Shown here piece by piece: positions 1-42,583 of a stretch of 42,583 bases of DNA. The stretch comes from a virus. How positions within the stretch are numbered: position 1 is the stretch's first letter; each line of letters begins with the position of its first letter. Location: the IMG/VR virus record IMGVR_UViG_3300018432_000021, positions 1-42,583 of that record. One strand, given 5' to 3'. The position numbers and the translations under genes are program-made. Under the pieces are notes generated by a model, which was not told the origin of the DNA, did not search any database, and worked only from the letters and a program-made list of their open reading frames with translations.

Positions 1-743
1 GCTGCGCCGCCGTAGTGGAACTTGTTGTACTCGTCCAGCGTCTCGAAGATGAGGTCGAAGCCGAGGCTGACCTCGCGAGTGCCCTCGACTACGTCATACG
101 CCTCGACGTTGTCGGTCTGCTGGGCGGTGAGGTTGTTCTCGATGGTCAGTTCGAACGAACGGATGAGCGCGGTTGCGCCGCCACCGAGCGTGATCGTGGC
201 CTGGTTGAACGAGTGCGGTGCCTGCACCGAGTTCAGCGCGATGGCCGGGGAGAGCGAGGGGTCCGCCGTGAGGCGGGTGGTCGTGACGCCCTGGATGCCA
301 GCGGTGGCGGTCAACGGCTGACCGGCCTCGGCCGAGATCGTGAGGGAACCGACCTTGCAGTCGGAGAAGCGCTCCCAGAGGGTGTCGCCGAGCATCTTCC
401 AGCACGTGATGTACGGGAGGCTGGCAGCCGGGGTGATGACGTGGACGTAGTTGGTCGTGCCGGTCGGGGTGTCCGTGCCGAGCGCCTTGTGCAGCCAGAA
501 GGCGATGGTGTCGCGGACGTAGAACTCCGGGGAGCCCTCGACGCCGGACGTGACCACGAAGGTGTTGCCCTGGTCGCGGCTGGAGTCCGTCTCGGAGAGG
601 TTGTCCGTCTCGCGAGTCGGGCTGATGTTGCCGCCCGTCAGCGGCTCCTTGTACGTCGTCAGCGCAGCAACCGTCGCGGGCGTGCCCTTCGCGGTCTGCT
701 TCGCGGCCATGAGCCACGCCTGATTTCCTCGTAGTCCGGCCAT
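1..743 (-). CDS. Major tail tube protein (partial, C-terminus beyond left edge)
   Basis: The reading frame is open from an ATG at 743 to the window edge (about 247 residues). It starts MAGLRGNQAWLMAAKQTAKG. The early 'A.K..AkGTPAT' stretch, the 'NISPTRETDNLSETDSSRDQG' type region, and later beta-rich segments ending 'FDLIFETLDEYNKFHYGG' match the phage tail tube family that polymerises into the tube of long-tailed phages. It overlaps the upstream gene's stop (TAATG), so the two are translationally coupled. Its place just downstream of the connector and tail-terminator genes is the usual one. The family call rests on pattern recognition, not a search. Confidence 0.75.
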   Translation of the reverse strand, partial: MAGLRGNQAWLMAAKQTAKGTPATVAALTTYKEPLTGGNISPTRETDNLSETDSSRDQGNTFVVTSGVEGSPEFYVRDTIAFWLHKALGTDTPTGTTNYVHVITPAASLPYITCWKMLGDTLWERFSDCKVGSLTISAEAGQPLTATAGIQGVTTTRLTADPSLSPAIALNSVQAPHSFNQATITLGGGATALIRSFELTIENNLTAQQTDNVEAYDVVEGTREVSLGFDLIFETLDEYNKFHYGGA

Positions 744-1222
744 TAGTTCTTGTCCTCGTCAGTCGGGGTGAAGACGAACGGTTCTACGGGCTCGTCCTTC
801 GGTTCGTCAGCTGGTGCGGGCTCGACGGGCTCGTCGGCCTCGTCCTCGCTTTCGGCAGCGGCGGCGGTGGTCACGGCGATGTCCTTCACGAAGACCGACT
901 CGTTCTGGTCGAGGCCGGACTCGATGGCGACCGGGTGGGCCTCATCGACCTCGCGGCGCTCTGCCTCAGCAGCGACGGCCTCGGGGTCGTTCGCGATGGA
1001 GTTGACCGCTGAAAGTGCATCGTCCTCAGGCGCGATGTGCGACTGAGGAAGCGGCGGGTTCACGTCGTGTCCTTCGACCTCGACGGTCAGCCACGGATGA
1101 GCCGAAGCGTTTGCGAGCACGACGGGGTCGTCGGACTCAAGGGGGAACTCGTACTCGCCCTGTCCGAAGGAGACGATGCTGGCGCCTTCGGGGGCCTTGT
1201 CGTTGAACGCGATCTTCGCCAT
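743..1222 (-). CDS. Acidic hypothetical protein between tail terminator and tail tube
   Basis: 159 residues. The N-terminal half (MAKIAFNDKAPEGASIVSFG) looks like a small beta domain. The C-terminal third is Glu/Asp/Ala/Pro-rich and probably disordered. I do not recognise the family. The position between tail terminator and tail tube genes suggests a virion or tail-assembly role. The start lies 7 nt after a TACCAT -10 element on the minus strand (1230-1235), so the transcript from this promoter would be leaderless. The acidic tail resembles that of the protein encoded at 2912-3349. Confidence 0.7.
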   Translation of the reverse strand: MAKIAFNDKAPEGASIVSFGQGEYEFPLESDDPVVLANASAHPWLTVEVEGHDVNPPLPQSHIAPEDDALSAVNSIANDPEAVAAEAERREVDEAHPVAIESGLDQNESVFVKDIAVTTAAAAESEDEADEPVEPAPADEPKDEPVEPFVFTPTDEDKN

Positions 1223-1229
1223 GGGCTCT

Positions 1230-1235
1230 ATGGTA
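1230..1235 (-). promoter_or_regulatory. Leaderless promoter -10 (TACCAT) for the 743-1222 gene
   Basis: On the minus strand CGTACCAT is followed by 7 nt and then ATG. The same CGTACCAT box precedes the starts at 2830 and 5540. I see no convincing -35. Confidence 0.5.
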
Positions 1236-1251
1236 CGGTGTGCTCTGCCAC

Positions 1252-1704
1252 CTAACTGGTGGTCTCTACGAGCGCGCTGTTGTTCCCGACCACGCGAACC
1301 TGCATGACGAAGCGGGTGTTGTTGCCGGTCGGATCACGCATGTATTCAGTAGCGACCCAGTTGAAGTACCACTGGGCGCCAGAAACCGTGATGCTAGCGG
1401 TGCGAAGCGCCTCCTTCAGCCGAGCGTGAAGTCCGGTGATGATGCGTGGATCGACTTCCTGGGTCGGGTCGATCTCCTTCTCCCAGACGTCGAAATACTG
1501 AATCTGCACGAACGTGTCCTGCACCAGAATGTTGTTCGAGAACGGGACCTCGCGCAGCGGCGAGACGCCGCATACCGGCCCGTCCGTGCCGAGCGCCTCG
1601 TGCAGCTGGTCGTGCGCCGTGATGACGCCTTCTGGTGCGAACGTGGTATTGCAGATCTCCACCAGCGCGTTCGCCGCGATGGCGTAAGTGTCGATGGCAG
1701 CCAT
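1252..1704 (-). CDS. Tail terminator / head-tail joining-like protein
   Basis: 150 residues (MAAIDTYAIAANALVEICNT...), of typical size for phage minor tail or tail terminator proteins that cap the tail tube. It has an alpha-helical N-terminus, then a conserved-looking 'FVQIQYFDVWEKEIDPTQEVDPRIITG' region and C-terminal beta strands. The ATG overlaps the stop of the gene encoded at 1704-2162 (TAATG). The order connector, HK97 gp10-like, this gene, tail tube supports the role. Function is inferred mainly from synteny and size. Confidence 0.6.
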   Translation of the reverse strand: MAAIDTYAIAANALVEICNTTFAPEGVITAHDQLHEALGTDGPVCGVSPLREVPFSNNILVQDTFVQIQYFDVWEKEIDPTQEVDPRIITGLHARLKEALRTASITVSGAQWYFNWVATEYMRDPTGNNTRFVMQVRVVGNNSALVETTS

Positions 1705-2162
1705 TACGAGTAGCGACGGCGCGCGATCTGTCGGAACTTGGCCAGCGTCTTACGCAGTGCGGGCTGTAGGAAGGGCTGCGCCTGGGTGCCAGGGTGGTTG
1801 ACGTAGTCAATCTCGCCGAACAGGCCAGGAATCCAGTCTCGGTGCTCGCTCTCCCAGTAGAACCCGAACGTCGGGTTGCCGGGGATCAGGTGAGGACGGG
1901 TGTCGTGCTCTACGAACATCGCGTGGCGGGCGCTGGCGCCCCAGGAGCCGCGCGTGCGTCCGGCCATCCTCGTGTAGATCGACTCACGCAGCGGCACAGA
2001 GCGGCGGTCGTGACGATGGCCGACCGGCGCCAGGCGGCGGCTGGTCTTGGCGCCTTCCTCGATCATGTCCTTGACCGTGTTTTCGCCGGCAAGTTCCACG
2101 GCACGAATGAACTGGCCCAGGTGGTTACGGGCGGTGACGTTGACCTCGGCCGTGGCGTTCAC
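1704..2162 (-). CDS. HK97 gp10-like neck / tail-completion protein
   Basis: 152 residues, initiated by GTG overlapping the upstream stop (TAGTG). The helical N-terminus 'HLGQFIRAVELAGENTVKDMIEEGAKTSRRLAPVGHRHDRRSVPLRESI' and the C-terminal 'HPGTQAQPFLQPALRKTLAKFRQIA' follow the HK97 gp10-like pattern (helix, TG or HD loop, 'pg..a.PFl.PAl...'). Such proteins sit at the head-tail junction. It is rich in Arg and His. The neighbours are a connector upstream and a tail terminator downstream. Confidence 0.7.
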   Translation of the reverse strand: MNATAEVNVTARNHLGQFIRAVELAGENTVKDMIEEGAKTSRRLAPVGHRHDRRSVPLRESIYTRMAGRTRGSWGASARHAMFVEHDTRPHLIPGNPTFGFYWESEHRDWIPGLFGEIDYVNHPGTQAQPFLQPALRKTLAKFRQIARRRYS

Positions 2163-2830
2163 TAGATCATCACCTTCGTGTATGCGGCCAGGAGGTCGCG
2201 CGACCGGTAGGGGATCGCCATGCTGAGCGCCTCGCCCTGGCGCCCGATGCCGCCGAACGACCGGGAGAAGGACTCGATGGCCTCAGCCGGAGCAGCTGTC
2301 TCGGGTCGGCGAGCAACCCAGTCGTCCAGAGTCCACTTCGCGGCCATCTTGACGTCCTCGGGGATGGCAGCCCAGCCCCAGGAGGCGACGACCTTGACGG
2401 TGGATGGGACGGCGCGCCAGCGTCCCTCCTCGTAGGACACGTCGGCGTTGCGCGTGAACCCCATTTCGGGGCTGGAGCCCAGCGCGAAGCCAGGAATGTA
2501 GATGTACCAGAACACGGGCGAGTCGTCGCGTCGCGGGGGCTGCGCCAGGTACTCGTCCTCGCGTAGCGTGTAGTCGGCGCCCCAGGGTACTGTGACCGTG
2601 ACGCTGGTGATGCTCACAGCGTCGTCAATGTCCAGCATGCCGCTGTGGTCGTACTGGTAGATGCGCTCCTCTGTGACCGGAGGACTCGTCGTGAAGTCGC
2701 GGCCGGAGTAGGACAGAATCGCCTTGTTCACGGCCGGTAGCAGCGCCTCGAACTTCGGATCGTTGCGGACGTTGGTGACGGCGATGCCTGCCATCACCTT
2801 GTACTCCTCTAGAGTCAGAATCTCGGCCAT
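2162..2830 (-). CDS. Head-tail connector protein (HK97 gp6-like)
   Basis: 222 residues from the chosen ATG at 2830 (MAEILTLEEYKVMAGI). It opens with the 'LTLEEYK...I......D.....LL..A...I..Y.GR.F' pattern of head-tail adaptors that join the portal to the tail, and continues with the beta region typical of that family. The reading frame is open a further 24 nt upstream, but a TACCAT -10 lies 6 nt before the 2830 ATG, which would place transcription start at or next to that ATG. A strong terminator separates it from the gene at 2912-3349. Confidence 0.75.
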   Translation of the reverse strand: MAEILTLEEYKVMAGIAVTNVRNDPKFEALLPAVNKAILSYSGRDFTTSPPVTEERIYQYDHSGMLDIDDAVSITSVTVTVPWGADYTLREDEYLAQPPRRDDSPVFWYIYIPGFALGSSPEMGFTRNADVSYEEGRWRAVPSTVKVVASWGWAAIPEDVKMAAKWTLDDWVARRPETAAPAEAIESFSRSFGGIGRQGEALSMAIPYRSRDLLAAYTKVMI

Positions 2831-2836
2831 GTCTCT

Positions 2837-2842
2837 ATGGTA
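2837..2842 (-). promoter_or_regulatory. Leaderless promoter -10 (TACCAT) for the connector gene
   Basis: The minus strand reads CGTACCAT, 6 nt, then ATG at 2830. It sits directly after the terminator hairpin at 2847-2889, so a new transcription unit begins here. Confidence 0.55.
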
Positions 2843-2846
2843 CGGC

Positions 2847-2889
2847 CCCGACAAGCAGAAGACCCGCCGTGGCGGGTCTCCTTGTCGGG
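2847..2889 (-). terminator. Two-tier terminator hairpin
   Basis: A perfect 9-bp outer stem (CCCGACAAG at 2847-2855 with CTTGTCGGG at 2881-2889) encloses an inner GACCCGCC / GGCGGGTC stem. It lies between the stop of the 2912-3349 gene and the next promoter. A T-run is not obvious, so the strength is uncertain. Confidence 0.65.
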
Positions 2890-2911
2890 TTGCTTGGGTG
2901 TGGCTAGAAGC

Positions 2912-3349
2912 CTAGTCCTTGTTCTCGGACGCGTCCTCGGCGAATACCTGCTCCGGCGTCTTCGCGCCTACGAAGGCGTGAATCGGGAGCGTGGCGTCGC
3001 CTCGTCCCTCGGGCGGGATGATGACGTAGTCCACGCGCTCGTCCGTCGTGACGGCGACCTCGTAGACGGGGACCTCGGTCACGCGCTCCGGCTTCTCGCC
3101 GACCTTCTGGGCGGCGACCGGTGCGTCGTTGACGTCGGACTGGACCTCGCGGACCTCCGGCGTCTCGTAGACCGTGTCGGCAGACGCGGCTACGGGAACC
3201 TCGGGAGCGCCCGACTCAGCCGCGACGGCTTCCTCGGGAGTTGCGGTGCCCTCGCCTTCTGCCTCGGCAGCTGGGTTCGGCTGGTCAGCTTCGACCGGCT
3301 CGACCTCAGTTGCGTCTACGTCAGTGGTGGTGTCCTTGGTGTCAGCCAT
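2912..3349 (-). CDS. Acidic hypothetical protein following the major capsid gene
   Basis: 145 residues. The N-terminal about 75 residues are low-complexity (Ala, Glu, Asp, Val, Pro). The C-terminal part, 'VAVTTDERVDYVIIPPEGRGDATLPIHAF', looks folded. The start has a good ribosome-binding site (GGAGGAACAAGAAC then ATG). Its position right after the capsid gene fits a head decoration or accessory protein, but I recognise no family. Confidence 0.7.
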   Translation of the reverse strand: MADTKDTTTDVDATEVEPVEADQPNPAAEAEGEGTATPEEAVAAESGAPEVPVAASADTVYETPEVREVQSDVNDAPVAAQKVGEKPERVTEVPVYEVAVTTDERVDYVIIPPEGRGDATLPIHAFVGAKTPEQVFAEDASENKD

Positions 3350-3378
3350 GTTCTTGTTCCTCCGTAGTGGTCGCTGGG

Positions 3379-4767
3379 CTAGCCGTTGGCCAGGCCTGCG
3401 CCTCCGATGACGTCGAACGCGGCGGGCGTGCGTGCGGCCGTGAAGCCGACGCGCTGCTCAGCACGGAACACCGTCTGGTTGGTCGTGAAGTAGACGTGCG
3501 CGGACTCGTCCACTGTGATGCCCTGTCGGTCGAGGATGAGCGCCTCGCGGAAGTCGCCGACGATGATGCGCGACTCGTTGGTGCCCGTTCCCTTGTTGGT
3601 CGGCATGCGGTTGGTGGTGAGCACTGGGTAGCCCCAGAGCGTCTTCACCGGGCCGCGCTGGCCAGTGCGGGGATCCTGCGGACCGCCGGTCGGGTCGATG
3701 TAGTACGCGCCCTGGGTGTCGCGTGCCTTCAGGATGCGGGTCCACGTGCGCGGGTGCATCAGGATGGCGGACGGAGCGCCGTGGGCGGTCTCGACCTTTG
3801 CGATGGAGTCCAGAAGTGCGTCCAGGAGGTCCAGGATCGGCGTGGTCGCCAGGGCGGTTGCCCCGATGCCGGGCGTGTTGAGCACGCCGAGCGGCTGGCC
3901 GGTGCCGGAACCGTTGAGGAAGGCCGTCTCCTCTAGTGCGACGAGGCGCTTGGCCAGGTCGGCCGTGACCAGGGAGTCCACGGCGGGGTTGGAGTCTGCG
4001 AGCAGCTGGTTGGAGATCGTTGCCAGGCCTGCGGCCGTGAACACCGACGCCGTGATGGTCGCCAGCGTCATGCCGGTGCCCTCAGGCTTCTCCAGTAGCT
4101 CCTCGACCCAACCAGCAGTCGTGGTCAGACCGATCTGGTCCAGCTGGATCGCGTTGCTCGTCACGTTCAGCGAGGAGCAGAGCCCGCGCATCACGTTGTC
4201 GAACTCGCGAGCGATGACGATCTGGCGCTCGACCTGAGGCCGGACCAGGTAGCCGCCCTGGGCTGCGACGCCCTCGGACATTGCCTTGCCTTCCTGGTTC
4301 AGCGCCTTGCCCTCGAAGACGGTGCCCTCGAAGCCCTTGGTCAGGCGCTCCTTGGCGTCCGAATTGCCCTTGTTGGCCATCCGGATGTCGGAGAAGATCG
4401 TGAAACCGGAGTCAGGAGCGTACGGGTCGTCGGAATCGACGCCCTTGCTCTCCTCGCCGGGGAGGCGGAACTCGCCATCAGGAAGGCGCATGCCCTCCTT
4501 CATCTCGTCCATGGCTGCCTGAAGCGTGGTCAGCTTCGCGCCCATGGACTTGATCTCGTGCTGCTTGAGCGCTTCCTCGCGCTCGGCGGTCAGCACTTCG
4601 ATCTGCTGCTTGAGGCCTGGCTGGTCGTCGGTGCCGTCCATCAGCGCCTTGACCTCGGCGACCGTCTCGGTCGTCGCGTCAGATCCTTCCAGCTTGGTTG
4701 CGAGAGCGGTGGCCGACTCGGTCAGGCCGTTCAGCTTCTCGGTGAGTTCCTTTAGCTTGTCGTCCAT
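3379..4767 (-). CDS. Major capsid protein, HK97 fold
   Basis: 462 residues. Residues 1-75 form a predicted coiled coil rich in Lys, Glu and Leu (MDDKLKELTEKLNGLTESAT...), the delta or scaffold domain that the protease removes in HK97-type phages. From about residue 165, 'MSEGVAAQGGYLVRPQVERQIVI' marks the N-arm and E-loop region. 'ETAFLNGSGTGQPLGVL' and 'ILMHPRTWTRILKARD' are the conserved P- and A-domain motifs. It forms the icosahedral shell. It lies directly downstream of the protease gene, across a short hairpin. The start has an SD (GGAGAA). Confidence 0.93.
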   Translation of the reverse strand: MDDKLKELTEKLNGLTESATALATKLEGSDATTETVAEVKALMDGTDDQPGLKQQIEVLTAEREEALKQHEIKSMGAKLTTLQAAMDEMKEGMRLPDGEFRLPGEESKGVDSDDPYAPDSGFTIFSDIRMANKGNSDAKERLTKGFEGTVFEGKALNQEGKAMSEGVAAQGGYLVRPQVERQIVIAREFDNVMRGLCSSLNVTSNAIQLDQIGLTTTAGWVEELLEKPEGTGMTLATITASVFTAAGLATISNQLLADSNPAVDSLVTADLAKRLVALEETAFLNGSGTGQPLGVLNTPGIGATALATTPILDLLDALLDSIAKVETAHGAPSAILMHPRTWTRILKARDTQGAYYIDPTGGPQDPRTGQRGPVKTLWGYPVLTTNRMPTNKGTGTNESRIIVGDFREALILDRQGITVDESAHVYFTTNQTVFRAEQRVGFTAARTPAAFDVIGGAGLANG

Positions 4768-4786
4768 CGTGTTCTCCAGAGTAGAG

Positions 4787-4803
4787 GTCGCTGTGACAGC
4801 GAC
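4787..4803 (-). promoter_or_regulatory. Intercistronic hairpin between protease and capsid genes
   Basis: A perfect 7-bp stem GTCGCTG / CAGCGAC with a 3-nt loop lies right at the protease stop codon and 20 nt before the capsid start. It has no T-run. It could slow, process or stabilise the mRNA and so raise capsid output over protease (inference). Confidence 0.5.
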
Positions 4804-5540
4804 TAGTTGGTCACCGTCACGGTGCTTGAGTTGGTACGCGCTGCGACCGCCTTCTCCAAATTGTCGAAGACCGTCTGAAGTTCCTCCAGCAGGAATCGGA
4901 TCGTTCCCTCGTCCTGCTCTCGTACTTCGCCTACGTTCGGCACGTCAGGGACCTTGAGGTCCGTCAGTGCCTTCCCCGCTACCACAGCGAATGAGGTTCC
5001 GGGATGAATCGGAACCGGAGTGACGCTGATCTCCGTGAAGTCCACGCCGGTGATCTTGTTGGCGAGTGCTCCGATGCCACGCTTGAAGAAGCCGCCGATG
5101 GAGAGTCCCTTCAGCGAGCCCTTCTTGATCTGCTCGTAGTAGGTGCCCAACTCCGGGTGGTTGCGGATCGCTCCGTCCACGCGTGCGCGCATCTTGAGGC
5201 CCTTGCCTTCCTCGCGAGCGAGGTCGAGCACGGAGCCCAGCAGCTTGTCAGTCTTGTGGTGGTAGCAGAGCGATGCCTGCTGCGCGAGGAACGCCTTGAT
5301 GCCAGCATCGAAGGTCGCCGGGAAGTCAGCGAAGTTCTCGCCCTCTCGGTCGAGCCCCTCGAAAACGGCCGCGTAGCCCTCGATCAGAAGGTCGCCGTTC
5401 TCCTCCTCGGTGACGACGGGCGCGCTGGTGCCGTCCTCCAGAGCCTTGCCTTCGGGGATCCAGTCGAACTGGAACGCAAAAATGTCGGGGTGTCCCGTTA
5501 CGGGCCGCACCATCAGGTCGCTGAGGTCGATTCCACTCAC
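4803..5540 (-). CDS. HK97-family prohead protease (peptidase S78 type)
   Basis: 245 residues from a GTG at 5540. 'GDLLIEGYAAVFEGLDREGENF' is the conserved N-terminal strand. 'QASLCYHHKTDKLLGSV' holds the catalytic His, and 'SLKGLSIGGFFKRG' holds the catalytic Ser, followed by 'FTEISVTPVPIHPGTSF'. It cleaves the capsid delta domain during head maturation. The frame is open to an ATG at 5573, but TACCAT (-10) lies 7 nt before the GTG and the ATG would be upstream of the predicted transcript, so I chose the GTG. Confidence 0.88.
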   Translation of the reverse strand: MSGIDLSDLMVRPVTGHPDIFAFQFDWIPEGKALEDGTSAPVVTEEENGDLLIEGYAAVFEGLDREGENFADFPATFDAGIKAFLAQQASLCYHHKTDKLLGSVLDLAREEGKGLKMRARVDGAIRNHPELGTYYEQIKKGSLKGLSIGGFFKRGIGALANKITGVDFTEISVTPVPIHPGTSFAVVAGKALTDLKVPDVPNVGEVREQDEGTIRFLLEELQTVFDNLEKAVAARTNSSTVTVTN

Positions 5541-5547
5541 AACAGGA

Positions 5548-5553
5548 ATGGTA
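5548..5553 (-). promoter_or_regulatory. Leaderless promoter -10 (TACCAT) for the protease gene
   Basis: The minus strand reads CGTACCAT, then 7 nt, then GTG at 5540. It is the third copy of the CGTACCAT start-proximal box in the head operon. Confidence 0.5.
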
Positions 5554-5573
5554 CGGCTGGCCCTGACATGCAA

Positions 5574-5595
5574 ACGGCCCGCCGAAGCGGGCCGT
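5574..5595. terminator. Hairpin terminator upstream of the protease gene
   Basis: A perfect 9-bp stem ACGGCCCGC / GCGGGCCGT closes on a CGAA tetraloop. It lies between the ribonucleotide reductase stop (5646) and the protease promoter, so it probably ends the reductase transcript. Confidence 0.6.
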
Positions 5596-5598
5596 CCC

Positions 5599-5636
5599 TG
5601 AGGAGGCGAAGCTACACAACTGTAGCATGTTCCTCA
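5599..5636. terminator. Second hairpin after the ribonucleotide reductase gene
   Basis: Outer stem TGAGGA (5599-5604) / TCCTCA (5631-5636) and inner stem GCTACA / TGTAGC with a 4-nt loop. It sits 10 nt past the reductase stop and may act together with the 5574-5595 hairpin. Confidence 0.5.
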
Positions 5637-5645
5637 GCTTGAGAC

Positions 5646-7325
5646 TTAGACTGCGCACACCCCGCTGAGACAGCGTCCCTCGTCTCCCTCGACCGTCGTC
5701 GGCTTGGCCGTAGTGAAGACCTCGTCAATCGACACACGCTGGATCGGCTGGCCAGGGATGGCGCCGTCCGGGTAGACCGTGATCCCACGCAAGCGTGGGA
5801 GGTACTTCATCAGCGTCATGCCGAAGTCGCGCTGCTCCTGCTTATTGTTCATCACGTGCTGGAGGTTGATGGTCATGCTGATGCCGTGGTCCGTGTGTTC
5901 CTGCGCGAACGCCTGCATCTTGAACTGGTCCTCGTAGCTGACGGTGGTCGAGTCCTCGACGTCGTCGCCCGGCCGGATGTAGCCCTCGCGCATGAGGCGC
6001 GCCACCGTGGCGTCCACCACGATGCTGTCACGGTTGACCGCTACGCCGTTGCTGCCAGTGTTCAGTACGCCGCGCTTGTACGCGGAGTAGGTGACCGTCT
6101 GCCAGGACGGCGTCGTCTCCGCAACGATGCCACGGGTTCCGGTCGGCGACCCGGCTGAGGCGCCCACCGGCCGGGAGATCCCCAGCTTGTCGGCGTAGTC
6201 GGCCGCGTACTCCAGCGCGCGGTTGTACTCATCCGCGTACGGCTCCAGCGCAGCGAAGCCATCGTCGGATCCGTACTTGAGGCCGCGCTGCATCAGGAAC
6301 TCGTGCGGACCCATGACGTCGAGTCCGAGCCGCCTGTTCTTGTCCCGCACGTCCGCGACCTTGGCGTAGGGCACGTCGCTGTAGAGCGTGCCAGCCAGTA
6401 GGAACAGCAGGCCCTCGCGCACGGCTGCGCCGTAGTCCTTCGGGCTGTCGAACGCCGCGATGTTGAGCCCGCCGAGGTTGCAGATGTCGGAGTCGTCTGC
6501 CGACGTGATCTCAGTGCAGGCGTTGCGCAGCTTCTCGTCGCGCTGGTCGCCCAGGTCGATGCTGAAGCCGGGCTCGCCCTTGGTGACCATGCGACGCACG
6601 GCAGTCCAGTAGACGTCCTGCGCGAGGGCGTGGTCTGGGTTCATGGGGTCGCCGTAGGCCTCGAAGAAGTCGTCGTCCAGGCAGACCGAGATGTTGGTCA
6701 TGTCCAGCGGCGCGGGCGTGTTGTACGGCTCCTTGACCTTCTGCTCGGCGATGTAGTCGGGCCAGTCCTTGGCGCCCATCCACGTGAAGATGTCCGGGTG
6801 GTTCCAGAGGAGCCCGCCCCAGATCGCAGAGCGACGGTTGCCGCCCTGCACAGCTGCGCGCGCCTGCTCGTTGATGGCGACCGCCAACGGCACTGGGCCA
6901 GTGGCTACGCCGCCCGTCCGCTTGATGCGGGCGCCAGCCTCACGCAGCTTGCCGTAGTACACGCCGATCCCGGCGCCGCTCATCAGCGCCATGAACGTGT
7001 TGTGGCTCAGTTCGGCCCAGCCTTCGCGCGTGTCCTCCACGTCGAGCAGCAGGCAGTTCTGGACCTGGTGGTAGTCGTTCCCGGCCGCGTAGAGATAACG
7101 ACCGCCCGGAAGGAACTGGCGGCGCTCGATGCGCTCACGGATTGCGGCCGTGGCGCCGGTCAGGTCGATGGCAGCCGGGCGCTTCGGCGCCTGCTTGAGC
7201 GCCTGCATCGGGTGATAGGCCACGCGTGCGGCCAGTTCGTTCCAATTCTTCTCCCCGTGGGGAGCCATGTACTTCTCGTGCGCAACAGAGTGCGCGAAAG
7301 CGGTATCGAACGGTGCGTGCGACAA
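5646..7325 (-). CDS. nrdJ: Class II (adenosylcobalamin-dependent) ribonucleotide reductase
   Basis: 559 residues, short for the family. It reduces ribonucleotides to deoxyribonucleotides using a B12 radical, giving precursors for phage DNA. Visible elements: 'FLPGGRYLYAAGN' near residue 71; redox Cys91 in 'QNCLLLD'; the catalytic N-x-C-x-E triad at N268, C270 and E272; the second redox Cys282 in 'ICNLGGLN'; and the C-terminal shuttle pair C552/C557 in 'RCLSGVC'. Initiation is at TTG, supported by a strong SD (AGGAGG, 8-nt spacing). It lies inside the head cassette, between the portal-side genes and the protease. Confidence 0.88.
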   Translation of the reverse strand: MSHAPFDTAFAHSVAHEKYMAPHGEKNWNELAARVAYHPMQALKQAPKRPAAIDLTGATAAIRERIERRQFLPGGRYLYAAGNDYHQVQNCLLLDVEDTREGWAELSHNTFMALMSGAGIGVYYGKLREAGARIKRTGGVATGPVPLAVAINEQARAAVQGGNRRSAIWGGLLWNHPDIFTWMGAKDWPDYIAEQKVKEPYNTPAPLDMTNISVCLDDDFFEAYGDPMNPDHALAQDVYWTAVRRMVTKGEPGFSIDLGDQRDEKLRNACTEITSADDSDICNLGGLNIAAFDSPKDYGAAVREGLLFLLAGTLYSDVPYAKVADVRDKNRRLGLDVMGPHEFLMQRGLKYGSDDGFAALEPYADEYNRALEYAADYADKLGISRPVGASAGSPTGTRGIVAETTPSWQTVTYSAYKRGVLNTGSNGVAVNRDSIVVDATVARLMREGYIRPGDDVEDSTTVSYEDQFKMQAFAQEHTDHGISMTINLQHVMNNKQEQRDFGMTLMKYLPRLRGITVYPDGAIPGQPIQRVSIDEVFTTAKPTTVEGDEGRCLSGVCAV

Positions 7326-7439
7326 GGAAAGATCCTCCTGGAGGACAGGTTGATTGCAGGTAGCCAGGAGGCTCAGACAGGCCGCGACGGGGGTGTGGTC
7401 GTGCGTGCTTCTAAGTTCTCTACTGGGCCTAGTAGCGTA

Positions 7440-7742
7440 TCAAGAACTACGGCCCGAGGCAGCCGGTACAGGGGATTCAGGCACGCCGCCTGATCCAGGG
7501 CGAGACAAAGGTCCGTAGTCGTCAGGCAGAGGTCCGTCCACAGTGACGCCGCGCTGAGCACAGCGGCGCTCGTAGTAGTGCTCAAACGCCTTGTGGCGCA
7601 CGATGGAATGAGCCTCATCGACGTCCATCGGTTCGAGGTTCCGAAACCGACCTGTCTTCTCGCCACATTCCGGGCACTTCGCGAAGATGGGCTGGTCCGG
7701 CCATGTCTCGCAGCCGATGTCGCAGCGTCGTCCCCAGGCCAT
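7440..7742 (-). CDS. Zinc-ribbon hypothetical protein
   Basis: 100 residues. Cysteines are arranged C8-x3-C12 and C-P-E-C (about 23-26), a likely zinc-binding ribbon. It is followed by a His/Arg-rich helix ('AHSIVRHKAFEHYYERRCAQRG') and a Pro/Ser/Gly-rich tail. The ATG overlaps the stop of the small membrane-protein gene (TAATG). About 115 nt of sequence with only the reductase SD separate it from nrdJ. Function is unknown; nucleic-acid binding is possible. Confidence 0.65.
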   Translation of the reverse strand: MAWGRRCDIGCETWPDQPIFAKCPECGEKTGRFRNLEPMDVDEAHSIVRHKAFEHYYERRCAQRGVTVDGPLPDDYGPLSRPGSGGVPESPVPAASGRSS

Positions 7743-7885
7743 TAGTCACCCAGCCCACCGACGATGAACACGCCGATCTCAATCACGGCGCTCGCGCAGA
7801 TCAGAACCGTGAACGCGGTCAGCAGGCCGAGGATGGCGAAGCTGAGGGCTCCCACCAGGAAGACTGTGGTGATCGGGAGCGGCAT
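7742..7885 (-). CDS. Small hydrophobic membrane protein (47 aa)
   Basis: MPLPITTVFLVGALSFAILG begins a sequence that is almost entirely hydrophobic, enough for one long or two short membrane helices. The ends are coupled: its stop overlaps the next ATG (TAATG), and its start lies directly after the stop of the upstream gene. It could be a holin-like or other small membrane protein, but nothing shows which. Confidence 0.6.
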   Translation of the reverse strand: MPLPITTVFLVGALSFAILGLLTAFTVLICASAVIEIGVFIVGGLGD

Positions 7886-8098
7886 CTAGCCCATCATCCC
7901 GGACATGTCGTCGTCCTCGGTCTCCTCGACCGTGAGGATGTTCTTCTGGTTGAGCGCCATCATGTTCCCGGCCTCGTTCTCCAGCATCACGTACTCCATG
8001 CCCTTCGCGGCAGCCAGGTTGACCTGGTAGACGAAGTTCTCGAAGTCGCCGGGCAGCCGGATCTGGTCGATGTCGCCCTTCATGCGGATGTGAAGCAT
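7886..8098 (-). CDS. Hypothetical protein, 70 aa
   Basis: MLHIRMKGDIDQIRLPGDFE... ending in an acidic, Met-rich tail ('EETEDDDMSGMMG'). The start at 8098 is chosen because it overlaps the upstream stop (TGATG); a longer frame reaching 8149 would run into the previous gene. No family recognised. Confidence 0.6.
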   Translation of the reverse strand: MLHIRMKGDIDQIRLPGDFENFVYQVNLAAAKGMEYVMLENEAGNMMALNQKNILTVEETEDDDMSGMMG

Positions 8099-8292
8099 CA
8101 GCGGAAGTCCTCCGGTCGCATGGTGGCGATGACCTGTCGGTGTGGGCATACGGCCAGCGTCTTCGGCGGGCAGGCGTTCAGCTTGTGGGGCTCGCCGTGC
8201 TCGTGCTCGATGGCGAGGACATGCTCACGCGCGGCCTGCTGCTCGCCGCTAAGCAGCAGTTCGGAGCCGTAGTAGTGGTTCCTGTAGCTCAC
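8098..8292 (-). CDS. Hypothetical protein, 64 aa, GTG start
   Basis: Begins GTG-AGC-TAC (VSYRNHYYGSELLLSG...), with the GTG overlapping the upstream gene's TGA (GTGA). It contains two cysteines in 'NACPPKTLAVCPHR' and several histidines, possibly a metal site. A larger overlapping Arg-rich frame exists here but has the composition of an antisense or off-frame shadow. Unknown function. Confidence 0.6.
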   Translation of the reverse strand: MSYRNHYYGSELLLSGEQQAAREHVLAIEHEHGEPHKLNACPPKTLAVCPHRQVIATMRPEDFR

Positions 8293-8768
8293 TTGGACCT
8301 CGGATCCTGGAGCGTGCCCTTGAAGCGCGGCCACATGCCGATGTTGTCGTCCAGTGCGCACACGCGGACCGTCGAGCGGTCGATGATGCCGGAGTCCGGC
8401 CGCTCGCCCTCGCGCTCCACGATCTCGAACAACGTGCGCGTGCTGCCAGTGCTCTCGCCGTGATCGTTGAAGATCTCCTCGGTCTTGGAGCGGCGGGTCT
8501 GACGCGAGTCGCCATTCTCGTCCACCCACTCGGACCGGTCGGGGTCCGGCTCCAACAGGGGCTCGGGGACGAGCACCGTCTCGGTCGGGTCGTACGGGAT
8601 CTCGAAGACGGTCTCCTTCTCGCAGCCGTTGGTCAAGACGCTCTTGCGGGTTCCGTTGGGGAACTCGTAGTTGATCTCGTCGGCGTGGCACGTATCGTCC
8701 AGATGCGCGCCATCCTGTGCCTCGACAGCGTCGATGAGCCGTAGGAAGTCTGAATTGGCCAGCAGCAT
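8289..8768 (-). CDS. Hypothetical protein, 159 aa
   Basis: An acidic protein (MLLANSDFLRLIDAVEAQDG...) with 'GTRKSVLTNGCEKETVFEIP' and a C-terminal 'STVRVCALDDNIGMWPRFKG'. No recognised domain. Its promoter has the GTGGTACGCT box at 8800-8809, and a leader with an SD-like GGAGAA before the ATG, so unlike its neighbours it is not leaderless. It heads the small-gene run that leads into nrdJ. Confidence 0.65.
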   Translation of the reverse strand: MLLANSDFLRLIDAVEAQDGAHLDDTCHADEINYEFPNGTRKSVLTNGCEKETVFEIPYDPTETVLVPEPLLEPDPDRSEWVDENGDSRQTRRSKTEEIFNDHGESTGSTRTLFEIVEREGERPDSGIIDRSTVRVCALDDNIGMWPRFKGTLQDPRSK

Positions 8769-8799
8769 GATGTCTTCTCCAGGTTTAGGGGGCCTGGGA

Positions 8800-8809
8800 A
8801 GCGTACCAC
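8800..8809 (-). promoter_or_regulatory. Promoter with GTGGTACGCT box
   Basis: The minus strand reads GTGGTACGCT: an extended -10 (TGG) followed by TACGCT. The same box precedes the starts at 11548 and 18479. Here about 31 nt of leader containing GGAGAA follow before the ATG at 8768. Confidence 0.55.
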
Positions 8810-8810
8810 G

Positions 8811-9092
8811 TTACCGCTTGCGGCGTCGGCCCTTGCGAGGCGGCTTGCCGCGAGCGTGGCCATCGACGCGTACGCGCTTCTTGCCCTTGTTTGCCCCGCG
8901 CGGAGACCGGGAATGAGACTTGATCTTCACGCCGGATCCGGCGCCCTTCTTGCGCTTGCGCTTCTTGCGCCCGACCGTGACGAGATGCTTCGGTCCGGTG
9001 AGATCGCCGGACTTGCTGCCCGGCGGGCGGCATGTGTCGCAGGTACCGCATCCGCGAGCGGGGGTCAACCAGCAAGTCGTGTACGTGGGCAT
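8811..9092 (-). CDS. Lys/Arg-rich protein with Cys cluster
   Basis: 93 residues. The N-terminus carries C7 and a CGTCDTC cluster (about 15-21), suggesting a small zinc site. From residue 40 on it is extremely basic (runs such as RKKRKRKK and RKGRRRKR), which would bind DNA or RNA. It lies just downstream of the portal gene. Its promoter (-10 TAGTCT at 9099-9104, 6 nt before ATG) overlaps the portal stop codon, so it can be made independently of the portal and without a leader. Possibly DNA-condensing or head-packaged (inference). Confidence 0.65.
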   Translation of the reverse strand: MPTYTTCWLTPARGCGTCDTCRPPGSKSGDLTGPKHLVTVGRKKRKRKKGAGSGVKIKSHSRSPRGANKGKKRVRVDGHARGKPPRKGRRRKR

Positions 9093-9096
9093 GGTC

Positions 9097-11319
9097 CTAG
9101 ACTACCGGGTCGAGGGCCACGAAGCCTCGCCGACAGTTCGGGTGCTCCTTGCGGTGCTCGCGCGCGTAGTCGATGGTCCACACGCTGTCGCGTGCGTCCT
9201 GGCAGGGCTCGTCAGGCGCGTCCTCCTCCTCGATCACGAAGACCTCGGTGGAGCCGGTCGCTTCAGCGACGCTGAGGACGCCCTCGTTGTAGAGTTCCAC
9301 CGCCTCGGAGATCGCGATCACGCTCGTCTGGCCGGAGTTGAACTCCGCGATGTGCTCCTGGACGACCTTGTTGGCCTCCGGCGTGGTGGCATCCGGCGCG
9401 AGGTTGGCGATCTTCGCCAGCGTGCGGCGCTTCAGCGTCCGCATGACGCTAGCCAGGCCCTTCGGCCGATGGATGACGCTGTTGACGATGGCGTCGTAGT
9501 CGAGTTCGTCGTCCGGGATGCGGCCAGACTCCGCCTGGTCCATCACGGCCGCGCTGACCGCGCGGCGTCCGGCTTCGGTGAGTACACGCTCGACGCCTTC
9601 ACGCCAGGCGACCCACGCGGCGCTCTTGCGCATGCGATCCACGACGTCCTTCTTGGAGAAGGCCTTGCCCTCGACGTGGTCGAGCAGCGCTCGCTCCAGC
9701 TTGGTCGTCTCGTCCTTGATGCCTGCCTCGATGAAGGCTGCGGTGTCGTCTACGGCGCGCATGCGGCTACCGCTCGTCGGGTCGCTAGGGCGGCTCTCGC
9801 CCTCTAGCTTGCGGCCGATGCTCGTGTTCGCGTGATCGGGCTCCAGCTGGACCGCCTTACCCTCCACCTTCGCTAGGGCCGCTGCGAGGCGGGCATGCGC
9901 CTCAGAGGGCGTCAGGGCCTTAGCTGCCGGCTTCTTTGGGCTGCGCGTGCGCTTGAAGCTGGAGGTCTTCTCGCCGCGCGGCGGGCGTCCTGCCTCGCCT
10001 GCCAGCGGACGGTCGGGCGCGCCATTCATGCCGTTCTCGTCCATCTCCTCCATCGGCATGTTGAGGATCTCGTCGTCAATCTCCGGATCTCCAGTGGACT
10101 CGCCGTCGAGGAAGCCGAGCGGCAGCAGAGCGCGGCGCAGTTCGCGGACCTTGATGCCTGGGATGGCGGCGACGGTGCTGATGTTCTTCAGCAACTCGTC
10201 CTGCGGAATGTTGTAGTTGTAGTCGATCTTGAACTCCAACTCCCAGGCGGCGACGACGCTCTGAGTGATCTTGTCCTCCAGGCGGTCGAGGAAGGGCCGC
10301 ATCACGTAGGTATCGAACTCGCGCCGGGCGTCGGAGACCTTGTCAGTGCCGGTGTCGTCCGTGGCGATACCAAACAGCTTCGGGTTGGTGCGGAACATCG
10401 CGTAGATGCGCGAGGCCGAGAGGTTGCTGATCTCCTTGAACATGGCTTCAGCTGCCGAGCGGCTGAGCGTGTTGGCGTTCAGTCCTGCTTCGAGGACCAG
10501 CAGTTCGCCCGCCTTGCTGGAGCCGCTGACACGAGAGCGCAACTGGGCGCGCAGCTTGTTGAACACGTCGCGAGGGACGCGGCGCTCGCTCTGGAGAATC
10601 AGCGACGGCTCCGCCTTATTCTCGTAGTAGCTGGTCATCGTGTTCGTGACCTCTAGCTCAAGGTCGAGTAGACGTCCACCCTTGCGAATGATGCCCATAC
10701 CGTAGTAGGCGTCGTGCGGGTTCGGGAGGCGCATGTGGACCATGTCCTCCAGCTTGATCTTCAGCGGATCGCGCTGGCCCGGTACCTGGTACTCGTATCG
10801 CTTAGGCCCGAACGGTCCGGGAATGATCTTCACGTACGGGGGCGCAAGGCGGTAGAGCGCCAGCGGCTTGCCTTCGGCGGTGTTGCGCCACTTGTACCAG
10901 TAGCCGTTACCAACGAGCAGCAAGTCGATGATAAGCAGCTGCACCATCTCGTCGTACGCCATGAAGGGGTTGGGCGTCTTCAGCAGCGCGTACAGATCCT
11001 CCGGTCCGACCTGTACGTCCTTGGAGTCGTGCTCTGTCTTCTCCTTGACCAGGCGAGTGCCGTCAGGCTTCTGGAGCCGCCACTTGGCGGCGCCTGCCGT
11101 CCCGGCGTAGAGATCGACCGCGTTCATGACGTGGTCGATGGCCGATCCGCCGCCGTAAGCGTCTAGGTGGCGGTTGGCCTCGCGCTGCGTCAGCTTCGCG
11201 TCCTGACGGGCAGCGCCGGGCTGGTAGATCGAAACCGGATCGCCTCCCTGAAGGGCGGGATGAGCAGCGATGGCCTTGCCACCGGCTGCCTCCAGAGCGC
11301 GAACGAGATCGAAGGGCAT
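9097..11319 (-). CDS. Portal protein fused to MuF-like head morphogenesis domain
   Basis: 740 residues, much longer than a plain HK97 portal (about 400). Residues about 40-420 are portal: 'AIDHVMNAVDLYAGTAGAAKWRL', 'LLLVGNGYWYKW', 'HMRLPNPHDAYYGMGIIR' and 'NTMTSYYENKAEPSLIL'. A Pro/Lys/Ser linker follows (about 430-510), then a helical domain ending 'DEPCQDARDSVWTIDYAREH' and 'HPNCRRGFV', the Cys/His-Pro-Asn-Cys signature of MuF-type minor head proteins. The portal forms the DNA entry ring; MuF proteins act in head assembly or are ejected with DNA. The ATG lies 6 nt after a TAGACT -10. Confidence 0.88.
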   Translation of the reverse strand: MPFDLVRALEAAGGKAIAAHPALQGGDPVSIYQPGAARQDAKLTQREANRHLDAYGGGSAIDHVMNAVDLYAGTAGAAKWRLQKPDGTRLVKEKTEHDSKDVQVGPEDLYALLKTPNPFMAYDEMVQLLIIDLLLVGNGYWYKWRNTAEGKPLALYRLAPPYVKIIPGPFGPKRYEYQVPGQRDPLKIKLEDMVHMRLPNPHDAYYGMGIIRKGGRLLDLELEVTNTMTSYYENKAEPSLILQSERRVPRDVFNKLRAQLRSRVSGSSKAGELLVLEAGLNANTLSRSAAEAMFKEISNLSASRIYAMFRTNPKLFGIATDDTGTDKVSDARREFDTYVMRPFLDRLEDKITQSVVAAWELEFKIDYNYNIPQDELLKNISTVAAIPGIKVRELRRALLPLGFLDGESTGDPEIDDEILNMPMEEMDENGMNGAPDRPLAGEAGRPPRGEKTSSFKRTRSPKKPAAKALTPSEAHARLAAALAKVEGKAVQLEPDHANTSIGRKLEGESRPSDPTSGSRMRAVDDTAAFIEAGIKDETTKLERALLDHVEGKAFSKKDVVDRMRKSAAWVAWREGVERVLTEAGRRAVSAAVMDQAESGRIPDDELDYDAIVNSVIHRPKGLASVMRTLKRRTLAKIANLAPDATTPEANKVVQEHIAEFNSGQTSVIAISEAVELYNEGVLSVAEATGSTEVFVIEEEDAPDEPCQDARDSVWTIDYAREHRKEHPNCRRGFVALDPVV

Positions 11320-11325
11320 CCGTCC

Positions 11326-11331
11326 AGTCTA
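11326..11331 (-). promoter_or_regulatory. Leaderless promoter -10 (TAGACT) for the portal gene
   Basis: On the minus strand TAGACT, 6 nt, then ATG at 11319. Just upstream, CCACCG and CGGTGG form an inverted repeat that overlaps a GTGGTACG site (11350-11357), a plausible operator. Confidence 0.55.
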
Positions 11332-11535
11332 GGCCACCGGTTGACGTCGGTGGTACGCATCCGAAAGACCCACCCAGACGAACCCATGAGACACCCCTGC
11401 ACCTTTACTAAGGTGCCAGGAGTGCCACATGGCCCGATCCCGCATTCTAGAGCCAAGCCCGAGACCCACATTCGTACCACTTTAGGGGTATTTCGGGGTA
11501 TTCCCGGTCGCGCAAACGAAATGCAACGCGTGTGG

Positions 11536-11541
11536 TACGCT
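11536..11541 (+). promoter_or_regulatory. Leaderless promoter -10 (TACGCT)
   Basis: GTGGTACGCT followed by 6 nt and ATG at 11548. It matches the CCA-adding enzyme promoter (18467-18472) almost base for base. Confidence 0.6.
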
Positions 11542-11547
11542 TCTCTA

Positions 11548-11856
11548 ATGCCCGCCAAGCTACCCACGCAGGCGATGTCAGACGCCCAGGACGCTGTTGA
11601 CAACGCGCGCCGAGTGCGTGCATACCATCGACGTCGCACCGAGAAGCGCTCGCCCCAGCGCCGCGCGGACATCACAGTCGCCCGCGACCGCCTCAAGGAG
11701 GCGATGCGCCCGCTCAAGTCGGCCATCGGCCAGTTCCCTTACGGGCCACAGACAGTCGCGGCTGAGGAGAACCGCGAGGCCATCCGGGAAATGTCCGCCG
11801 CGATTCAGGCCGAGCGCCGGAAGCTGTGGAAGATGCTCGCAGCGGCCGACCGATGA
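11548..11856 (+). CDS. Hypothetical helical protein, 102 aa
   Basis: MPAKLPTQAMSDAQDAVDNARRVRAYHRRR...; highly charged and predicted almost entirely alpha-helical, with Arg/Lys-rich stretches. A longer open frame extends upstream to 11167, but the promoter 6 nt before 11548 fixes the start. First gene of a four-gene operon; its stop overlaps the next start (ATGA). Unknown function. Confidence 0.65.
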   Translation: MPAKLPTQAMSDAQDAVDNARRVRAYHRRRTEKRSPQRRADITVARDRLKEAMRPLKSAIGQFPYGPQTVAAEENREAIREMSAAIQAERRKLWKMLAAADR

Positions 11857-12119
11857 ACGAACTTCAGCGCGCCGTCCACCAGCGCAAGCTGGCCGAGGCA
11901 GCCGTCCAGGTCGCCATCAGCAAGGTCATGGTCGCCGAACGCGTCCACCAGTCTCCCGTCATCGCCAACGAGTCGCTGCGCGAACTCGTCCAGGCGCTCA
12001 TGGACTCGTCGGAAGCCACGCGCCACTTGGCCTTCATCCTGGCCATTGACGAGAACGCGCTGCTGTCCGGCGCGGACCTGGACGACGTGGTGCCGCCGAT
12101 CTTGGAGCACGTTGAATGA
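11853..12119 (+). CDS. Hypothetical helical protein, 88 aa
   Basis: MNELQRAVHQRKLAEAAVQVAIS...; helical and acidic towards the C-terminus ('DLDDVVPPILEHVE'). The start is chosen for its 4-nt overlap with the preceding gene (ATGA) and the next gene overlaps the same way, so it is mid-operon. No family recognised. Confidence 0.6.
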   Translation: MNELQRAVHQRKLAEAAVQVAISKVMVAERVHQSPVIANESLRELVQALMDSSEATRHLAFILAIDENALLSGADLDDVVPPILEHVE

Positions 12120-12286
12120 GTCTCGCCGAGGCCAACCGAATGACGCAGATCGCCCTAGAGGCGCCCCGCGTCGATCCGGACGATGAGCAGACCTACCACG
12201 ACTACCTGCGCGAGAAGGCGATGCGGGACGAGTTGTGGTATCAGCACGCCGAAGCACAGACCTTGGCGACGCTCGATGTTCTTTGA
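12116..12286 (+). CDS. Hypothetical protein, 56 aa
   Basis: MSLAEANRMTQIALEAPRVD..., a small acidic helical protein. The start overlaps the preceding stop (ATGA), and its 3' end overlaps the start of the next tiny gene by 11 nt. Unknown function. Confidence 0.5.
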   Translation: MSLAEANRMTQIALEAPRVDPDDEQTYHDYLREKAMRDELWYQHAEAQTLATLDVL

Positions 12287-12353
12287 GATCGTCGGGATCC
12301 TAGTGTTTCTAGGGATGATCGCGCTCGCCGTCTGGATGGTGCGCTGCGGGTAG
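12276..12353 (+). CDS. Tiny membrane protein, 25 aa
   Basis: MFFEIVGILVFLGMIALAVW is a single hydrophobic helix followed by a short basic tail (MVRCG). It starts inside the previous gene. Such single-span miniproteins are common in phages, but this one is supported only by its hydrophobic pattern and operon position. Confidence 0.4.
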   Translation: MFFEIVGILVFLGMIALAVWMVRCG

Positions 12354-12360
12354 AAATACA

Positions 12361-12423
12361 AGAGGTCCCGGCGAGGGACGGTTTTGCGCTTTTAGGTGCC
12401 AACCGTGCTCTACCGAGACCTCT
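12361..12423 (-). other. tRNA-like closed structure or terminator after the small operon
   Basis: AGAGGTC (12361-12367) pairs perfectly with GACCTCT (12417-12423), a 7-bp acceptor-like stem 63 nt across. Inside are GTCCC/GGGAC (5-nt loop), ACGGTT/AACCGT and a D-arm-like CTC-GGTA-GAG. There is no TTC T-loop. Read on the plus strand, GTCCC-GGCGA-GGGAC followed by GGTTTTGCGCTTTT would serve as a Rho-independent terminator for the 11548-12353 operon. I favour the terminator. Confidence 0.4.
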
Positions 12424-12494
12424 ACGACCAAGCCACCCCCGTCGCCAGCCGTACAGGGGAGTGTACCAGAACATCGGGCCGTACGGTCGTTTGA

Positions 12495-12500
12495 TAGTCT
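12495..12500 (+). promoter_or_regulatory. Leaderless promoter -10 (TAGTCT) for the L,D-transpeptidase
   Basis: TAGTCT, 6 nt, then ATG at 12507. The same hexamer and spacing occur at 9099-9104 (minus) and, with a 7-nt gap, at 40389-40394. Confidence 0.5.
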
Positions 12501-12506
12501 AAGGGC

Positions 12507-12944
12507 ATGTCTCAGCTGCCTCTGGTGATCGTCAACCGCAACGAATTCTCGCTCGAAATCCACGAGTGGCTGGCAAACGAGCGCAAGTTCGCGCGAGCGA
12601 TCAAGTACTTGATCGCAACCGGTGTCGTCGGCCGGGCCACGCCCGGCGGGCCGTACTACGTCAGCAGCAAGAATCACGAGCCGACCTGGTTCGCGCCCGC
12701 GTGGGCGGAGGGCGTCGGAGGCCAGCAGATTCCGTTCTCAGATCCGCGCAACCCATTCGCCGGAGGCTTCATCGGCCTCAGCGGCAACCCGTCCAAGAAG
12801 GGTCTGGGCATCGGGTTCCACGGTACTCGCTTCGACCCGAAGCTAGGCACCCGCGCTTCGCATGGCTGTGTCCGCATGGCCACCGAGGACTTCTTGGATC
12901 TGTATGACCGCGTACCAGTCGGTACGCTGGTCTACGTCGTGTAG
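12507..12944 (+). CDS. L,D-transpeptidase (YkuD family)
   Basis: 145 residues with the catalytic signature HGTRFDPKLGTRASHGC (His105, Ser118-His119-Gly120-Cys121) and Arg123. Such enzymes make 3-3 cross-links in peptidoglycan or trim or attach to it, with Cys121 as nucleophile. There is no signal peptide or membrane segment, so export would need a holin, virion packaging or a non-classical route. It stands alone between the small operon and the first tRNA cluster, and its stop abuts the tRNA-Glu 3' end. It could be a lysis or entry factor, or alter host wall cross-linking. The family call is firm; the role is not. Confidence 0.85.
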   Translation: MSQLPLVIVNRNEFSLEIHEWLANERKFARAIKYLIATGVVGRATPGGPYYVSSKNHEPTWFAPAWAEGVGGQQIPFSDPRNPFAGGFIGLSGNPSKKGLGIGFHGTRFDPKLGTRASHGCVRMATEDFLDLYDRVPVGTLVYVV

Positions 12945-13018
12945 TACTCCGTGTCGGATTCGAACCGACGATCTCCTGGATGAAAGCCAGGTGCCGTAGG
13001 CCGCTAGGCTAACGGAGC
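12945..13018 (-). tRNA. tRNA-Glu (TTC)
   Basis: 7-bp acceptor GCTCCGT/ACGGAGT (with G-T), loop CTTTCAT giving anticodon TTC, T-loop TTCGAAT, discriminator A. The 3' CCA is not encoded (CTA follows). Confidence 0.9.
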
Positions 13019-13022
13019 TAGG

Positions 13023-13157
13023 TTACCGCTTCGGCTTCTTGTTGCCATGCTTGGCGCCCTTCTTGCGGCGCCTGCGCTTGAGCGAGGGACGGCTCTTGCC
13101 GCCCTTGGCGCCATCGCGCTTGGCCTTCTTGCTGCCCTTCTTCGGTCCTGTCTTCAT
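13023..13157 (-). CDS. Lys/Arg-rich miniprotein, 44 aa
   Basis: MKTGPKKGSKKAKRDGAKGG..., with about half of its residues Lys or Arg, plus Gly, Ser and Pro. It lies inside the tRNA cluster on the tRNA strand. Composition suggests nucleic-acid binding (tRNA or packaged DNA). It is similar in style to the C-terminal half of the protein at 8811-9092. No promoter or SD stands out. It could be a low-complexity open frame, but the strong Lys/Arg bias argues for a real gene. Confidence 0.55.
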   Translation of the reverse strand: MKTGPKKGSKKAKRDGAKGGKSRPSLKRRRRKKGAKHGNKKPKR

Positions 13158-13173
13158 GGACCGAGGGTATCAG

Positions 13174-13256
13174 ATGCGGAGCGCGACTCGAACGCAAACC
13201 TAGTGTGGTTACTGGCTTATGAGACCAGCAGGCCTACCCAGGCCCACTACTCCGCA
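13174..13256 (-). tRNA. tRNA-Met (CAT) with long variable arm
   Basis: Acceptor TGCGGAG/CTCCGCA, anticodon loop CTCATAA (typical of Met tRNAs), T-loop TTCGAGT. Unusually, an extra AACC/GGTT stem lies in the variable region, as in Leu/Ser tRNAs. CCA is not encoded. Initiator, elongator or lysidine-Ile cannot be told apart here. Confidence 0.75.
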
Positions 13257-13257
13257 G

Positions 13258-13325
13258 AGCCCTCGGTCGGATTCGAACCGACGACGCTAGCCTTAGGAGG
13301 GCCGACGTGTTCCCACTTCGAGGGC
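13258..13325 (-). tRNA. tRNA-Arg (CCT), short
   Basis: Acceptor GCCCTCG/CGAGGGC, loop CTCCTAA, T-arm GTCGG/CCGAC with TTCGAAT. 68 nt with a reduced D-arm (GTG-GGAA-CAC). A9-like base at position 8 instead of T. No encoded CCA. Confidence 0.75.
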
Positions 13326-13330
13326 TTGAG

Positions 13331-13397
13331 TGGCTCCGACGAGAATCGAACTCATCCAGCCGCCGTATGAAAGCCGCCGCCGTGCCATCACGGAGCC
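13331..13397 (-). tRNA. Atypical tRNA, probably CAT (Met/Ile)
   Basis: Perfect acceptor GGCTCCG/CGGAGCC and T-arm ATGAG/CTCGT with TTCGATT, but the middle is GGC-repeat rich and pairs poorly. The best fold gives loop TTCATAC (anticodon CAT) with a G28-G42 mismatch; a TTC (Glu) reading has more mismatches. Only 67 nt. Possibly a decaying gene. Confidence 0.5.
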
Positions 13398-13400
13398 GAG

Positions 13401-13471
13401 CGGGTCATGTAGGAATCGAACCCACATCAGAAGGTTTGGAAGCTCCTGTCTTGCCATTGGACGAATGACCC
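13401..13471 (-). tRNA. tRNA-Trp (CCA)
   Basis: Acceptor GGGTCAT/ATGACCC, loop TTCCAAA (anticodon CCA), discriminator G as in bacterial Trp tRNAs. The top pair of the anticodon stem (31-39) is a C-C mismatch. CCA 3' end not encoded. Confidence 0.8.
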
Positions 13472-13476
13472 GAGAG

Positions 13477-13546
13477 CGCCCCAACTAGGAATCGAACCTG
13501 AGTCTCCGAGATTCGAAGTCTCGGGTCCGGACACACCGGCAAGGGC
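13477..13546 (-). tRNA. tRNA-Arg (TCG)
   Basis: Strong anticodon stem CGAGA/TCTCG with loop CTTCGAA; T-loop TTCGATT. Acceptor GCCCTTG/TTGGGGC has one T-T mismatch and G-T pairs. No encoded CCA. Confidence 0.75.
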
Positions 13547-13553
13547 TTGAAGG

Positions 13554-13624
13554 GGTGACGGCAGGGAATCGAACCCTGATCGACGGGGACACAACCCGTA
13601 GACTTACCGTTAGCCGACCGCCAC
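13554..13624 (-). tRNA. tRNA-His (GTG)
   Basis: Anticodon stem ACGGG/CCCGT with loop TTGTGTC, T-arm CAGGG/CCCTG, discriminator C73 as required for His. The usual G-1 is not encoded (T precedes). Confidence 0.8.
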
Positions 13625-13637
13625 ACGATGATTCTAG

Positions 13638-13710
13638 CACGCTCGACTGGATTTGAACCAGCGACTTCCGCCTTCGCAGGGCGGCGCTCTATCCACTGAG
13701 CTACGAGCGT
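13638..13710 (-). tRNA. tRNA-Arg (GCG)
   Basis: Textbook fold: acceptor ACGCTCG/CGAGCGT, D-arm GCTCAGTGGATAGAGC, loop CTGCGAA, T-loop TTCAAAT. The anticodon GCG is unusual because bacteria normally read CGN with inosine (ACG). Confidence 0.9.
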
Positions 13711-13713
13711 GTA

Positions 13714-13786
13714 TACGCGACGAGAGATTCGAACTCTCACTGAACGGGACTTGAATCCGCTGCCTCTGCCGTTGGGCTAGTCGCGC
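13714..13786 (-). tRNA. tRNA-Leu (CAA), short variable loop
   Basis: Acceptor GCGCGAC/GTCGCGT, loop TTCAAGT with an A31-C39 mismatch, 5-nt variable loop rather than the long arm expected for bacterial Leu, discriminator A. Identity follows from the anticodon only. Confidence 0.7.
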
Positions 13787-13790
13787 GAAG

Positions 13791-13871
13791 TACCGGAGAC
13801 AGGAGTCGAACCTGCAAGCCCGAAGGCTACTGGGTCTAAGCCAGCTGTGTAAACCATTCCACCACTCCGGC
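13791..13871 (-). tRNA. tRNA-Leu (TAG)
   Basis: Class II tRNA with variable arm AGCC-TTCG-GGCT, anticodon loop CTTAGAC, acceptor GCCGGAG/CTCCGGT. No encoded CCA. Confidence 0.9.
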
Positions 13872-13877
13872 AAGGAG

Positions 13878-13948
13878 CGAGCCGTACGGGAATCGAACCC
13901 GTGACGCTTCCTGGACAGGGAAGCACGTTGCCATTACGCCAACGGCCC
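13878..13948 (-). tRNA. tRNA-Asp (GTC)
   Basis: Acceptor GGGCCGT/ACGGCTC, anticodon stem CTTCC/GGAAG with loop CTGTCCA, discriminator G. Confidence 0.9.
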
Positions 13949-13951
13949 TTA

Positions 13952-14023
13952 TAGCTCGTACGGTAGTCGAAACCGTGCCTACGCCTTGAGAGGGCGTCGT
14001 CCTAACCACTAGACCAACGAGCC
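13952..14023 (-). tRNA. tRNA-Glu (CTC)
   Basis: Acceptor GGCTCGT/ACGAGCT, stem ACGCC/GGCGT with loop CTCTCAA, T-loop TTCGACT. Second Glu tRNA, complementing the TTC isoacceptor. Confidence 0.88.
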
Positions 14024-14028
14024 TTGCA

Positions 14029-14099
14029 TCGGGATACTGAGAATCGAACTCAGACAACCTGGTCCCAAACCAGGCGTGCGGCCATAACACTTCATCCCG
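14029..14099 (-). tRNA. tRNA-Pro (TGG)
   Basis: Acceptor CGGGATG/TATCCCG, stem CCTGG/CCAGG with loop TTTGGGA, discriminator A, T-arm CTGAG/CTCAG. Confidence 0.9.
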
Positions 14100-14104
14100 T
14101 AAAG

Positions 14105-14175
14105 CTCCCAGACTAGGATTCGAACCTAGATTGAGCGAGTAACAGTCGCTTGGCTTGCCATTAGCCGATCCGGGA
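14105..14175 (-). tRNA. tRNA-Asn (GTT)
   Basis: Stem AGCGA/TCGCT with loop CTGTTAC, acceptor TCCCGGA/TCTGGGA, discriminator G. Confidence 0.9.
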
Positions 14176-14179
14176 TTAG

Positions 14180-14250
14180 CTGCGGATCAAGGATTCGAAC
14201 CTCGGTGAGCAGGTTCAGGGCCTGCCATCTTGCCGCTAGATCAATCCGCA
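14180..14250 (-). tRNA. tRNA-Gln (CTG) with C33
   Basis: Acceptor TGCGGAT/ATCCGCA, stem GCAGG/CCTGC, loop CCCTGAA. Position 33 is C instead of the near-universal T. Discriminator G fits Gln. Confidence 0.85.
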
Positions 14251-14313
14251 ATGTCCCGGCCCACCTTCCGCCTGAAAGGGCGGCGAGCAACCGGACGAAG
14301 AACTCTAGCAGAA

Positions 14314-17211
14314 TTACCTGACAGGCGTCGGCGGCCGGTGCGTGTGCGGGATCGACGTGAAGTACTTGGTCCGGCTGAGCGGGATGTCGATGCCGTTCGT
14401 GAAGACGCGGACGACCACGCCGACCGGCCCGTCTGGCACCTGGACCGCGACGAGACCGGAGGCTGCCGACAGCGATGCGCTGGCCGGTACCGCGCCGGAG
14501 CCAGCCGCTACCAGCGCGCTGGTCGCTACGAGCACGACCGAGCCGCTGGCGAGCCGCATCGCCGTGACCGACACGCCGCTCTCAGCCGACAGCGCCGAGG
14601 CGACCGTGGCGATCCGGATCATGTCCGCCGTGAGCCCGCCCTCGGCCGCGAGCGCGGCCTCCCCGATGACGAGCCCGCCTGCGTTCGCGAACAGCAGGCT
14701 CTCAGCGCCGAGCGCAGCCGCGCTGGCCCGAATGACCCCGGAAACCGCCTGTAGAGCCGAATCTGCCGACCCCGAGAACGCGCCAGCGCGCACCGCGCCA
14801 CCTAGCGCGCCGAGCGCCGACTGCCCGGAGAAGGCTGCGCCGCCGCCCGCGATCCGGATTCCGGCGCTGGCTAGTCCGCTCTCGCCCGACAGCGCCGCCG
14901 CGCCGCCCAGCGACAGCAACGCAACCGCCGCCAACGTCGTCTCAGCGCTCAGCGCTGCGGCACCGATCTGCATGTTGCCGCTGACAGCGAACATGAAGCC
15001 TTCGGCGCTCAGCGCGGATGCCGCGAGGATCGTGGCGGAGCCGAGGGCGTCGAGGCCAGACTGGCCAGCGAGCGTTGCCGCTCCAGCTGCCAGCCGGGTC
15101 CCCGCGCTCGCTAGAGCCCCGTCTGCCGTCAACGAAGCCCCACCCACCAAGAGTACCACCGGAGCGGCGGAGAGGCTGCTCTGGGCGTCTAGGGAGGCAA
15201 GGATCCCGCCGGGAATCAACGTCGGGTTGCCCGTGAGGGTGGTGTTCGCGTCGAGCGCCGATGCGGCGACTGCCGTCAGCGCGGCTGCGGCTGCGAGCGA
15301 GCCGTCAGCGGTGAGCGCGGCGGAGCCAGGACGAAGCGCCCCAGCGGCGCCAGCGAACCCACTCTCGGCCGACAGCGTCGCTGGCGCGGTCGCGATGCGC
15401 ACGCCCGTGACAACCAACGACCCATCAGCGCTGAACGTCGCCGTGCCGACCACGAACCCGCCAGCGTTGCCGGTGAGGCCAGATTCGCCGCTGAGCGCGG
15501 ACACACCAGCCGCCAGCAGAGAGCCGGCAGAAACGAGGGTCGTCTGAGCGCTGAGCCCCGAGATCCCGAGCGCCACGCGGTTGCCCGCGCTCGCCAGGGC
15601 CGACTGGCCGCTCAGCGCCGCCGCAGCATCGGCCACCAGCGACCCAGCAGCGGTCGCTCCGCTCTGGCCCGACAGCGCGGCCGATCCCAGCCCGAGACGC
15701 TGGGCGGCGCCCGCGAGCGCCGACTCGCCCGAGAGGGCGGACGCGCCCGACCGGACACCACCGCCAGCGGCCGTCAACCCGCTCTGGCCGCTCAGCGCCG
15801 AGGCGACCACCGCGATGCGGATGGCTGCGCTGGCCAGCGACCCATCAGCGCTGAAGGCAGCCGCGCCGTTACCGACGCGTAGGCCCGCGCTAGTGAGGGC
15901 GCCATCGGCGCTCAGCGCCGCCGAACCGAGGGCTAGACGCTGGCCAGCGCCGGTCAGCGATCCGTCTGACGCTAGGGATGCTGCACCAATGGCCGTGCGG
16001 ACGCCTGCGCTCGTCAGCGTCGTCTGCGCCGTCAGCGTGGAGGCGCCGCCAGCGAATCGAGTTCCAGCGCTGGCGAGCGTGGTCTGCGCGGTGAGGGCCG
16101 ATGCGCCAACGCCGATACGCACGCCTGCGCTGGTGAGCGTGGTCTGGGCCGTGAGGGTGGCAGCACCGTCAACCGGAGGCACAGACGTACTCTCAGGTGT
16201 CTCTAGCCAGACTTCAGCGACCTCGAAGTCCGTCGCGCCACCGCCGGACGAGTAGCCACGGAATCGAACTTCCAAGTTCGAGTAGGACGTGATGTCCTCG
16301 GCGTCAACATTCGGAATGTCCACCGCGTAGTCAGCTAGGGAGCCGGTGAGGCTGGCGGTCTCCAGTTCGGCACAGATCGGAGTGCCGCCCTCATACAGGC
16401 GTAGGAACATGGTGCCGGAGCCCGAGGTGACCCGAGCGCGGACGTTGAGGGTGTGCAACGTACGGGTGTCAGGCGTGCCGCCAGATGCGAGCGAGACTTC
16501 CGCCGTCGCCGTAGTGGTTGGCGGAACTGGCTCAGCGACCTCCTTGACGGCCAGGTGGATGAACGCCCGGTCGTCTGCGGTGCCGCTGCTGAACCCGACG
16601 TTGCGCGCCCCCTGTCCCGCCGTGGTTTCGCGGACGGCTGCGGTGACCTGCGCGCCGGTATCGAAGTTCGGGAGCGCGGTGCTGCCGGTGCCAGCAGCAG
16701 GAGGAGCGCCCAACCCAGAGACGCCGCCCGCGAATCGCAACGAGTTGGTGCCAGGCGATCCATCCGTTACGGACTGGACTGCCAGCGTGCCATCGCCCTG
16801 AAGCAAGACAATCCCGGCCTCGTGAATAGCGGTGTCCATGCTAACCCCGGCGGTGACGGTAATCGCCAGTCCCCACATTTCGACAATGTCGTTGGTCCGC
16901 TGGACCGTGACGGTGTTGTCAGCCCTGCCCGCGATGGCCGAAGCGTCACCGAGGAAACGGAACGTGGCGCGGCACGCCTCGCCTGCGCTGTCCACCGCTG
17001 TGGCTCCAGCTGCAATTCCAGGAACAACCACACCGCCGTACGTCACGCCGCCGTCCGGGACGTGATCCGTCGCGGAGTCGAGGTTGCAGACCAGGATCAA
17101 AACGCCCTTGGGCGTCCCGACAGGGTCGTGCGTCCAGGAGAACGATGCCTCACTGACCGAGGCGGTCGTCCCGGTATGAGACTCAGTGGCCGCGTCGTAG
17201 GCGACGGCCAT
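14314..17211 (-). CDS. Long repeat-containing fibre-like virion protein
   Basis: 965 residues. Residues 1-235: a beta-rich N-terminal domain (MAVAYDAATESHTGTTASVS...). About 236-345: a second beta-sandwich-like domain ('TLNVRARVTSGSGTMFLRLYEG'). About 350-930: some 29 tandem 20-residue repeats of the form G-a-a-L-s-A-x-s-x-L-a-S-A-G-x-R-h-a (DNA about 14440-16170, 60-bp period). The C-terminus carries 'GPVGVVVRVFTNGIDIPLSR'. There are no cysteines in the repeats. It looks like an extended tail or head fibre, possibly a repeat solenoid. The family is not recognised; the role is inferred from architecture and the two neighbouring virion-like genes. Confidence 0.7.
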   Translation of the reverse strand: MAVAYDAATESHTGTTASVSEASFSWTHDPVGTPKGVLILVCNLDSATDHVPDGGVTYGGVVVPGIAAGATAVDSAGEACRATFRFLGDASAIAGRADNTVTVQRTNDIVEMWGLAITVTAGVSMDTAIHEAGIVLLQGDGTLAVQSVTDGSPGTNSLRFAGGVSGLGAPPAAGTGSTALPNFDTGAQVTAAVRETTAGQGARNVGFSSGTADDRAFIHLAVKEVAEPVPPTTTATAEVSLASGGTPDTRTLHTLNVRARVTSGSGTMFLRLYEGGTPICAELETASLTGSLADYAVDIPNVDAEDITSYSNLEVRFRGYSSGGGATDFEVAEVWLETPESTSVPPVDGAATLTAQTTLTSAGVRIGVGASALTAQTTLASAGTRFAGGASTLTAQTTLTSAGVRTAIGAASLASDGSLTGAGQRLALGSAALSADGALTSAGLRVGNGAAAFSADGSLASAAIRIAVVASALSGQSGLTAAGGGVRSGASALSGESALAGAAQRLGLGSAALSGQSGATAAGSLVADAAAALSGQSALASAGNRVALGISGLSAQTTLVSAGSLLAAGVSALSGESGLTGNAGGFVVGTATFSADGSLVVTGVRIATAPATLSAESGFAGAAGALRPGSAALTADGSLAAAAALTAVAASALDANTTLTGNPTLIPGGILASLDAQSSLSAAPVVLLVGGASLTADGALASAGTRLAAGAATLAGQSGLDALGSATILAASALSAEGFMFAVSGNMQIGAAALSAETTLAAVALLSLGGAAALSGESGLASAGIRIAGGGAAFSGQSALGALGGAVRAGAFSGSADSALQAVSGVIRASAAALGAESLLFANAGGLVIGEAALAAEGGLTADMIRIATVASALSAESGVSVTAMRLASGSVVLVATSALVAAGSGAVPASASLSAASGLVAVQVPDGPVGVVVRVFTNGIDIPLSRTKYFTSIPHTHRPPTPVR
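14440..16170 (-). repeat. 60-bp tandem repeats in the fibre gene (about 29 units)
   Basis: Degenerate 20-codon units, each with a [SGD]A-x-S-x-L core followed by an Ala/Gly-rich turn. Codon use varies between units, so selection acts on the protein rather than recent DNA amplification. Confidence 0.8.
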
Positions 17212-17213
17212 GA

Positions 17214-17999
17214 CTAACTCGCCGTCGCCGTGATTACGGTCGCGTCGGACTCATCGTTGATCTTGCTGAACAGTGGCGTGATCGTCCAGCCGGTGGTCGT
17301 GACGTCAGCGTCAGGGCGGATCTGCTGCATCTCGACAGCCGCAGCAGGCACGATGGCGAACATCATGCCGCCGAACGGGCTCGTAGACGATGCGTTGTTC
17401 GCCATCGTCTTGCTGCCGGTGGCACCCGCAGTAGCGAGAATACCGGTGGCGACGTAGCAAAGGGTCGTGTCGAGTCGTTCTGTGAACGTGGGAGTCGTTC
17501 CAGTAGGCGGCGTGAGGTTGTTGGTCGTGTCCGCCCAGTCCCAGTTGAACAGCAGGATCAGGGCGCCGTCAACCTCAGTGGTGATGCTTGGCACCGTGGT
17601 GTCAGCGGCAGATGGGCTGCCGTCGGACAAGACGAAGCTAGGGAGAGGATCGCTCGGATTCCCGGTGTCGGCGCCGGTGACGCGAACGATCACGCCCTGC
17701 GAGCTTGCGGCGCTGTGAGTGACGGTGTAGTCCCCGGACTCTCCAGATGCGGTCTTACGCCAGACGCGCAATGAGAGGATGAAGCTACCATCCGATGCAT
17801 CAATTGGGTACGTCTCGCCGACCGGAGTATCAGCAACCACGAATCCAGCTGGTGGCGTCGGGGTCGGCGGCGACGCGCTGCCAAGGAGGTGGAACAGGTA
17901 GAGGACATCATCGTCCTCGATGCCGGACGGCGCGGTGATGGTAGTGTTCGTACGGCTCGCGTACGTGGTGTTGCTGATCGAGCCGAAATCTACTGCCAT
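17214..17999 (-). CDS. Putative virion structural protein, 261 aa
   Basis: MAVDFGSISNTTYASRTNTT...; almost all beta-strand-type, Thr/Ser/Ala-rich. Its N-terminus resembles the first domain of the 965-residue protein encoded at 14314-17211 (both begin MAV and share the 'S.......T....dd.vLhL' pattern), suggesting paralogous domains. The stop is 2 nt before the next start, so they are co-transcribed. Likely a fibre or baseplate component. Confidence 0.6.
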   Translation of the reverse strand: MAVDFGSISNTTYASRTNTTITAPSGIEDDDVLYLFHLLGSASPPTPTPPAGFVVADTPVGETYPIDASDGSFILSLRVWRKTASGESGDYTVTHSAASSQGVIVRVTGADTGNPSDPLPSFVLSDGSPSAADTTVPSITTEVDGALILLFNWDWADTTNNLTPPTGTTPTFTERLDTTLCYVATGILATAGATGSKTMANNASSTSPFGGMMFAIVPAAAVEMQQIRPDADVTTTGWTITPLFSKINDESDATVITATAS

Positions 18000-18024
18000 G
18001 GGCTACGGGTCACCCCGTTCTCGG

Positions 18025-18420
18025 TTAGGCGAGCGTCAGCGTCAGCTGGCCCGAGGCCATCCGGAAGACGTCGCCCGAGCCGATGGCCTTCGAGGCCGTG
18101 AGGGCGCCGTGCCAGAGCAGGTTGCCCGACGTGGAAGCGTCGAACAGGCCGATGTGGGTGATCGTTCCCCAGGATCCCGACGCAGTCGGGAAGTTGACGT
18201 CGGCCGACGTGGACTTGGAGCCGCCGGAGGCAGCTGCCCAAGACGCGGCCGGGACCGACGTACGCGAGTAGTTGTTGCCCGTGACTTCGGTGCCGCCGCC
18301 AGCGTCGGACGGGGCTGCGGTGAACAGAGCGAGGAAGCATCCGGCGACGGTCATCGTGCCGTCGTTGACCGAGTGGTCCAGCAGGGCGTTCTCGGCGTAA
18401 TCAGAGAGGTTGTCGGCCAT
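18025..18420 (-). CDS. Tail-fibre-type structural protein
   Basis: 131 residues from the ATG at 18420 (MADNLSDYAENALLDHSVND). The pattern 'LALFTAAPSDAGGGTEVTGNNYSRTSV...' and the C-terminal 'GLFDASTSGNLLWHGALTASKAIGSGDVFRMASGQLTLTL' is a widespread small phage virion family. The open frame runs on to 18501, but a TACGAT -10 at 18429-18434 lies 8 nt before 18420. First gene of the fibre operon, divergent from the CCA enzyme. Confidence 0.75.
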   Translation of the reverse strand: MADNLSDYAENALLDHSVNDGTMTVAGCFLALFTAAPSDAGGGTEVTGNNYSRTSVPAASWAAASGGSKSTSADVNFPTASGSWGTITHIGLFDASTSGNLLWHGALTASKAIGSGDVFRMASGQLTLTLA

Positions 18421-18428
18421 AGGGACTA

Positions 18429-18434
18429 ATCGTA
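18429..18434 (-). promoter_or_regulatory. Promoter -10 (TACGAT) for the fibre operon
   Basis: On the minus strand TACGAT is followed 8 nt later by ATG (18420). It lies back-to-back with the CCA-enzyme promoter 33 nt away. Confidence 0.45.
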
Positions 18435-18466
18435 CAGCGCGTCTTGCCGCGCTCTCGAAGATGTGG

Positions 18467-18472
18467 TACGCT
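18467..18472 (+). promoter_or_regulatory. Leaderless promoter -10 (TACGCT) for the CCA-adding enzyme
   Basis: GTGGTACGCT, then 6 nt, then ATG at 18479. Confidence 0.6.
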
Positions 18473-18478
18473 TCCTTC

Positions 18479-19915
18479 ATGACCGACGCCATCACCCGCA
18501 CCGACGACCTGATGGCCAGCCTGGGGCTGGAGGTCTACCGCGTGGGCGGCTCCGTCCGTGACGAACTGCTGGGTCGGCCCGCTAAGGACGCGGACTACAT
18601 GGTGCGCGGCGTGAACTTGGCCGATCTGATCGGACAGTTGAATCGCGTACCGCTGCGCTGCAAGCTGCTGACGGATCGCGAGGGCCGCAAGTTGGGCGTT
18701 CGCATCGCGCAGGGCAAGCACCACCCGATCGAGGTCACGCTGCCCCGCAAGGAGGTCAGCACCGGCCCCGGCCACCGTGACTTCGACATCGTGCTGGACC
18801 CGAACCTGCCGCTGGCCGAGGATGCCAAGCGGCGCGACTTCACGTTCAACGCCCTGTACCGCCGCATTGATGGACAGCCCGGCGCTGTCGTGCTGGACCC
18901 CACCGCGTGCGGCCTGTACGACTTGGAGCACAAGTTCATCCGCACGACGCACCCGGACTCGTTCCGGGACGATCCCCTGCGGATCCTGCGTGCGCTGCGG
19001 TTCGTCTCGACGCTGGGATACGAACTGTCGATCAACACGCAGCAGGAGATGGAGCGCCACGCGGACGCGGTGGACGGTTTGACGGCCGCTGGTGTCTCGG
19101 GCACCGTCTACGACGAGTTCTGCAAGCTGCTGATGGGCGAGTTCCCGCATCGCGCGCTGTACGTTGCCGCCCACACGGGCGTTCTGAGCACCGTGTTCCC
19201 GGAACTGCGGCCTATGATCGGCTTCGATCAGGGCTCGCGGTACCACGATCTGACGACCGACGAGCACACCTTCAAGGCGCTGGAGACAGCGGCTCACGTT
19301 GAGGCGCCCCTGCGCGTCCGTTGGGCGCTGTTGTTCCATGATTGCGGCAAGCCGGAGACGGCCTGGGTCGGCAAGGACGGCAACAAGCACTACTACGCCA
19401 AGTGGGTCGATGACCCGTTTGCGCCCTATCAGATCGAGGATCACGAGGTCGTCGGCGAGCGGTTGTGGCGCACTGCCGCTGAGCGCCTGAACGTGCCGAA
19501 GTCGCTGCGCGAGGACGTCGCGCGCCTGGTCCGCGACCACATGGTGCCGTGCGTTTCACCGATCAAGCTGACCAAGATCCGTCGTTGGCGCGTGCGCTAC
19601 GGCGACGAGTTCCTGCGCGACCTGTTCATGCACCGCATGTGCGACCTGACGGGTAAGGGCGCCGCCAACAAGGCCCACCTGACCAACATCGGCACCGCCG
19701 AGTTGGCCCGCAAGGCCGCTGTTCGCGATGGCGTTCCCGCGTCGGTCAAGGATCTGGCCGTTGACGGCCGCGACGCGCAGGCCGTCAATCTGTGCGGCCG
19801 AGACATTGGCGAGCGCCTGGCGCTCGTGCTGGATGAAGTCGTAGTTGACCCAACCCCAATGAAGCTGGGCCGCGACTGGCAGTTGCAGCGCCTGGCAGGA
19901 GGAGGAGCCGTATGA
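18479..19915 (+). CDS. cca: CCA-adding enzyme (tRNA nucleotidyltransferase) with HD domain
   Basis: 478 residues. It adds or repairs the 3'-terminal CCA of tRNAs. N-terminal polymerase-beta-type head: G-G-S-V-R-D (23-28), metal-binding D37-A-D39, RRDFTFNAL (about 118-126), then 'DPLRILRALRF'. The C-terminal half carries an HD phosphohydrolase domain ('LLFHDCGKPET', later 'DHEVVGERL' and 'VRDHM'). HD-bearing members can also remove 2',3'-cyclic phosphates from damaged tRNA ends. The start at 18479 is set by the promoter 6 nt upstream. None of the 30 tRNA genes here encodes CCA, so the enzyme is a direct partner of the tRNA arrays. Confidence 0.93.
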   Translation: MTDAITRTDDLMASLGLEVYRVGGSVRDELLGRPAKDADYMVRGVNLADLIGQLNRVPLRCKLLTDREGRKLGVRIAQGKHHPIEVTLPRKEVSTGPGHRDFDIVLDPNLPLAEDAKRRDFTFNALYRRIDGQPGAVVLDPTACGLYDLEHKFIRTTHPDSFRDDPLRILRALRFVSTLGYELSINTQQEMERHADAVDGLTAAGVSGTVYDEFCKLLMGEFPHRALYVAAHTGVLSTVFPELRPMIGFDQGSRYHDLTTDEHTFKALETAAHVEAPLRVRWALLFHDCGKPETAWVGKDGNKHYYAKWVDDPFAPYQIEDHEVVGERLWRTAAERLNVPKSLREDVARLVRDHMVPCVSPIKLTKIRRWRVRYGDEFLRDLFMHRMCDLTGKGAANKAHLTNIGTAELARKAAVRDGVPASVKDLAVDGRDAQAVNLCGRDIGERLALVLDEVVVDPTPMKLGRDWQLQRLAGGGAV

Positions 19916-20112
19916 TCCGATTCGACACATTGCTCAAGACCGATACCGTCCGCCGACTGGTGGCCTACCGCGAGGAGACCGGCGAGGACGCCGTCTACCT
20001 CAACGTCGGGCCGGTCGAGTTGAAGGTGACCAGCCACCAGGCGATGTACTTCATCCCGGCGTTCCTCGTGGAGGAGTTCCTGGAGTACGGCGTCTCGTTC
20101 TGCGTGCGGTAG
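19912..20112 (+). CDS. Hypothetical protein, 66 aa
   Basis: MIRFDTLLKTDTVRRLVAYR...; a small alpha/beta protein ending 'VEEFLEYGVSFCVR'. The ATG overlaps the CCA-enzyme stop (ATGA), and the next gene begins right after its stop, so it is translated with the tRNA-processing operon. Family unknown. Confidence 0.6.
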   Translation: MIRFDTLLKTDTVRRLVAYREETGEDAVYLNVGPVELKVTSHQAMYFIPAFLVEEFLEYGVSFCVR

Positions 20113-20838
20113 ATGATCGTCTACGCCGCCGCCGATCTGCACGGGAACCTTCCTCCGGTCCCGGAGGACGCCGAACTGATCCTGCTCGCGGGCGACATTT
20201 GCCCGGACTTCCGGCCGTATGGCAACCGTGGTGGGCTCGTGGACACTGGCGGAATCCAGCAGCACCGCTGGATGATGAAGGAGTTTCTCACCTGGGCCGC
20301 TGACATCGCTGAGCGTGGCATCGAGTTGGCCTACATCTGGGGCAACCACGACTTCGTCGGTGAGCAGCCCTGGCACGTCCGGGAGATCACCAACCACGTC
20401 AAGGGCACGTTCCTACAGGACAACGAGCGCGGCGTCGGCGGAGTCAACATCTGGGGCACCCCTTGGGTTCCTGGGCTGCCGTACTGGGCGTTCTACGGAG
20501 ACGACCGGAAGCTGGCGCTGCGCGCCGAGGCGATCCCCGACGGCCTCGACGTGCTGATGACGCATGGGCCTCCGGCATACGCAGGCGATTACATCCCAAC
20601 CAGCGAGAAGCAGCGCAACAAGTACGGCAACTTCGGTGGCGCCCACGTAGGCGACCCGACGCTCAACGAGCGTATCCTCGCCATGTCCGCGCCGCCGAAG
20701 GTCGTGATCTGCGGCCACATCCACGAGGATCGCGGCGCCCATGAGGTTGCTGGGGTTCCAGTCTATAACGTCGCGGCCGTGGACGCCCAGTACCGCCTCC
20801 ACGAACACCCGTGGACCCGACTCTACGAGTTGGGCTAG
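20113..20838 (+). CDS. Calcineurin-like metallophosphoesterase
   Basis: 241 residues with the full metal-binding series: D-L-H-G-N (8-12), G-D-I-C-P (27-31), G-N-H-D (about 76-79), T-H-G-P-P and G-H-I-H. Such enzymes hydrolyse phosphomono- or diesters, often nucleotides or RNA ends. The start is immediately after the upstream stop (TAGATG). Location in the cca operon suggests a role in tRNA end repair or nucleotide recycling, but no substrate can be read from the sequence. Confidence 0.85.
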   Translation: MIVYAAADLHGNLPPVPEDAELILLAGDICPDFRPYGNRGGLVDTGGIQQHRWMMKEFLTWAADIAERGIELAYIWGNHDFVGEQPWHVREITNHVKGTFLQDNERGVGGVNIWGTPWVPGLPYWAFYGDDRKLALRAEAIPDGLDVLMTHGPPAYAGDYIPTSEKQRNKYGNFGGAHVGDPTLNERILAMSAPPKVVICGHIHEDRGAHEVAGVPVYNVAAVDAQYRLHEHPWTRLYELG

Positions 20839-21008
20839 TGGACTTCGAGATCGGCGATCCCGTGGAGATCGTCTGCCGAGATGGCGCGCGATTTGCCGGC
20901 ACCTTGATCGACTTCACAGACAACTACGTCGTGCTGTCACCCGGCCTCGGGTTCCCGCACGACGAAGTCGCCGTGATGCTACCGAATCCCGACGTTCAGT
21001 CCGTCTGA
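20838..21008 (+). CDS. Small SH3/Sm-like beta-barrel protein, 56 aa
   Basis: It starts with GTG overlapping the preceding TAG. 'IGDPVEIVCRDGARFAGTLIDFTDNYVVLSPG' has the strand-turn pattern (V.V...DG....G.L..f..n.vvL) of Sm-like or SH3-like small barrels that bind RNA or peptides. Its 3' end overlaps the convergent beta-helix gene by 30 nt. The fold call is tentative. Confidence 0.5.
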   Translation: MDFEIGDPVEIVCRDGARFAGTLIDFTDNYVVLSPGLGFPHDEVAVMLPNPDVQSV

Positions 21009-22535
21009 CGCCTGTCCGACGCCCTGGCTGACCGCCGATAGGCGGTAGCCGCCGTAGGTGGCCGGGCTGGCGCCGCCCTGGAAGGTCGGCGTGCCGATGA
21101 AGTCACCGCTCGCCGCTCCTGAGCGCAGCATGTTGTGGTCTCGCCGCGAGACCGCCGAGCCGTTGTTGATGTCGATGCTGGTCGCGATGTTGTCGTAGAC
21201 CTGGGTGTTGCGCCCCGCGTCGTCAGCCGACTTGCGGTCCAGCGCGATGATGCCGCACGGCAGGTTCCAGGGGCACGGCGACCGGTAGACGATGGTGTTG
21301 TGCCGGATGATGGATCCGTCGTCGCTGTAGAGTTCGACGCCCCAGTTACGGCCGGTGACATCCACCACGTTGTCCTCGATCAGGTTGCCGCCAGTGCCGT
21401 CGAAGGCGCCCATGACCTGAGTCTCGCCGGAGATCGTCTGCTTGAACAGGTTGCCGCGCACGATGGCGTTGGATCCGCCGTACCACTGGATCATGTCCGT
21501 GTGGTTGCCGGATCCGTCGTCATTCACGTTGAGGAACGTGTTGCCGATGACGCTCGCGGGCGTGCTCGACGCGAACCGCACGCCGTCAGAGCCGCCGCCC
21601 TGGAACAGCGAGTTGCGGATCGTCACGCCGCCTTCGACTAGGAAGCGCTGCGCCGTGGCGTTTCCGCTGATGTTGTTGTGCGAGTTGCCATCGAACACGA
21701 TGTTCGAGCCGCTCGCCGTGCCGCTGACCGTGGCCTGGGAGTTGAACGCCGAGTTCTTGATCGTGATGTTGTTGGCACCGCCCGAGACCGAGCCGCCCAT
21801 GCTGCTCATGCCGTCCAGCGTGAAGCCGCTGTCACCAGTCCCGAAGCTGATCTTCATCGTCGGCGTGGCGCCATCGGCCTTGCGGACCGTGATCGCCTTG
21901 TTGGTGCCAGTCCATGTGCCGTAGGAGCCCGAGGCGAGACAGATTGTCTGCCCCGCGCTCGCCGCCGAGACGGCACTCGCGAAGGTGCTTGGCGTCGCCG
22001 TGGTCGTGCAGCCGCCTGGAGGCGGCGTCGGCGTGGCCGTTGGGGTTGCCGTTACGGTAGGTGTCGCTGTCGGGGTTGCCGTAACGGTAGGAGTCGCCGT
22101 TGGGGTCGCGGTAGGAGTCGCGGTAGGCGTTGGCGTGGCCGTTGGGGTCGGAGTAGGCGTCGGATTCGGTCGCGGACCGGCCTTCACGACGATTGACTTC
22201 TTTGTGGAGCGGGTCGAACCGCGCCGATTGCGCACTGTCAGCCGCACATTCTTCGTTCCGGCGTTCTGGAAGGTGAAATTGAGCTTCACACCTGTTCCGA
22301 GCGGCCAATTTGAGCCTCCGGAGCCGTCGTTGCCGTCATCCGACCACGTGTACGTACACGGAGCCCGGTCACACGTGCTGGAGGAGCCGTCGAACGCGAC
22401 GGATTCGCCCGTGTAGGGGTCGAGAGGAGAGTAGGTGTAGCTTGCGGTCGGTGCTGCTCCCGCCGTGGGGTTAGTCCCCAGGAGCACTCCGAAAGCCAGA
22501 ATCAGGGCCACGAGGGCGAGGTAAACTGGACGCAT
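20979..22535 (-). CDS. Secreted PKD / parallel beta-helix protein
   Basis: 518 residues. Signal peptide MRPVYLALVALILAFGVLLG followed by an A-x-A site; a PKD-like domain (about 30-118, 'YTYSPLDPYTGESVAFDGSS', 'YTWSDDG'); a Thr-Pro(-Ala) linker of about 55 residues; and a right-handed parallel beta-helix (about 190-500) with repeats such as 'NNITIKNSAF', 'GVTIRNSLFQ' and 'SNAIVRGNLFK'. Beta-helix proteins of this shape often bind or cleave polysaccharides. A Sec signal on a phage protein implies export by the infected cell. The ATG lies 7 nt after TAGGCT (-10), so the mRNA is probably leaderless. Confidence 0.8.
   Translation of the reverse strand: MRPVYLALVALILAFGVLLGTNPTAGAAPTASYTYSPLDPYTGESVAFDGSSSTCDRAPCTYTWSDDGNDGSGGSNWPLGTGVKLNFTFQNAGTKNVRLTVRNRRGSTRSTKKSIVVKAGPRPNPTPTPTPTATPTPTATPTATPTATPTVTATPTATPTVTATPTATPTPPPGGCTTTATPSTFASAVSAASAGQTICLASGSYGTWTGTNKAITVRKADGATPTMKISFGTGDSGFTLDGMSSMGGSVSGGANNITIKNSAFNSQATVSGTASGSNIVFDGNSHNNISGNATAQRFLVEGGVTIRNSLFQGGGSDGVRFASSTPASVIGNTFLNVNDDGSGNHTDMIQWYGGSNAIVRGNLFKQTISGETQVMGAFDGTGGNLIEDNVVDVTGRNWGVELYSDDGSIIRHNTIVYRSPCPWNLPCGIIALDRKSADDAGRNTQVYDNIATSIDINNGSAVSRRDHNMLRSGAASGDFIGTPTFQGGASPATYGGYRLSAVSQGVGQASDGLNVGIR
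22020..22170 (-). repeat. Short tandem repeats encoding the Thr-Pro linker
   Basis: Degenerate 6-, 18- and 24-bp units (GTTGCCGTTACGGTAGG-like on the plus strand) code for repeated TPTATPT and TPTVTAT. It is slippage-prone and probably length-variable between isolates. Confidence 0.6.
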
Positions 22536-22542
22536 GTTCTAC

Positions 22543-22548
22543 AGCCTA
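22543..22548 (-). promoter_or_regulatory. Leaderless promoter -10 (TAGGCT) for the beta-helix gene
   Basis: TAGGCT on the minus strand, 7 nt, then ATG at 22535. Confidence 0.5.
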
Positions 22549-22564
22549 CCAACTACGGTGCTAG

Positions 22565-22648
22565 CGGAAGGCAACGTACTCGAAACGTAGCGTTTGACCG
22601 CCGAGACGCTTTCCAGGCGTTCCTCGCACCCTGGCGAGTTTACCTTCC
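22565..22648 (-). tRNA. tRNA-Ser (GGA)
   Basis: Acceptor GGAAGGT/GCCTTCC, D-arm CTCGC/GCGAG, anticodon loop CTGGAAA on an AACGC/GCGTC stem with one mismatch, long variable region, T-loop TTCGAGT, discriminator G as in Ser. A divergent member, easy to miss. Confidence 0.65.
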
Positions 22649-22652
22649 GTGC

Positions 22653-22735
22653 GGAGTGGGCGCTTGACCTCACAGCGCTTCTACAGGGATGCGGTTCAGC
22701 GGTGCTTGCACACATAACCTGAGGCCCCTCACTCC
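22653..22735 (-). other. Possible decayed class II tRNA
   Basis: GGAGTG/CACTCC close an 83-nt region (tRNA-sized) exactly between two Ser/Cys tRNAs. No intact T-loop is present (a GGTCAAG lacks one T). Weak evidence. Confidence 0.25.
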
Positions 22736-22738
22736 TAG

Positions 22739-22809
22739 AGTCGTGGACCGGATTCGAACCGGTGTGGTGCGGGTTGCAGCCGCACATCTAGCCCCTCGAT
22801 CACCACGAC
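22739..22809 (-). tRNA. tRNA-Cys (GCA)
   Basis: Acceptor GTCGTGG/CCACGAC, stem TGCGG/CCGCA with loop CTGCAAC, discriminator T typical of Cys. No CCA. Confidence 0.9.
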
Positions 22810-22871
22810 GTGCCCCTCGCTCGTAGATCAACATACCGGCCGGGCTAGAAGACCCCCGGAGCGAGGGGGAG

Positions 22872-22951
22872 CGGAGCGCCTGGGAGTCGAACCCAGCCAG
22901 CGTTAGCCCTGGCCCGCTTAGCAAGCGGACGATCCTCCTAGGAAACGCTCC
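22872..22951 (-). tRNA. tRNA-Ser (GCT)
   Basis: Class II fold with variable arm, stem TCCGC/GCGGG, loop TTGCTAA, T-arm CTGGG/CCCAG, discriminator G. Confidence 0.9.
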
Positions 22952-23006
22952 TTGGGGAGGGAACAGGGACGCTTCCGATCCGGATACGGCACGTATGACC
23001 CTCCAG

Positions 23007-23089
23007 CGGATGGCCGAGGAGTCGAACCCCCAGGAATTACCCCGCCCTCGGGTTCGAACCGAGTTGCACGCCTCCGCGCGGGACCATCC
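23007..23089 (-). tRNA. tRNA-Ser (CGA)
   Basis: Acceptor GGATGGT/GCCATCC, anticodon stem CTCGG/CCGAG with loop TTCGAAC (itself resembling a T-loop), long variable region, T-loop TTCGACT. The D-arm is irregular. Confidence 0.75.
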
Positions 23090-23094
23090 AAGAG

Positions 23095-23177
23095 TGGGGA
23101 GTATAGGAATCGAACCTATCGCGTCAGAGACTCCTGGTTTACAGCCAGACGGACACCACCTTGGATCCGGACTCCCC
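23095..23177 (-). tRNA. tRNA-Tyr (GTA)
   Basis: Acceptor GGGGAGT/ACTCCCC, loop CTGTAAA, long variable arm, T-arm ATAGG/CCTAT, discriminator A. Confidence 0.92.
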
Positions 23178-23218
23178 TCTGAACGAAGAATCCTACCAGA
23201 TTCGGTTGACGAGGGTGT

Positions 23219-23264
23219 TTGCCGGCCGAAATCGCGCTCCTGACTCGCTCAGAAGTGGTACGAT
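23219..23264 (+). promoter_or_regulatory. Promoter region with GTGGTACG box
   Basis: TTTGCCGGCCGA is followed by AGAAGTGGTACGAT (extended -10, TACGAT at 23259-23264). A leader with an SD (GAAGGAGAAC) follows before ATG 23301. The same pair of elements (TTGCCGGCCGA plus AAGTGGT-CG) recurs near 35299-35325. Confidence 0.5.
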
Positions 23265-23300
23265 ACTCAAGTCCATCGTCCAAATCGAAGGAGAACACTC

Positions 23301-23468
23301 ATGAACATCCGAATCAGCGGCCAAATCCGCGAAAACGACCGCGAAATCGACATCACAGCCGATTACGAGTCGTACGACGGCGCCATGACGGCCTTTCAGA
23401 CTGAAATAGCCGTCCAAACGCTTGCAGACCAGGTCGTCCGGAAGCTTCTAGCCGCGAGGGCAGCATGA
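23301..23468 (+). CDS. Hypothetical protein, 55 aa
   Basis: MNIRISGQIRENDREIDITA..., an alpha/beta protein with a strong SD (GGAGAA, 6 nt). It heads the operon leading to the second phosphoesterase and dUTPase. The stop overlaps the next start (ATGA). Its lower GC content than the neighbours hints at a separate origin. Confidence 0.6.
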   Translation: MNIRISGQIRENDREIDITADYESYDGAMTAFQTEIAVQTLADQVVRKLLAARAA

Positions 23469-23647
23469 ACACGTCCGGCAGCATCTACCACACCGAGGTC
23501 ATCGGCCATACGCAGCGCGACGGGTTCAACGTGCTGCTCATGGATCAGGTCAACAAGTGCCAGAATCAGGGCCTCATCGCCGAAGTACAGTACGCGGGTC
23601 GCCAAGGCGGCGGCTACAGCGCGCTGATCCTCTGGAGGATCCCCTGA
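23465..23647 (+). CDS. Hypothetical protein, 60 aa
   Basis: MNTSGSIYHTEVIGHTQRDG...; small, predicted beta-rich. It overlaps its neighbours on both sides (ATGA at the start, TGATG at the end), so it is firmly part of the operon. No family recognised. Confidence 0.6.
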   Translation: MNTSGSIYHTEVIGHTQRDGFNVLLMDQVNKCQNQGLIAEVQYAGRQGGGYSALILWRIP

Positions 23648-24342
23648 TGCGCGTCAGAGACGACATTGTCCTCGCGGACACCTGGGTGACGTCAGATTCG
23701 CACTTCGGGCACGACAACATCGTCGGTTTCTGCCACCGGCCGGAGGACCACGACCAGGTAATCCTGGCCGAATGGCGCAAGGTGGCCCTTCCGGGCCGCA
23801 CGATGCTCCATCTGGGCGATCTCACGTATCGCTCGAACGCCCGATTCAAGGCTCTGACGAGCAAGGAACTGACCGGACCCGGCTTCGCGGACCGGAACTT
23901 CCTCATCAAGGGCAACCATGACGGCCAGCGGTACTCGTACTACAAGGACTGCGGCTTCAAGCTGGCGCGGCCGTTCAGCCTCCGGCTGTCGGCGCTCGGG
24001 GACGGCTTCGTGCCGTTCGAGGATGCGCCGTGGGCGCCCGCCTACACCATCAGCTTCTCGCACTACGGCTGGAACGACATCGAAGACGGCGGTCCGCAGC
24101 CGTCAAACCACTGGCGACTACACGGCCACATCCACAACAACGGCTACCAGCGATCCGAGTTCGTGCCGTTCCTCCGGAACCACATCAACCTGTCGGTTGA
24201 GCAGACGGGCTATCGGCCGGTCAACCTCAAGGCGCTTCTCGATGCAGCGATCCTGGGGATCCTCCCGGCAACCCAAGCCACCGAAGACGGGCTCGCGGCC
24301 GAAGCGCGCGAGCGATCAATCGAACGAAGGAGGACCGTATGA
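23647..24342 (+). CDS. Calcineurin-like phosphoesterase (second copy type)
   Basis: 231 residues. Metal-binding motifs S-D-S-H-F-G-H (about 17-23), H-L-G-D-L, K-G-N-H-D and H-G-H-I-H are all present. The 'TSDSHFGHDNI' opening is the form common in phage-encoded metallophosphoesterases. It is not closely similar to the enzyme at 20113-20838. Substrate unknown; nucleotide or nucleic-acid phosphoester cleavage is likely. It is coupled to small genes on both sides. Confidence 0.85.
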   Translation: MRVRDDIVLADTWVTSDSHFGHDNIVGFCHRPEDHDQVILAEWRKVALPGRTMLHLGDLTYRSNARFKALTSKELTGPGFADRNFLIKGNHDGQRYSYYKDCGFKLARPFSLRLSALGDGFVPFEDAPWAPAYTISFSHYGWNDIEDGGPQPSNHWRLHGHIHNNGYQRSEFVPFLRNHINLSVEQTGYRPVNLKALLDAAILGILPATQATEDGLAAEARERSIERRRTV

Positions 24343-24545
24343 CACTCGCAGAGTTCATCATCGGCGCCGAGGCGTACTATGTCGATTCGCACGACGAGCG
24401 CCGGGGACAGGCGTACTTCAACTACCTGTTCGAGGTCAACCAGCGGATGGCGACCGACATTTGTGGATCTCGTGTGGATCCCTTCTACGATGACGCGATC
24501 ATCCCGCAGTTTCTCGTGCGTCTAGCGACGCTGGGGTTCCGATGA
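24339..24545 (+). CDS. Hypothetical protein, 68 aa
   Basis: MTLAEFIIGAEAYYVDSHDE...; helical, aromatic-rich and acidic. Start and stop overlap the neighbours by 4 nt (ATGA). No family recognised. Confidence 0.6.
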   Translation: MTLAEFIIGAEAYYVDSHDERRGQAYFNYLFEVNQRMATDICGSRVDPFYDDAIIPQFLVRLATLGFR

Positions 24546-24847
24546 AGTGGCCAAGCAGCACCGCACCAGCGCCCTACTGGTCCGTGTGCCCAGTTCCAGA
24601 GCCGACCGACGTCGCGCGGCGCTACGACACCCACAACGAGCGGTGGCCTGACGAGGCGCCTCAGCCGCACAACCCCTTTGCGCCCGTCGAGATCTCCTCT
24701 AGGTCGCTAGGGGCGTTGTCGATCCAGGTCGTGGACGCTGAGATCAAGCGGCTGTTGAAGCGCGACCCCAGCTTCTACTATGAGGGCGACTTCAACGCGC
24801 TGCTGCACAAGCGGCTCGACATCCTGGACCAGATGTCCTACGTATGA
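24542..24847 (+). CDS. Hypothetical protein, 101 aa
   Basis: The first half is Pro-rich and irregular ('[16 protein letters not shown]'). The second half is an amphipathic helix pair ('[20 protein letters not shown]'). Overlaps the dUTPase start (ATGA). Unknown function. Confidence 0.6.
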
Positions 24848-25263
24848 ACATCCAGCTGCTCAACTCGCAGGCTCAGGTCCCCACTCGTCATCTGGGCGCA
24901 GCCGCGTACGATCTGTACTCCTCGGAGTACCGCACGGTTCATCGTGGTGGTCACGCGCTGGTGTGTACCGGGATCGCCATCGAACTCCCGGAAGGGCTGG
25001 CTGGTCTGGTAGTGCCACGCTCCGGCCTGGCCGGACGCTGCGGCGTGACCGTGCTGAACGGGCCTGGCCTCATCGACCCCGACTACCGGGGCGAAGTCAA
25101 GGTGATCCTGGTCAACCACGGCGGCAACGTCCACTACGTCCATCCGGGCGACCGGATCGCGCAGCTGCTCCTCACGCCCTACAGCCTCACCAACTGGGCC
25201 GTGGTGTCGGAGTTGAGCGACACCGAGCGTGGCGAAGCGGGACACGGCTCCAGCGGCCGCTAG
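24844..25263 (+). CDS. dut: dUTP diphosphatase (dUTPase)
   Basis: 139 residues with all five trimeric dUTPase motifs: A-A-Y-D-L (19-23), P-R-S-G-L-A (about 58-63), [13 protein letters not shown] (about 75-87), G-D-R-I-A-Q-L-L (about 101-108) and the C-terminal [10 protein letters not shown]. It hydrolyses dUTP to dUMP, keeping uracil out of phage DNA and feeding dTMP synthesis, a natural partner of the ribonucleotide reductase. Motif 5 has His where Phe is usual (GHGSSG rather than GFGSTG). Confidence 0.93.
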
Positions 25264-25313
25264 AACAAACGTCCAGAAGTGGGACGAATGTCCCCGGCGC
25301 TCCCAATAGTGTG

Positions 25314-25319
25314 TATAGT
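25314..25319 (+). promoter_or_regulatory. Probable -10 (TATAGT) for the collagen-like gene
   Basis: TATAGT stands 27 nt before the start, with an SD in between; the -35 is not obvious. Confidence 0.35.
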
Positions 25320-25346
25320 CAACGTACCCCAACCGGAAGGAGCCAC

Positions 25347-26294
25347 ATGCTCAAGTATCTCACGGCCCTGGTGGCCGTTCTCATCGTTTCACTGATGTCC
25401 GCAGCGTCCGCCTCCGCGTGGACGAAGCCGATTGTCGAGCCGTCCTGTCCTGAGACGCACATCACGACGCTCTCAACCGAGAGCGGCCCGTGGGAAGCCG
25501 TGGCGAAGTCGCCAACGGGTGCTCAGGTATGGAAGGAGACGATCCCTGGCAGCGTCAAGGGCACCGTCACCATCGGCAACACCTACTGGACCACTGGCGA
25601 CGGGTACTACACCGTCGAGGTCTACAACAAGGCCAACAAGAACGACGGCTACGTCAAGGCTCGCGCGTACGGGATCAACTGCGAGCCGCCGGTCGGCACC
25701 CCCGGACCTCCCGGTCCGAAGGGCGATCCCGGACCCGCTGGTCCTCCTGGCCCACGTGGCCCCTCAGGACCCGCTGGCCCTACCGGCCTACAGGGTGATC
25801 CTGGACCGCAGGGTCCGGTTGGCCCGCTTGGACCTCCCGGCCCGGCAGGCGACGGCACGCCTGGCCCGACCGGTCCCGCTGGCCCGGCAGGCGACGGCAC
25901 GCCTGGCCCCGTAGGACCGGCAGGCAAGGACGGCCAGTCGATCTCCAAGAACATCACGGAGATCGTCAACTCGCTGGAGACGTGCACGTCTCGACGCATC
26001 TACAAGTTCCGCGTCGCGAAGCGCATCTTCGTCCCCGGTAAGGGCCTACTGAAGGCCCGCGTCATCAAGGCGTACGAGCCCGGCTTCAAGGTGACCCGTA
26101 AGGGCCGTCTCGTGACCGTCGCTCCGTCGAGCCCCGGCTCGAAGAAGGCCGTGAAGGGGCTTCGCCGCTCCGTCACCGTCATCGTCAAGACGAAGGCAGG
26201 CAAGTACCGCCTAGGCGAGGACTGGACTCAGTGCCTCTCCCCGGACGGCAACCCGAACGATCTGCGCGCAAGCGCGCCCGTTCGAGTCAAGTAG
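25347..26294 (+). CDS. Secreted collagen-like protein
   Basis: 315 residues. Signal peptide [20 protein letters not shown] ending in A-S-A. A beta domain of about 90 residues with Cys pairs ('[12 protein letters not shown]', 'GINCEPP'). Then about 75 residues of Gly-X-Y collagen repeats (DNA about 25698-25935) with GDGTPGP interruptions. The C-terminal domain is Lys/Arg-rich ('[12 protein letters not shown]', '[19 protein letters not shown]') with two Cys. The SD GGAAGGAG precedes the ATG; an open frame extends upstream but overlaps dut. Exported by the infected cell, it may sit on the cell surface or matrix. Collagen-like stretches also occur in phage fibres, but the signal peptide argues for secretion. 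Confidence 0.85.
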
Positions 26295-26319
26295 CACCCG
26301 AGAAACACCCGAAACAACG

Positions 26320-26346
26320 AAAGGCCCCGCCATTGGCGGGGCCTTT
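26320..26346. terminator. Strong bidirectional Rho-independent terminator
   Basis: Perfect 12-bp stem AAAGGCCCCGCC / GGCGGGGCCTTT with a 3-nt loop and T-rich flank (TTTCTGTT). It separates the plus-strand collagen-like gene from the minus-strand tRNA array. Confidence 0.9.
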
Positions 26347-26360
26347 CTGTTGGGGCGATA

Positions 26361-26432
26361 TGACAAGGGAGAGAGTCGAACTCTCGACGCGGGCCTTTTC
26401 AGGACCCCGCTCTACCACTGAGCTACCTTGCC
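26361..26432 (-). tRNA. tRNA-Phe (GAA)
   Basis: Acceptor GGCAAGG/CCTTGTC, stem GGGTC/GGCCC with loop CTGAAAA, T-loop TTCGACT. No encoded CCA. Confidence 0.9.
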
Positions 26433-26511
26433 GTGCGCGCGGCGGACCGTAAGCCTCCCTGGACTGTTACCGCGTTACGTCCAGATCATCAGTCCCTACG
26501 ATCCTACCAAG
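26433..26511. other. Spacer with tRNA-like closing stem
   Basis: 79 nt between tRNA-Phe and tRNA-Gly. GGACCGT (26444-26450) pairs with ACGATCC (26498-26504) and encloses a CTGGAC/GTCCAG hairpin. There is no T-arm. It could be a decayed tRNA or chance. Confidence 0.25.
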
Positions 26512-26583
26512 AGGGCGCGACCGGATTCGAACCGGCACCAGGAGATTGGAAGTCTTCTGTGCTGCCATTGACACCACGCACCC
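26512..26583 (-). tRNA. tRNA-Gly (TCC)
   Basis: Acceptor GGGTGCG/CGCGCCC, loop CTTCCAA, discriminator T as in bacterial Gly. The anticodon stem GAAGA/TCTCC has an A28-C42 mismatch. Confidence 0.85.
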
Positions 26584-26588
26584 TTGAG

Positions 26589-26655
26589 AGCCAAACGAGC
26601 GAATTGAACGCTCCTACGCGGAGTACGAAACCACGGTGATCCCAGATCGTCTGGC
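26589..26655 (-). tRNA. tRNA-Thr (CGT), short
   Basis: Acceptor GCCAGAC/GTTTGGC, loop TTCGTAC with a T31-T39 mismatch, T-loop TTCAATT. Only 67 nt, with a compact D-arm. Confidence 0.65.
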
Positions 26656-26660
26656 GTGAG

Positions 26661-26731
26661 AGCCGACACGGGGACTCGAACCCCGAACCTCTCCCGTACC
26701 AGGGGAGTGCGCTACGTTGCGCCATGTCGGC
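26661..26731 (-). tRNA. tRNA-Thr (GGT)
   Basis: Perfect acceptor GCCGACA/TGTCGGC, stem CTCCC/GGGAG with loop CTGGTAC, T-arm CGGGG/CCCCG. Confidence 0.92.
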
Positions 26732-26736
26732 TTGAG

Positions 26737-26809
26737 TGACGGTGACAGGAATCGAACCTGCATGCCCGAGGGTAAGAGCCTCATCCTAACCAGTTTTTGT
26801 TACACCGCC
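26737..26809 (-). tRNA. tRNA-Lys (CTT)
   Basis: Acceptor GGCGGTG/CACCGTC, stem TGAGG/CCTCG with loop CTCTTAC, T-arm GCAGG/CCTGT, discriminator A. The D-arm has an A-rich stretch. Confidence 0.85.
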
Positions 26810-26815
26810 GTTGAG

Positions 26816-26887
26816 AGCACCGGACGGGAATCGAACCCGCTCCTCCGCCATGGCAAGGCGGCACGCAACCTGTAACGCTTCCGGTAC
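26816..26887 (-). tRNA. tRNA-Gly (GCC)
   Basis: Acceptor GTACCGG/CCGGTGC, stem CCGCC/GGCGG with loop TTGCCAT, discriminator T. Confidence 0.9.
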
Positions 26888-26892
26888 TTGAG

Positions 26893-26966
26893 TGGGGCAC
26901 CAGAGAATCGAACTCTGCGCCACGCGCTTATCAGACGCGCTCCAACAACCAGTTGGACTGAACCCC
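26893..26966 (-). tRNA. tRNA-Ile (GAT)
   Basis: Stem CGCGT/GCGCG with loop CTGATAA, T-arm CAGAG/CTCTG, acceptor GGGGTTC/GTGCCCC with one T-T mismatch, discriminator A. Confidence 0.88.
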
Positions 26967-26971
26967 TCGTA

Positions 26972-27043
26972 TGGCCAATCGGTGAATCGAACACCGCACG
27001 CGAAGCTTGTAAAGCTCCCGCTCTCCCACTGAGCTAATCGGCC
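26972..27043 (-). tRNA. tRNA-Val (TAC)
   Basis: Acceptor GGCCGAT/ATTGGCC, canonical D-arm GCTCAGTGGGAGAGC, loop TTTACAA, T-loop TTCGATT. Confidence 0.92.
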
Positions 27044-27046
27044 GTA

Positions 27047-27120
27047 TGGGCCTCACAGGACTTGAACCTGTGACCTCCGCGATGTCAACGCGACGCTCTA
27101 CGCAACTGAGCTAGAGGCCC
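27047..27120 (-). tRNA. tRNA-Val (GAC)
   Basis: Acceptor GGGCCTC/GAGGCCC, stem TCGCG/CGCGG with loop TTGACAT, T-loop TTCAAGT. Confidence 0.92.
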
Positions 27121-27167
27121 TCGCCTGTTACATCATCCGCCCGTCGGGCGGCGAGTGGTCAGCCTAG

Positions 27168-27242
27168 TGGACCAGGTGGGATTCGAACCCACAACCTCCG
27201 GAGTGCAAAACCGGCGCTCTCCCAATTAGGAGCTACAAGCCC
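27168..27242 (-). tRNA. tRNA-Ala (TGC)
   Basis: Canonical D-arm, loop TTTGCAC on CCGGT/TCCGG with a T31-T39 mismatch, T-arm GTGGG/CCCAC. The acceptor GGGCTTG/CTGGTCC has one T-T mismatch. Confidence 0.85.
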
Positions 27243-27247
27243 TTGGC

Positions 27248-27293
27248 GGGGTATAGAGGATTCCAACCTCATGCAGCCCTGGAAGGCTACCCC
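27248..27293 (-). pseudogene. Minimal tRNA-like element lacking a D-arm (46 nt)
   Basis: GGGGTA/TACCCC acceptor-like stem, an anticodon-like hairpin AGCC-TTCCAG-GGCT, and a T-arm GAGG/CCTC with loop TTGGAAT (C56 lost). There is no room for a D-arm. It directly follows tRNA-Ala. Either a decayed tRNA or a truncated RNA. Confidence 0.5.
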
Positions 27294-27611
27294 GTGGTGG
27301 TCGTCACTCCCTTGTTCAGGTATCGCGACGACCGGAACGAAGAACTCTACCACATTCCTTTGACAGATGTGCGACGCCCGCGATACTCGGGGTCCTGTCG
27401 TGGCCCATCATCTTTCTCACCAGCGGAGTCGGACCGCTGATGGCGGCTCCTCGCGGAGTACCGCCGCTCTCCACCATTTCCCCGGCCGCTGAGGATCGTT
27501 GGACTGGAGATCGCACCCAGGACTTGTCATGTCTCACGGTGGTGTTAGCGGCCGAGGCCTCCCACCGCTGACGGCCCCGTCGTTGACGGCTGTCGGGTGC
27601 CCCGAAGTTCC
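27294..27611. other. Non-coding stretch with T-arm-like remnants
   Basis: No convincing gene. It holds an inverted repeat GGTCGTC/GACGACC (27299-27333). It also holds a T-arm-like hairpin CAGCGG-7nt-CCGCTG (27421-27439) next to a nested GGCGG...CCGCC hairpin (27442-27465), and another T-arm-like CTGGA-7nt-CCCAG (27504-27520). They look like eroded tRNA genes. Confidence 0.4.
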
Positions 27612-27616
27612 TCAGA

Positions 27617-27718
27617 CGCCAAGTCAGCCCCTCAGGACGGATGTTCGCCGCAACCTTCTCGCTGCCAAGTCCGCAGGCGACTACGGGCAGCAGCGAGTCC
27701 TGAAGGACTGACTTGGCG
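27617..27718. ncRNA. Strongly structured RNA-like element (102 nt)
   Basis: An 11-bp perfect terminal helix (CGCCAAGTCAG 27617-27627 with CTGACTTGGCG 27708-27718) continues, after short mismatched steps, into TCAGGAC/GTCCTGA (7 bp). Inside, GCTGCC (27661-27666) pairs with GGCAGC (27686-27691), and TCGCC can pair with GGCGA as a possible pseudoknot. No coding sense on either strand. Its place at the end of a tRNA array suggests a phage small RNA or regulatory RNA; the strand is unresolved. Confidence 0.5.
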
Positions 27719-27743
27719 CCCGCGATGGACTACGGGCGTCGCA

Positions 27744-27805
27744 TGGAACGTGCGGGAGTTGAACCCACTTGCGCGCGCTTCGGGGCTAACCCGCCCCAAC
27801 GTCCC
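27744..27805 (-). pseudogene. tRNA-like element with shortened anticodon arm (62 nt)
   Basis: Acceptor GGGACGT/ACGTTCC, D-arm GGGGC/GCCCC, T-arm GTGGG/CCCGC with loop TTCAACT are intact. Only 13 nt (with GCGCGCGC) replace the anticodon arm, so it cannot decode normally. Clearly tRNA-derived. Confidence 0.6.
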
Positions 27806-27809
27806 GTGG

Positions 27810-27862
27810 TACCGGTGCGGGATTCGAGCCCGACTCAGTGCTGGTCCTCACCAGCCACCGGT
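27810..27862 (-). pseudogene. Minimal tRNA-like element with one internal arm (53 nt)
   Basis: Perfect acceptor-like stem ACCGGTG/CACCGGT, one hairpin GCTGGT-GAGG-ACCAGC, and a T-arm CGGG/CCCG with loop CTCGAAT. It is tandem with the 27744-27805 element. Confidence 0.5.
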
Positions 27863-27878
27863 CGGTGAAGTCTATCAG

Positions 27879-28328
27879 TTACGAGCCGCCGGTGCCGCTG
27901 GCGAGCGGAGCCATCGCAGCCGCAACTGCGGTACTGGCGCCGGTGCCCGGCAGGGAAGCGACCACGTAGTTCTCGGTAGCCACCGTGTTGTTGACCGCCG
28001 TGGCGACCTGAGCGGCCGTTGAGGTCGCGGCGCCGCCTGCGCCCGTCGCGAGGTTGACCGTGATGTCCTTGCCGGAGCGCGTCACGCTGAGCGGCGTGTT
28101 GTTCCCCGCCACGATGTGGGCGACGCGGACGCTGTTGCCGGTGACGCCGCGCCACAGCGGCGCGTCGTACTTGACGGCCGCGTTGGACGTGCCGATGGTG
28201 AGCGTTGCGGCCGTGGCGTTCTCGCCGGTCGGCTGGCGAAGCATGGTGCGTCGGCCGATGGAGGCGATCTGGCGTGCGTTCCAGCCGAGTCCGCGTAGGC
28301 GACGTTCCTTGAGGGGGAGTCCGGGCAT
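27879..28328 (-). CDS. Putative virion protein, 149 aa
   Basis: MPGLPLKERRLRGLGWNARQ..., a basic N-terminus followed by a Thr/Ala/Val/Gly-rich beta domain with the pattern 'GNSVRVAHIVAGNNTPLSVTRSGKDITVNLATG...AATSTAAQVATAVN', which recurs in many phage structural proteins. The ATG lies 6 nt after TATCAT (-10, minus strand, 28335-28340), a leaderless unit of one gene. It is not near the other virion genes. Possibly a head decoration or fibre protein. Confidence 0.65.
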   Translation of the reverse strand: MPGLPLKERRLRGLGWNARQIASIGRRTMLRQPTGENATAATLTIGTSNAAVKYDAPLWRGVTGNSVRVAHIVAGNNTPLSVTRSGKDITVNLATGAGGAATSTAAQVATAVNNTVATENYVVASLPGTGASTAVAAAMAPLASGTGGS

Positions 28329-28334
28329 AAGGCC

Positions 28335-28340
28335 ATGATA
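28335..28340 (-). promoter_or_regulatory. Leaderless promoter -10 (TATCAT)
   Basis: TATCAT, 6 nt, then ATG at 28328. Closest to the TATAAT consensus of the leaderless set. Confidence 0.55.
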
Positions 28341-28468
28341 GCGACCCTAGCGACCCTAGGAAAGTGGTCCTCCGGCTTAGGTACCCATTCGTACCACTTC
28401 GATTTCAAGCCCCCTTGTGACCCCACCACCGCGCTAGCTGCCGGCGCTTCGCGCCATCAGTCGATTCT

Positions 28469-28498
28469 TGTACTCAGTCCAGAATTGGACTGAGTACA
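28469..28498. repeat. 13-bp perfect inverted repeat (4-nt loop)
   Basis: TGTACTCAGTCCA / TGGACTGAGTACA around GAAT. It lacks a T-run, so an operator or cruciform is as likely as a terminator. Confidence 0.75.
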
Positions 28499-28533
28499 GC
28501 AACCCACGCATAGACAGACGTCTATGTATGCCT

Positions 28534-28578
28534 CTACCGTTACGAGACGAGCATCCCTAGGGTCGCTCGTAACGGTAG
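28534..28578. repeat. 13-bp perfect inverted repeat (19-nt loop)
   Basis: CTACCGTTACGAG (28534-28546) with CTCGTAACGGTAG (28566-28578). The loop contains CCCTAGGG and an alternative ACGAGC/GCTCGT pairing, so two exclusive folds are possible. Confidence 0.75.
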
Positions 28579-28636
28579 GGTTCGCGTAAGCGGAATGACG
28601 ATTCAGGGCGATAGGGACGCTGGGGATGCTCGGAGG

Positions 28637-29040
28637 GTAAGGGTACCGGGCAGGGTATCGACGGGCGGCACACGCCGCGCACGAGGCCTTGAGAGGCCTC
28701 CTAGTGGTACGTAACCCTTCGCCGATGCGGCGCCTAGATGAACGCGAACGTTTGCGACACATGTCACTATGTGCCCTCGAAGTGTTACAAGGTCATCATT
28801 CAGACCCGAAAAAACATGCCTATTTGCAGGCACAAATGCGTAAGGGTACCTAAGACTTTGTGCAAGGGTGCACCGCTGATGGGTGTGGCGGGTAGGGGGT
28901 ACGTGGTCTTAGGATGCCCGTACGTACCCTTCCAGCCTAGTGCGCATACGCACAATGTAGGGCCTAACCCTCAACCTAGATGAACGCACAAGTTTATCTG
29001 TCGGCAAGGGTTACGATATTTGGCTCTACGTAAGGGTTAC
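28637..29040. repeat. Iteron-like AAGGGTWAC repeats
   Basis: GTAAGGGTAC at 28637-28646 and 28840-28849, GTAAGGGTTAC at 29030-29040, GCAAGGGTTAC at 29004-29014, and the inverse GTAACCCTT at 28711-28719. Further copies form the arms of the 29139-29180 palindrome. Such spacing is seen in replication origins and operator arrays. Confidence 0.55.
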
Positions 29041-29138
29041 AGGCACTTCACTTTGTATAGGGACCCTCAAGTAGGGCAGAGTGAGCGTTTACGCGCCATA
29101 TCCGTAAAACCCGCAAACCCGCATGCTAGAGCCATATC

Positions 29139-29180
29139 TAACCCTTGTGAGTGGCCACTCACACATTGTGACAAGGGTTA
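29139..29180. promoter_or_regulatory. Nested palindrome upstream of the plus-strand array
   Basis: TAACCCTTGT/ACAAGGGTTA (10 bp) encloses the perfect 16-bp palindrome GTGAGTGGCCACTCAC (29147-29162). It directly precedes a possible -10 (TACGGT, about 29189) and the first gene of the 29-35 kb array, as expected for an operator controlling that array. Confidence 0.55.
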
Positions 29181-29232
29181 GCGCGATACGGTGAGGACTC
29201 ACCGCACGCCTACCCGGAAGGAACCACCCGCA

Positions 29233-29508
29233 ATGACCACTCCCCGCGTAACCGAGAACCCCGCTCAGACCCTCCGCCCGGTCGCGAACCGTTGGTTTCT
29301 CGATCAGTGCCTTTCGATGCGCGGCCACGTGGTCATCACATCCGGCGAGCGGGTTCTCTGGTGCGGAACCGTCAACCACGATTCGAGCTTCATCTCGGCC
29401 GCGAACGTCGTCCGCGCGAACCGCGATTCGGGGATGACCTTCCGCCACACGTACCGCGATGCCGACGTCGGCAACTCGATCCTCACCCGTCTCTCGCGCG
29501 TCCTCTAA
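29233..29508 (+). CDS. Hypothetical protein, 91 aa
   Basis: MTTPRVTENPAQTLRPVANR...; small alpha/beta. The start at 29233 follows GGAAGGA. Its leader (ACGCCTACCCGGAAGGA) is nearly repeated before the next gene (ACGCCTACCCGCAAAGGA). First gene of the plus-strand array downstream of the operator-like palindrome. No family recognised. Confidence 0.6.
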   Translation: MTTPRVTENPAQTLRPVANRWFLDQCLSMRGHVVITSGERVLWCGTVNHDSSFISAANVVRANRDSGMTFRHTYRDADVGNSILTRLSRVL

Positions 29509-29544
29509 CCCTCCCACCAACGCCTACCCGCAAAGGACCCTCTC

Positions 29545-30189
29545 ATGCCGTGCACATTCACCCTTCCCGCCGATCCGACCCTCGCCGAGCGCGCACAGAA
29601 CCGTCCGGCGCGGTGCGTCTTCCGCCTCGCGCCTAGCGCCAAAGTCGCTCAGGTGGCGTACAACTTGCGCGCGTGGCGCACATCCGCCACGGCCGCACAG
29701 ACCGAGGAGGGTCGCGAGTGGTACCCGTCGAACGGCATCGCCATTGCGGAGATCGCGTCTGACGCGTTCGACTCGACCGGGGACGCCGTCTCGCCGGAGT
29801 TCGCGTGCGCCGTCTTCGCGGCGTACAGCCAGAACGCGACTTGGAAGGCGAACGTCACAATGGCGTCGCGCTACTTGAACGGATCCGGTCCGTTCGGACT
29901 CGCCAACGTCCAGCGCGAGTGTGAGGAGATCGAGAACGCGACCGACCCGCTCGCGGTCGATCTCGGACTCAAGCGCACGGCGTTCATGCGCAATCTGTCC
30001 GGGGATCTCAACCCCGTTACGTGCGACCGTTGGCACATTGAGGCTGGCTACGGGCAGCGGCTCGCGCTGACCGAGCCGCTTCGCGCGACCCTTCAGGCAG
30101 CGACCGAGATCGTCGCGGCCGAGTTCGGCGAGGCGCCCGCCGAGTGTCAGGCGGTCATTTGGTGCGCGATTCGCGGCGACGGCAAGTAA
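29545..30189 (+). CDS. Conserved phage protein with HhH-glycosylase-like pattern
   Basis: 214 residues. 'EFACAVFAAYSQNATWKANVTMASRYL' and 'GLKRTAFMRNLSGDLNPVTCDRWHIEAGYG' follow a family frequent in actinobacteriophages (A-x-S-P/Q-x...W..N..., then K..AF..N..GD...VT.DRW). Its helix-hairpin-helix-like core with a conserved Asp recalls DNA glycosylases. The Asp in V-T-C-D-R-W is the candidate catalytic residue. Whether it cuts DNA bases is inference. Confidence 0.6.
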   Translation: MPCTFTLPADPTLAERAQNRPARCVFRLAPSAKVAQVAYNLRAWRTSATAAQTEEGREWYPSNGIAIAEIASDAFDSTGDAVSPEFACAVFAAYSQNATWKANVTMASRYLNGSGPFGLANVQRECEEIENATDPLAVDLGLKRTAFMRNLSGDLNPVTCDRWHIEAGYGQRLALTEPLRATLQAATEIVAAEFGEAPAECQAVIWCAIRGDGK

Positions 30190-30218
30190 ACCCTCAACCC
30201 CTACTGGAGCCTACCCTC

Positions 30219-30653
30219 ATGTACGAATTCAACCCTGCCGACCACCTCGCGAGCGGTACCATCTACTACGGTCCGGCGCCCGCGCCGACCGTGGTCGAGT
30301 CCCCGCGCGTCCACGAGCTATCCGGGGACGCCTACGCGGCGACTCAGACGAGCGATGAGATCCGGACGGGCGATGTGCTCGTCGCCGGAGGCGTCGTCGG
30401 CATCATGGTTGAGGTATGGCCGGTCGCGCTGTTCGGCGACGGCGAGAGCATCGGCTTTCACGAGCTATCCCGCGACGCGAACCCGCGCACGGTCGGTCAG
30501 CAGGGCTGGGGGCGCCTTCAGGACATGCGCTACTTCCCGGTGGACGGTCCGGCGGAAGGTCTGCCGATGACCGACTACAGCCCGCCGCGCGGCGGCTACG
30601 ATCTCACCGCATCCATCGCGCTCGCCGAGCGCACATTCGCCCGCAACATCTAA
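30219..30653 (+). CDS. Hypothetical protein, 144 aa, two AGCTATCC sites
   Basis: MYEFNPADHLASGTIYYGPA... A beta-rich protein with 'GDVLVAGGVVGIMVEVWPVALFGDG'. It contains two in-frame copies of GAG-CTA-TCC (Glu-Leu-Ser) that are instances of the AGCTATCC repeat. The start at 30219 is chosen for SD TGGAG; the frame is open further upstream but overlaps the previous gene. Family unknown. Confidence 0.6.
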   Translation: MYEFNPADHLASGTIYYGPAPAPTVVESPRVHELSGDAYAATQTSDEIRTGDVLVAGGVVGIMVEVWPVALFGDGESIGFHELSRDANPRTVGQQGWGRLQDMRYFPVDGPAEGLPMTDYSPPRGGYDLTASIALAERTFARNI

Positions 30654-30673
30654 CCAGAAACGAGAGCTATCCC

Positions 30674-31003
30674 ATGGATCACGCCGACTTCGCCGCCCTG
30701 TTGCCGTCCGAGCAACGCCGCCACATTGACGCAGCCGTTGCCGCGTTCCCCTTCCCCGCCCGACTCATCAGCTTCACCCACGGATGCGGCAGGCACACGT
30801 ACGCCGCGCTGGAGATCACGCGCACGAACCTCCCCGACGAGAGCGCGACGTTCCTGGTCTGCCCGCAGAATCTCGCGAGCTATCCGACCGGGCAGCCCAG
30901 CCAGCCGCGAGTGTTCCGGTCGAGCGTCTATCTCGGCGAGGGCCGATACAGGATGACCGAGCGCGAGGCCGTGAGCGACATGTACGACCGGGCGAACCGC
31001 TAG
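30674..31003 (+). CDS. Hypothetical protein, 109 aa
   Basis: MDHADFAALLPSEQRRHIDA...; a helical N-terminus, then a beta domain with 'SFTHGCGRHTYAALEITRTNL'. The start is one base after an AGCTATCC repeat that includes the SD-like GAGAG. A second AGCTATCC copy lies inside (30878-30885). Unknown function. Confidence 0.6.
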   Translation: MDHADFAALLPSEQRRHIDAAVAAFPFPARLISFTHGCGRHTYAALEITRTNLPDESATFLVCPQNLASYPTGQPSQPRVFRSSVYLGEGRYRMTEREAVSDMYDRANR

Positions 31004-31005
31004 AC

Positions 31006-31173
31006 ATGTTCACGAGTCCCTACAGCGCGAGCGTCGCCACGCCGCGTCCGCCGCTGACCTTCGCCCAGCTGGGCGAGGGCTCGCGGTGCTGCGCTCAGCC
31101 CTTCACCCGCGCGGATGGCACGCGAGGGATCTGCACCGAGCCCTACAACACCCGCCACGACCACCAGTCCTAG
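31006..31173 (+). CDS. Hypothetical protein, 55 aa, Cys-containing
   Basis: MFTSPYSASVATPRPPLTFA... with C-C and a third Cys ('SRCCAQPF', 'GICTEPYNTRHDHQS') plus C-terminal histidines, possibly a small metal site. It starts 2 nt after the previous stop. No family recognised. Confidence 0.5.
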   Translation: MFTSPYSASVATPRPPLTFAQLGEGSRCCAQPFTRADGTRGICTEPYNTRHDHQS

Positions 31174-31184
31174 AGGAGCTATCC

Positions 31185-31517
31185 ATGCTCAACGTCCGCC
31201 ACATCAGCACCGCCATCCTCCTCGTCCTCGTGCTCGCCGTCGCGGGCGATGAGGCCTCAGCTGCCACTGACCATACCGGCACGAGCTATCCGACCCGCTG
31301 CGTCGAAGACATGCCGTGCTGGTCCTGGTCCACGATGGGCAACCGCAAGCGCGGCATCGTGACCGTGTACGGCACGCCTAAGGTCGTCGGACCGTGCGGC
31401 TACCGGCGCGTGTGGGAGCGCACGCCGCGCTCGATGCGAGGGCTCCTCGGTCCGACGCTCAAGGGCGACCGATGGGCTCGCCGCCACGGTTGCATCGGCA
31501 ACGTGCAGAACTGGTAG
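31185..31517 (+). CDS. Small secreted protein, 110 aa
   Basis: Signal peptide MLNVRHISTAILLVLVLAVA ending A-S-A-A, then a mature domain of about 85 residues with four Cys ('CVEDMPCWSW', 'VGPCGYRR', 'HGCIGN'), likely disulphide-bonded outside the cell. The start directly follows GGAGCTATCC. The stop codon TAG is part of the TAGACA -35 of the next promoter. Third Sec-exported protein of the window; function unknown. Confidence 0.65.
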   Translation: MLNVRHISTAILLVLVLAVAGDEASAATDHTGTSYPTRCVEDMPCWSWSTMGNRKRGIVTVYGTPKVVGPCGYRRVWERTPRSMRGLLGPTLKGDRWARRHGCIGNVQNW

Positions 31518-31543
31518 ACAACCACGATCCTGTCCTGTAGTAT
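31515..31543 (+). promoter_or_regulatory. Promoter TAGACA-17-TAGTAT
   Basis: -35 TAGACA at 31515-31520 contains the upstream stop codon; spacer 17; -10 TAGTAT at 31538-31543. The leader (AGTCAAGCTATCCCTAAGGAGCACC) is nearly identical to that of the 32960 gene. Confidence 0.65.
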
Positions 31544-31577
31544 CCCTGTCCTAGTCAAGCTATCCCTAAGGAGCACC

Positions 31578-32069
31578 ATGTCTCGTCCCGCAGTCACACC
31601 CGCGAAGCGCGTCGCCAAGACCGTCGCCGACCTCGCCCTCCTCGACAACGCCGTGAAGGCGGCAGCCAGGGCACTAACCCAGGGCGACGCCGATGGGCTC
31701 GCTGAGGCAGCCAAGTTCATCGAGGCCGTCGGATGCTACGCGCGCCGGACCGCCGCTGTGCTGCCCGTCAACCCGGTTGCGCCCGCAGCTATCCCCACAG
31801 TGGAGAGCCAGAAGGTCGCCGTGTTCGGCCCGAACCTCCGGGACCAGAGCAAGGGACAGTTCGTCGTCCACGCCAAGGGCTGCGGCGACATCGCCAAGGC
31901 GGCTCGCCAGGACCCGGAGTTCCGCAACCCGTACGTGTTCACCGCGACGTCGATGACCGAGATCGCAGACAACACCTACGCCGACCACATCGACGGCGGC
32001 GAGATGGAGCCGGGCGAGGGCCTGAGCGACCACCACTTCTGCCCCTGCGTCAAGCTGCCGGTGGCGTAG
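31578..32069 (+). CDS. Hypothetical protein, 163 aa
   Basis: MSRPAVTPAKRVAKTVADLA...; a helical N-terminal half (about 1-65), an Ala/Pro linker containing an AGCTATCC copy, then an alpha/beta C-terminal part with 'GQFVVHAKGCGDIAKAARQD' and 'HHFCPCVKLPVA', whose Cys/His residues could bind metal. Own promoter plus SD AAGGAG. Unknown family. Confidence 0.6.
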   Translation: MSRPAVTPAKRVAKTVADLALLDNAVKAAARALTQGDADGLAEAAKFIEAVGCYARRTAAVLPVNPVAPAAIPTVESQKVAVFGPNLRDQSKGQFVVHAKGCGDIAKAARQDPEFRNPYVFTATSMTEIADNTYADHIDGGEMEPGEGLSDHHFCPCVKLPVA

Positions 32070-32299
32070 TGAGCTATCCGGTCTACCGCATCCGAGTCGA
32101 GCGCAGCCGTGAGGCGCTCGTGCTCGGCAGCGACTACAGCAAGAACCCGATCCCTGGGCAGCTGGCGCTCGATCTGCCGAGCGCGGGCGAGCGCAGTACC
32201 TTCACCCCGACCATGGGCTGCCAGCGCTACGGTCACCACTTCAACCCTGAGAGTGACTGCTGCAACCGCTGCGGCACTCCCCGCCCCGACTACCGCTGA
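32069..32299 (+). CDS. Hypothetical zinc-finger-like protein, 76 aa
   Basis: Initiated at GTG overlapping the upstream TAG; the codons GTG-AGC-TAT-CCG place an AGCTATCC copy at residues 2-4. The C-terminus 'MGCQRYGHHFNPESDCCNRCGTPRPDYR' has a C...H-H...C-C-x2-C arrangement, a probable zinc site. Part of the tightly packed small-gene array. Confidence 0.55.
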   Translation: MSYPVYRIRVERSREALVLGSDYSKNPIPGQLALDLPSAGERSTFTPTMGCQRYGHHFNPESDCCNRCGTPRPDYR

Positions 32300-32311
32300 G
32301 GAGCTATCCTG

Positions 32312-32473
32312 ATGCGTCCCGATCCCGAGGCACCCGTCGTCCGCAAGATGAAGTCCGACCGCGAGCGCGACGGCAAGCGCGCACCCGGTCGCAAGCGCCG
32401 CGATCAGCAGCGCAAGTTCCAGCGTCAGGTCAAGCGATCTGTCGTCAGCCGATCCATCCGACACACCCGATAG
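32312..32473 (+). CDS. Basic miniprotein, 53 aa
   Basis: MRPDPEAPVVRKMKSDRERD...; about 40% Arg/Lys and predicted helical. The start follows GAGGAGCTATCCTG, an SD joined to the AGCTATCC repeat. Likely nucleic-acid binding. Similar in style to the miniproteins at 13023-13157 and 40402-40563, without clear sequence identity. Confidence 0.5.
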   Translation: MRPDPEAPVVRKMKSDRERDGKRAPGRKRRDQQRKFQRQVKRSVVSRSIRHTR

Positions 32474-32486
32474 GGTAGGGAGAATC

Positions 32487-32756
32487 ATGAAGTTCCACAT
32501 CACATACCGCCGAGGCGGCACCACCGACGTCGGTCGCGTGAACGCTCCCGACCGAGCCGCAGCTATCCGTGCTGCGGCCGTGAAGTTCAACGTGCCCCGC
32601 TCCAACATCACCTCGGTCGTCGGCCTGCCCGAGCCTCGCGTGGCGCCCATCGCGCGCCAGGAGTGCAACGGCTGCCGTGGCAAGGGCAAGGTCAGCGGGC
32701 CGTATGGCGAACCGGTGCGCTGCCGTCGCTGCGGCGGCGGCGGGACCGTGGCGTGA
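32487..32756 (+). CDS. DnaJ-type zinc-ribbon small protein, 89 aa
   Basis: An N-terminal 50-residue beta-alpha-beta domain ('MKFHITYRRGGTTDVGRVNA', 'AAIRAAAVKFNV') followed by C-x2-C-x-G-x-G and C-x2-C-G-G-G-G, the Cys-rich zinc ribbon of DnaJ proteins. Probably binds RNA or protein. SD GGTAGGGAGAATC. An AGCTATCC copy lies in the Ala-Ala-Ile-Arg codons. Confidence 0.6.
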   Translation: MKFHITYRRGGTTDVGRVNAPDRAAAIRAAAVKFNVPRSNITSVVGLPEPRVAPIARQECNGCRGKGKVSGPYGEPVRCRRCGGGGTVA

Positions 32757-32920
32757 TGGTCCCGCTCGTCGGTCTGATCCGAGTGCTGCGCGCGACTGTC
32801 GAGTATGGTCACGAGGCAGCCGACTGGATCGAGTCACGCGAGGGCGCAGCTGCGATGGCAGCGGCGTACCCCGATGAAAAAGCCGGCATCTCGGTTGACG
32901 CGTCGAGCACCACCCAGTAG
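32756..32920 (+). CDS. Hypothetical protein, 54 aa
   Basis: MVPLVGLIRVLRATVEYGHE...; helical. Start overlaps the upstream stop (TGATG). Its last 15 codons are also a promoter: the CCGGCA box, TTGACG -35 and TAGTAT -10 lie within the gene, and the stop codon is the TAG of the -10. The C-terminal sequence is therefore set partly by promoter function. Confidence 0.55.
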   Translation: MVPLVGLIRVLRATVEYGHEAADWIESREGAAAMAAAYPDEKAGISVDASSTTQ

Positions 32921-32923
32921 TAT
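32877..32923 (+). promoter_or_regulatory. CCGGCA-box promoter TTGACG-17-TAGTAT
   Basis: AAAAAGCCGGCA at 32877-32888, -35 at 32895-32900, -10 at 32918-32923. It drives the 32960 gene through a 36-nt leader with GAGGAG. Confidence 0.75.
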
Positions 32924-32959
32924 CTGTCCTGCAAGTCAAGCTATCCCCTGAGGAGCACC

Positions 32960-33274
32960 ATGTCCACGTTCCGCACGCCCACCGTCCTTCTCGCCGCGAT
33001 GCAGTCCGGCGACCACATCCAGATCGGCGACGTCGCCGAGCACGCCGACGCGTACGACGCGTTCGAGCGCTTCGACTCCCACCTCGCCGGATGGACGCGC
33101 GACCTTCACGGCAACCTGCGCCTGGCCACCGGCCACATGCACGCCATCGCGGGCGAGCCCGTCCGCTTCTATCGCCTCCGGATGGAGGGCGCCATCGACT
33201 GCCGCCCCGTCCGTAAGGTCCGCGCCGGGTACGTGCGCAAGACCGGGTTCGTCGGCCTGAAGGCTGGCCGCTGA
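32960..33274 (+). CDS. Hypothetical protein, 104 aa
   Basis: MSTFRTPTVLLAAMQSGDHI...; alpha/beta with 'DAYDAFERFDSHLAGWTRDL' and a basic C-terminus. Strong SD (GAGGAGCACC). Its leader is a near copy of the one at 31538-31577. The next gene overlaps (TGATG). Unknown function. Confidence 0.6.
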   Translation: MSTFRTPTVLLAAMQSGDHIQIGDVAEHADAYDAFERFDSHLAGWTRDLHGNLRLATGHMHAIAGEPVRFYRLRMEGAIDCRPVRKVRAGYVRKTGFVGLKAGR

Positions 33275-33414
33275 TGCTCAAGGTCACCATCGCCCTCAAG
33301 CTGCGCACGAACGACCCCGACGTAGCCGCCGATGAGGCGCAGCGGATCGCCGTCGAGATCCAGGATCGAGTCGGCATCGTCGCTGTCTCGTACGTCGAGA
33401 AGGTCGGCGCCTGA
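33274..33414 (+). CDS. Hypothetical protein, 46 aa
   Basis: MLKVTIALKLRTNDPDVAAD...; beta-alpha-beta, small. Overlaps both neighbours (TGATG), so it is part of the translationally coupled run. No family recognised. Confidence 0.5.
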   Translation: MLKVTIALKLRTNDPDVAADEAQRIAVEIQDRVGIVAVSYVEKVGA

Positions 33415-33635
33415 TGTTGCCCGGCACCCAGCCCGCCAGCTACCGCTGGAGCAACCACGTGAACTGTTGCCCGGACACCTACCGGCCCGTCGCGGTCGAG
33501 GATCGCGGCGATACCATCGTCGCTGGAGTCCTCGGCCTCGATCAGGAAGTCGAGGCGATGGTCGCCCTCCGCATCTTCCAGTACCCGGTCGCGCCGAAAG
33601 GCTCGACGCCCGCCCGCTACTCGCTCAACAACTAG
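33414..33635 (+). CDS. Hypothetical protein, 73 aa
   Basis: MLPGTQPASYRWSNHVNCCP... with a C-C pair and mixed alpha/beta pattern ('GDTIVAGVLGLDQEVEAMVALRIFQ'). Coupled start (TGATG). Unknown function. Confidence 0.5.
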   Translation: MLPGTQPASYRWSNHVNCCPDTYRPVAVEDRGDTIVAGVLGLDQEVEAMVALRIFQYPVAPKGSTPARYSLNN

Positions 33636-33646
33636 GGAGCTATCCG

Positions 33647-33949
33647 ATGACTGAGGAAGACTTCTACACCCGCACGCCGTTCAAGCTGCCCGCCCGCGTG
33701 GATGGGTCCACGCGCGAAGTCGCGCCCGTCATCATCGAGGGCCTCGACCGCGAACTGCTCGACTGCTACATGGCCGAGCACGAGATCAGCGAGCGCATCG
33801 CGAGCGCGTTCCTCGCCTTCGATCTGGAGCCGCCGACGAACGCAGCTATCCTGTCCACCGGCTTCACAACGCGCCAGTCACGCGTGCTCGATGCCACGGC
33901 GCCGAGCACGTCCGAGCAGCTGGGCGAGTACATCGAAGACGAGTCATGA
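33647..33949 (+). CDS. Hypothetical protein, 100 aa
   Basis: MTEEDFYTRTPFKLPARVDG...; acidic and mostly helical. The start follows GGGAGCTATCCG (repeat plus SD); a second copy lies at 33844-33851 in Ala-Ala-Ile codons. The stop overlaps the next start (ATGA). Unknown function. Confidence 0.6.
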   Translation: MTEEDFYTRTPFKLPARVDGSTREVAPVIIEGLDRELLDCYMAEHEISERIASAFLAFDLEPPTNAAILSTGFTTRQSRVLDATAPSTSEQLGEYIEDES

Positions 33950-34203
33950 GCGTCTCTGACTTGAGGCTCAACCTCCCGCCCGAGCGTGCGACGTTCACCT
34001 GGGAGGCTGGGCGCCTGATCCACGGTCAGGTTCGCCGCGCGATCCAGCGCGGCGCCTGGCAGCACGGCCTCGAAGTCTCCTTCGAGGAGTCGAAGGGCTG
34101 GCTGGAGTGTATCGGGCGTGCGACCTTCGTCGGCGAGGGCGCAGGCGAGTACGCGCAGCTGGTCTCCGCCTGGTTCCAGCGCCTCAACGAGGACGAACTG
34201 TAA
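33946..34203 (+). CDS. Hypothetical protein, 85 aa
   Basis: MSVSDLRLNLPPERATFTWE...; alpha/beta with 'EVSFEESKGWLECIGRATFVGEGAGEYAQLVSAWFQRL'. Coupled by ATGA. No family recognised. Confidence 0.55.
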   Translation: MSVSDLRLNLPPERATFTWEAGRLIHGQVRRAIQRGAWQHGLEVSFEESKGWLECIGRATFVGEGAGEYAQLVSAWFQRLNEDEL

Positions 34204-34226
34204 TGCCAACAACCGAGGAGTACAGC

Positions 34227-34439
34227 ATGAAGAACGTACGCATCGAGGGCATCCGCAAAACCAACGTCAAGACCTGGGCCGTCGTCGGCTCGCGTCCGAA
34301 CGACGGGCACGACGGAGGCCGCACGCTCGTCATCGTCGGCGAGTTCGAGGGCACCGGCGCCAAGGCGCGAGCTATCCGCGCTGCGGGCACGAACCGCGTC
34401 GTCACCACGGTGCTCGACACCCTACTGGTGGCGGCATGA
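34227..34439 (+). CDS. Hypothetical protein, 70 aa
   Basis: MKNVRIEGIRKTNVKTWAVV...; a small beta-alpha protein. I chose 34227 because GAGGAG stands 6 nt upstream; an in-frame ATG at 34203 overlaps the previous stop (TAATG) and is an alternative giving 8 more residues. An AGCTATCC copy is in Arg-Ala-Ile-Arg. Confidence 0.55.
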   Translation: MKNVRIEGIRKTNVKTWAVVGSRPNDGHDGGRTLVIVGEFEGTGAKARAIRAAGTNRVVTTVLDTLLVAA

Positions 34440-34663
34440 TCGCGCTGCTGATCCTGCTTGCGATCATCGTCGTCTCCATCGGCGGCACGCTGATCTGCGT
34501 GGTGATTGGAGAGCGCCAACACGAGCGCACCAGCGAGCATCACGAGTTCGCGCTCTCCGAGGCCGAGCGCGACATCTTCTTCGCCGCGTCCGATGAGGAC
34601 GACTACGAGGCGCTGACCGACACGCTGTACGACATTCGGTCGCTGCCGGAGGTCTACCGATGA
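34436..34663 (+). CDS. Membrane-anchored protein, 75 aa
   Basis: N-terminal membrane helix MIALLILLAIIVVSIGGTLI continuing to 'CVVIG', then an acidic cytosolic-type tail ('DIFFAASDEDDYEALTDTLYD'). Coupled start and stop (ATGA). Could be an anchor or superinfection-type protein; nothing specific identifies it. Confidence 0.55.
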   Translation: MIALLILLAIIVVSIGGTLICVVIGERQHERTSEHHEFALSEAERDIFFAASDEDDYEALTDTLYDIRSLPEVYR

Positions 34664-34926
34664 TCGAGCAACGGTTTGCAGCCGCAGCTACCATCGACGG
34701 CTACGAAGTCATCGACGTCGAGACCGGGCGGAGCCTCGGCTTCGAGCGCCCAGCCCGCAACCAAGCGAACGGGATCGCTCAACAGCTGAACCTCGTGGCG
34801 ACCGGAGGGCCTCAGGCCATCGCGAGGTTTCTGCGCGCCGATGCCCGCAGCGACCCTAGCGACCCACTGGGATCAAGCGGATCAAGCGTCCCTAGCCTCA
34901 CCAGTGACCTACAGGTCTGGCCCTGA
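34660..34926 (+). CDS. Hypothetical protein, 88 aa
   Basis: MIEQRFAAAATIDGYEVIDV..., an alpha/beta domain of about 60 residues followed by a Ser/Pro-rich low-complexity tail of about 28 residues. Last gene of the array before a 450-bp gap. Coupled to the membrane protein by ATGA. Confidence 0.5.
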   Translation: MIEQRFAAAATIDGYEVIDVETGRSLGFERPARNQANGIAQQLNLVATGGPQAIARFLRADARSDPSDPLGSSGSSVPSLTSDLQVWP

Positions 34927-35380
34927 GCCCTGGGGTTCTTCGCCTCCGGGATCTGGCTTAGGTTTCTGGGTGTCCCCAGTTCGGGGACGTACCTATTCCC
35001 TTCTCGGCTGCTCTCGCCCTGGCGGGCTCCCGCGCCGCAGCGGAGCAAGTGCGGGGACTCGCCTAGAGCGTAACAGGGGGGTACGACAAAAGATTTCCTG
35101 AGCATTATTTTCGGCCGTGGGACTGGGTTTGCGGTTTCCCCACTAGAATGGTTCTAAAGGTAGATGAACGGTGGCGTTCACAGAAATGCACCCCACATTC
35201 GTACCACCTTACAGTGCCTATTATGGTGACTAGCCCTGGTGCAGAGCCAAAACAGGGCAATCCCACTAGTGTCGTACCACTTCAGGTGGGTTTTGCCGTT
35301 GCCGGCCGATTGACGCAAGTGGTCCGTTCGATCGGCGCGAACGTGCTAGTATCGACAACATCAACTGCGAGGAGAATCAC
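34927..35380. other. Non-coding gap with terminator-like hairpin and motif sites
   Basis: 454 bp without a supportable gene. GTCCCC/GGGGAC hairpin at 34972-34988 (possible terminator), an AT-rich stretch near 35088-35115, and a TAGAA/TTCTA repeat near 35145. CGTACCAC sites lie at 35200-35207 and 35273-35280. A TTGCCGGCCGA box at about 35299 and a TAGTAT -10 at 35347-35352 precede the next gene. Confidence 0.5.
35347..35352 (+). promoter_or_regulatory. Promoter -10 (TAGTAT) for the 35381 gene
   Basis: TAGTAT with a weak -35; the 28-nt leader contains GAGGAGAATCAC before ATG 35381. Two GTGGTACG-family sites lie 70-150 bp upstream. Confidence 0.5.
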
Positions 35381-35848
35381 ATGAACCCCGACTACATCGC
35401 TGGCATCACGAACAAGCCCCGCGTCGCGCTGAACGACCTCCACGAGATCCTCGCGGTCGCAGGCGACCACGCCTCGGCTCGCGTCCGCGAGGCCTACGAC
35501 CTCGGCTACGCCGAGGCAACCGAGCGGCTCTACAACAACAGCGCGTTCGCCGCTGGGGTGGCCGAGGGCCTGAAGCGCGCCGAGCAGGCCGTCGCCGACG
35601 AGGCGAGGCCGTACGGAGAGCGCCTCGACCAGCCGATGGGCGACTTCTGGGTGGGCGTCGTGCTCGACGCGATCCCGTCCCGCCCATACACGTACGTGAC
35701 GAACGATCCGTCGATCACGCACGGTACGCGCGTGCGCGTACCGGTCGGGGATCGCGGCGGTGCCGCCTCCGGGATTGTGCAGTTCGTCTGGTACAACAGG
35801 CCGAGCGTCCCAAAGCCGATCAAGCGCGTCCTGCGGACGATTTCATGA
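35381..35848 (+). CDS. Hypothetical protein, 155 aa
   Basis: MNPDYIAGITNKPRVALNDL...; helical first 90 residues, then 'YTYVTNDPSITHGTRVRVPVGDRGGAASGIVQFVWYN', which faintly recalls the small barrel at the N-terminus of PriA primosomal proteins (V.VPfG.r...GiV). That likeness is weak. Strong SD GAGGAGAA. Overlaps the next gene (ATGA). Confidence 0.6.
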   Translation: MNPDYIAGITNKPRVALNDLHEILAVAGDHASARVREAYDLGYAEATERLYNNSAFAAGVAEGLKRAEQAVADEARPYGERLDQPMGDFWVGVVLDAIPSRPYTYVTNDPSITHGTRVRVPVGDRGGAASGIVQFVWYNRPSVPKPIKRVLRTIS

Positions 35849-36456
35849 GCCGCTTCGACTGGCTCGCCGCCTTCGACGGCATCCGGCTGTACCCGTCGCT
35901 CGGCTCACCAACCTCACACTGGGGCTCTAAGATGCTGAGCGACGTGCTGCGGCGCCGCCGCAACGTCCGAGAGGAGCGCCTGCTCGGGTCGGTAGAGATC
36001 TCGGTCGGTGCGCTTCAGGAGATCGCCGGACGCATCGACGCGCAGTCGAAGGAAATCGCCCGGCTGCAAGGCCTGGGTGACCTGATCGACGCCGACCGCC
36101 TAGCGGGCGAGGAGGCTCGCCTGACGGCTGAGGCCGAGCGCCGTGCTGCTCGGACGGGCGTCGTCGTGCGCGACCGCGCGGGCGACCGCGCAGTCCTCTA
36201 CAACCGGGATGGGAAGGCCGTCGAGCAGAGCACCCCAGCGATCCTATGGGGTCGGGTCGAAGACGAGGGCTGGACCATCACGGAGATCGACGCAGACGGG
36301 ATGCTGGCCACGCACGGCCCGATGTTCCCGCACGAACTGACCGACTTCCAGCGCACCTACGGCGAATGGCTGCGCGCGAAGCGCGCCGCTGAGGTCGAGT
36401 CGGCCCTCCGGGTCTTTGCGCACCGCAAGCTGGTCGAGTGGGACTTGGCAGAATGA
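35845..36456 (+). CDS. Hypothetical protein with central coiled coil, 203 aa
   Basis: An N-terminal basic segment (RRRRNVREER), a Glu/Ala/Arg-rich helix (about 50-100) suited to coiled-coil formation, then a beta domain ('GVVVRDRAGDRAVLYNRDGKAV', 'ILWGRVEDEGWTITEIDADG'). Starts and ends with ATGA overlaps. No family recognised. Confidence 0.55.
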   Translation: MSRFDWLAAFDGIRLYPSLGSPTSHWGSKMLSDVLRRRRNVREERLLGSVEISVGALQEIAGRIDAQSKEIARLQGLGDLIDADRLAGEEARLTAEAERRAARTGVVVRDRAGDRAVLYNRDGKAVEQSTPAILWGRVEDEGWTITEIDADGMLATHGPMFPHELTDFQRTYGEWLRAKRAAEVESALRVFAHRKLVEWDLAE

Positions 36457-37112
36457 TCGAGAACCCTGGAGGGCGCCACGGCGACGAGCCGAGCCCGGAG
36501 GACCGCCTCGCGGGCCGGGACACCTGGACGCCGCCCGCCCCGGAGCCCGAGGTCCCCGTCAAGATTCACCTGACCGACGCGGCGCCCGGTGTCCCGGTCG
36601 CATGCATCAAGGGGCTGCGCGCCACGCTGGGCTACCTTGCGCGCTCGCGCGAACCGACCGCGAGTGTCACCATCGCCGAGGCCGAGACGTACTGGCAGCG
36701 GTGGCTCGACGGCGAACGGCCGCTGTACCTGGGCACAGCTGAGGGCGAAGTCCGTGCCCGCGCAGCGGCCACGGCGGGCGTCATGGCGAGCGGTGAGAGC
36801 CTCATCCTCGCCATCGGTCTGACGGACGAGGAGGAGGCTCGGCTGGCCAAGGACCACAAGGACCAGCAGGCCGCTCAGGATGCCCCTGAGGCGCCCTCAG
36901 AGCCCCGCAGCGACCCTCGCAGCCTCAGCCCCGCACCGCCCGGCTGGGAGCCCACATTCACGGCGTGCAAGCTGGCGCTCGCGTTGCTCGCGCAGAACGA
37001 GGGCGTGCCCGCGCAGGCCTACGCCTGGGCCTCGATCATGGCCAAGTCCGATCCGGAGGGCGAGTGGAACGACGTCAAGTATGTGCTCCTCTCTGCCTTC
37101 CCGTCGCCATGA
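36453..37112 (+). CDS. Hypothetical protein, 219 aa
   Basis: MIENPGGRHGDEPSPEDRLA...; a Pro/Glu-rich N-terminus, a central helical domain ('SVTIAEAETYWQRWLDGERPLYLGTAEGEVRARAAATAG'), an acidic/Pro linker and a C-terminal helical 'FTACKLALALLAQNEGVPAQAYAWASIMAKSD'. The start at 36453 is chosen for the ATGA overlap. Unknown function. Confidence 0.55.
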   Translation: MIENPGGRHGDEPSPEDRLAGRDTWTPPAPEPEVPVKIHLTDAAPGVPVACIKGLRATLGYLARSREPTASVTIAEAETYWQRWLDGERPLYLGTAEGEVRARAAATAGVMASGESLILAIGLTDEEEARLAKDHKDQQAAQDAPEAPSEPRSDPRSLSPAPPGWEPTFTACKLALALLAQNEGVPAQAYAWASIMAKSDPEGEWNDVKYVLLSAFPSP

Positions 37113-37225
37113 AGCCCCACATTTACAAGCGGTGGGGATGCTGGCATGTTCGCTGGCCCGGCTTTGAGTACGGCGGCATCCGCCTATTCAGCGACGCCGC
37201 CGACCTAGCGGCCCGGCGGGGCTGA
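37109..37225 (+). CDS. Hypothetical protein, 38 aa
   Basis: MKPHIYKRWGCWHVRWPGFE..., a Trp-rich miniprotein with the look of a short DNA-binding 'AP2/integrase-arm-type' strand set (K..g.W.v....f.....F......A). Overlaps both neighbours. Low but real support from coupling. Confidence 0.45.
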   Translation: MKPHIYKRWGCWHVRWPGFEYGGIRLFSDAADLAARRG

Positions 37226-37434
37226 TGACCGACCTCGACCCCGCACTCCGGCGGATGAAGGCGAACGCAGCCGTCCGGCTGCGCGGCGAGGCAGCTGACC
37301 TCCAGAAGGAAGCCGCCACCAAGATCGCCATGGCCGAGGCCATCGAGCAGACCTGGTCGCTGTACCCGCGTGAGATCCCGCCGATGCCAGAAAATGCCGG
37401 CAAATCGCTTGACTTCCTCGCGAACAGCGAGTAG
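37225..37434 (+). CDS. Hypothetical protein, 69 aa, 3' end forms a promoter
   Basis: MTDLDPALRRMKANAAVRLR...; a helical N-terminus. The last 14 codons contain AAAATGCCGGCA, a TTGACT -35 and the TAG of the TAGTAT -10, which is the stop codon. Coupled to the previous gene at the start (TGATG). Confidence 0.55.
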   Translation: MTDLDPALRRMKANAAVRLRGEAADLQKEAATKIAMAEAIEQTWSLYPREIPPMPENAGKSLDFLANSE

Positions 37435-37437
37435 TAT
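37391..37437 (+). promoter_or_regulatory. CCGGCA-box promoter TTGACT-17-TAGTAT
   Basis: Box 37391-37402, -35 37409-37414, -10 37432-37437. It is followed by about 130 nt without a gene before a second, leaderless promoter, so it may make a leader RNA. Confidence 0.7.
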
Positions 37438-37541
37438 GTAGACATACTGAATAGTAAGTCCCGCGCGAAGACCCGCCGAGCACCGGGGAGCCGCCACTAG
37501 CCGACCCATTTTATGGATTGAAGAAGTTGTCGGCAGAAACC

Positions 37542-37569
37542 TTGACTTCCGCTGTGAAGTCAGTATTGT
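37542..37569 (+). promoter_or_regulatory. Leaderless promoter TTGACT-16-TATTGT
   Basis: -35 37542-37547, -10 37564-37569, then 7 nt and ATG 37577. Nearly identical from -35 to start to the promoter at 38436-38463. Confidence 0.75.
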
Positions 37570-37576
37570 GTGTCTC

Positions 37577-37771
37577 ATGAAGCTGCACCGCGCACTCCAG
37601 ATCATCCCGCACGACGCCTCGCTCTACGTCACCCACACCCCGCGCGCCTACAGCGGCGCCTGGGTCGTCTGGGCCGATGTCGATGGTGAAGCCTGCATCG
37701 TCACGCAGTTCAAGGGACCGCACGCGGCGGCTTGTTTCGTCCACGACTGGTACAAGGCGGTATCCTCATGA
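37577..37771 (+). CDS. Hypothetical protein, 64 aa
   Basis: MKLHRALQIIPHDASLYVTH...; small alpha/beta ('WVVWADVDGEACIVTQFKGPHAAACFVHDWY'). The leaderless promoter fixes the start at 37577 rather than an ATG 9 nt upstream. Coupled to the next gene (ATGA). Unknown function. Confidence 0.6.
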   Translation: MKLHRALQIIPHDASLYVTHTPRAYSGAWVVWADVDGEACIVTQFKGPHAAACFVHDWYKAVSS

Positions 37772-38439
37772 GTCACTTCGACTACGGGACCGACTACCTG
37801 TTCGCGCGCCCGACGAAGAAGCCGCGCCGCAAGCGGTACTACGTCGCGGGCATCAACCCGGAGGGCAAGCACGATCTCGCGACCGTGCTTGCCTACGACG
37901 TCAGCTTCCCGCGCGAGGCGGCGTCGCAGCAGGGCTGGAACGTGCTTTACGTCGGGCTCACGCCGCCGCCGCCCGAGGATGGCGGATTCGTACTCGACGG
38001 GGCCGCGCTGAAGGAGGCCATCGACTTCCTCGGGCTCCAGTGGAAGGTGGAGGTCGAGGTCCAGGTCAAGCCGAACGGGTCGAAGGCCGACTACCGCTGC
38101 ACGCCCACCGGCGGTGGCGCACACGTGCGCAGCGGCTACTGGCGAAACATCGACAGCGCGACGCACATCGTCCACAAGATCAGGCTGAAGTCATACCTGA
38201 CCGCTGAGCAGGCCTCCCACGCCGCGTGGCACGAACTGGTCCACGCGCAGCAGGCCGAGCGCATCGCGGCAGCCAAGCCGACGCTCACCCCGGCGGGTAT
38301 CTTCCGGGAGTTCAGCAAGCAGTATCGTGATGGCACCAAGTACGAGAACAAGCGACAGGAGCGCGAGGCCAACCGCGTCGCCGATGACTGGTGTCAGGTC
38401 GTGCAGATCGCCGTCCCGAAAAAGCCGGCATCTGCTTGA
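37768..38439 (+). CDS. Putative zinc metallopeptidase-like protein (HELVH)
   Basis: 223 residues. H155-E156-L-V-H159 lies in a helix ('HAAWHELVHAQQAERIA'), and a second helix carries 'RQEREANRVADDW' (E200 as possible third ligand), the arrangement of small HExxH zinc peptidases of the ImmA/IrrE or SprT kind. The N-terminal 130 residues are unknown and beta-rich. No signal peptide. The final codons encode a CCGGCA box and the stop TGA is inside the -35 of the helicase promoter. Function inferred from motif only. Confidence 0.55.
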   Translation: MSHFDYGTDYLFARPTKKPRRKRYYVAGINPEGKHDLATVLAYDVSFPREAASQQGWNVLYVGLTPPPPEDGGFVLDGAALKEAIDFLGLQWKVEVEVQVKPNGSKADYRCTPTGGGAHVRSGYWRNIDSATHIVHKIRLKSYLTAEQASHAAWHELVHAQQAERIAAAKPTLTPAGIFREFSKQYRDGTKYENKRQEREANRVADDWCQVVQIAVPKKPASA

Positions 38440-38463
38440 CTTCCGCTGAGAAGTCGGTATTGT
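38419..38463 (+). promoter_or_regulatory. CCGGCA-box leaderless promoter TTGACT-16-TATTGT
   Basis: AAAAAGCCGGCA 38419-38430, -35 38436-38441 (contains the upstream stop TGA), -10 38458-38463, 7 nt, then ATG 38471 of the helicase. Confidence 0.8.
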
Positions 38464-38470
38464 GTGTCCC

Positions 38471-39913
38471 ATGAGCAATTCATTTACTCCTCATCCCAGC
38501 CAGATCGCAGCCGTCGAGGCTGCCAAGACCGGCGAGAACGTCGTCATCACCGCTGGCGCGGGATCGGGCAAGACCTCCACGCTTCGGCTCATCGCCGACG
38601 CGCTCGCGCCCTCGCGCGGCACCTACATCGCCTACAACAAGGCGATCCAGAAGGACGCGGCTGCCTCCTTCCCCGGCAACGTCAACTGCCGCACCGCGCA
38701 CTCGCTGGCCTTCCGCGCGGTGCCCGAGCACGGCAAGCGCGCCATGAACTCCCCGCGCATGACAGGGCGCCAGCTGGCCTACGCGCTCGACATTGAGCAC
38801 GGCTTCAGCCTCGGCAACGACCGCGAACTCGCCCCCGCCCGCCTCGCCTCGCTGGTCATGGAAACGGTCAGCAAGTTCTGCCACTCCGCCGACCGCCAGA
38901 TCCTCGCGAGGCACACTCCCTTGGTCGAAGGTGCGGAGGAGGTCAGCCATGACCTCGCGAACTACCTCGCCAACGCTGCGGCGAAGGCGTGGTCAACCGA
39001 CTTGCGGCACTCGACGGGCAAGCTTCCGTTCACGCACGACATGTACGTCAAGGTCTGGGCGCTCGGAAACCCGACCATCTCAGGCGACTTCCTGCTCTAC
39101 GATGAGGCTCAGGACGCCGATCCCTGCATCGCGGGCGTCGTGCTCGCGCAGAAGGGCAAGCAGCTGATCGCAGTCGGCGACGAGTCGCAGGCCATCTACG
39201 GCTGGCGCGGCGCGACCGACGCCATGAAGAACTGGCCTGCGCAGCACCGCGTCGTGCTCGCCAAGTCCTTCCGGTTCGGGCAGGCCGTCGCCGACGAGGC
39301 CAACATCTTCCTCAACCGCCTCAACGCGCCGCTGCGCATCGAGGGCTACGAGGCGGTTGACTCCAAGGTCGAGCAGTTCGACACGCTCGACGCGGACGCC
39401 GTGCTCTGCCGGACGAACGCCAGCGTCATCGAGACGGCGCTAGCTATCCACGAGGCGCGCTCGTTCGCCATCGTCGGCGGCTCGAACGCCATCCGCAAAT
39501 TCGCCGAGGCTGCGGCGCAGCTGATGCGCGGTCAGCGCGCCAGCTGGCACGCCGATCTGGGCGCGTTCAAGAACTGGGACGACGTCGAGGACTACGTGAA
39601 CAACGACCACGGCGGATCCGACCTCCGGTCGCTCGTCAACATGGTGACCGACTTCGGCGTCGAGGAACTGTGCCGCGTATGCGACAAGGCCGTCTCCGAG
39701 GACCGCGCCGACGTTGTGATCTCGACCGCCCACAAGGCCAAGGGACGCGAGTGGGACAGCGTGCAGATCGCCCCGGACTTCACCCCGCAGATCGACAAGG
39801 AGACCGGCGAGCGCCGCGAACCGGGCGACGCGGAGATCATGCTCATGTACGTCGCGGTCACCCGCGCGAAGAAGCGCCTCGACGCTACCGCCCTCGATTG
39901 GGCGAAGGCATGA
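38471..39913 (+). CDS. UvrD/Rep-like superfamily 1 DNA helicase
   Basis: 480 residues, shorter than UvrD (about 720). Walker A G-A-G-S-G-K-T (29-35), motif II 'LLYDEAQDAD', motif III 'VGDESQAIYGWRGA', motif IV 'KSFRF', motif V 'ISTAHKAKGREWDSV', motif VI 'YVAVTRAKKRL'. It unwinds DNA 3' to 5' with ATP in replication, repair or recombination. The start at 38471 is set by the leaderless promoter. The next gene overlaps (ATGA). One AGCTATCC copy lies at 39442-39449. Confidence 0.92.
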   Translation: MSNSFTPHPSQIAAVEAAKTGENVVITAGAGSGKTSTLRLIADALAPSRGTYIAYNKAIQKDAAASFPGNVNCRTAHSLAFRAVPEHGKRAMNSPRMTGRQLAYALDIEHGFSLGNDRELAPARLASLVMETVSKFCHSADRQILARHTPLVEGAEEVSHDLANYLANAAAKAWSTDLRHSTGKLPFTHDMYVKVWALGNPTISGDFLLYDEAQDADPCIAGVVLAQKGKQLIAVGDESQAIYGWRGATDAMKNWPAQHRVVLAKSFRFGQAVADEANIFLNRLNAPLRIEGYEAVDSKVEQFDTLDADAVLCRTNASVIETALAIHEARSFAIVGGSNAIRKFAEAAAQLMRGQRASWHADLGAFKNWDDVEDYVNNDHGGSDLRSLVNMVTDFGVEELCRVCDKAVSEDRADVVISTAHKAKGREWDSVQIAPDFTPQIDKETGERREPGDAEIMLMYVAVTRAKKRLDATALDWAKA

Positions 39914-40563
39914 GGCGAGCTATCCTCTCACTGGCCGTGGCGGCGGCGCTCAGCGCGCCCCCCACGGCCTCCGCAGACGCCTTCCGTACCGGCCAGCGTG
40001 CCTCCGACGCGGAGGCCGTAGGCCTGCATCGGCAAACTGCTCAGCGCGTCGTCGCGGGCTACACGAATTGCCCGCAGATCCGGTTCGTGTTGGGTGCTAA
40101 GGCTGCTGCGGCCATCGACCGCGCATACCCCAACCAGGACTGGCCCGCCCAGATCGGTGGGATGGCCAGCGACGACGACCCGAAGTGGGATCATCCCGCT
40201 TACGGCCGCTGCACCGTCTGGCTGCGCCCCGGCCTGAAGCCAGAAGACCGCCGACGCATCATCATCCACGAGATCATGCACACGGCTGGCTGGGAACACG
40301 GCGAACTGATGGACGAGGAGTGCGCGAAGGCTCAGGTCCAGGTATCGAAAAAGCCGGCAAATGCCTTGAATCGCCGCGCAGGATCCGGTAGTCTTCGAGG
40401 TATGAAGAAGATCAAGTCCACCCAGCCGAAGGTCCGCTCCCGCATCGGGCGCGAGGCCCACCAGCAGACGGGCGCAGGCAAGCATGGCGGTTCAAGCCGC
40501 CAGCAGCGTCGGCGGGACCGTCAGAACATGAAGCGCGCGCTGCGCGCGGGAAGCGAGGACTAG
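39910..40563 (+). CDS. Exported metzincin-type metalloprotease, fused in frame to a basic tail
   Basis: 217 residues. Signal peptide MRRAILSLAVAAALSAPPTA ending A-S-A. Zinc motif H120-E-I-M-H124-T-A-G-W-E-H130 is a full HExxHxxGxxH (metzincin type, as in matrixin-like proteases). One Cys pair (C54, C101) could form a disulphide. From residue 165 the frame runs without a stop into a very basic 53-residue segment that has its own promoter and start (40402). Compared with the sister cassette at 38419, one extra base between the CCGGCA box and the -35 removes the usual stop codon. Confidence 0.7.
   Translation: MRRAILSLAVAAALSAPPTASADAFRTGQRASDAEAVGLHRQTAQRVVAGYTNCPQIRFVLGAKAAAAIDRAYPNQDWPAQIGGMASDDDPKWDHPAYGRCTVWLRPGLKPEDRRRIIIHEIMHTAGWEHGELMDEECAKAQVQVSKKPANALNRRAGSGSLRGMKKIKSTQPKVRSRIGREAHQQTGAGKHGGSSRQQRRRDRQNMKRALRAGSED
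40348..40394 (+). promoter_or_regulatory. CCGGCA-box leaderless promoter TTGAAT-17-TAGTCT inside the protease gene
   Basis: AAAAAGCCGGCA 40348-40359, -35 40366-40371, -10 40389-40394, then 7 nt and ATG 40402. Confidence 0.7.
40402..40563 (+). CDS. Nested basic miniprotein, 53 aa
   Basis: MKKIKSTQPKVRSRIGREAH...; about one third Lys/Arg with Gln and Ser, probably nucleic-acid binding. It is in the same frame as the protease gene and forms its C-terminus, but it has its own leaderless promoter, so the short form is probably the main product. Confidence 0.6.
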   Translation: MKKIKSTQPKVRSRIGREAHQQTGAGKHGGSSRQQRRRDRQNMKRALRAGSED

Positions 40564-40564
40564 T

Positions 40565-40852
40565 ATGCACACCGTCACCCTCTCACAGAACAACAGCGGC
40601 GGCTCCTTCTGGCTGAAGGACGCCGACTTCGACGCTCTCGTCGCAGACGGCTGGGTCGAGTCCGACCCAAGCCTCAGCGTGGGCATGTGGGGCCGCGTCG
40701 CAGGCGACCTGACCCTCGACGTCCCGGTCGAGGCCGAGGCCGCTGCCATCACCATCGCCAAGATCGAGTTCCAGCGCGTCACCGGGCAGGATCCGGACGA
40801 CGAAGGCTGCAACTGCTGCGGCCCGCCCTTCGACTTCAGCTGCGGCTGGTAA
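40565..40852 (+). CDS. Hypothetical protein, 95 aa, Cys-rich C-terminus
   Basis: MHTVTLSQNNSGGSFWLKDA...; alpha/beta body with 'PVEAEAAAITIAKIEFQRVTG' and a C-terminal 'EGCNCCGPPFDFSCGW' holding four Cys, likely a metal or redox site. SD-like GAGGAC. The start is one base after the previous stop. Unknown function. Confidence 0.6.
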   Translation: MHTVTLSQNNSGGSFWLKDADFDALVADGWVESDPSLSVGMWGRVAGDLTLDVPVEAEAAAITIAKIEFQRVTGQDPDDEGCNCCGPPFDFSCGW

Positions 40853-40862
40853 GGAGAACCAT

Positions 40863-41213
40863 ATGTCAGACATGATCGTCACACGCGAGCAGTACATGGA
40901 CCTCATCGAGTTGGGGATCGTTACCGCCGCCGCTCGTGGCAGGGCGCTCAAGGCGTCCTCCGCTGCCACGCTGCGCGCGCACGCGCTCTCGGCAACCGAG
41001 GTCGGCATCGGCTCGTTCTGCGAGCCCCCGCACTGTCCGGCCGTCCAGGCGGGACTCTACGACCCCCGCGCTGACGTGGACGAGCCCGACGCGAAGGACG
41101 AGCACATCACGGACTTCGCGATGCGGTTCGACTCTGGCGTGGACGCGCTCTGGCGCGATGACCAGGGGCGCGACCTCCCGGACAGCGCGCCGACGCGGCT
41201 CATCATCAAGTAG
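40863..41213 (+). CDS. Hypothetical protein, 116 aa
   Basis: MSDMIVTREQYMDLIELGIV...; helical N-terminal half, acidic C-terminal half. Strong SD AAGGAGAACC. Two Cys in 'SFCEPPHCPAV'. The stop is followed directly by the palindromic CCGGCA box of the next promoter. No family recognised. Confidence 0.6.
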   Translation: MSDMIVTREQYMDLIELGIVTAAARGRALKASSAATLRAHALSATEVGIGSFCEPPHCPAVQAGLYDPRADVDEPDAKDEHITDFAMRFDSGVDALWRDDQGRDLPDSAPTRLIIK

Positions 41214-41214
41214 T

Positions 41215-41260
41215 AAATGCCGGCATTTTCCTCGCTTCGGCGGGGAAGATCCGGTAGTAT
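41215..41260 (+). promoter_or_regulatory. CCGGCA-box promoter with TAGTAT -10 and weak -35
   Basis: Here the box is a perfect 14-bp palindrome, AAATGCCGGCATTT (41215-41228). -10 TAGTAT at 41255-41260. The -35 position (TCGCTT) is poor. It drives the 41296 gene. Confidence 0.6.
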
Positions 41261-41295
41261 GCAGTACATCATCCCGCTACGAAAGAAGGCCTAGC

Positions 41296-41454
41296 ATGTC
41301 CTACTCCAAGATGACTCTCACCGTGACCGCCACCGGCAAGGCACCGACTGCGACCAGCCTTCAGTCTGTTCAGAACGCCGTCGCTCGCGCGCTTCGCACC
41401 GAGGGTGTCGTCGTCTCCACAGACGCCGTGCAGGTCGAGGGGCGCCTCGCCTAA
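41296..41454 (+). CDS. Hypothetical protein, 52 aa
   Basis: MSYSKMTLTVTATGKAPTAT...; beta-alpha-beta pattern. SD GAAGG about 10 nt upstream. Overlaps the next start (TAATG). Unknown function. Confidence 0.55.
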   Translation: MSYSKMTLTVTATGKAPTATSLQSVQNAVARALRTEGVVVSTDAVQVEGRLA

Positions 41455-41786
41455 TGCTCATCACCATCACGAAGGTGCTCGACCCCGCCCGTCGCATCGT
41501 CGCCATCAAGGCGCTCCGGGCCGCGTCGAATCCGACGCTGGGTCTGCGTGACTCCAAGCTGGCGGTTGACCACCTGGCCGACGGCGGCGAGGCGTTCAAC
41601 TTCGACGGCGACGTCACGCCTGACCTGACGGCCTGCTTCACGGTCTCCGTGGCGGAGCACGCCGCAGCCGAACTGAAGGCGCTGGCCATCGAATTCATCC
41701 TCGATGTGTTGGCGTGGTCCGACCCCGAGACGGCTCAGCAGATCCTCCAGCTGAAGTCCTATCGCGCGCTAAAGGCGGCGCTCTGA
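41454..41786 (+). CDS. Ribosomal L7/L12 C-terminal-domain-like protein
   Basis: 110 residues. 'RRIVAIKALRAASNPTLGLRDSKLAVDHLADGG' follows the L7/L12 CTD pattern K..vIK.vR..t.lGLkeAk.lV. The rest is a helical C-terminal extension ('HAAAELKALAIEFILDVLAW'). In ribosomes this domain recruits translation factors. A phage homologue might engage the ribosome stalk's partners or just share the fold. Coupled at both ends. Confidence 0.5.
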   Translation: MLITITKVLDPARRIVAIKALRAASNPTLGLRDSKLAVDHLADGGEAFNFDGDVTPDLTACFTVSVAEHAAAELKALAIEFILDVLAWSDPETAQQILQLKSYRALKAAL

Positions 41787-42583
41787 TGCCGCTCAAGCCG
41801 ATGCTGGCCAAGGACGTTGACTGGGGGCGCCTCCGCTTCCCGGTCATCGTCCAGCCCAAGCTGGATGGGATTCGCGTCCACGTTCAGGGCGGCGTTGCGC
41901 TGACGCGCACCCTCAAGCGTGTGCCCAACGCTGAGATCCAGGCGGCGCTCGGGCGTCCCGAGTGCGAGGGCTTCGACGGCGAGATCATCGTTGGCTCGCC
42001 CACGGCCGAGGACTGCTACCGTCAGACCTCCAGCTTCGTCATGTCGCAGGCCAAGCGCGGCGCGGGCTGGACCTTCTACGTGTTCGACATGATTGACCGT
42101 CCTGGCGAGTCCTACACGGAGCGTCGCGACGAACTGTCTGCGCGCCTGCGCCACTCAACGTGGCTGACCAGCCGCTTCGTGCCGATCCTGGTAGGCCAAA
42201 GCCTCGCGGACAACGCCGAGGAGTTGGAGCGCATGGAGGCGCTGCTGGTCGCCCAGGGACATGAGGGAGCTATCCTCCGCATCCCGGACTCCGCCTACAA
42301 GCACGGCCGCTCGACCCCGGCCGGGCCGTTGCTGAAGGTCAAGCGGTTCGTGGACTTCGAGTGCGTGCTGCTCGACGTGTACGAGGAGAACCACAACGCC
42401 AACGAGCGGTTCACCAACGAGCTAGGGCGAGGTGCCCGGTCGTCGGCCAAGGACGGACTCGTGGGCAAGAACACGCTCGGGGGGTTCGTGGTCAGCCCGG
42501 TCGATGACTCGGTTTGCGATTCCTCGATCACCTTCAAGGTCGGTACCGGCTTCAGCGCATCGCAGCGCCAGGAGTACTGGGAC
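41786..42583 (+). CDS. ATP-dependent DNA ligase (partial, C-terminus beyond right edge)
   Basis: 266 codons visible. Nucleotidyltransferase motifs: I 'PKLDGIR' with the adenylated Lys, III 'EGFDGEIIV', IIIa 'FYVFDMI', IV 'EGAILR', V 'LLKVKRF', followed by the start of the OB domain ('LGGFVVSP', 'ITFKVGTGFS'). It seals nicks in duplex DNA in phage replication or repair. The start overlaps the upstream stop (TGATG). An AGCTATCC copy lies in motif IV (Gly-Ala-Ile-Leu). Confidence 0.92.
   Translation, partial: MPLKPMLAKDVDWGRLRFPVIVQPKLDGIRVHVQGGVALTRTLKRVPNAEIQAALGRPECEGFDGEIIVGSPTAEDCYRQTSSFVMSQAKRGAGWTFYVFDMIDRPGESYTERRDELSARLRHSTWLTSRFVPILVGQSLADNAEELERMEALLVAQGHEGAILRIPDSAYKHGRSTPAGPLLKVKRFVDFECVLLDVYEENHNANERFTNELGRGARSSAKDGLVGKNTLGGFVVSPVDDSVCDSSITFKVGTGFSASQRQEYWD

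Follow-up and report, generated by a model that had tools for sequence, protein, structure and literature searches.

Why phages carry tRNA genes has been debated for fifty years. Full tRNA sets accompanied by a CCA-adding enzyme are already known, both from XacN1 and from huge phages. By the available text of its report, Xanthomonas phage XacN1 is a 384,670-bp jumbo phage with 56 tRNAs in its terminal repeats, and these tRNAs for 20 amino acids are likewise accompanied by a CCA tRNA nucleotidyltransferase (PMC5852040). The huge phages of Al-Shayeb et al. likewise have many tRNAs, CCA-adding enzymes, and tmRNA, with synthetases, ribosomal proteins, and SmpB in addition; the terms “RNase P” and “ribonuclease P” have 0 mentions in the text of that paper to the extent available (PMC7162821). 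One example among the megaphages of the Jorg paper has 74 tRNAs plus a tmRNA, and the Rfam scan given in the accessible part of that paper returned tRNAs and tmRNA only, with no RNase P RNA (PMC8172020). XacN1, too, lacks an RNase P RNA by Rfam, unlike the phage clade described here.

The window, by which we mean the whole stretch of DNA analyzed, is a linear virus record of 42,583 bases and is probably a piece of a larger genome; contigs of its relatives reach 140 kb. There was no close DNA relative among 50,697 phage records, and neither the CCA-adding enzyme nor the portal protein as a single query matched viral contigs, but a capsid query did find relatives there. In these relatives, the order of the three tRNA clusters, the CCA-adding enzyme, and the RNase P RNA is kept, at a CCA-enzyme identity of only 48-62%, while isoacceptor content differs. 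A full tRNA set and a 3'-end enzyme to go with it are conserved across a phage clade.

As the first-pass annotation had claimed, 30 tRNA genes lie on the minus strand in three clusters (15 + 5 + 10). The ARAGORN check that it proposed recovers 24 of them by default, and the other six require Rfam or relaxed modes plus synteny: Rfam adds Lys-CTT (26737-26809, 40.5 bits) and Arg-CCT (13258-13325, 34.9 bits), both above the Rfam tRNA cut-off of 29 bits, and four weak genes appear in relaxed ARAGORN modes only, namely, Arg-TCG (13476-13546; 17 bits by Rfam), a CAT tRNA (13330-13397), Thr-CGT (26588-26651), and Ser-GGA (22564-22648). As a stand-alone finder, relaxed ARAGORN was discarded (112 to 399 calls); the four weak genes were accepted because relatives hold the same tRNA at the matching place in the order. 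Cluster 1 (12944-14250) comprises Gln-CTG, Asn, Pro-TGG, Glu-CTC, Asp, Leu-TAG, Leu-CAA, Arg-GCG, His, Arg-TCG, Trp, the weak CAT tRNA, Arg-CCT, Met-CAT, and Glu-TTC; cluster 2 (22564-23177), which begins at 22564 and not at 22738, holds Tyr, Ser-CGA, Ser-GCT, Cys, and Ser-GGA; and cluster 3 (26361-27242) holds Ala, Val-GAC, Val-TAC, Ile-GAT, Gly-GCC, Lys-CTT, Thr-GGT, Thr-CGT, Gly-TCC, and Phe. Judged by anticodon, the set spans the full range of amino acids (20/20), as had been read before, with both CAT tRNAs known by anticodon alone and no initiator tRNA recognized among the 30. The window's set lacks a strict reader for TTA, ATA, AAA, CAA, AGA, ACA, and TCA. The three top matches of a promoter-like motif in the window lie before the three clusters, all on the minus strand (14295-14309, 23183-23197, and 27337-27351 for clusters 1 to 3), and an intrinsic terminator with a 13-bp stem stands just past tRNA-Phe (26319-26347, minus).

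None of the 30 genes encodes CCA after the discriminator, and the accompanying claim that charging needs a nucleotidyltransferase is true, but hosts possess such an enzyme too. The phage's own, a full-length class II CCA-adding enzyme with an HD domain, lies between clusters 1 and 2 on the plus strand (18461-19915), where it had been placed before. It matches PF01743 (PolyA_pol, the head domain, 1.3e-14), PF12627 (RNA-binding domain, 6.1e-6), and PF01966 (HD domain, 1.9e-5), all above cut-offs, as well as phrog_2244 tRNA nucleotidyltransferase (5.8e-58), and it has relatives in the PDB. Across an alignment of seven sequences, the GGSVRD, DxD, RRDF, and DPLRxLRALRF-type motifs are invariant, as is (E/D)DxxR except for its first letter, D or E; we take DxD, RRD, and (E/D)DxxR to be the catalytic motifs of class II CCA-adding enzymes. 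The best curated match, tRNA_CCA_actino, scores 151.9 bits, under its cut-off of 438.8, and the enzyme is predicted from its sequence to add CCA, as against CC, A, or poly(A). The promoter of its own that the gene was said to have is represented by a promoter-like element, TGTGGTACGCTTC, found again at the CCA gene in relatives; in the window it overlaps the first ATG, and because that ATG sits within the element, the true start is probably 18479 rather than 18461. The enzyme is present in 7 of 19 records found through the capsid, most of the other 12 being short or cut contigs, and record G022 has a relative of it and no recognizable tRNA. A profile search of genome contigs with the CCA alignment gave only bacterial or unassigned relatives (26-37% identity) and was set aside.

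To our knowledge, 5' maturation of phage tRNA has so far been thought the host's task alone. Adjoining cluster 3 on its upstream side is a stretch (27370-27743, minus) that looks like a divergent, class A-like RNase P RNA, a predicted ribozyme. Its first reading was as decayed tRNAs; Rfam was silent, and the relatives revealed the RNase P RNA. A profile built from seven relatives, six of which are Rfam matches themselves (G002 is not), matches the window RNA with an E value of 7.6e-10 trimmed and 3.7e-13 untrimmed, recovers 7 of 7 members when each is left out (2e-7 to 1e-25), and has no match in the G022 control. RF00010 reports neither the window RNA nor that of G002, and its matches in 7 of 15 clade records (56.9, 54, 32.4, 28.4, 28.4, 27.1, and 19.1 bits) all fall short of the curated cut-off of 100 bits. 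The RNA is carried by all eight examined clade phages that have cluster 3, and also by two unrelated virus contigs with a CCA-adding enzyme, one of which, G064, exceeds the cut-off at 173 bits. Two phage RNase P RNAs had no blastn match in phage records, and RF00010 with stricter filters found none in eight named tRNA-rich or CCA-enzyme phages (0/8). If the identification is true, phages would also govern the 5' maturation of tRNA, by an RNA for which we found no report in the literature searched.

With bacterial class A RNase P RNA (RF00010) the clade RNAs share P5, a P4 helix that has the bulged U, the conserved regions CR-I, CR-IV, and CR-V (in the window GAGGAACTTCGGGGC, AGAAAGATG, and GACAGGACCCCGAGT), and a candidate P1, helix and motif names being our assignment; they differ in being phage-borne and divergent, and within the clade they stay under the Rfam cut-off. 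The P4 helix joins CR-I and CR-V and is followed by P5. In P4, 97.5% of cells are paired, and covariation is 0.625, against 0.205 in shuffled alignments (out of 500 shuffles, not one reached this level). Across the full alignment, alifold returns P4 with the bulged U, P5, and P11, with double changes in 16 of 26 pairs; P4 and P5 covary. The candidate P1 of the window is a perfect 11-bp inverted repeat (27733-27743/27370-27380, minus), and inverted repeats also form a P3-like hairpin (27697-27718/27617-27638, minus). The P1/P2 duplex energy beats all 300 shuffles in two of eight RNAs; for the other six, from 13 (the window) to 94 of 300 shuffles are equally good. Could this RNA instead be a decoy or inhibitor, no catalyst at all, with host RnpA or precursor tRNAs as what it sequesters? 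Its divergence from the Rfam model and the failure to find a phage RNase P protein (RnpA) in 15 records would fit, but the best-kept parts are CR-I, CR-V, and the catalytic P4, bulged U included, and maturation better explains the linkage to CCA-less tRNA arrays; we consider a decoy quite unlikely. We give far less credence still to the idea that the array is a passively gathered, partly decaying tRNA collection without joint function: several tRNAs are short or low scoring, and isoacceptors vary among relatives, but the compensatory change in P4 and an order kept at this degree of divergence speak against it.

Isoacceptors gained and lost within the clade, with codon use following at equal GC, make a natural experiment on phage tRNAs. 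Among clade phages, those that lack a given tRNA use the corresponding A-ending codon less often in 15 of 15 GC3-matched contrasts, which are not independent because phages recur across them; 0 of 5000 permutations gave so strong a coupling. A third-base-blind gene caller again gave 15/15 contrasts, with 0/3000 permutations. G009, G017, and G020 (cut clusters), G022 (no tRNAs), and four G018 cells (cluster cut) were left out, and so were TCA, because serine tRNAs are poorly detected, and CGA, because an inosine anticodon can read it. TTA stands at 2 of 278 in G010, which lacks tRNA-Leu(UAA), and at 159 of 326 where that tRNA is present. GAA is the exception, at 34.5% in G010 and 51% in G021, with no Glu-TTC tRNA found in either. 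It follows that codon use tracks each phage's own tRNAs, GAA in two phages excepted; the direction could equally be the other, with phages retaining tRNAs for codons already in use. A crude gene ranking had let wrong frames in among the genes of GC-rich phages and was replaced by the third-base-blind caller; under that ranking, only the TTA contrast was clear (4/229 versus 140/277), CAA in the window (30/290) ceased to differ from that in G019, and G014 and G018 had overlapping intervals for AAA.

The same coupling is predicted if the tRNAs merely supplement host isoacceptors for phage-favored codons while host tRNAs remain available throughout. A bacterial host should be able to read codons that lack a phage tRNA, yet such codons can nearly vanish, as TTA does in G010, and for most amino acids the most frequent codons have a tRNA in the phage sets. 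XacN1 tRNAs are reported, in the text available, to target codons commoner in the phage than in its host (PMC5852040); even so, we regard supplementation as rather unlikely here. Another proposal, made for mycobacteriophages in the accessible part of one report (PMC10264068), is that phage tRNAs counter specific anticodon nucleases (such as PrrC, VapC, and colicin D) and not general host tRNA loss; a 20-amino-acid set exceeds the needs of a few nuclease targets, and this reading seems to us the less likely of the two.

Given the tRNA genes, the CCA-adding enzyme, and the RNase P RNA-like copy, the phage holds most of a tRNA production line, and we think it probable, if well short of certain, that it runs this line on its own account while host tRNAs are cut or depleted in infection. 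In this model, the clusters, before which we observe a shared promoter motif, would each be read from a copy of the same promoter into a precursor holding several tRNAs; the phage RNase P RNA, identified by homology and covariation, would make the 5' ends, probably partnered with the host RNase P protein; nucleases would trim the 3' ends, to which the phage enzyme would then add CCA; and host synthetases would charge the products. The genes for the tRNAs and the enzyme, like the codon coupling, are directly seen, and from them we infer transcription, catalysis, use of the host protein, and host tRNA loss. Because phage genes avoid codons that the phage set cannot read, their translation appears to be limited by that set rather than by the host pool, which is what cutting or depletion of host tRNAs in infection would predict. 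The first-pass annotation suggested that the phage keeps translating when host tRNAs are degraded or depleted. Its tRNA set and 3'-end enzyme were right, and codon coupling and RNase P RNA lend the idea support, but neither demonstrates degradation of host tRNAs, and host factors are still needed, because some codons go unread, no initiator tRNA was recognized, and 15 records yielded neither an RNase P protein nor SmpB. Taken together, these findings favor, but fall short of proving, translation that does not depend on host tRNAs.

Beside the RNase P RNA lies a putative tmRNA-like tRNA domain (27744-27805, minus), suggested by its fold and by a position matching the Rfam tmRNA hits of relatives, with an acceptor G3-U70 pair and the T arm GTGGGTTCAACTCCCGC; the tRNA model scores it at just 24 bits. 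The relatives are clear, with matches above the Rfam cut-off in G002 (61.5 bits) and G019 (51.3 bits), which share with tmRNA (RF00023) a tRNA-like domain with UCGAC and a T arm. The whole element spans 62-83 nt and contains neither an mRNA-like domain nor a reading frame for a tag; in this it differs from phage tmRNA such as that of Melnitz, as far as the available text describes it (PMC9004378). The window element would be a tmRNA cut down to its tRNA-like domain. We speculate, and hold it possible though doubtful, that this clade, along with two or more unrelated virus contigs, acquired the RNase P ribozyme and employs it as a phage-specific RNase P that serves CCA-less pre-tRNAs of the phage; that, with the CCA-adding enzyme and a phage-read codon vocabulary, this would give host-tRNA-independent translation; and that the adjoining message-less, alanine-type tmRNA would act on stalled ribosomes without tagging, as a rescue RNA or a blocker of trans-translation.

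Other small RNA elements were also seen. Matches to manA RNA in G014 and G018 score 40.2 and 35.9 bits (cut-off, 55.2). A second tRNA-like element without an anticodon arm and with an ACCA end was read by eye at 27806-27868 (minus), and the computed fold disfavors its tRNA-like form. Two short CCA-ended, acceptor-like hairpins (27295-27333 and 27244-27293, minus), found from sequence and folds, separate the cluster 3 promoter from tRNA-Ala, and similar CCA-ended hairpins follow the cluster 3 promoter in relatives, as judged by eye.

Run in its default mode, ARAGORN reports 24 tRNA genes in the window, all on the minus strand. Lys-CTT and Arg-CCT come in as extra tRNAs above the curated Rfam score, and Arg-TCG, a CAT tRNA, Thr-CGT and Ser-GGA are seen only with relaxed ARAGORN modes. 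Those modes alone produce hundreds of false calls; we accept all 30 tRNAs because relatives have matching anticodons at matching places. The first-pass annotation had counted the same 30, and its further claims that the anticodons span all 20 amino acids and that no gene encodes its CCA (0/30) are borne out. Within cluster 1 (12944-14250), Arg-GCG (13637-13710) stands in place of the usual Arg-ACG, as in several clade members. Arg-GCG instead of Arg-ACG, and Ile-UAU, would bypass tRNA editing by TadA or TilS. The same cluster holds a 44-codon frame (13023-13157, minus strand) whose peptide would be strongly basic and rich in Lys and Arg.

The CCA-adding enzyme (18461-19915, plus strand) has head, RNA-binding and HD domains and matches PHROG 2244 at 5.8e-58, in agreement with the HD-domain enzyme that the annotation placed between clusters 1 and 2. 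Its gene starts directly behind TGTGGTACGNTTC in the window and in most relatives. A search starting from the capsid protein yielded 19 uncultured virus records, with tRNAs in 11 (at most 34 per record) and the CCA enzyme in seven (49-62% identity); the remainder are mostly short or cut contigs. Three CCA-enzyme relatives were added (G020, G021 and G022), the last an 88-kb contig (L228-L232) of 70% GC with 43% enzyme identity and no recognisable tRNA. Across the clade the cluster order is retained with slight differences: Ala-Val-Ile-Gly-Lys-Thr-Gly-Phe, then Tyr-Ser-Cys-Ser, then the CCA gene in opposite sense, followed by Gln-Asn-Pro-Leu-Arg-Asp-His-Trp-Met-Arg-Met-Glu.

Allowing at most one mismatch, GGTAGRRTTCTTCGT occurs at only three sites in the window, one ahead of each tRNA cluster. 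Across pieces from twelve phages, a looser form has 39 sites; 13 lie no further than 250 bases ahead of a tRNA, including two that fall within tRNA genes, and the general motif type therefore serves other genes too. A 13-bp terminator lies directly 3' of tRNA-Phe in the window. After the cluster 3 promoter there is, at 27244-27333, a short acceptor-like hairpin ending in an encoded CCA (ACCA or TCCA), in contrast to the tRNA genes; it is seen by eye in the window and, at comparable places, in six relatives (L045, L035, L037, L042, L044 and L039). Ahead of cluster 1, manA RNA matches below cut-off occur in G014 (L240, 630-894, 40.2 bits) and G018 (L241, 773-1039, 35.9 bits).

Judged by sequence and predicted fold, an RNase P RNA is carried by all eight examined clade phages that hold cluster 3 (the window, G002, G004, G010, G014, G018, G019 and G021; G013 is close to G014). 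A permissive Rfam scan places a class A RNA upstream of cluster 3 in G004 (56.9 bits, E 1e-15), G021 (54 bits, E 1e-14), G019 (32.4 bits, E 2e-7) and G010 (19.1 bits, E 0.008), at some kilobases' distance in G010 and G021. Scanning whole records adds G013, G014 and G018 (28.4, 28.4 and 27.1 bits), away from cluster 3; the Rfam scan reports none in G002 or the window. A profile built on seven relatives, with the promoter trimmed off, finds a single site in the 42.6-kb window (27614-27381, E 7.6e-10) and none in G022, the 88-kb control; left out in turn, each of its seven members is recovered (7/7). In an alignment anchored on motifs rather than pairing, 97.5% of P4 cells are paired, and covariation is 0.625 versus 0.205 in shuffles. 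Unguided, RNAalifold on the full eight-sequence alignment returns P4, including the bulged U, followed immediately by P5, as well as P11; 16 of 26 pairs show double changes. In the window, P1 corresponds to a perfect 11-bp inverted repeat; a P1/P2 duplex-energy test is decisive in only 2/8 RNAs.

Directly upstream of this RNA, tmRNA matches exceed the cut-off in G002 (61.5 bits) and G019 (51.3 bits), spanning only 62-83 nt, with UCGAC and the T arm present and the mRNA-like domain absent. G010 scores 44.6 bits, below the cut-off of 47, and by eye G004 has such an element too. The window's 62-nt candidate (27744-27805) shares the place and fold, and its only match is a weak one to the tRNA model (24 bits). 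G3-U70, the alanine signal, is kept by eye in all five elements.

Among 48 of the more distant CCA-enzyme contigs, two have an RNase P RNA: G064 (202 kb; 173 bits, above the Rfam cut-off) and G058 (94 kb; 58.3 bits), each with about 25 tRNAs and a full tmRNA. G064 is a phage, since portal, DNA polymerase and head decoration share the contig; G058 encodes helicase and RNA-binding families, and no structural hallmark was found among its proteins tested. G064, unrelated to the clade, also has an RtcB-like tRNA ligase (L282, 3493-4164) some kilobases off its RNase P RNA.

We posit a tRNA production line in which the promoters would yield polycistronic precursors, with RNase P RNA as the 5' ribozyme and the CCA-adding enzyme at the 3' end. 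RnpA and SmpB were not found in 15 records, and host proteins are therefore probably used. XacN1, like the window phage, combines tRNAs for all 20 amino acids with a CCA enzyme (PMC5852040), huge phages carry tRNAs, CCA enzymes and tmRNA (PMC7162821), tmRNA genes occur in 402 of 18,146 phage genomes (PMC9004378), and an Rfam scan of megaphages shows tRNAs and a tmRNA only (PMC8172020). We found no report of a phage RNase P RNA in the open-access literature searched; novelty is thus not proven.

According to the codon data, the genes of each phage are fitted to the tRNA set that it encodes itself. The presence of U34 tRNAs varies across the clade. Comparing eight phages over twelve A-ending codons at near-equal GC3 (GC at third codon positions) gives contrasts that are positive in 15/15 cases, the codon being rarer where its tRNA is missing; the mean log odds is 1.43, against a mean absolute value of 0.43 for 75 concordant contrasts (0/5000 permutations match). 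A third-base-blind gene caller again gives 15/15 (1.33 versus 0.42 in 71 concordant contrasts; 0/3000 permutations); a cruder caller blurs the contrasts in GC-rich phages. TTA is the strongest case, at 2/278 in G010 without Leu-UAA and 159/326 in G021 with it (GC3 0.57 and 0.58). ATA reaches 19% and 15% in these two phages, both with Ile-UAU, and lies between 0 and 1.2% in the remaining ten. The window never uses TTA or ATA and uses AAA at 7/395 and CAA at 6/312. GAA is an exception, common in G010 and G021 despite no Glu-UUC. Cause and effect of the coupling are not separable from these data. The annotation had proposed that the phage keeps translating when host tRNAs are degraded or depleted; the codon data favour such a shortage during infection, and compensation fits too, so this claim stands in part.

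Amid its head genes, the window also carries a B12-type ribonucleotide reductase gene (5646-7325, minus strand).

Follow-up and report, generated by a model that had tools for sequence, protein, structure and literature searches.

The window analysed here is the whole 42,583-nucleotide stretch of the virus record IMGVR_UViG_3300018432_000021 (IMG/VR), which carries an array of small early genes and, further along the same strand, a DNA helicase gene and an open reading frame (ORF) matching DNA ligase (Table 1). Pfam and PHROG searches of the small array genes that were tested gave weak matches only and no informative family. By exact count, the octamer AGCTATCC occurs 18 times on the plus strand and not once on the minus strand, from 30316 to 42268, with a spacing of 107-699 bp; the figures of a sequence-only reading of this DNA (18 plus-strand copies, 15 of them within 30316-34377) were reproduced exactly. 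By chance, 0.69 copies are expected from dinucleotide shuffles and 0.33 from a second-order Markov model. The excess has a P of about 3e-25 and the octamer ranks first among those of the record. Enrichment is limited to the complete octamer, with no build-up of one-mismatch variants, and G is preferred at position -1. Similarity or conservation was looked for in the flanks of the copies and none was found, so that a role as recombination seed between gene cassettes, which had also been suggested, is unsupported. A literature search for the octamer as a word gave no match, and longer strings containing it gave incidental matches only, as judged by title.

Table 1. The octamer copies and associated features of the window
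Feature	Position	Strand	Context
Array of small early genes	30219..34926	+	15 of the 18 copies; own ORF scoring
AGCTATCC	30316..30323	+	Gene 30219-30653, Glu-Leu-Ser frame; homologous place in G001 lacks a copy
AGCTATCC	30463..30470	+	Gene 30219-30653, frame His-Glu-Leu-Ser
AGCTATCC	30665..30672	+	ATG at 30674 begins 1 nt later
AGCTATCC	30878..30885	+	Gene 30674-31003, Ser-Tyr-Pro frame
AGCTATCC	31177..31184	+	Abuts ATG at 31185 (GGAGCTATCCATG)
AGCTATCC	31284..31291	+	Within gene 31185-31517
AGCTATCC	31558..31565	+	ATG at 31578 is 12 nt on; putative -10 TAGTAT 14 nt earlier
AGCTATCC	31787..31794	+	Gene 31578-32069, Ala-Ile frame
AGCTATCC	32072..32079	+	Immediately 3' of GTG start at 32069
AGCTATCC	32302..32309	+	ATG at 32312, 2 nt gap (GGAGCTATCC)
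AGCTATCC	32561..32568	+	Within gene 32487-32756
Putative sigma-70-type promoter TTGACG-17-TAGTAT	32895..32923	+	Predicted
AGCTATCC	32939..32946	+	ATG at 32960, 13 nt gap
AGCTATCC	33638..33645	+	ATG at 33647, 1 nt gap (GGAGCTATCC)
AGCTATCC	33844..33851	+	Within gene 33647-33949
AGCTATCC	34370..34377	+	Within gene 34203-34439
AGCTATCC	39442..39449	+	DNA helicase gene 38471-39913; G001 orthologue lacks a copy
AGCTATCC	39918..39925	+	Helicase stop 4 nt before; GTG at 39937 is 11 nt on
AGCTATCC (GGAGCTATCC)	42268..42275	+	In ORF 41714-42583, matches DNA ligase

The in-gene copies of the window occupy all three reading frames, as had been stated, and the claim that the octamer is not protein-driven held in a codon-null check, in which synonymous-codon nulls gave 0.2-0.9 in-gene copies against the 10 observed. 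Using our own gene calls, seven copies were found 0-13 nt 5' of a start codon (30665, 31177, 31558, 32302, 32939, 33638 and 39918), six of them in the array, where six had been claimed. The further proposal that the start copies are fused to the Shine-Dalgarno sequence holds for 31177, 32302 and 33638, which together with 42268 are the only copies in the window of the form GGAGCTATCC, but not for 30665, which reads GAGAGCTATCC, or for 31558 and 32939, where a separate Shine-Dalgarno sequence lies further downstream.

The octamer is also present in eight uncultured phages (4-22 copies each), the DNA polymerases of these relatives being about 42-60% identical to that of a family member; searches for close named relatives and for the host of the phage family found none. 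Together, the nine phages have 118 forward copies, every one in the early spans, and no reverse copies there, and wherever the early arm is nearly complete, the phage has more in-gene copies than the codon nulls give. Conservation at homologous positions was seen only in part. Distant relatives share 0/6 aligned copies, whereas abundance, strand and region are kept, and G089 and G090, which are 76% identical, retain 5/11 (about 12% expected). Positions turn over by synonymous change: the His-Glu-Leu-Ser peptide at 30463, for example, is kept in G001, yet the gene there lacks the octamer. That the word is unchanged while core proteins are about half identical and positions mostly turn over suggests a dedicated reader molecule, whose role would probably be control of early gene expression.

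Across the nine phages, 58 of the 118 copies lie inside genes, in all frames, with Glu-Leu-Ser the commonest (33/58), and copy density outside genes is 6-fold that within. There is a start-adjacent peak, with 20/118 copies 0-2 nt before a start against 1.6 expected, for which Shine-Dalgarno sites already supplying GAG can be a source. Since half of the copies are within genes, translation start, one of the functions suggested by the sequence-only reading, is disfavoured as a general role; the regulator site among its options is favoured, and a polarity signal is retained as an alternative.

In seven phages the early arm holds 95 copies in 150 kb, while the co-directional replication module holds 1 in 127 kb against 80 expected at the density of the early arm. 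Copies thin out from 2.6 per kb over the initial 2.5 kb to about 0.4 per kb, and the octamer stops at the SNF2-helicase gene in 7/7 long-record phages, with the genes beyond running the same way. The claim that all copies point with transcription is true of the window, but at least three copies in relatives are antisense: G089 1156 and G090 8126 lie inside leftward lysis-region genes (the gene pair is 44% identical) and G049 18815 lies between two leftward genes. Polarity therefore belongs to the arm and its rightward path rather than to the local gene.

Some copies are associated with predicted promoter elements. The octamer at 32939 begins at about +9 of the transcript predicted from the putative promoter of Table 1, and copies overlap predicted transcription starts at G089 58114, G090 64291 and G090 64830. 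Others lie between a predicted CRP-like palindrome and its -10 (G089 58627), immediately upstream of the -35 of a predicted promoter (G089 1785) and, as a reverse copy, between a predicted -35 and -10 (G078 10287). A role as promoter element was nevertheless rejected, as copies overall are not enriched at strong promoters, and no signal was detected for local RNA hairpins, structure or accessibility at the copies. A link to tRNA, considered on account of the resemblance of GGATAGCTC to the tRNA D-arm, was rejected too: the 24 tRNA genes of the window are on the minus strand (ARAGORN), the plus strand lacks GGATAGCT and the copies are outside tRNA genes. Oriented enrichment was absent from L015 and L016 (helicase, 40% and 32%) and from about 70 contigs related by ribonucleotide reductase (RNR) or capsid. 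G077 was picked up by its DNA pattern but is an unrelated contig that carries AAGGAGCTATCC as a tandem repeat, and in G048 an AGCTATC excess reflects a GCTCGAG-rich repetitive stretch (4 copies, ranking 313th among octamers).

The reading favoured here, tentatively and at somewhat less than an even chance, is a polar recognition site at which a sequence-specific factor acts on rightward early transcription in the manner of an operator or stoperator, without belonging to that family. We infer that such a factor exists, acts on transcription and represses it. It would read AGCTATCC, with G preferred 5', dispersed over the early arm of the phage family. Once occupied, copies close to transcription starts, in intergenic DNA and within genes would halt RNA polymerase moving rightward or slow it down, and early genes would thus be turned down as the replication (middle) module takes over. 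Phylogenetic profiling for a phage-encoded trans-factor identified no gene that every motif phage has and the motif-free ones lack, and the gene candidates common to the seven long motif records are also present in motif-free G035. Because even distant relatives have the identical motif, and its occurrence is followed by that of no phage gene, the reader is more probably a host molecule, or a phage component under strong constraint, than a phage repressor that evolves fast.

Comparison with the operators/stoperators of Cluster A mycobacteriophages (L5, Bxb1), for which IronMan (NC_054814) was analysed as a yardstick, reveals a similar architecture: a genome has about 20 asymmetric sites, which face the same way with respect to transcription and lie in the non-structural arm, some of them in promoters and most elsewhere. 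Stoperators block transcription elongation in an orientation-dependent way, as the octamer would under the favoured reading. Stoperators, however, are 13-bp sites of a different sequence, GGTGG(A/C)TGTCAAG-type, that tolerate mismatches (among 22 IronMan sites, 10 are exact, 7 have one mismatch and 5 have two, so that 12/22 are inexact), show degeneracy and change from one phage subcluster to another (PMC6550527), and the exact and invariant nature of the octamer speaks against the favoured reading. They are also mainly between genes (17/22 outside and 5/22 inside in IronMan), and the presence of half of the octamer copies in genes is unusual for operators; likewise, the promoter placements rest on predicted elements, with no enrichment at strong promoters. 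Cluster A phages are temperate, with integrase or parABS and a cognate two-domain immunity repressor; in the motif family, neither a repressor homologue nor, by PF00589, an integrase was found. The IronMan repressor had no match in the motif-family records by blastp or phmmer, a search which a diverged repressor would escape and in which the records may be incomplete, and PF00589 had none in the seven family records searched for it.

Other readings were weighed against the same evidence. An origin by chance, from codon usage or by duplication of a single repeat can be practically dismissed, given the Markov, dinucleotide and codon nulls, the dissimilar flanks and the independent occurrence in eight relatives; the predominance of the Glu-Leu-Ser frame is all that speaks for it. 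A translation-initiation element resembling the start-associated sequence (SAS) of Cluster K mycobacteriophages is quite improbable. The SAS was reportedly described in 2011 and, to our knowledge, its function is still unproven. It too is asymmetric, often merges with the Shine-Dalgarno sequence and occurs in one orientation in non-structural genes only (PMC3203893), which the start-adjacent peak with GGAG recalls. The earlier view of the octamer as real, oriented, frame-independent and SAS-like in concept is supported. The SAS, GGGATAGGAGCCC, is nevertheless an unrelated 13-bp sequence lying nearly always 3-7 bp before starts, with 6/125 copies in genes (PMC12699233), as against half of the octamers, only 20/118 of which are at 0-2 nt and certain of which are antisense or in predicted promoter DNA.

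A polar DNA-processing site (Chi-like, nick, injection or replication signal), of which a host enzyme would read one strand independently of expression, is unlikely but fits several features: like Chi octamers (RecBCD/AddAB), the word is short, exact, asymmetric and blind to gene direction, it is invariant among phages with diverged core proteins, and its density peaks at one edge of the array. Chi, however, is genome-wide, whereas AGCTATCC is restricted to the early arm, halting at one gene despite co-directional genes beyond, with a strong bias toward non-genic and start-adjacent DNA. Rather less improbable is that rightward early transcripts carry AGCUAUCC as an RNA-level tag. Its reader would be a small RNA (with GGAUAGCU as seed), a sequence-specific endoribonuclease or a translational repressor, and the outcome would be early mRNA shut-off as with T4 RegB. 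Seed pairing would give eight absolutely exact positions and one soft flanking base, the rightward early strand carries all copies, the 20 start-adjacent copies are in the ribosome binding site and several are shortly 3' of predicted transcription starts. RegB processing at GGAG similarly has early transcripts as its target and frequently their ribosome binding sites, but RegB reads a 4-nt motif, whereas the octamer is an enriched exact 8-mer with no nuclease identified. Against an RNA tag are the copies antisense in lysis-region genes or in predicted promoter DNA, the lack of an accessibility effect and the Shine-Dalgarno GAG from which start-adjacency can stem; the window, G001, G088 and G089 moreover encode no perfect complement (there are no reverse copies), so that an RNA guide would be host-made. 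It is similarly possible, if doubtful, that the octamer is a family-wide, absolutely exact early-gene tag and that its reader is an invariant molecule, probably encoded by the host, which the phages have recruited to switch off their own early arm; the reader may be a small RNA seed, a nuclease or a DNA-tracking protein, and in such an addressing code the number and strand of the copies, not their places, may be what is maintained.

Dispersed asymmetric sites are already known in phages as stoperators and SAS, which are degenerate or tied to starts. Here one exact word is retained across a phage family, despite considerable turnover of its places and changing gene content, with a sharp stop at the replication module; these properties make the octamer a clean bait for the reader molecule. 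The octamer also offers a direct test of whether the density of polar sites switches phage gene classes.

The octamer AGCTATCC occurs 18 times on the plus strand of the window, as the sequence-only reading had counted, and never on the minus strand; 0.69 copies would be expected from shuffles and 0.33 from a second-order Markov model, and it is the highest-ranked octamer of the record. No shorter word accounts for it, because 18 of the 19 plus-strand GCTATC and all 18 AGCTAT lie within it. No forward-strand excess of one-mismatch forms was seen, and the sole flanking preference is G at -1 (12/18 copies in the window, 97/118 family-wide). The window phage belongs to a family without a close named phage; the closest named-phage DNA polymerase shares 29% and the closest terminase about 30%. 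Relatives were retrieved from IMG/VR via helicase, capsid, RNR and DNA polymerase, and all records are metagenomic and possibly partial, with copy counts given per record.

Octamer copies and other repeats or genes in the window and related records
Record	Feature	Position	Copies, forward/reverse
window	AGCTATCC		18/0
G001	AGCTATCC		15/0
G049	AGCTATCC		16/1
G028 (fragment)	AGCTATCC		4/0
G078	AGCTATCC		7/3
G079	AGCTATCC		7/1
G088	AGCTATCC		22/0
G089	AGCTATCC		11/0
G090	AGCTATCC		18/2
window	tRNA gene clusters (three), minus strand	12944-14250, 22738-23177, 26361-27242	
window	promoter-like blocks CTTGACTTCC	37408, 37541, 38435	
G001	657-aa protein gene	14170-16143	
G035	ACAGAAAGGGTGAG, reversed record	L129-L133, first 4 kb	
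G077	12-bp tandem repeat AAGGAGCTATCC	L159/L160	
G079	intergenic CCGGCAATG (ATCCGGCAATGCC)	L189, L192	
G089	repeated CRP-like palindromes TGTGACCAACGTCACA	54188-61779	
G090	repeated CRP-like palindromes TGTGACCAACGTCACA	3891-68791	

Whole-record statistics are weaker for G078 (P about 1e-4, octamer rank 71) and G079 (P about 7e-4, rank 203), but their copies are nonetheless clustered and oriented as in the other phages. Four copies were found in G048, none in G047 and none in G035, which the polymerase tree places as sister to G079. In G035 the absence looks like loss, and ten start-associated ACAGAAAGGGTGAG cassettes occupy the corresponding array in place of the octamer. These lie a few bases 5' of starts, often with CCTAGCGCAGTCCTGC upstream, and form a cassette of its own resembling the start-associated sequences of Cluster K mycobacteriophages. 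The early region of G079 carries about ten copies of another family-specific start-region repeat, and the otherwise unrelated contig G077 has one more copy of its tandem unit in a ribosome-binding-site-like context. The window phage, at about 65% G+C, encodes 24 tRNAs covering most amino acids.

The earlier claim that the copies are independent of reading frame and of protein selection was borne out. Genes called by our own scoring, not published annotation, hold ten window copies, compared with 0.9 when synonymous codons were shuffled within genes and 0.2 when codons were resampled by amino acid, and in-gene copies split 33/15/10 over all frames, Glu-Leu-Ser being the most frequent. A comparable excess was found in G001, G049, G079, G088, G089, G090 and, on three copies, G078; in the short fragment G028 the in-gene count is indistinguishable from the codon null. 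The peptide GFHELS is kept between the window gene at 30219-30653 and its G001 orthologue, with the octamer spelling in the window only, so that the octamer is gained and lost via synonymous change.

Octamer density is 2.85 per kb in non-genic and 0.47 in genic sequence, and 20 copies lie 0-2 nt 5' of a start, where 1.6 would be expected from non-genic space. This peak is not taken as proof of a role in translation, since the Shine-Dalgarno GGAG supplies GAG at that spacing, and it is before starts that the octamer would arise most easily. Near predicted promoters, copies at window 32939 and G049 16099 lie a few bases 3' of sigma-70-type elements, and copies in G089 and G090 lie at or near the starts predicted for promoters that carry CRP-like palindromes. 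One G089 copy (58627) falls between such a palindrome and the predicted -10, another (1785) upstream of a predicted -35, and a reverse copy in G078 between predicted -35 and -10. Many of the palindromes are centred about 29 bases 5' of a -10 box of the form TAGNNT, where class II CRP sites lie, and their promoters possibly answer to a host CRP-type regulator. The octamer follows none of the promoter-like blocks of the window, of which the second and third are near-identical (CTTGACTTCCGCTGnGAAGTCnGTATTGTGTGTCnCATGA) and the third is immediately 5' of the helicase gene.

With early and middle inferred from gene order, not expression, the early spans hold 118/118 forward copies and 0 reverse copies, a descriptive figure, since the copies themselves were used to delimit the spans. 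The stronger test of early-arm restriction takes the SNF2-type helicase gene as boundary, picked after inspection but the same gene in 7/7 phages. Over the seven phages, the stretch between the first copy and this gene totals 150 kb and contains 95 copies. The co-oriented DNA that starts with this gene and extends across the primase, polymerase and terminase module totals 127 kb and contains 1 copy vs 80 expected. Within the first 2.5 kb copies occur at 2.6 per kb, a value slightly inflated because counting begins at the first copy, and beyond that at about 0.4 per kb. An early protein of 657 aa, encoded in G001 and conserved as orthologues in G049, G078, G089 and G090, matches HATPase weakly and is possibly rIIA-like; a second conserved gene lies after it.

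In both G089 and G090 a leftward gene contains a forward copy in antisense; the two genes encode 246 and 255 aa and share 44% identity. G049 has a copy between two leftward genes. The orientation of the copies therefore goes with the arm, or with read-through from rightward transcription, rather than with the local gene. Conservation of position held for G089 and G090, which are 76% identical along 44 kb, with 5/11 aligned copies kept against about 12% expected, the retention rate of any octamer between them, and failed among distant relatives (0/6 aligned copies common). Octamer number and strand are thus more deeply conserved than position.

The octamer is not a member of the operator/stoperator family, because the Cluster A mycobacteriophage IronMan (NC_054814) has only 10 exact sites among 22, with 5 in genes, and no homologue of its repressor was found in the octamer-family phages. 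Nor was any phage gene found that tracks octamer presence, which, together with the invariance of the word, points to a host molecule, or a strongly constrained one, as candidate reader. For this reason the octamer may also be an RNA seed or a Chi-like site, both of them less probable readings. The reading that we favour is that the octamer would be a polar binding site affecting rightward early transcription, operator- or stoperator-like in its action.
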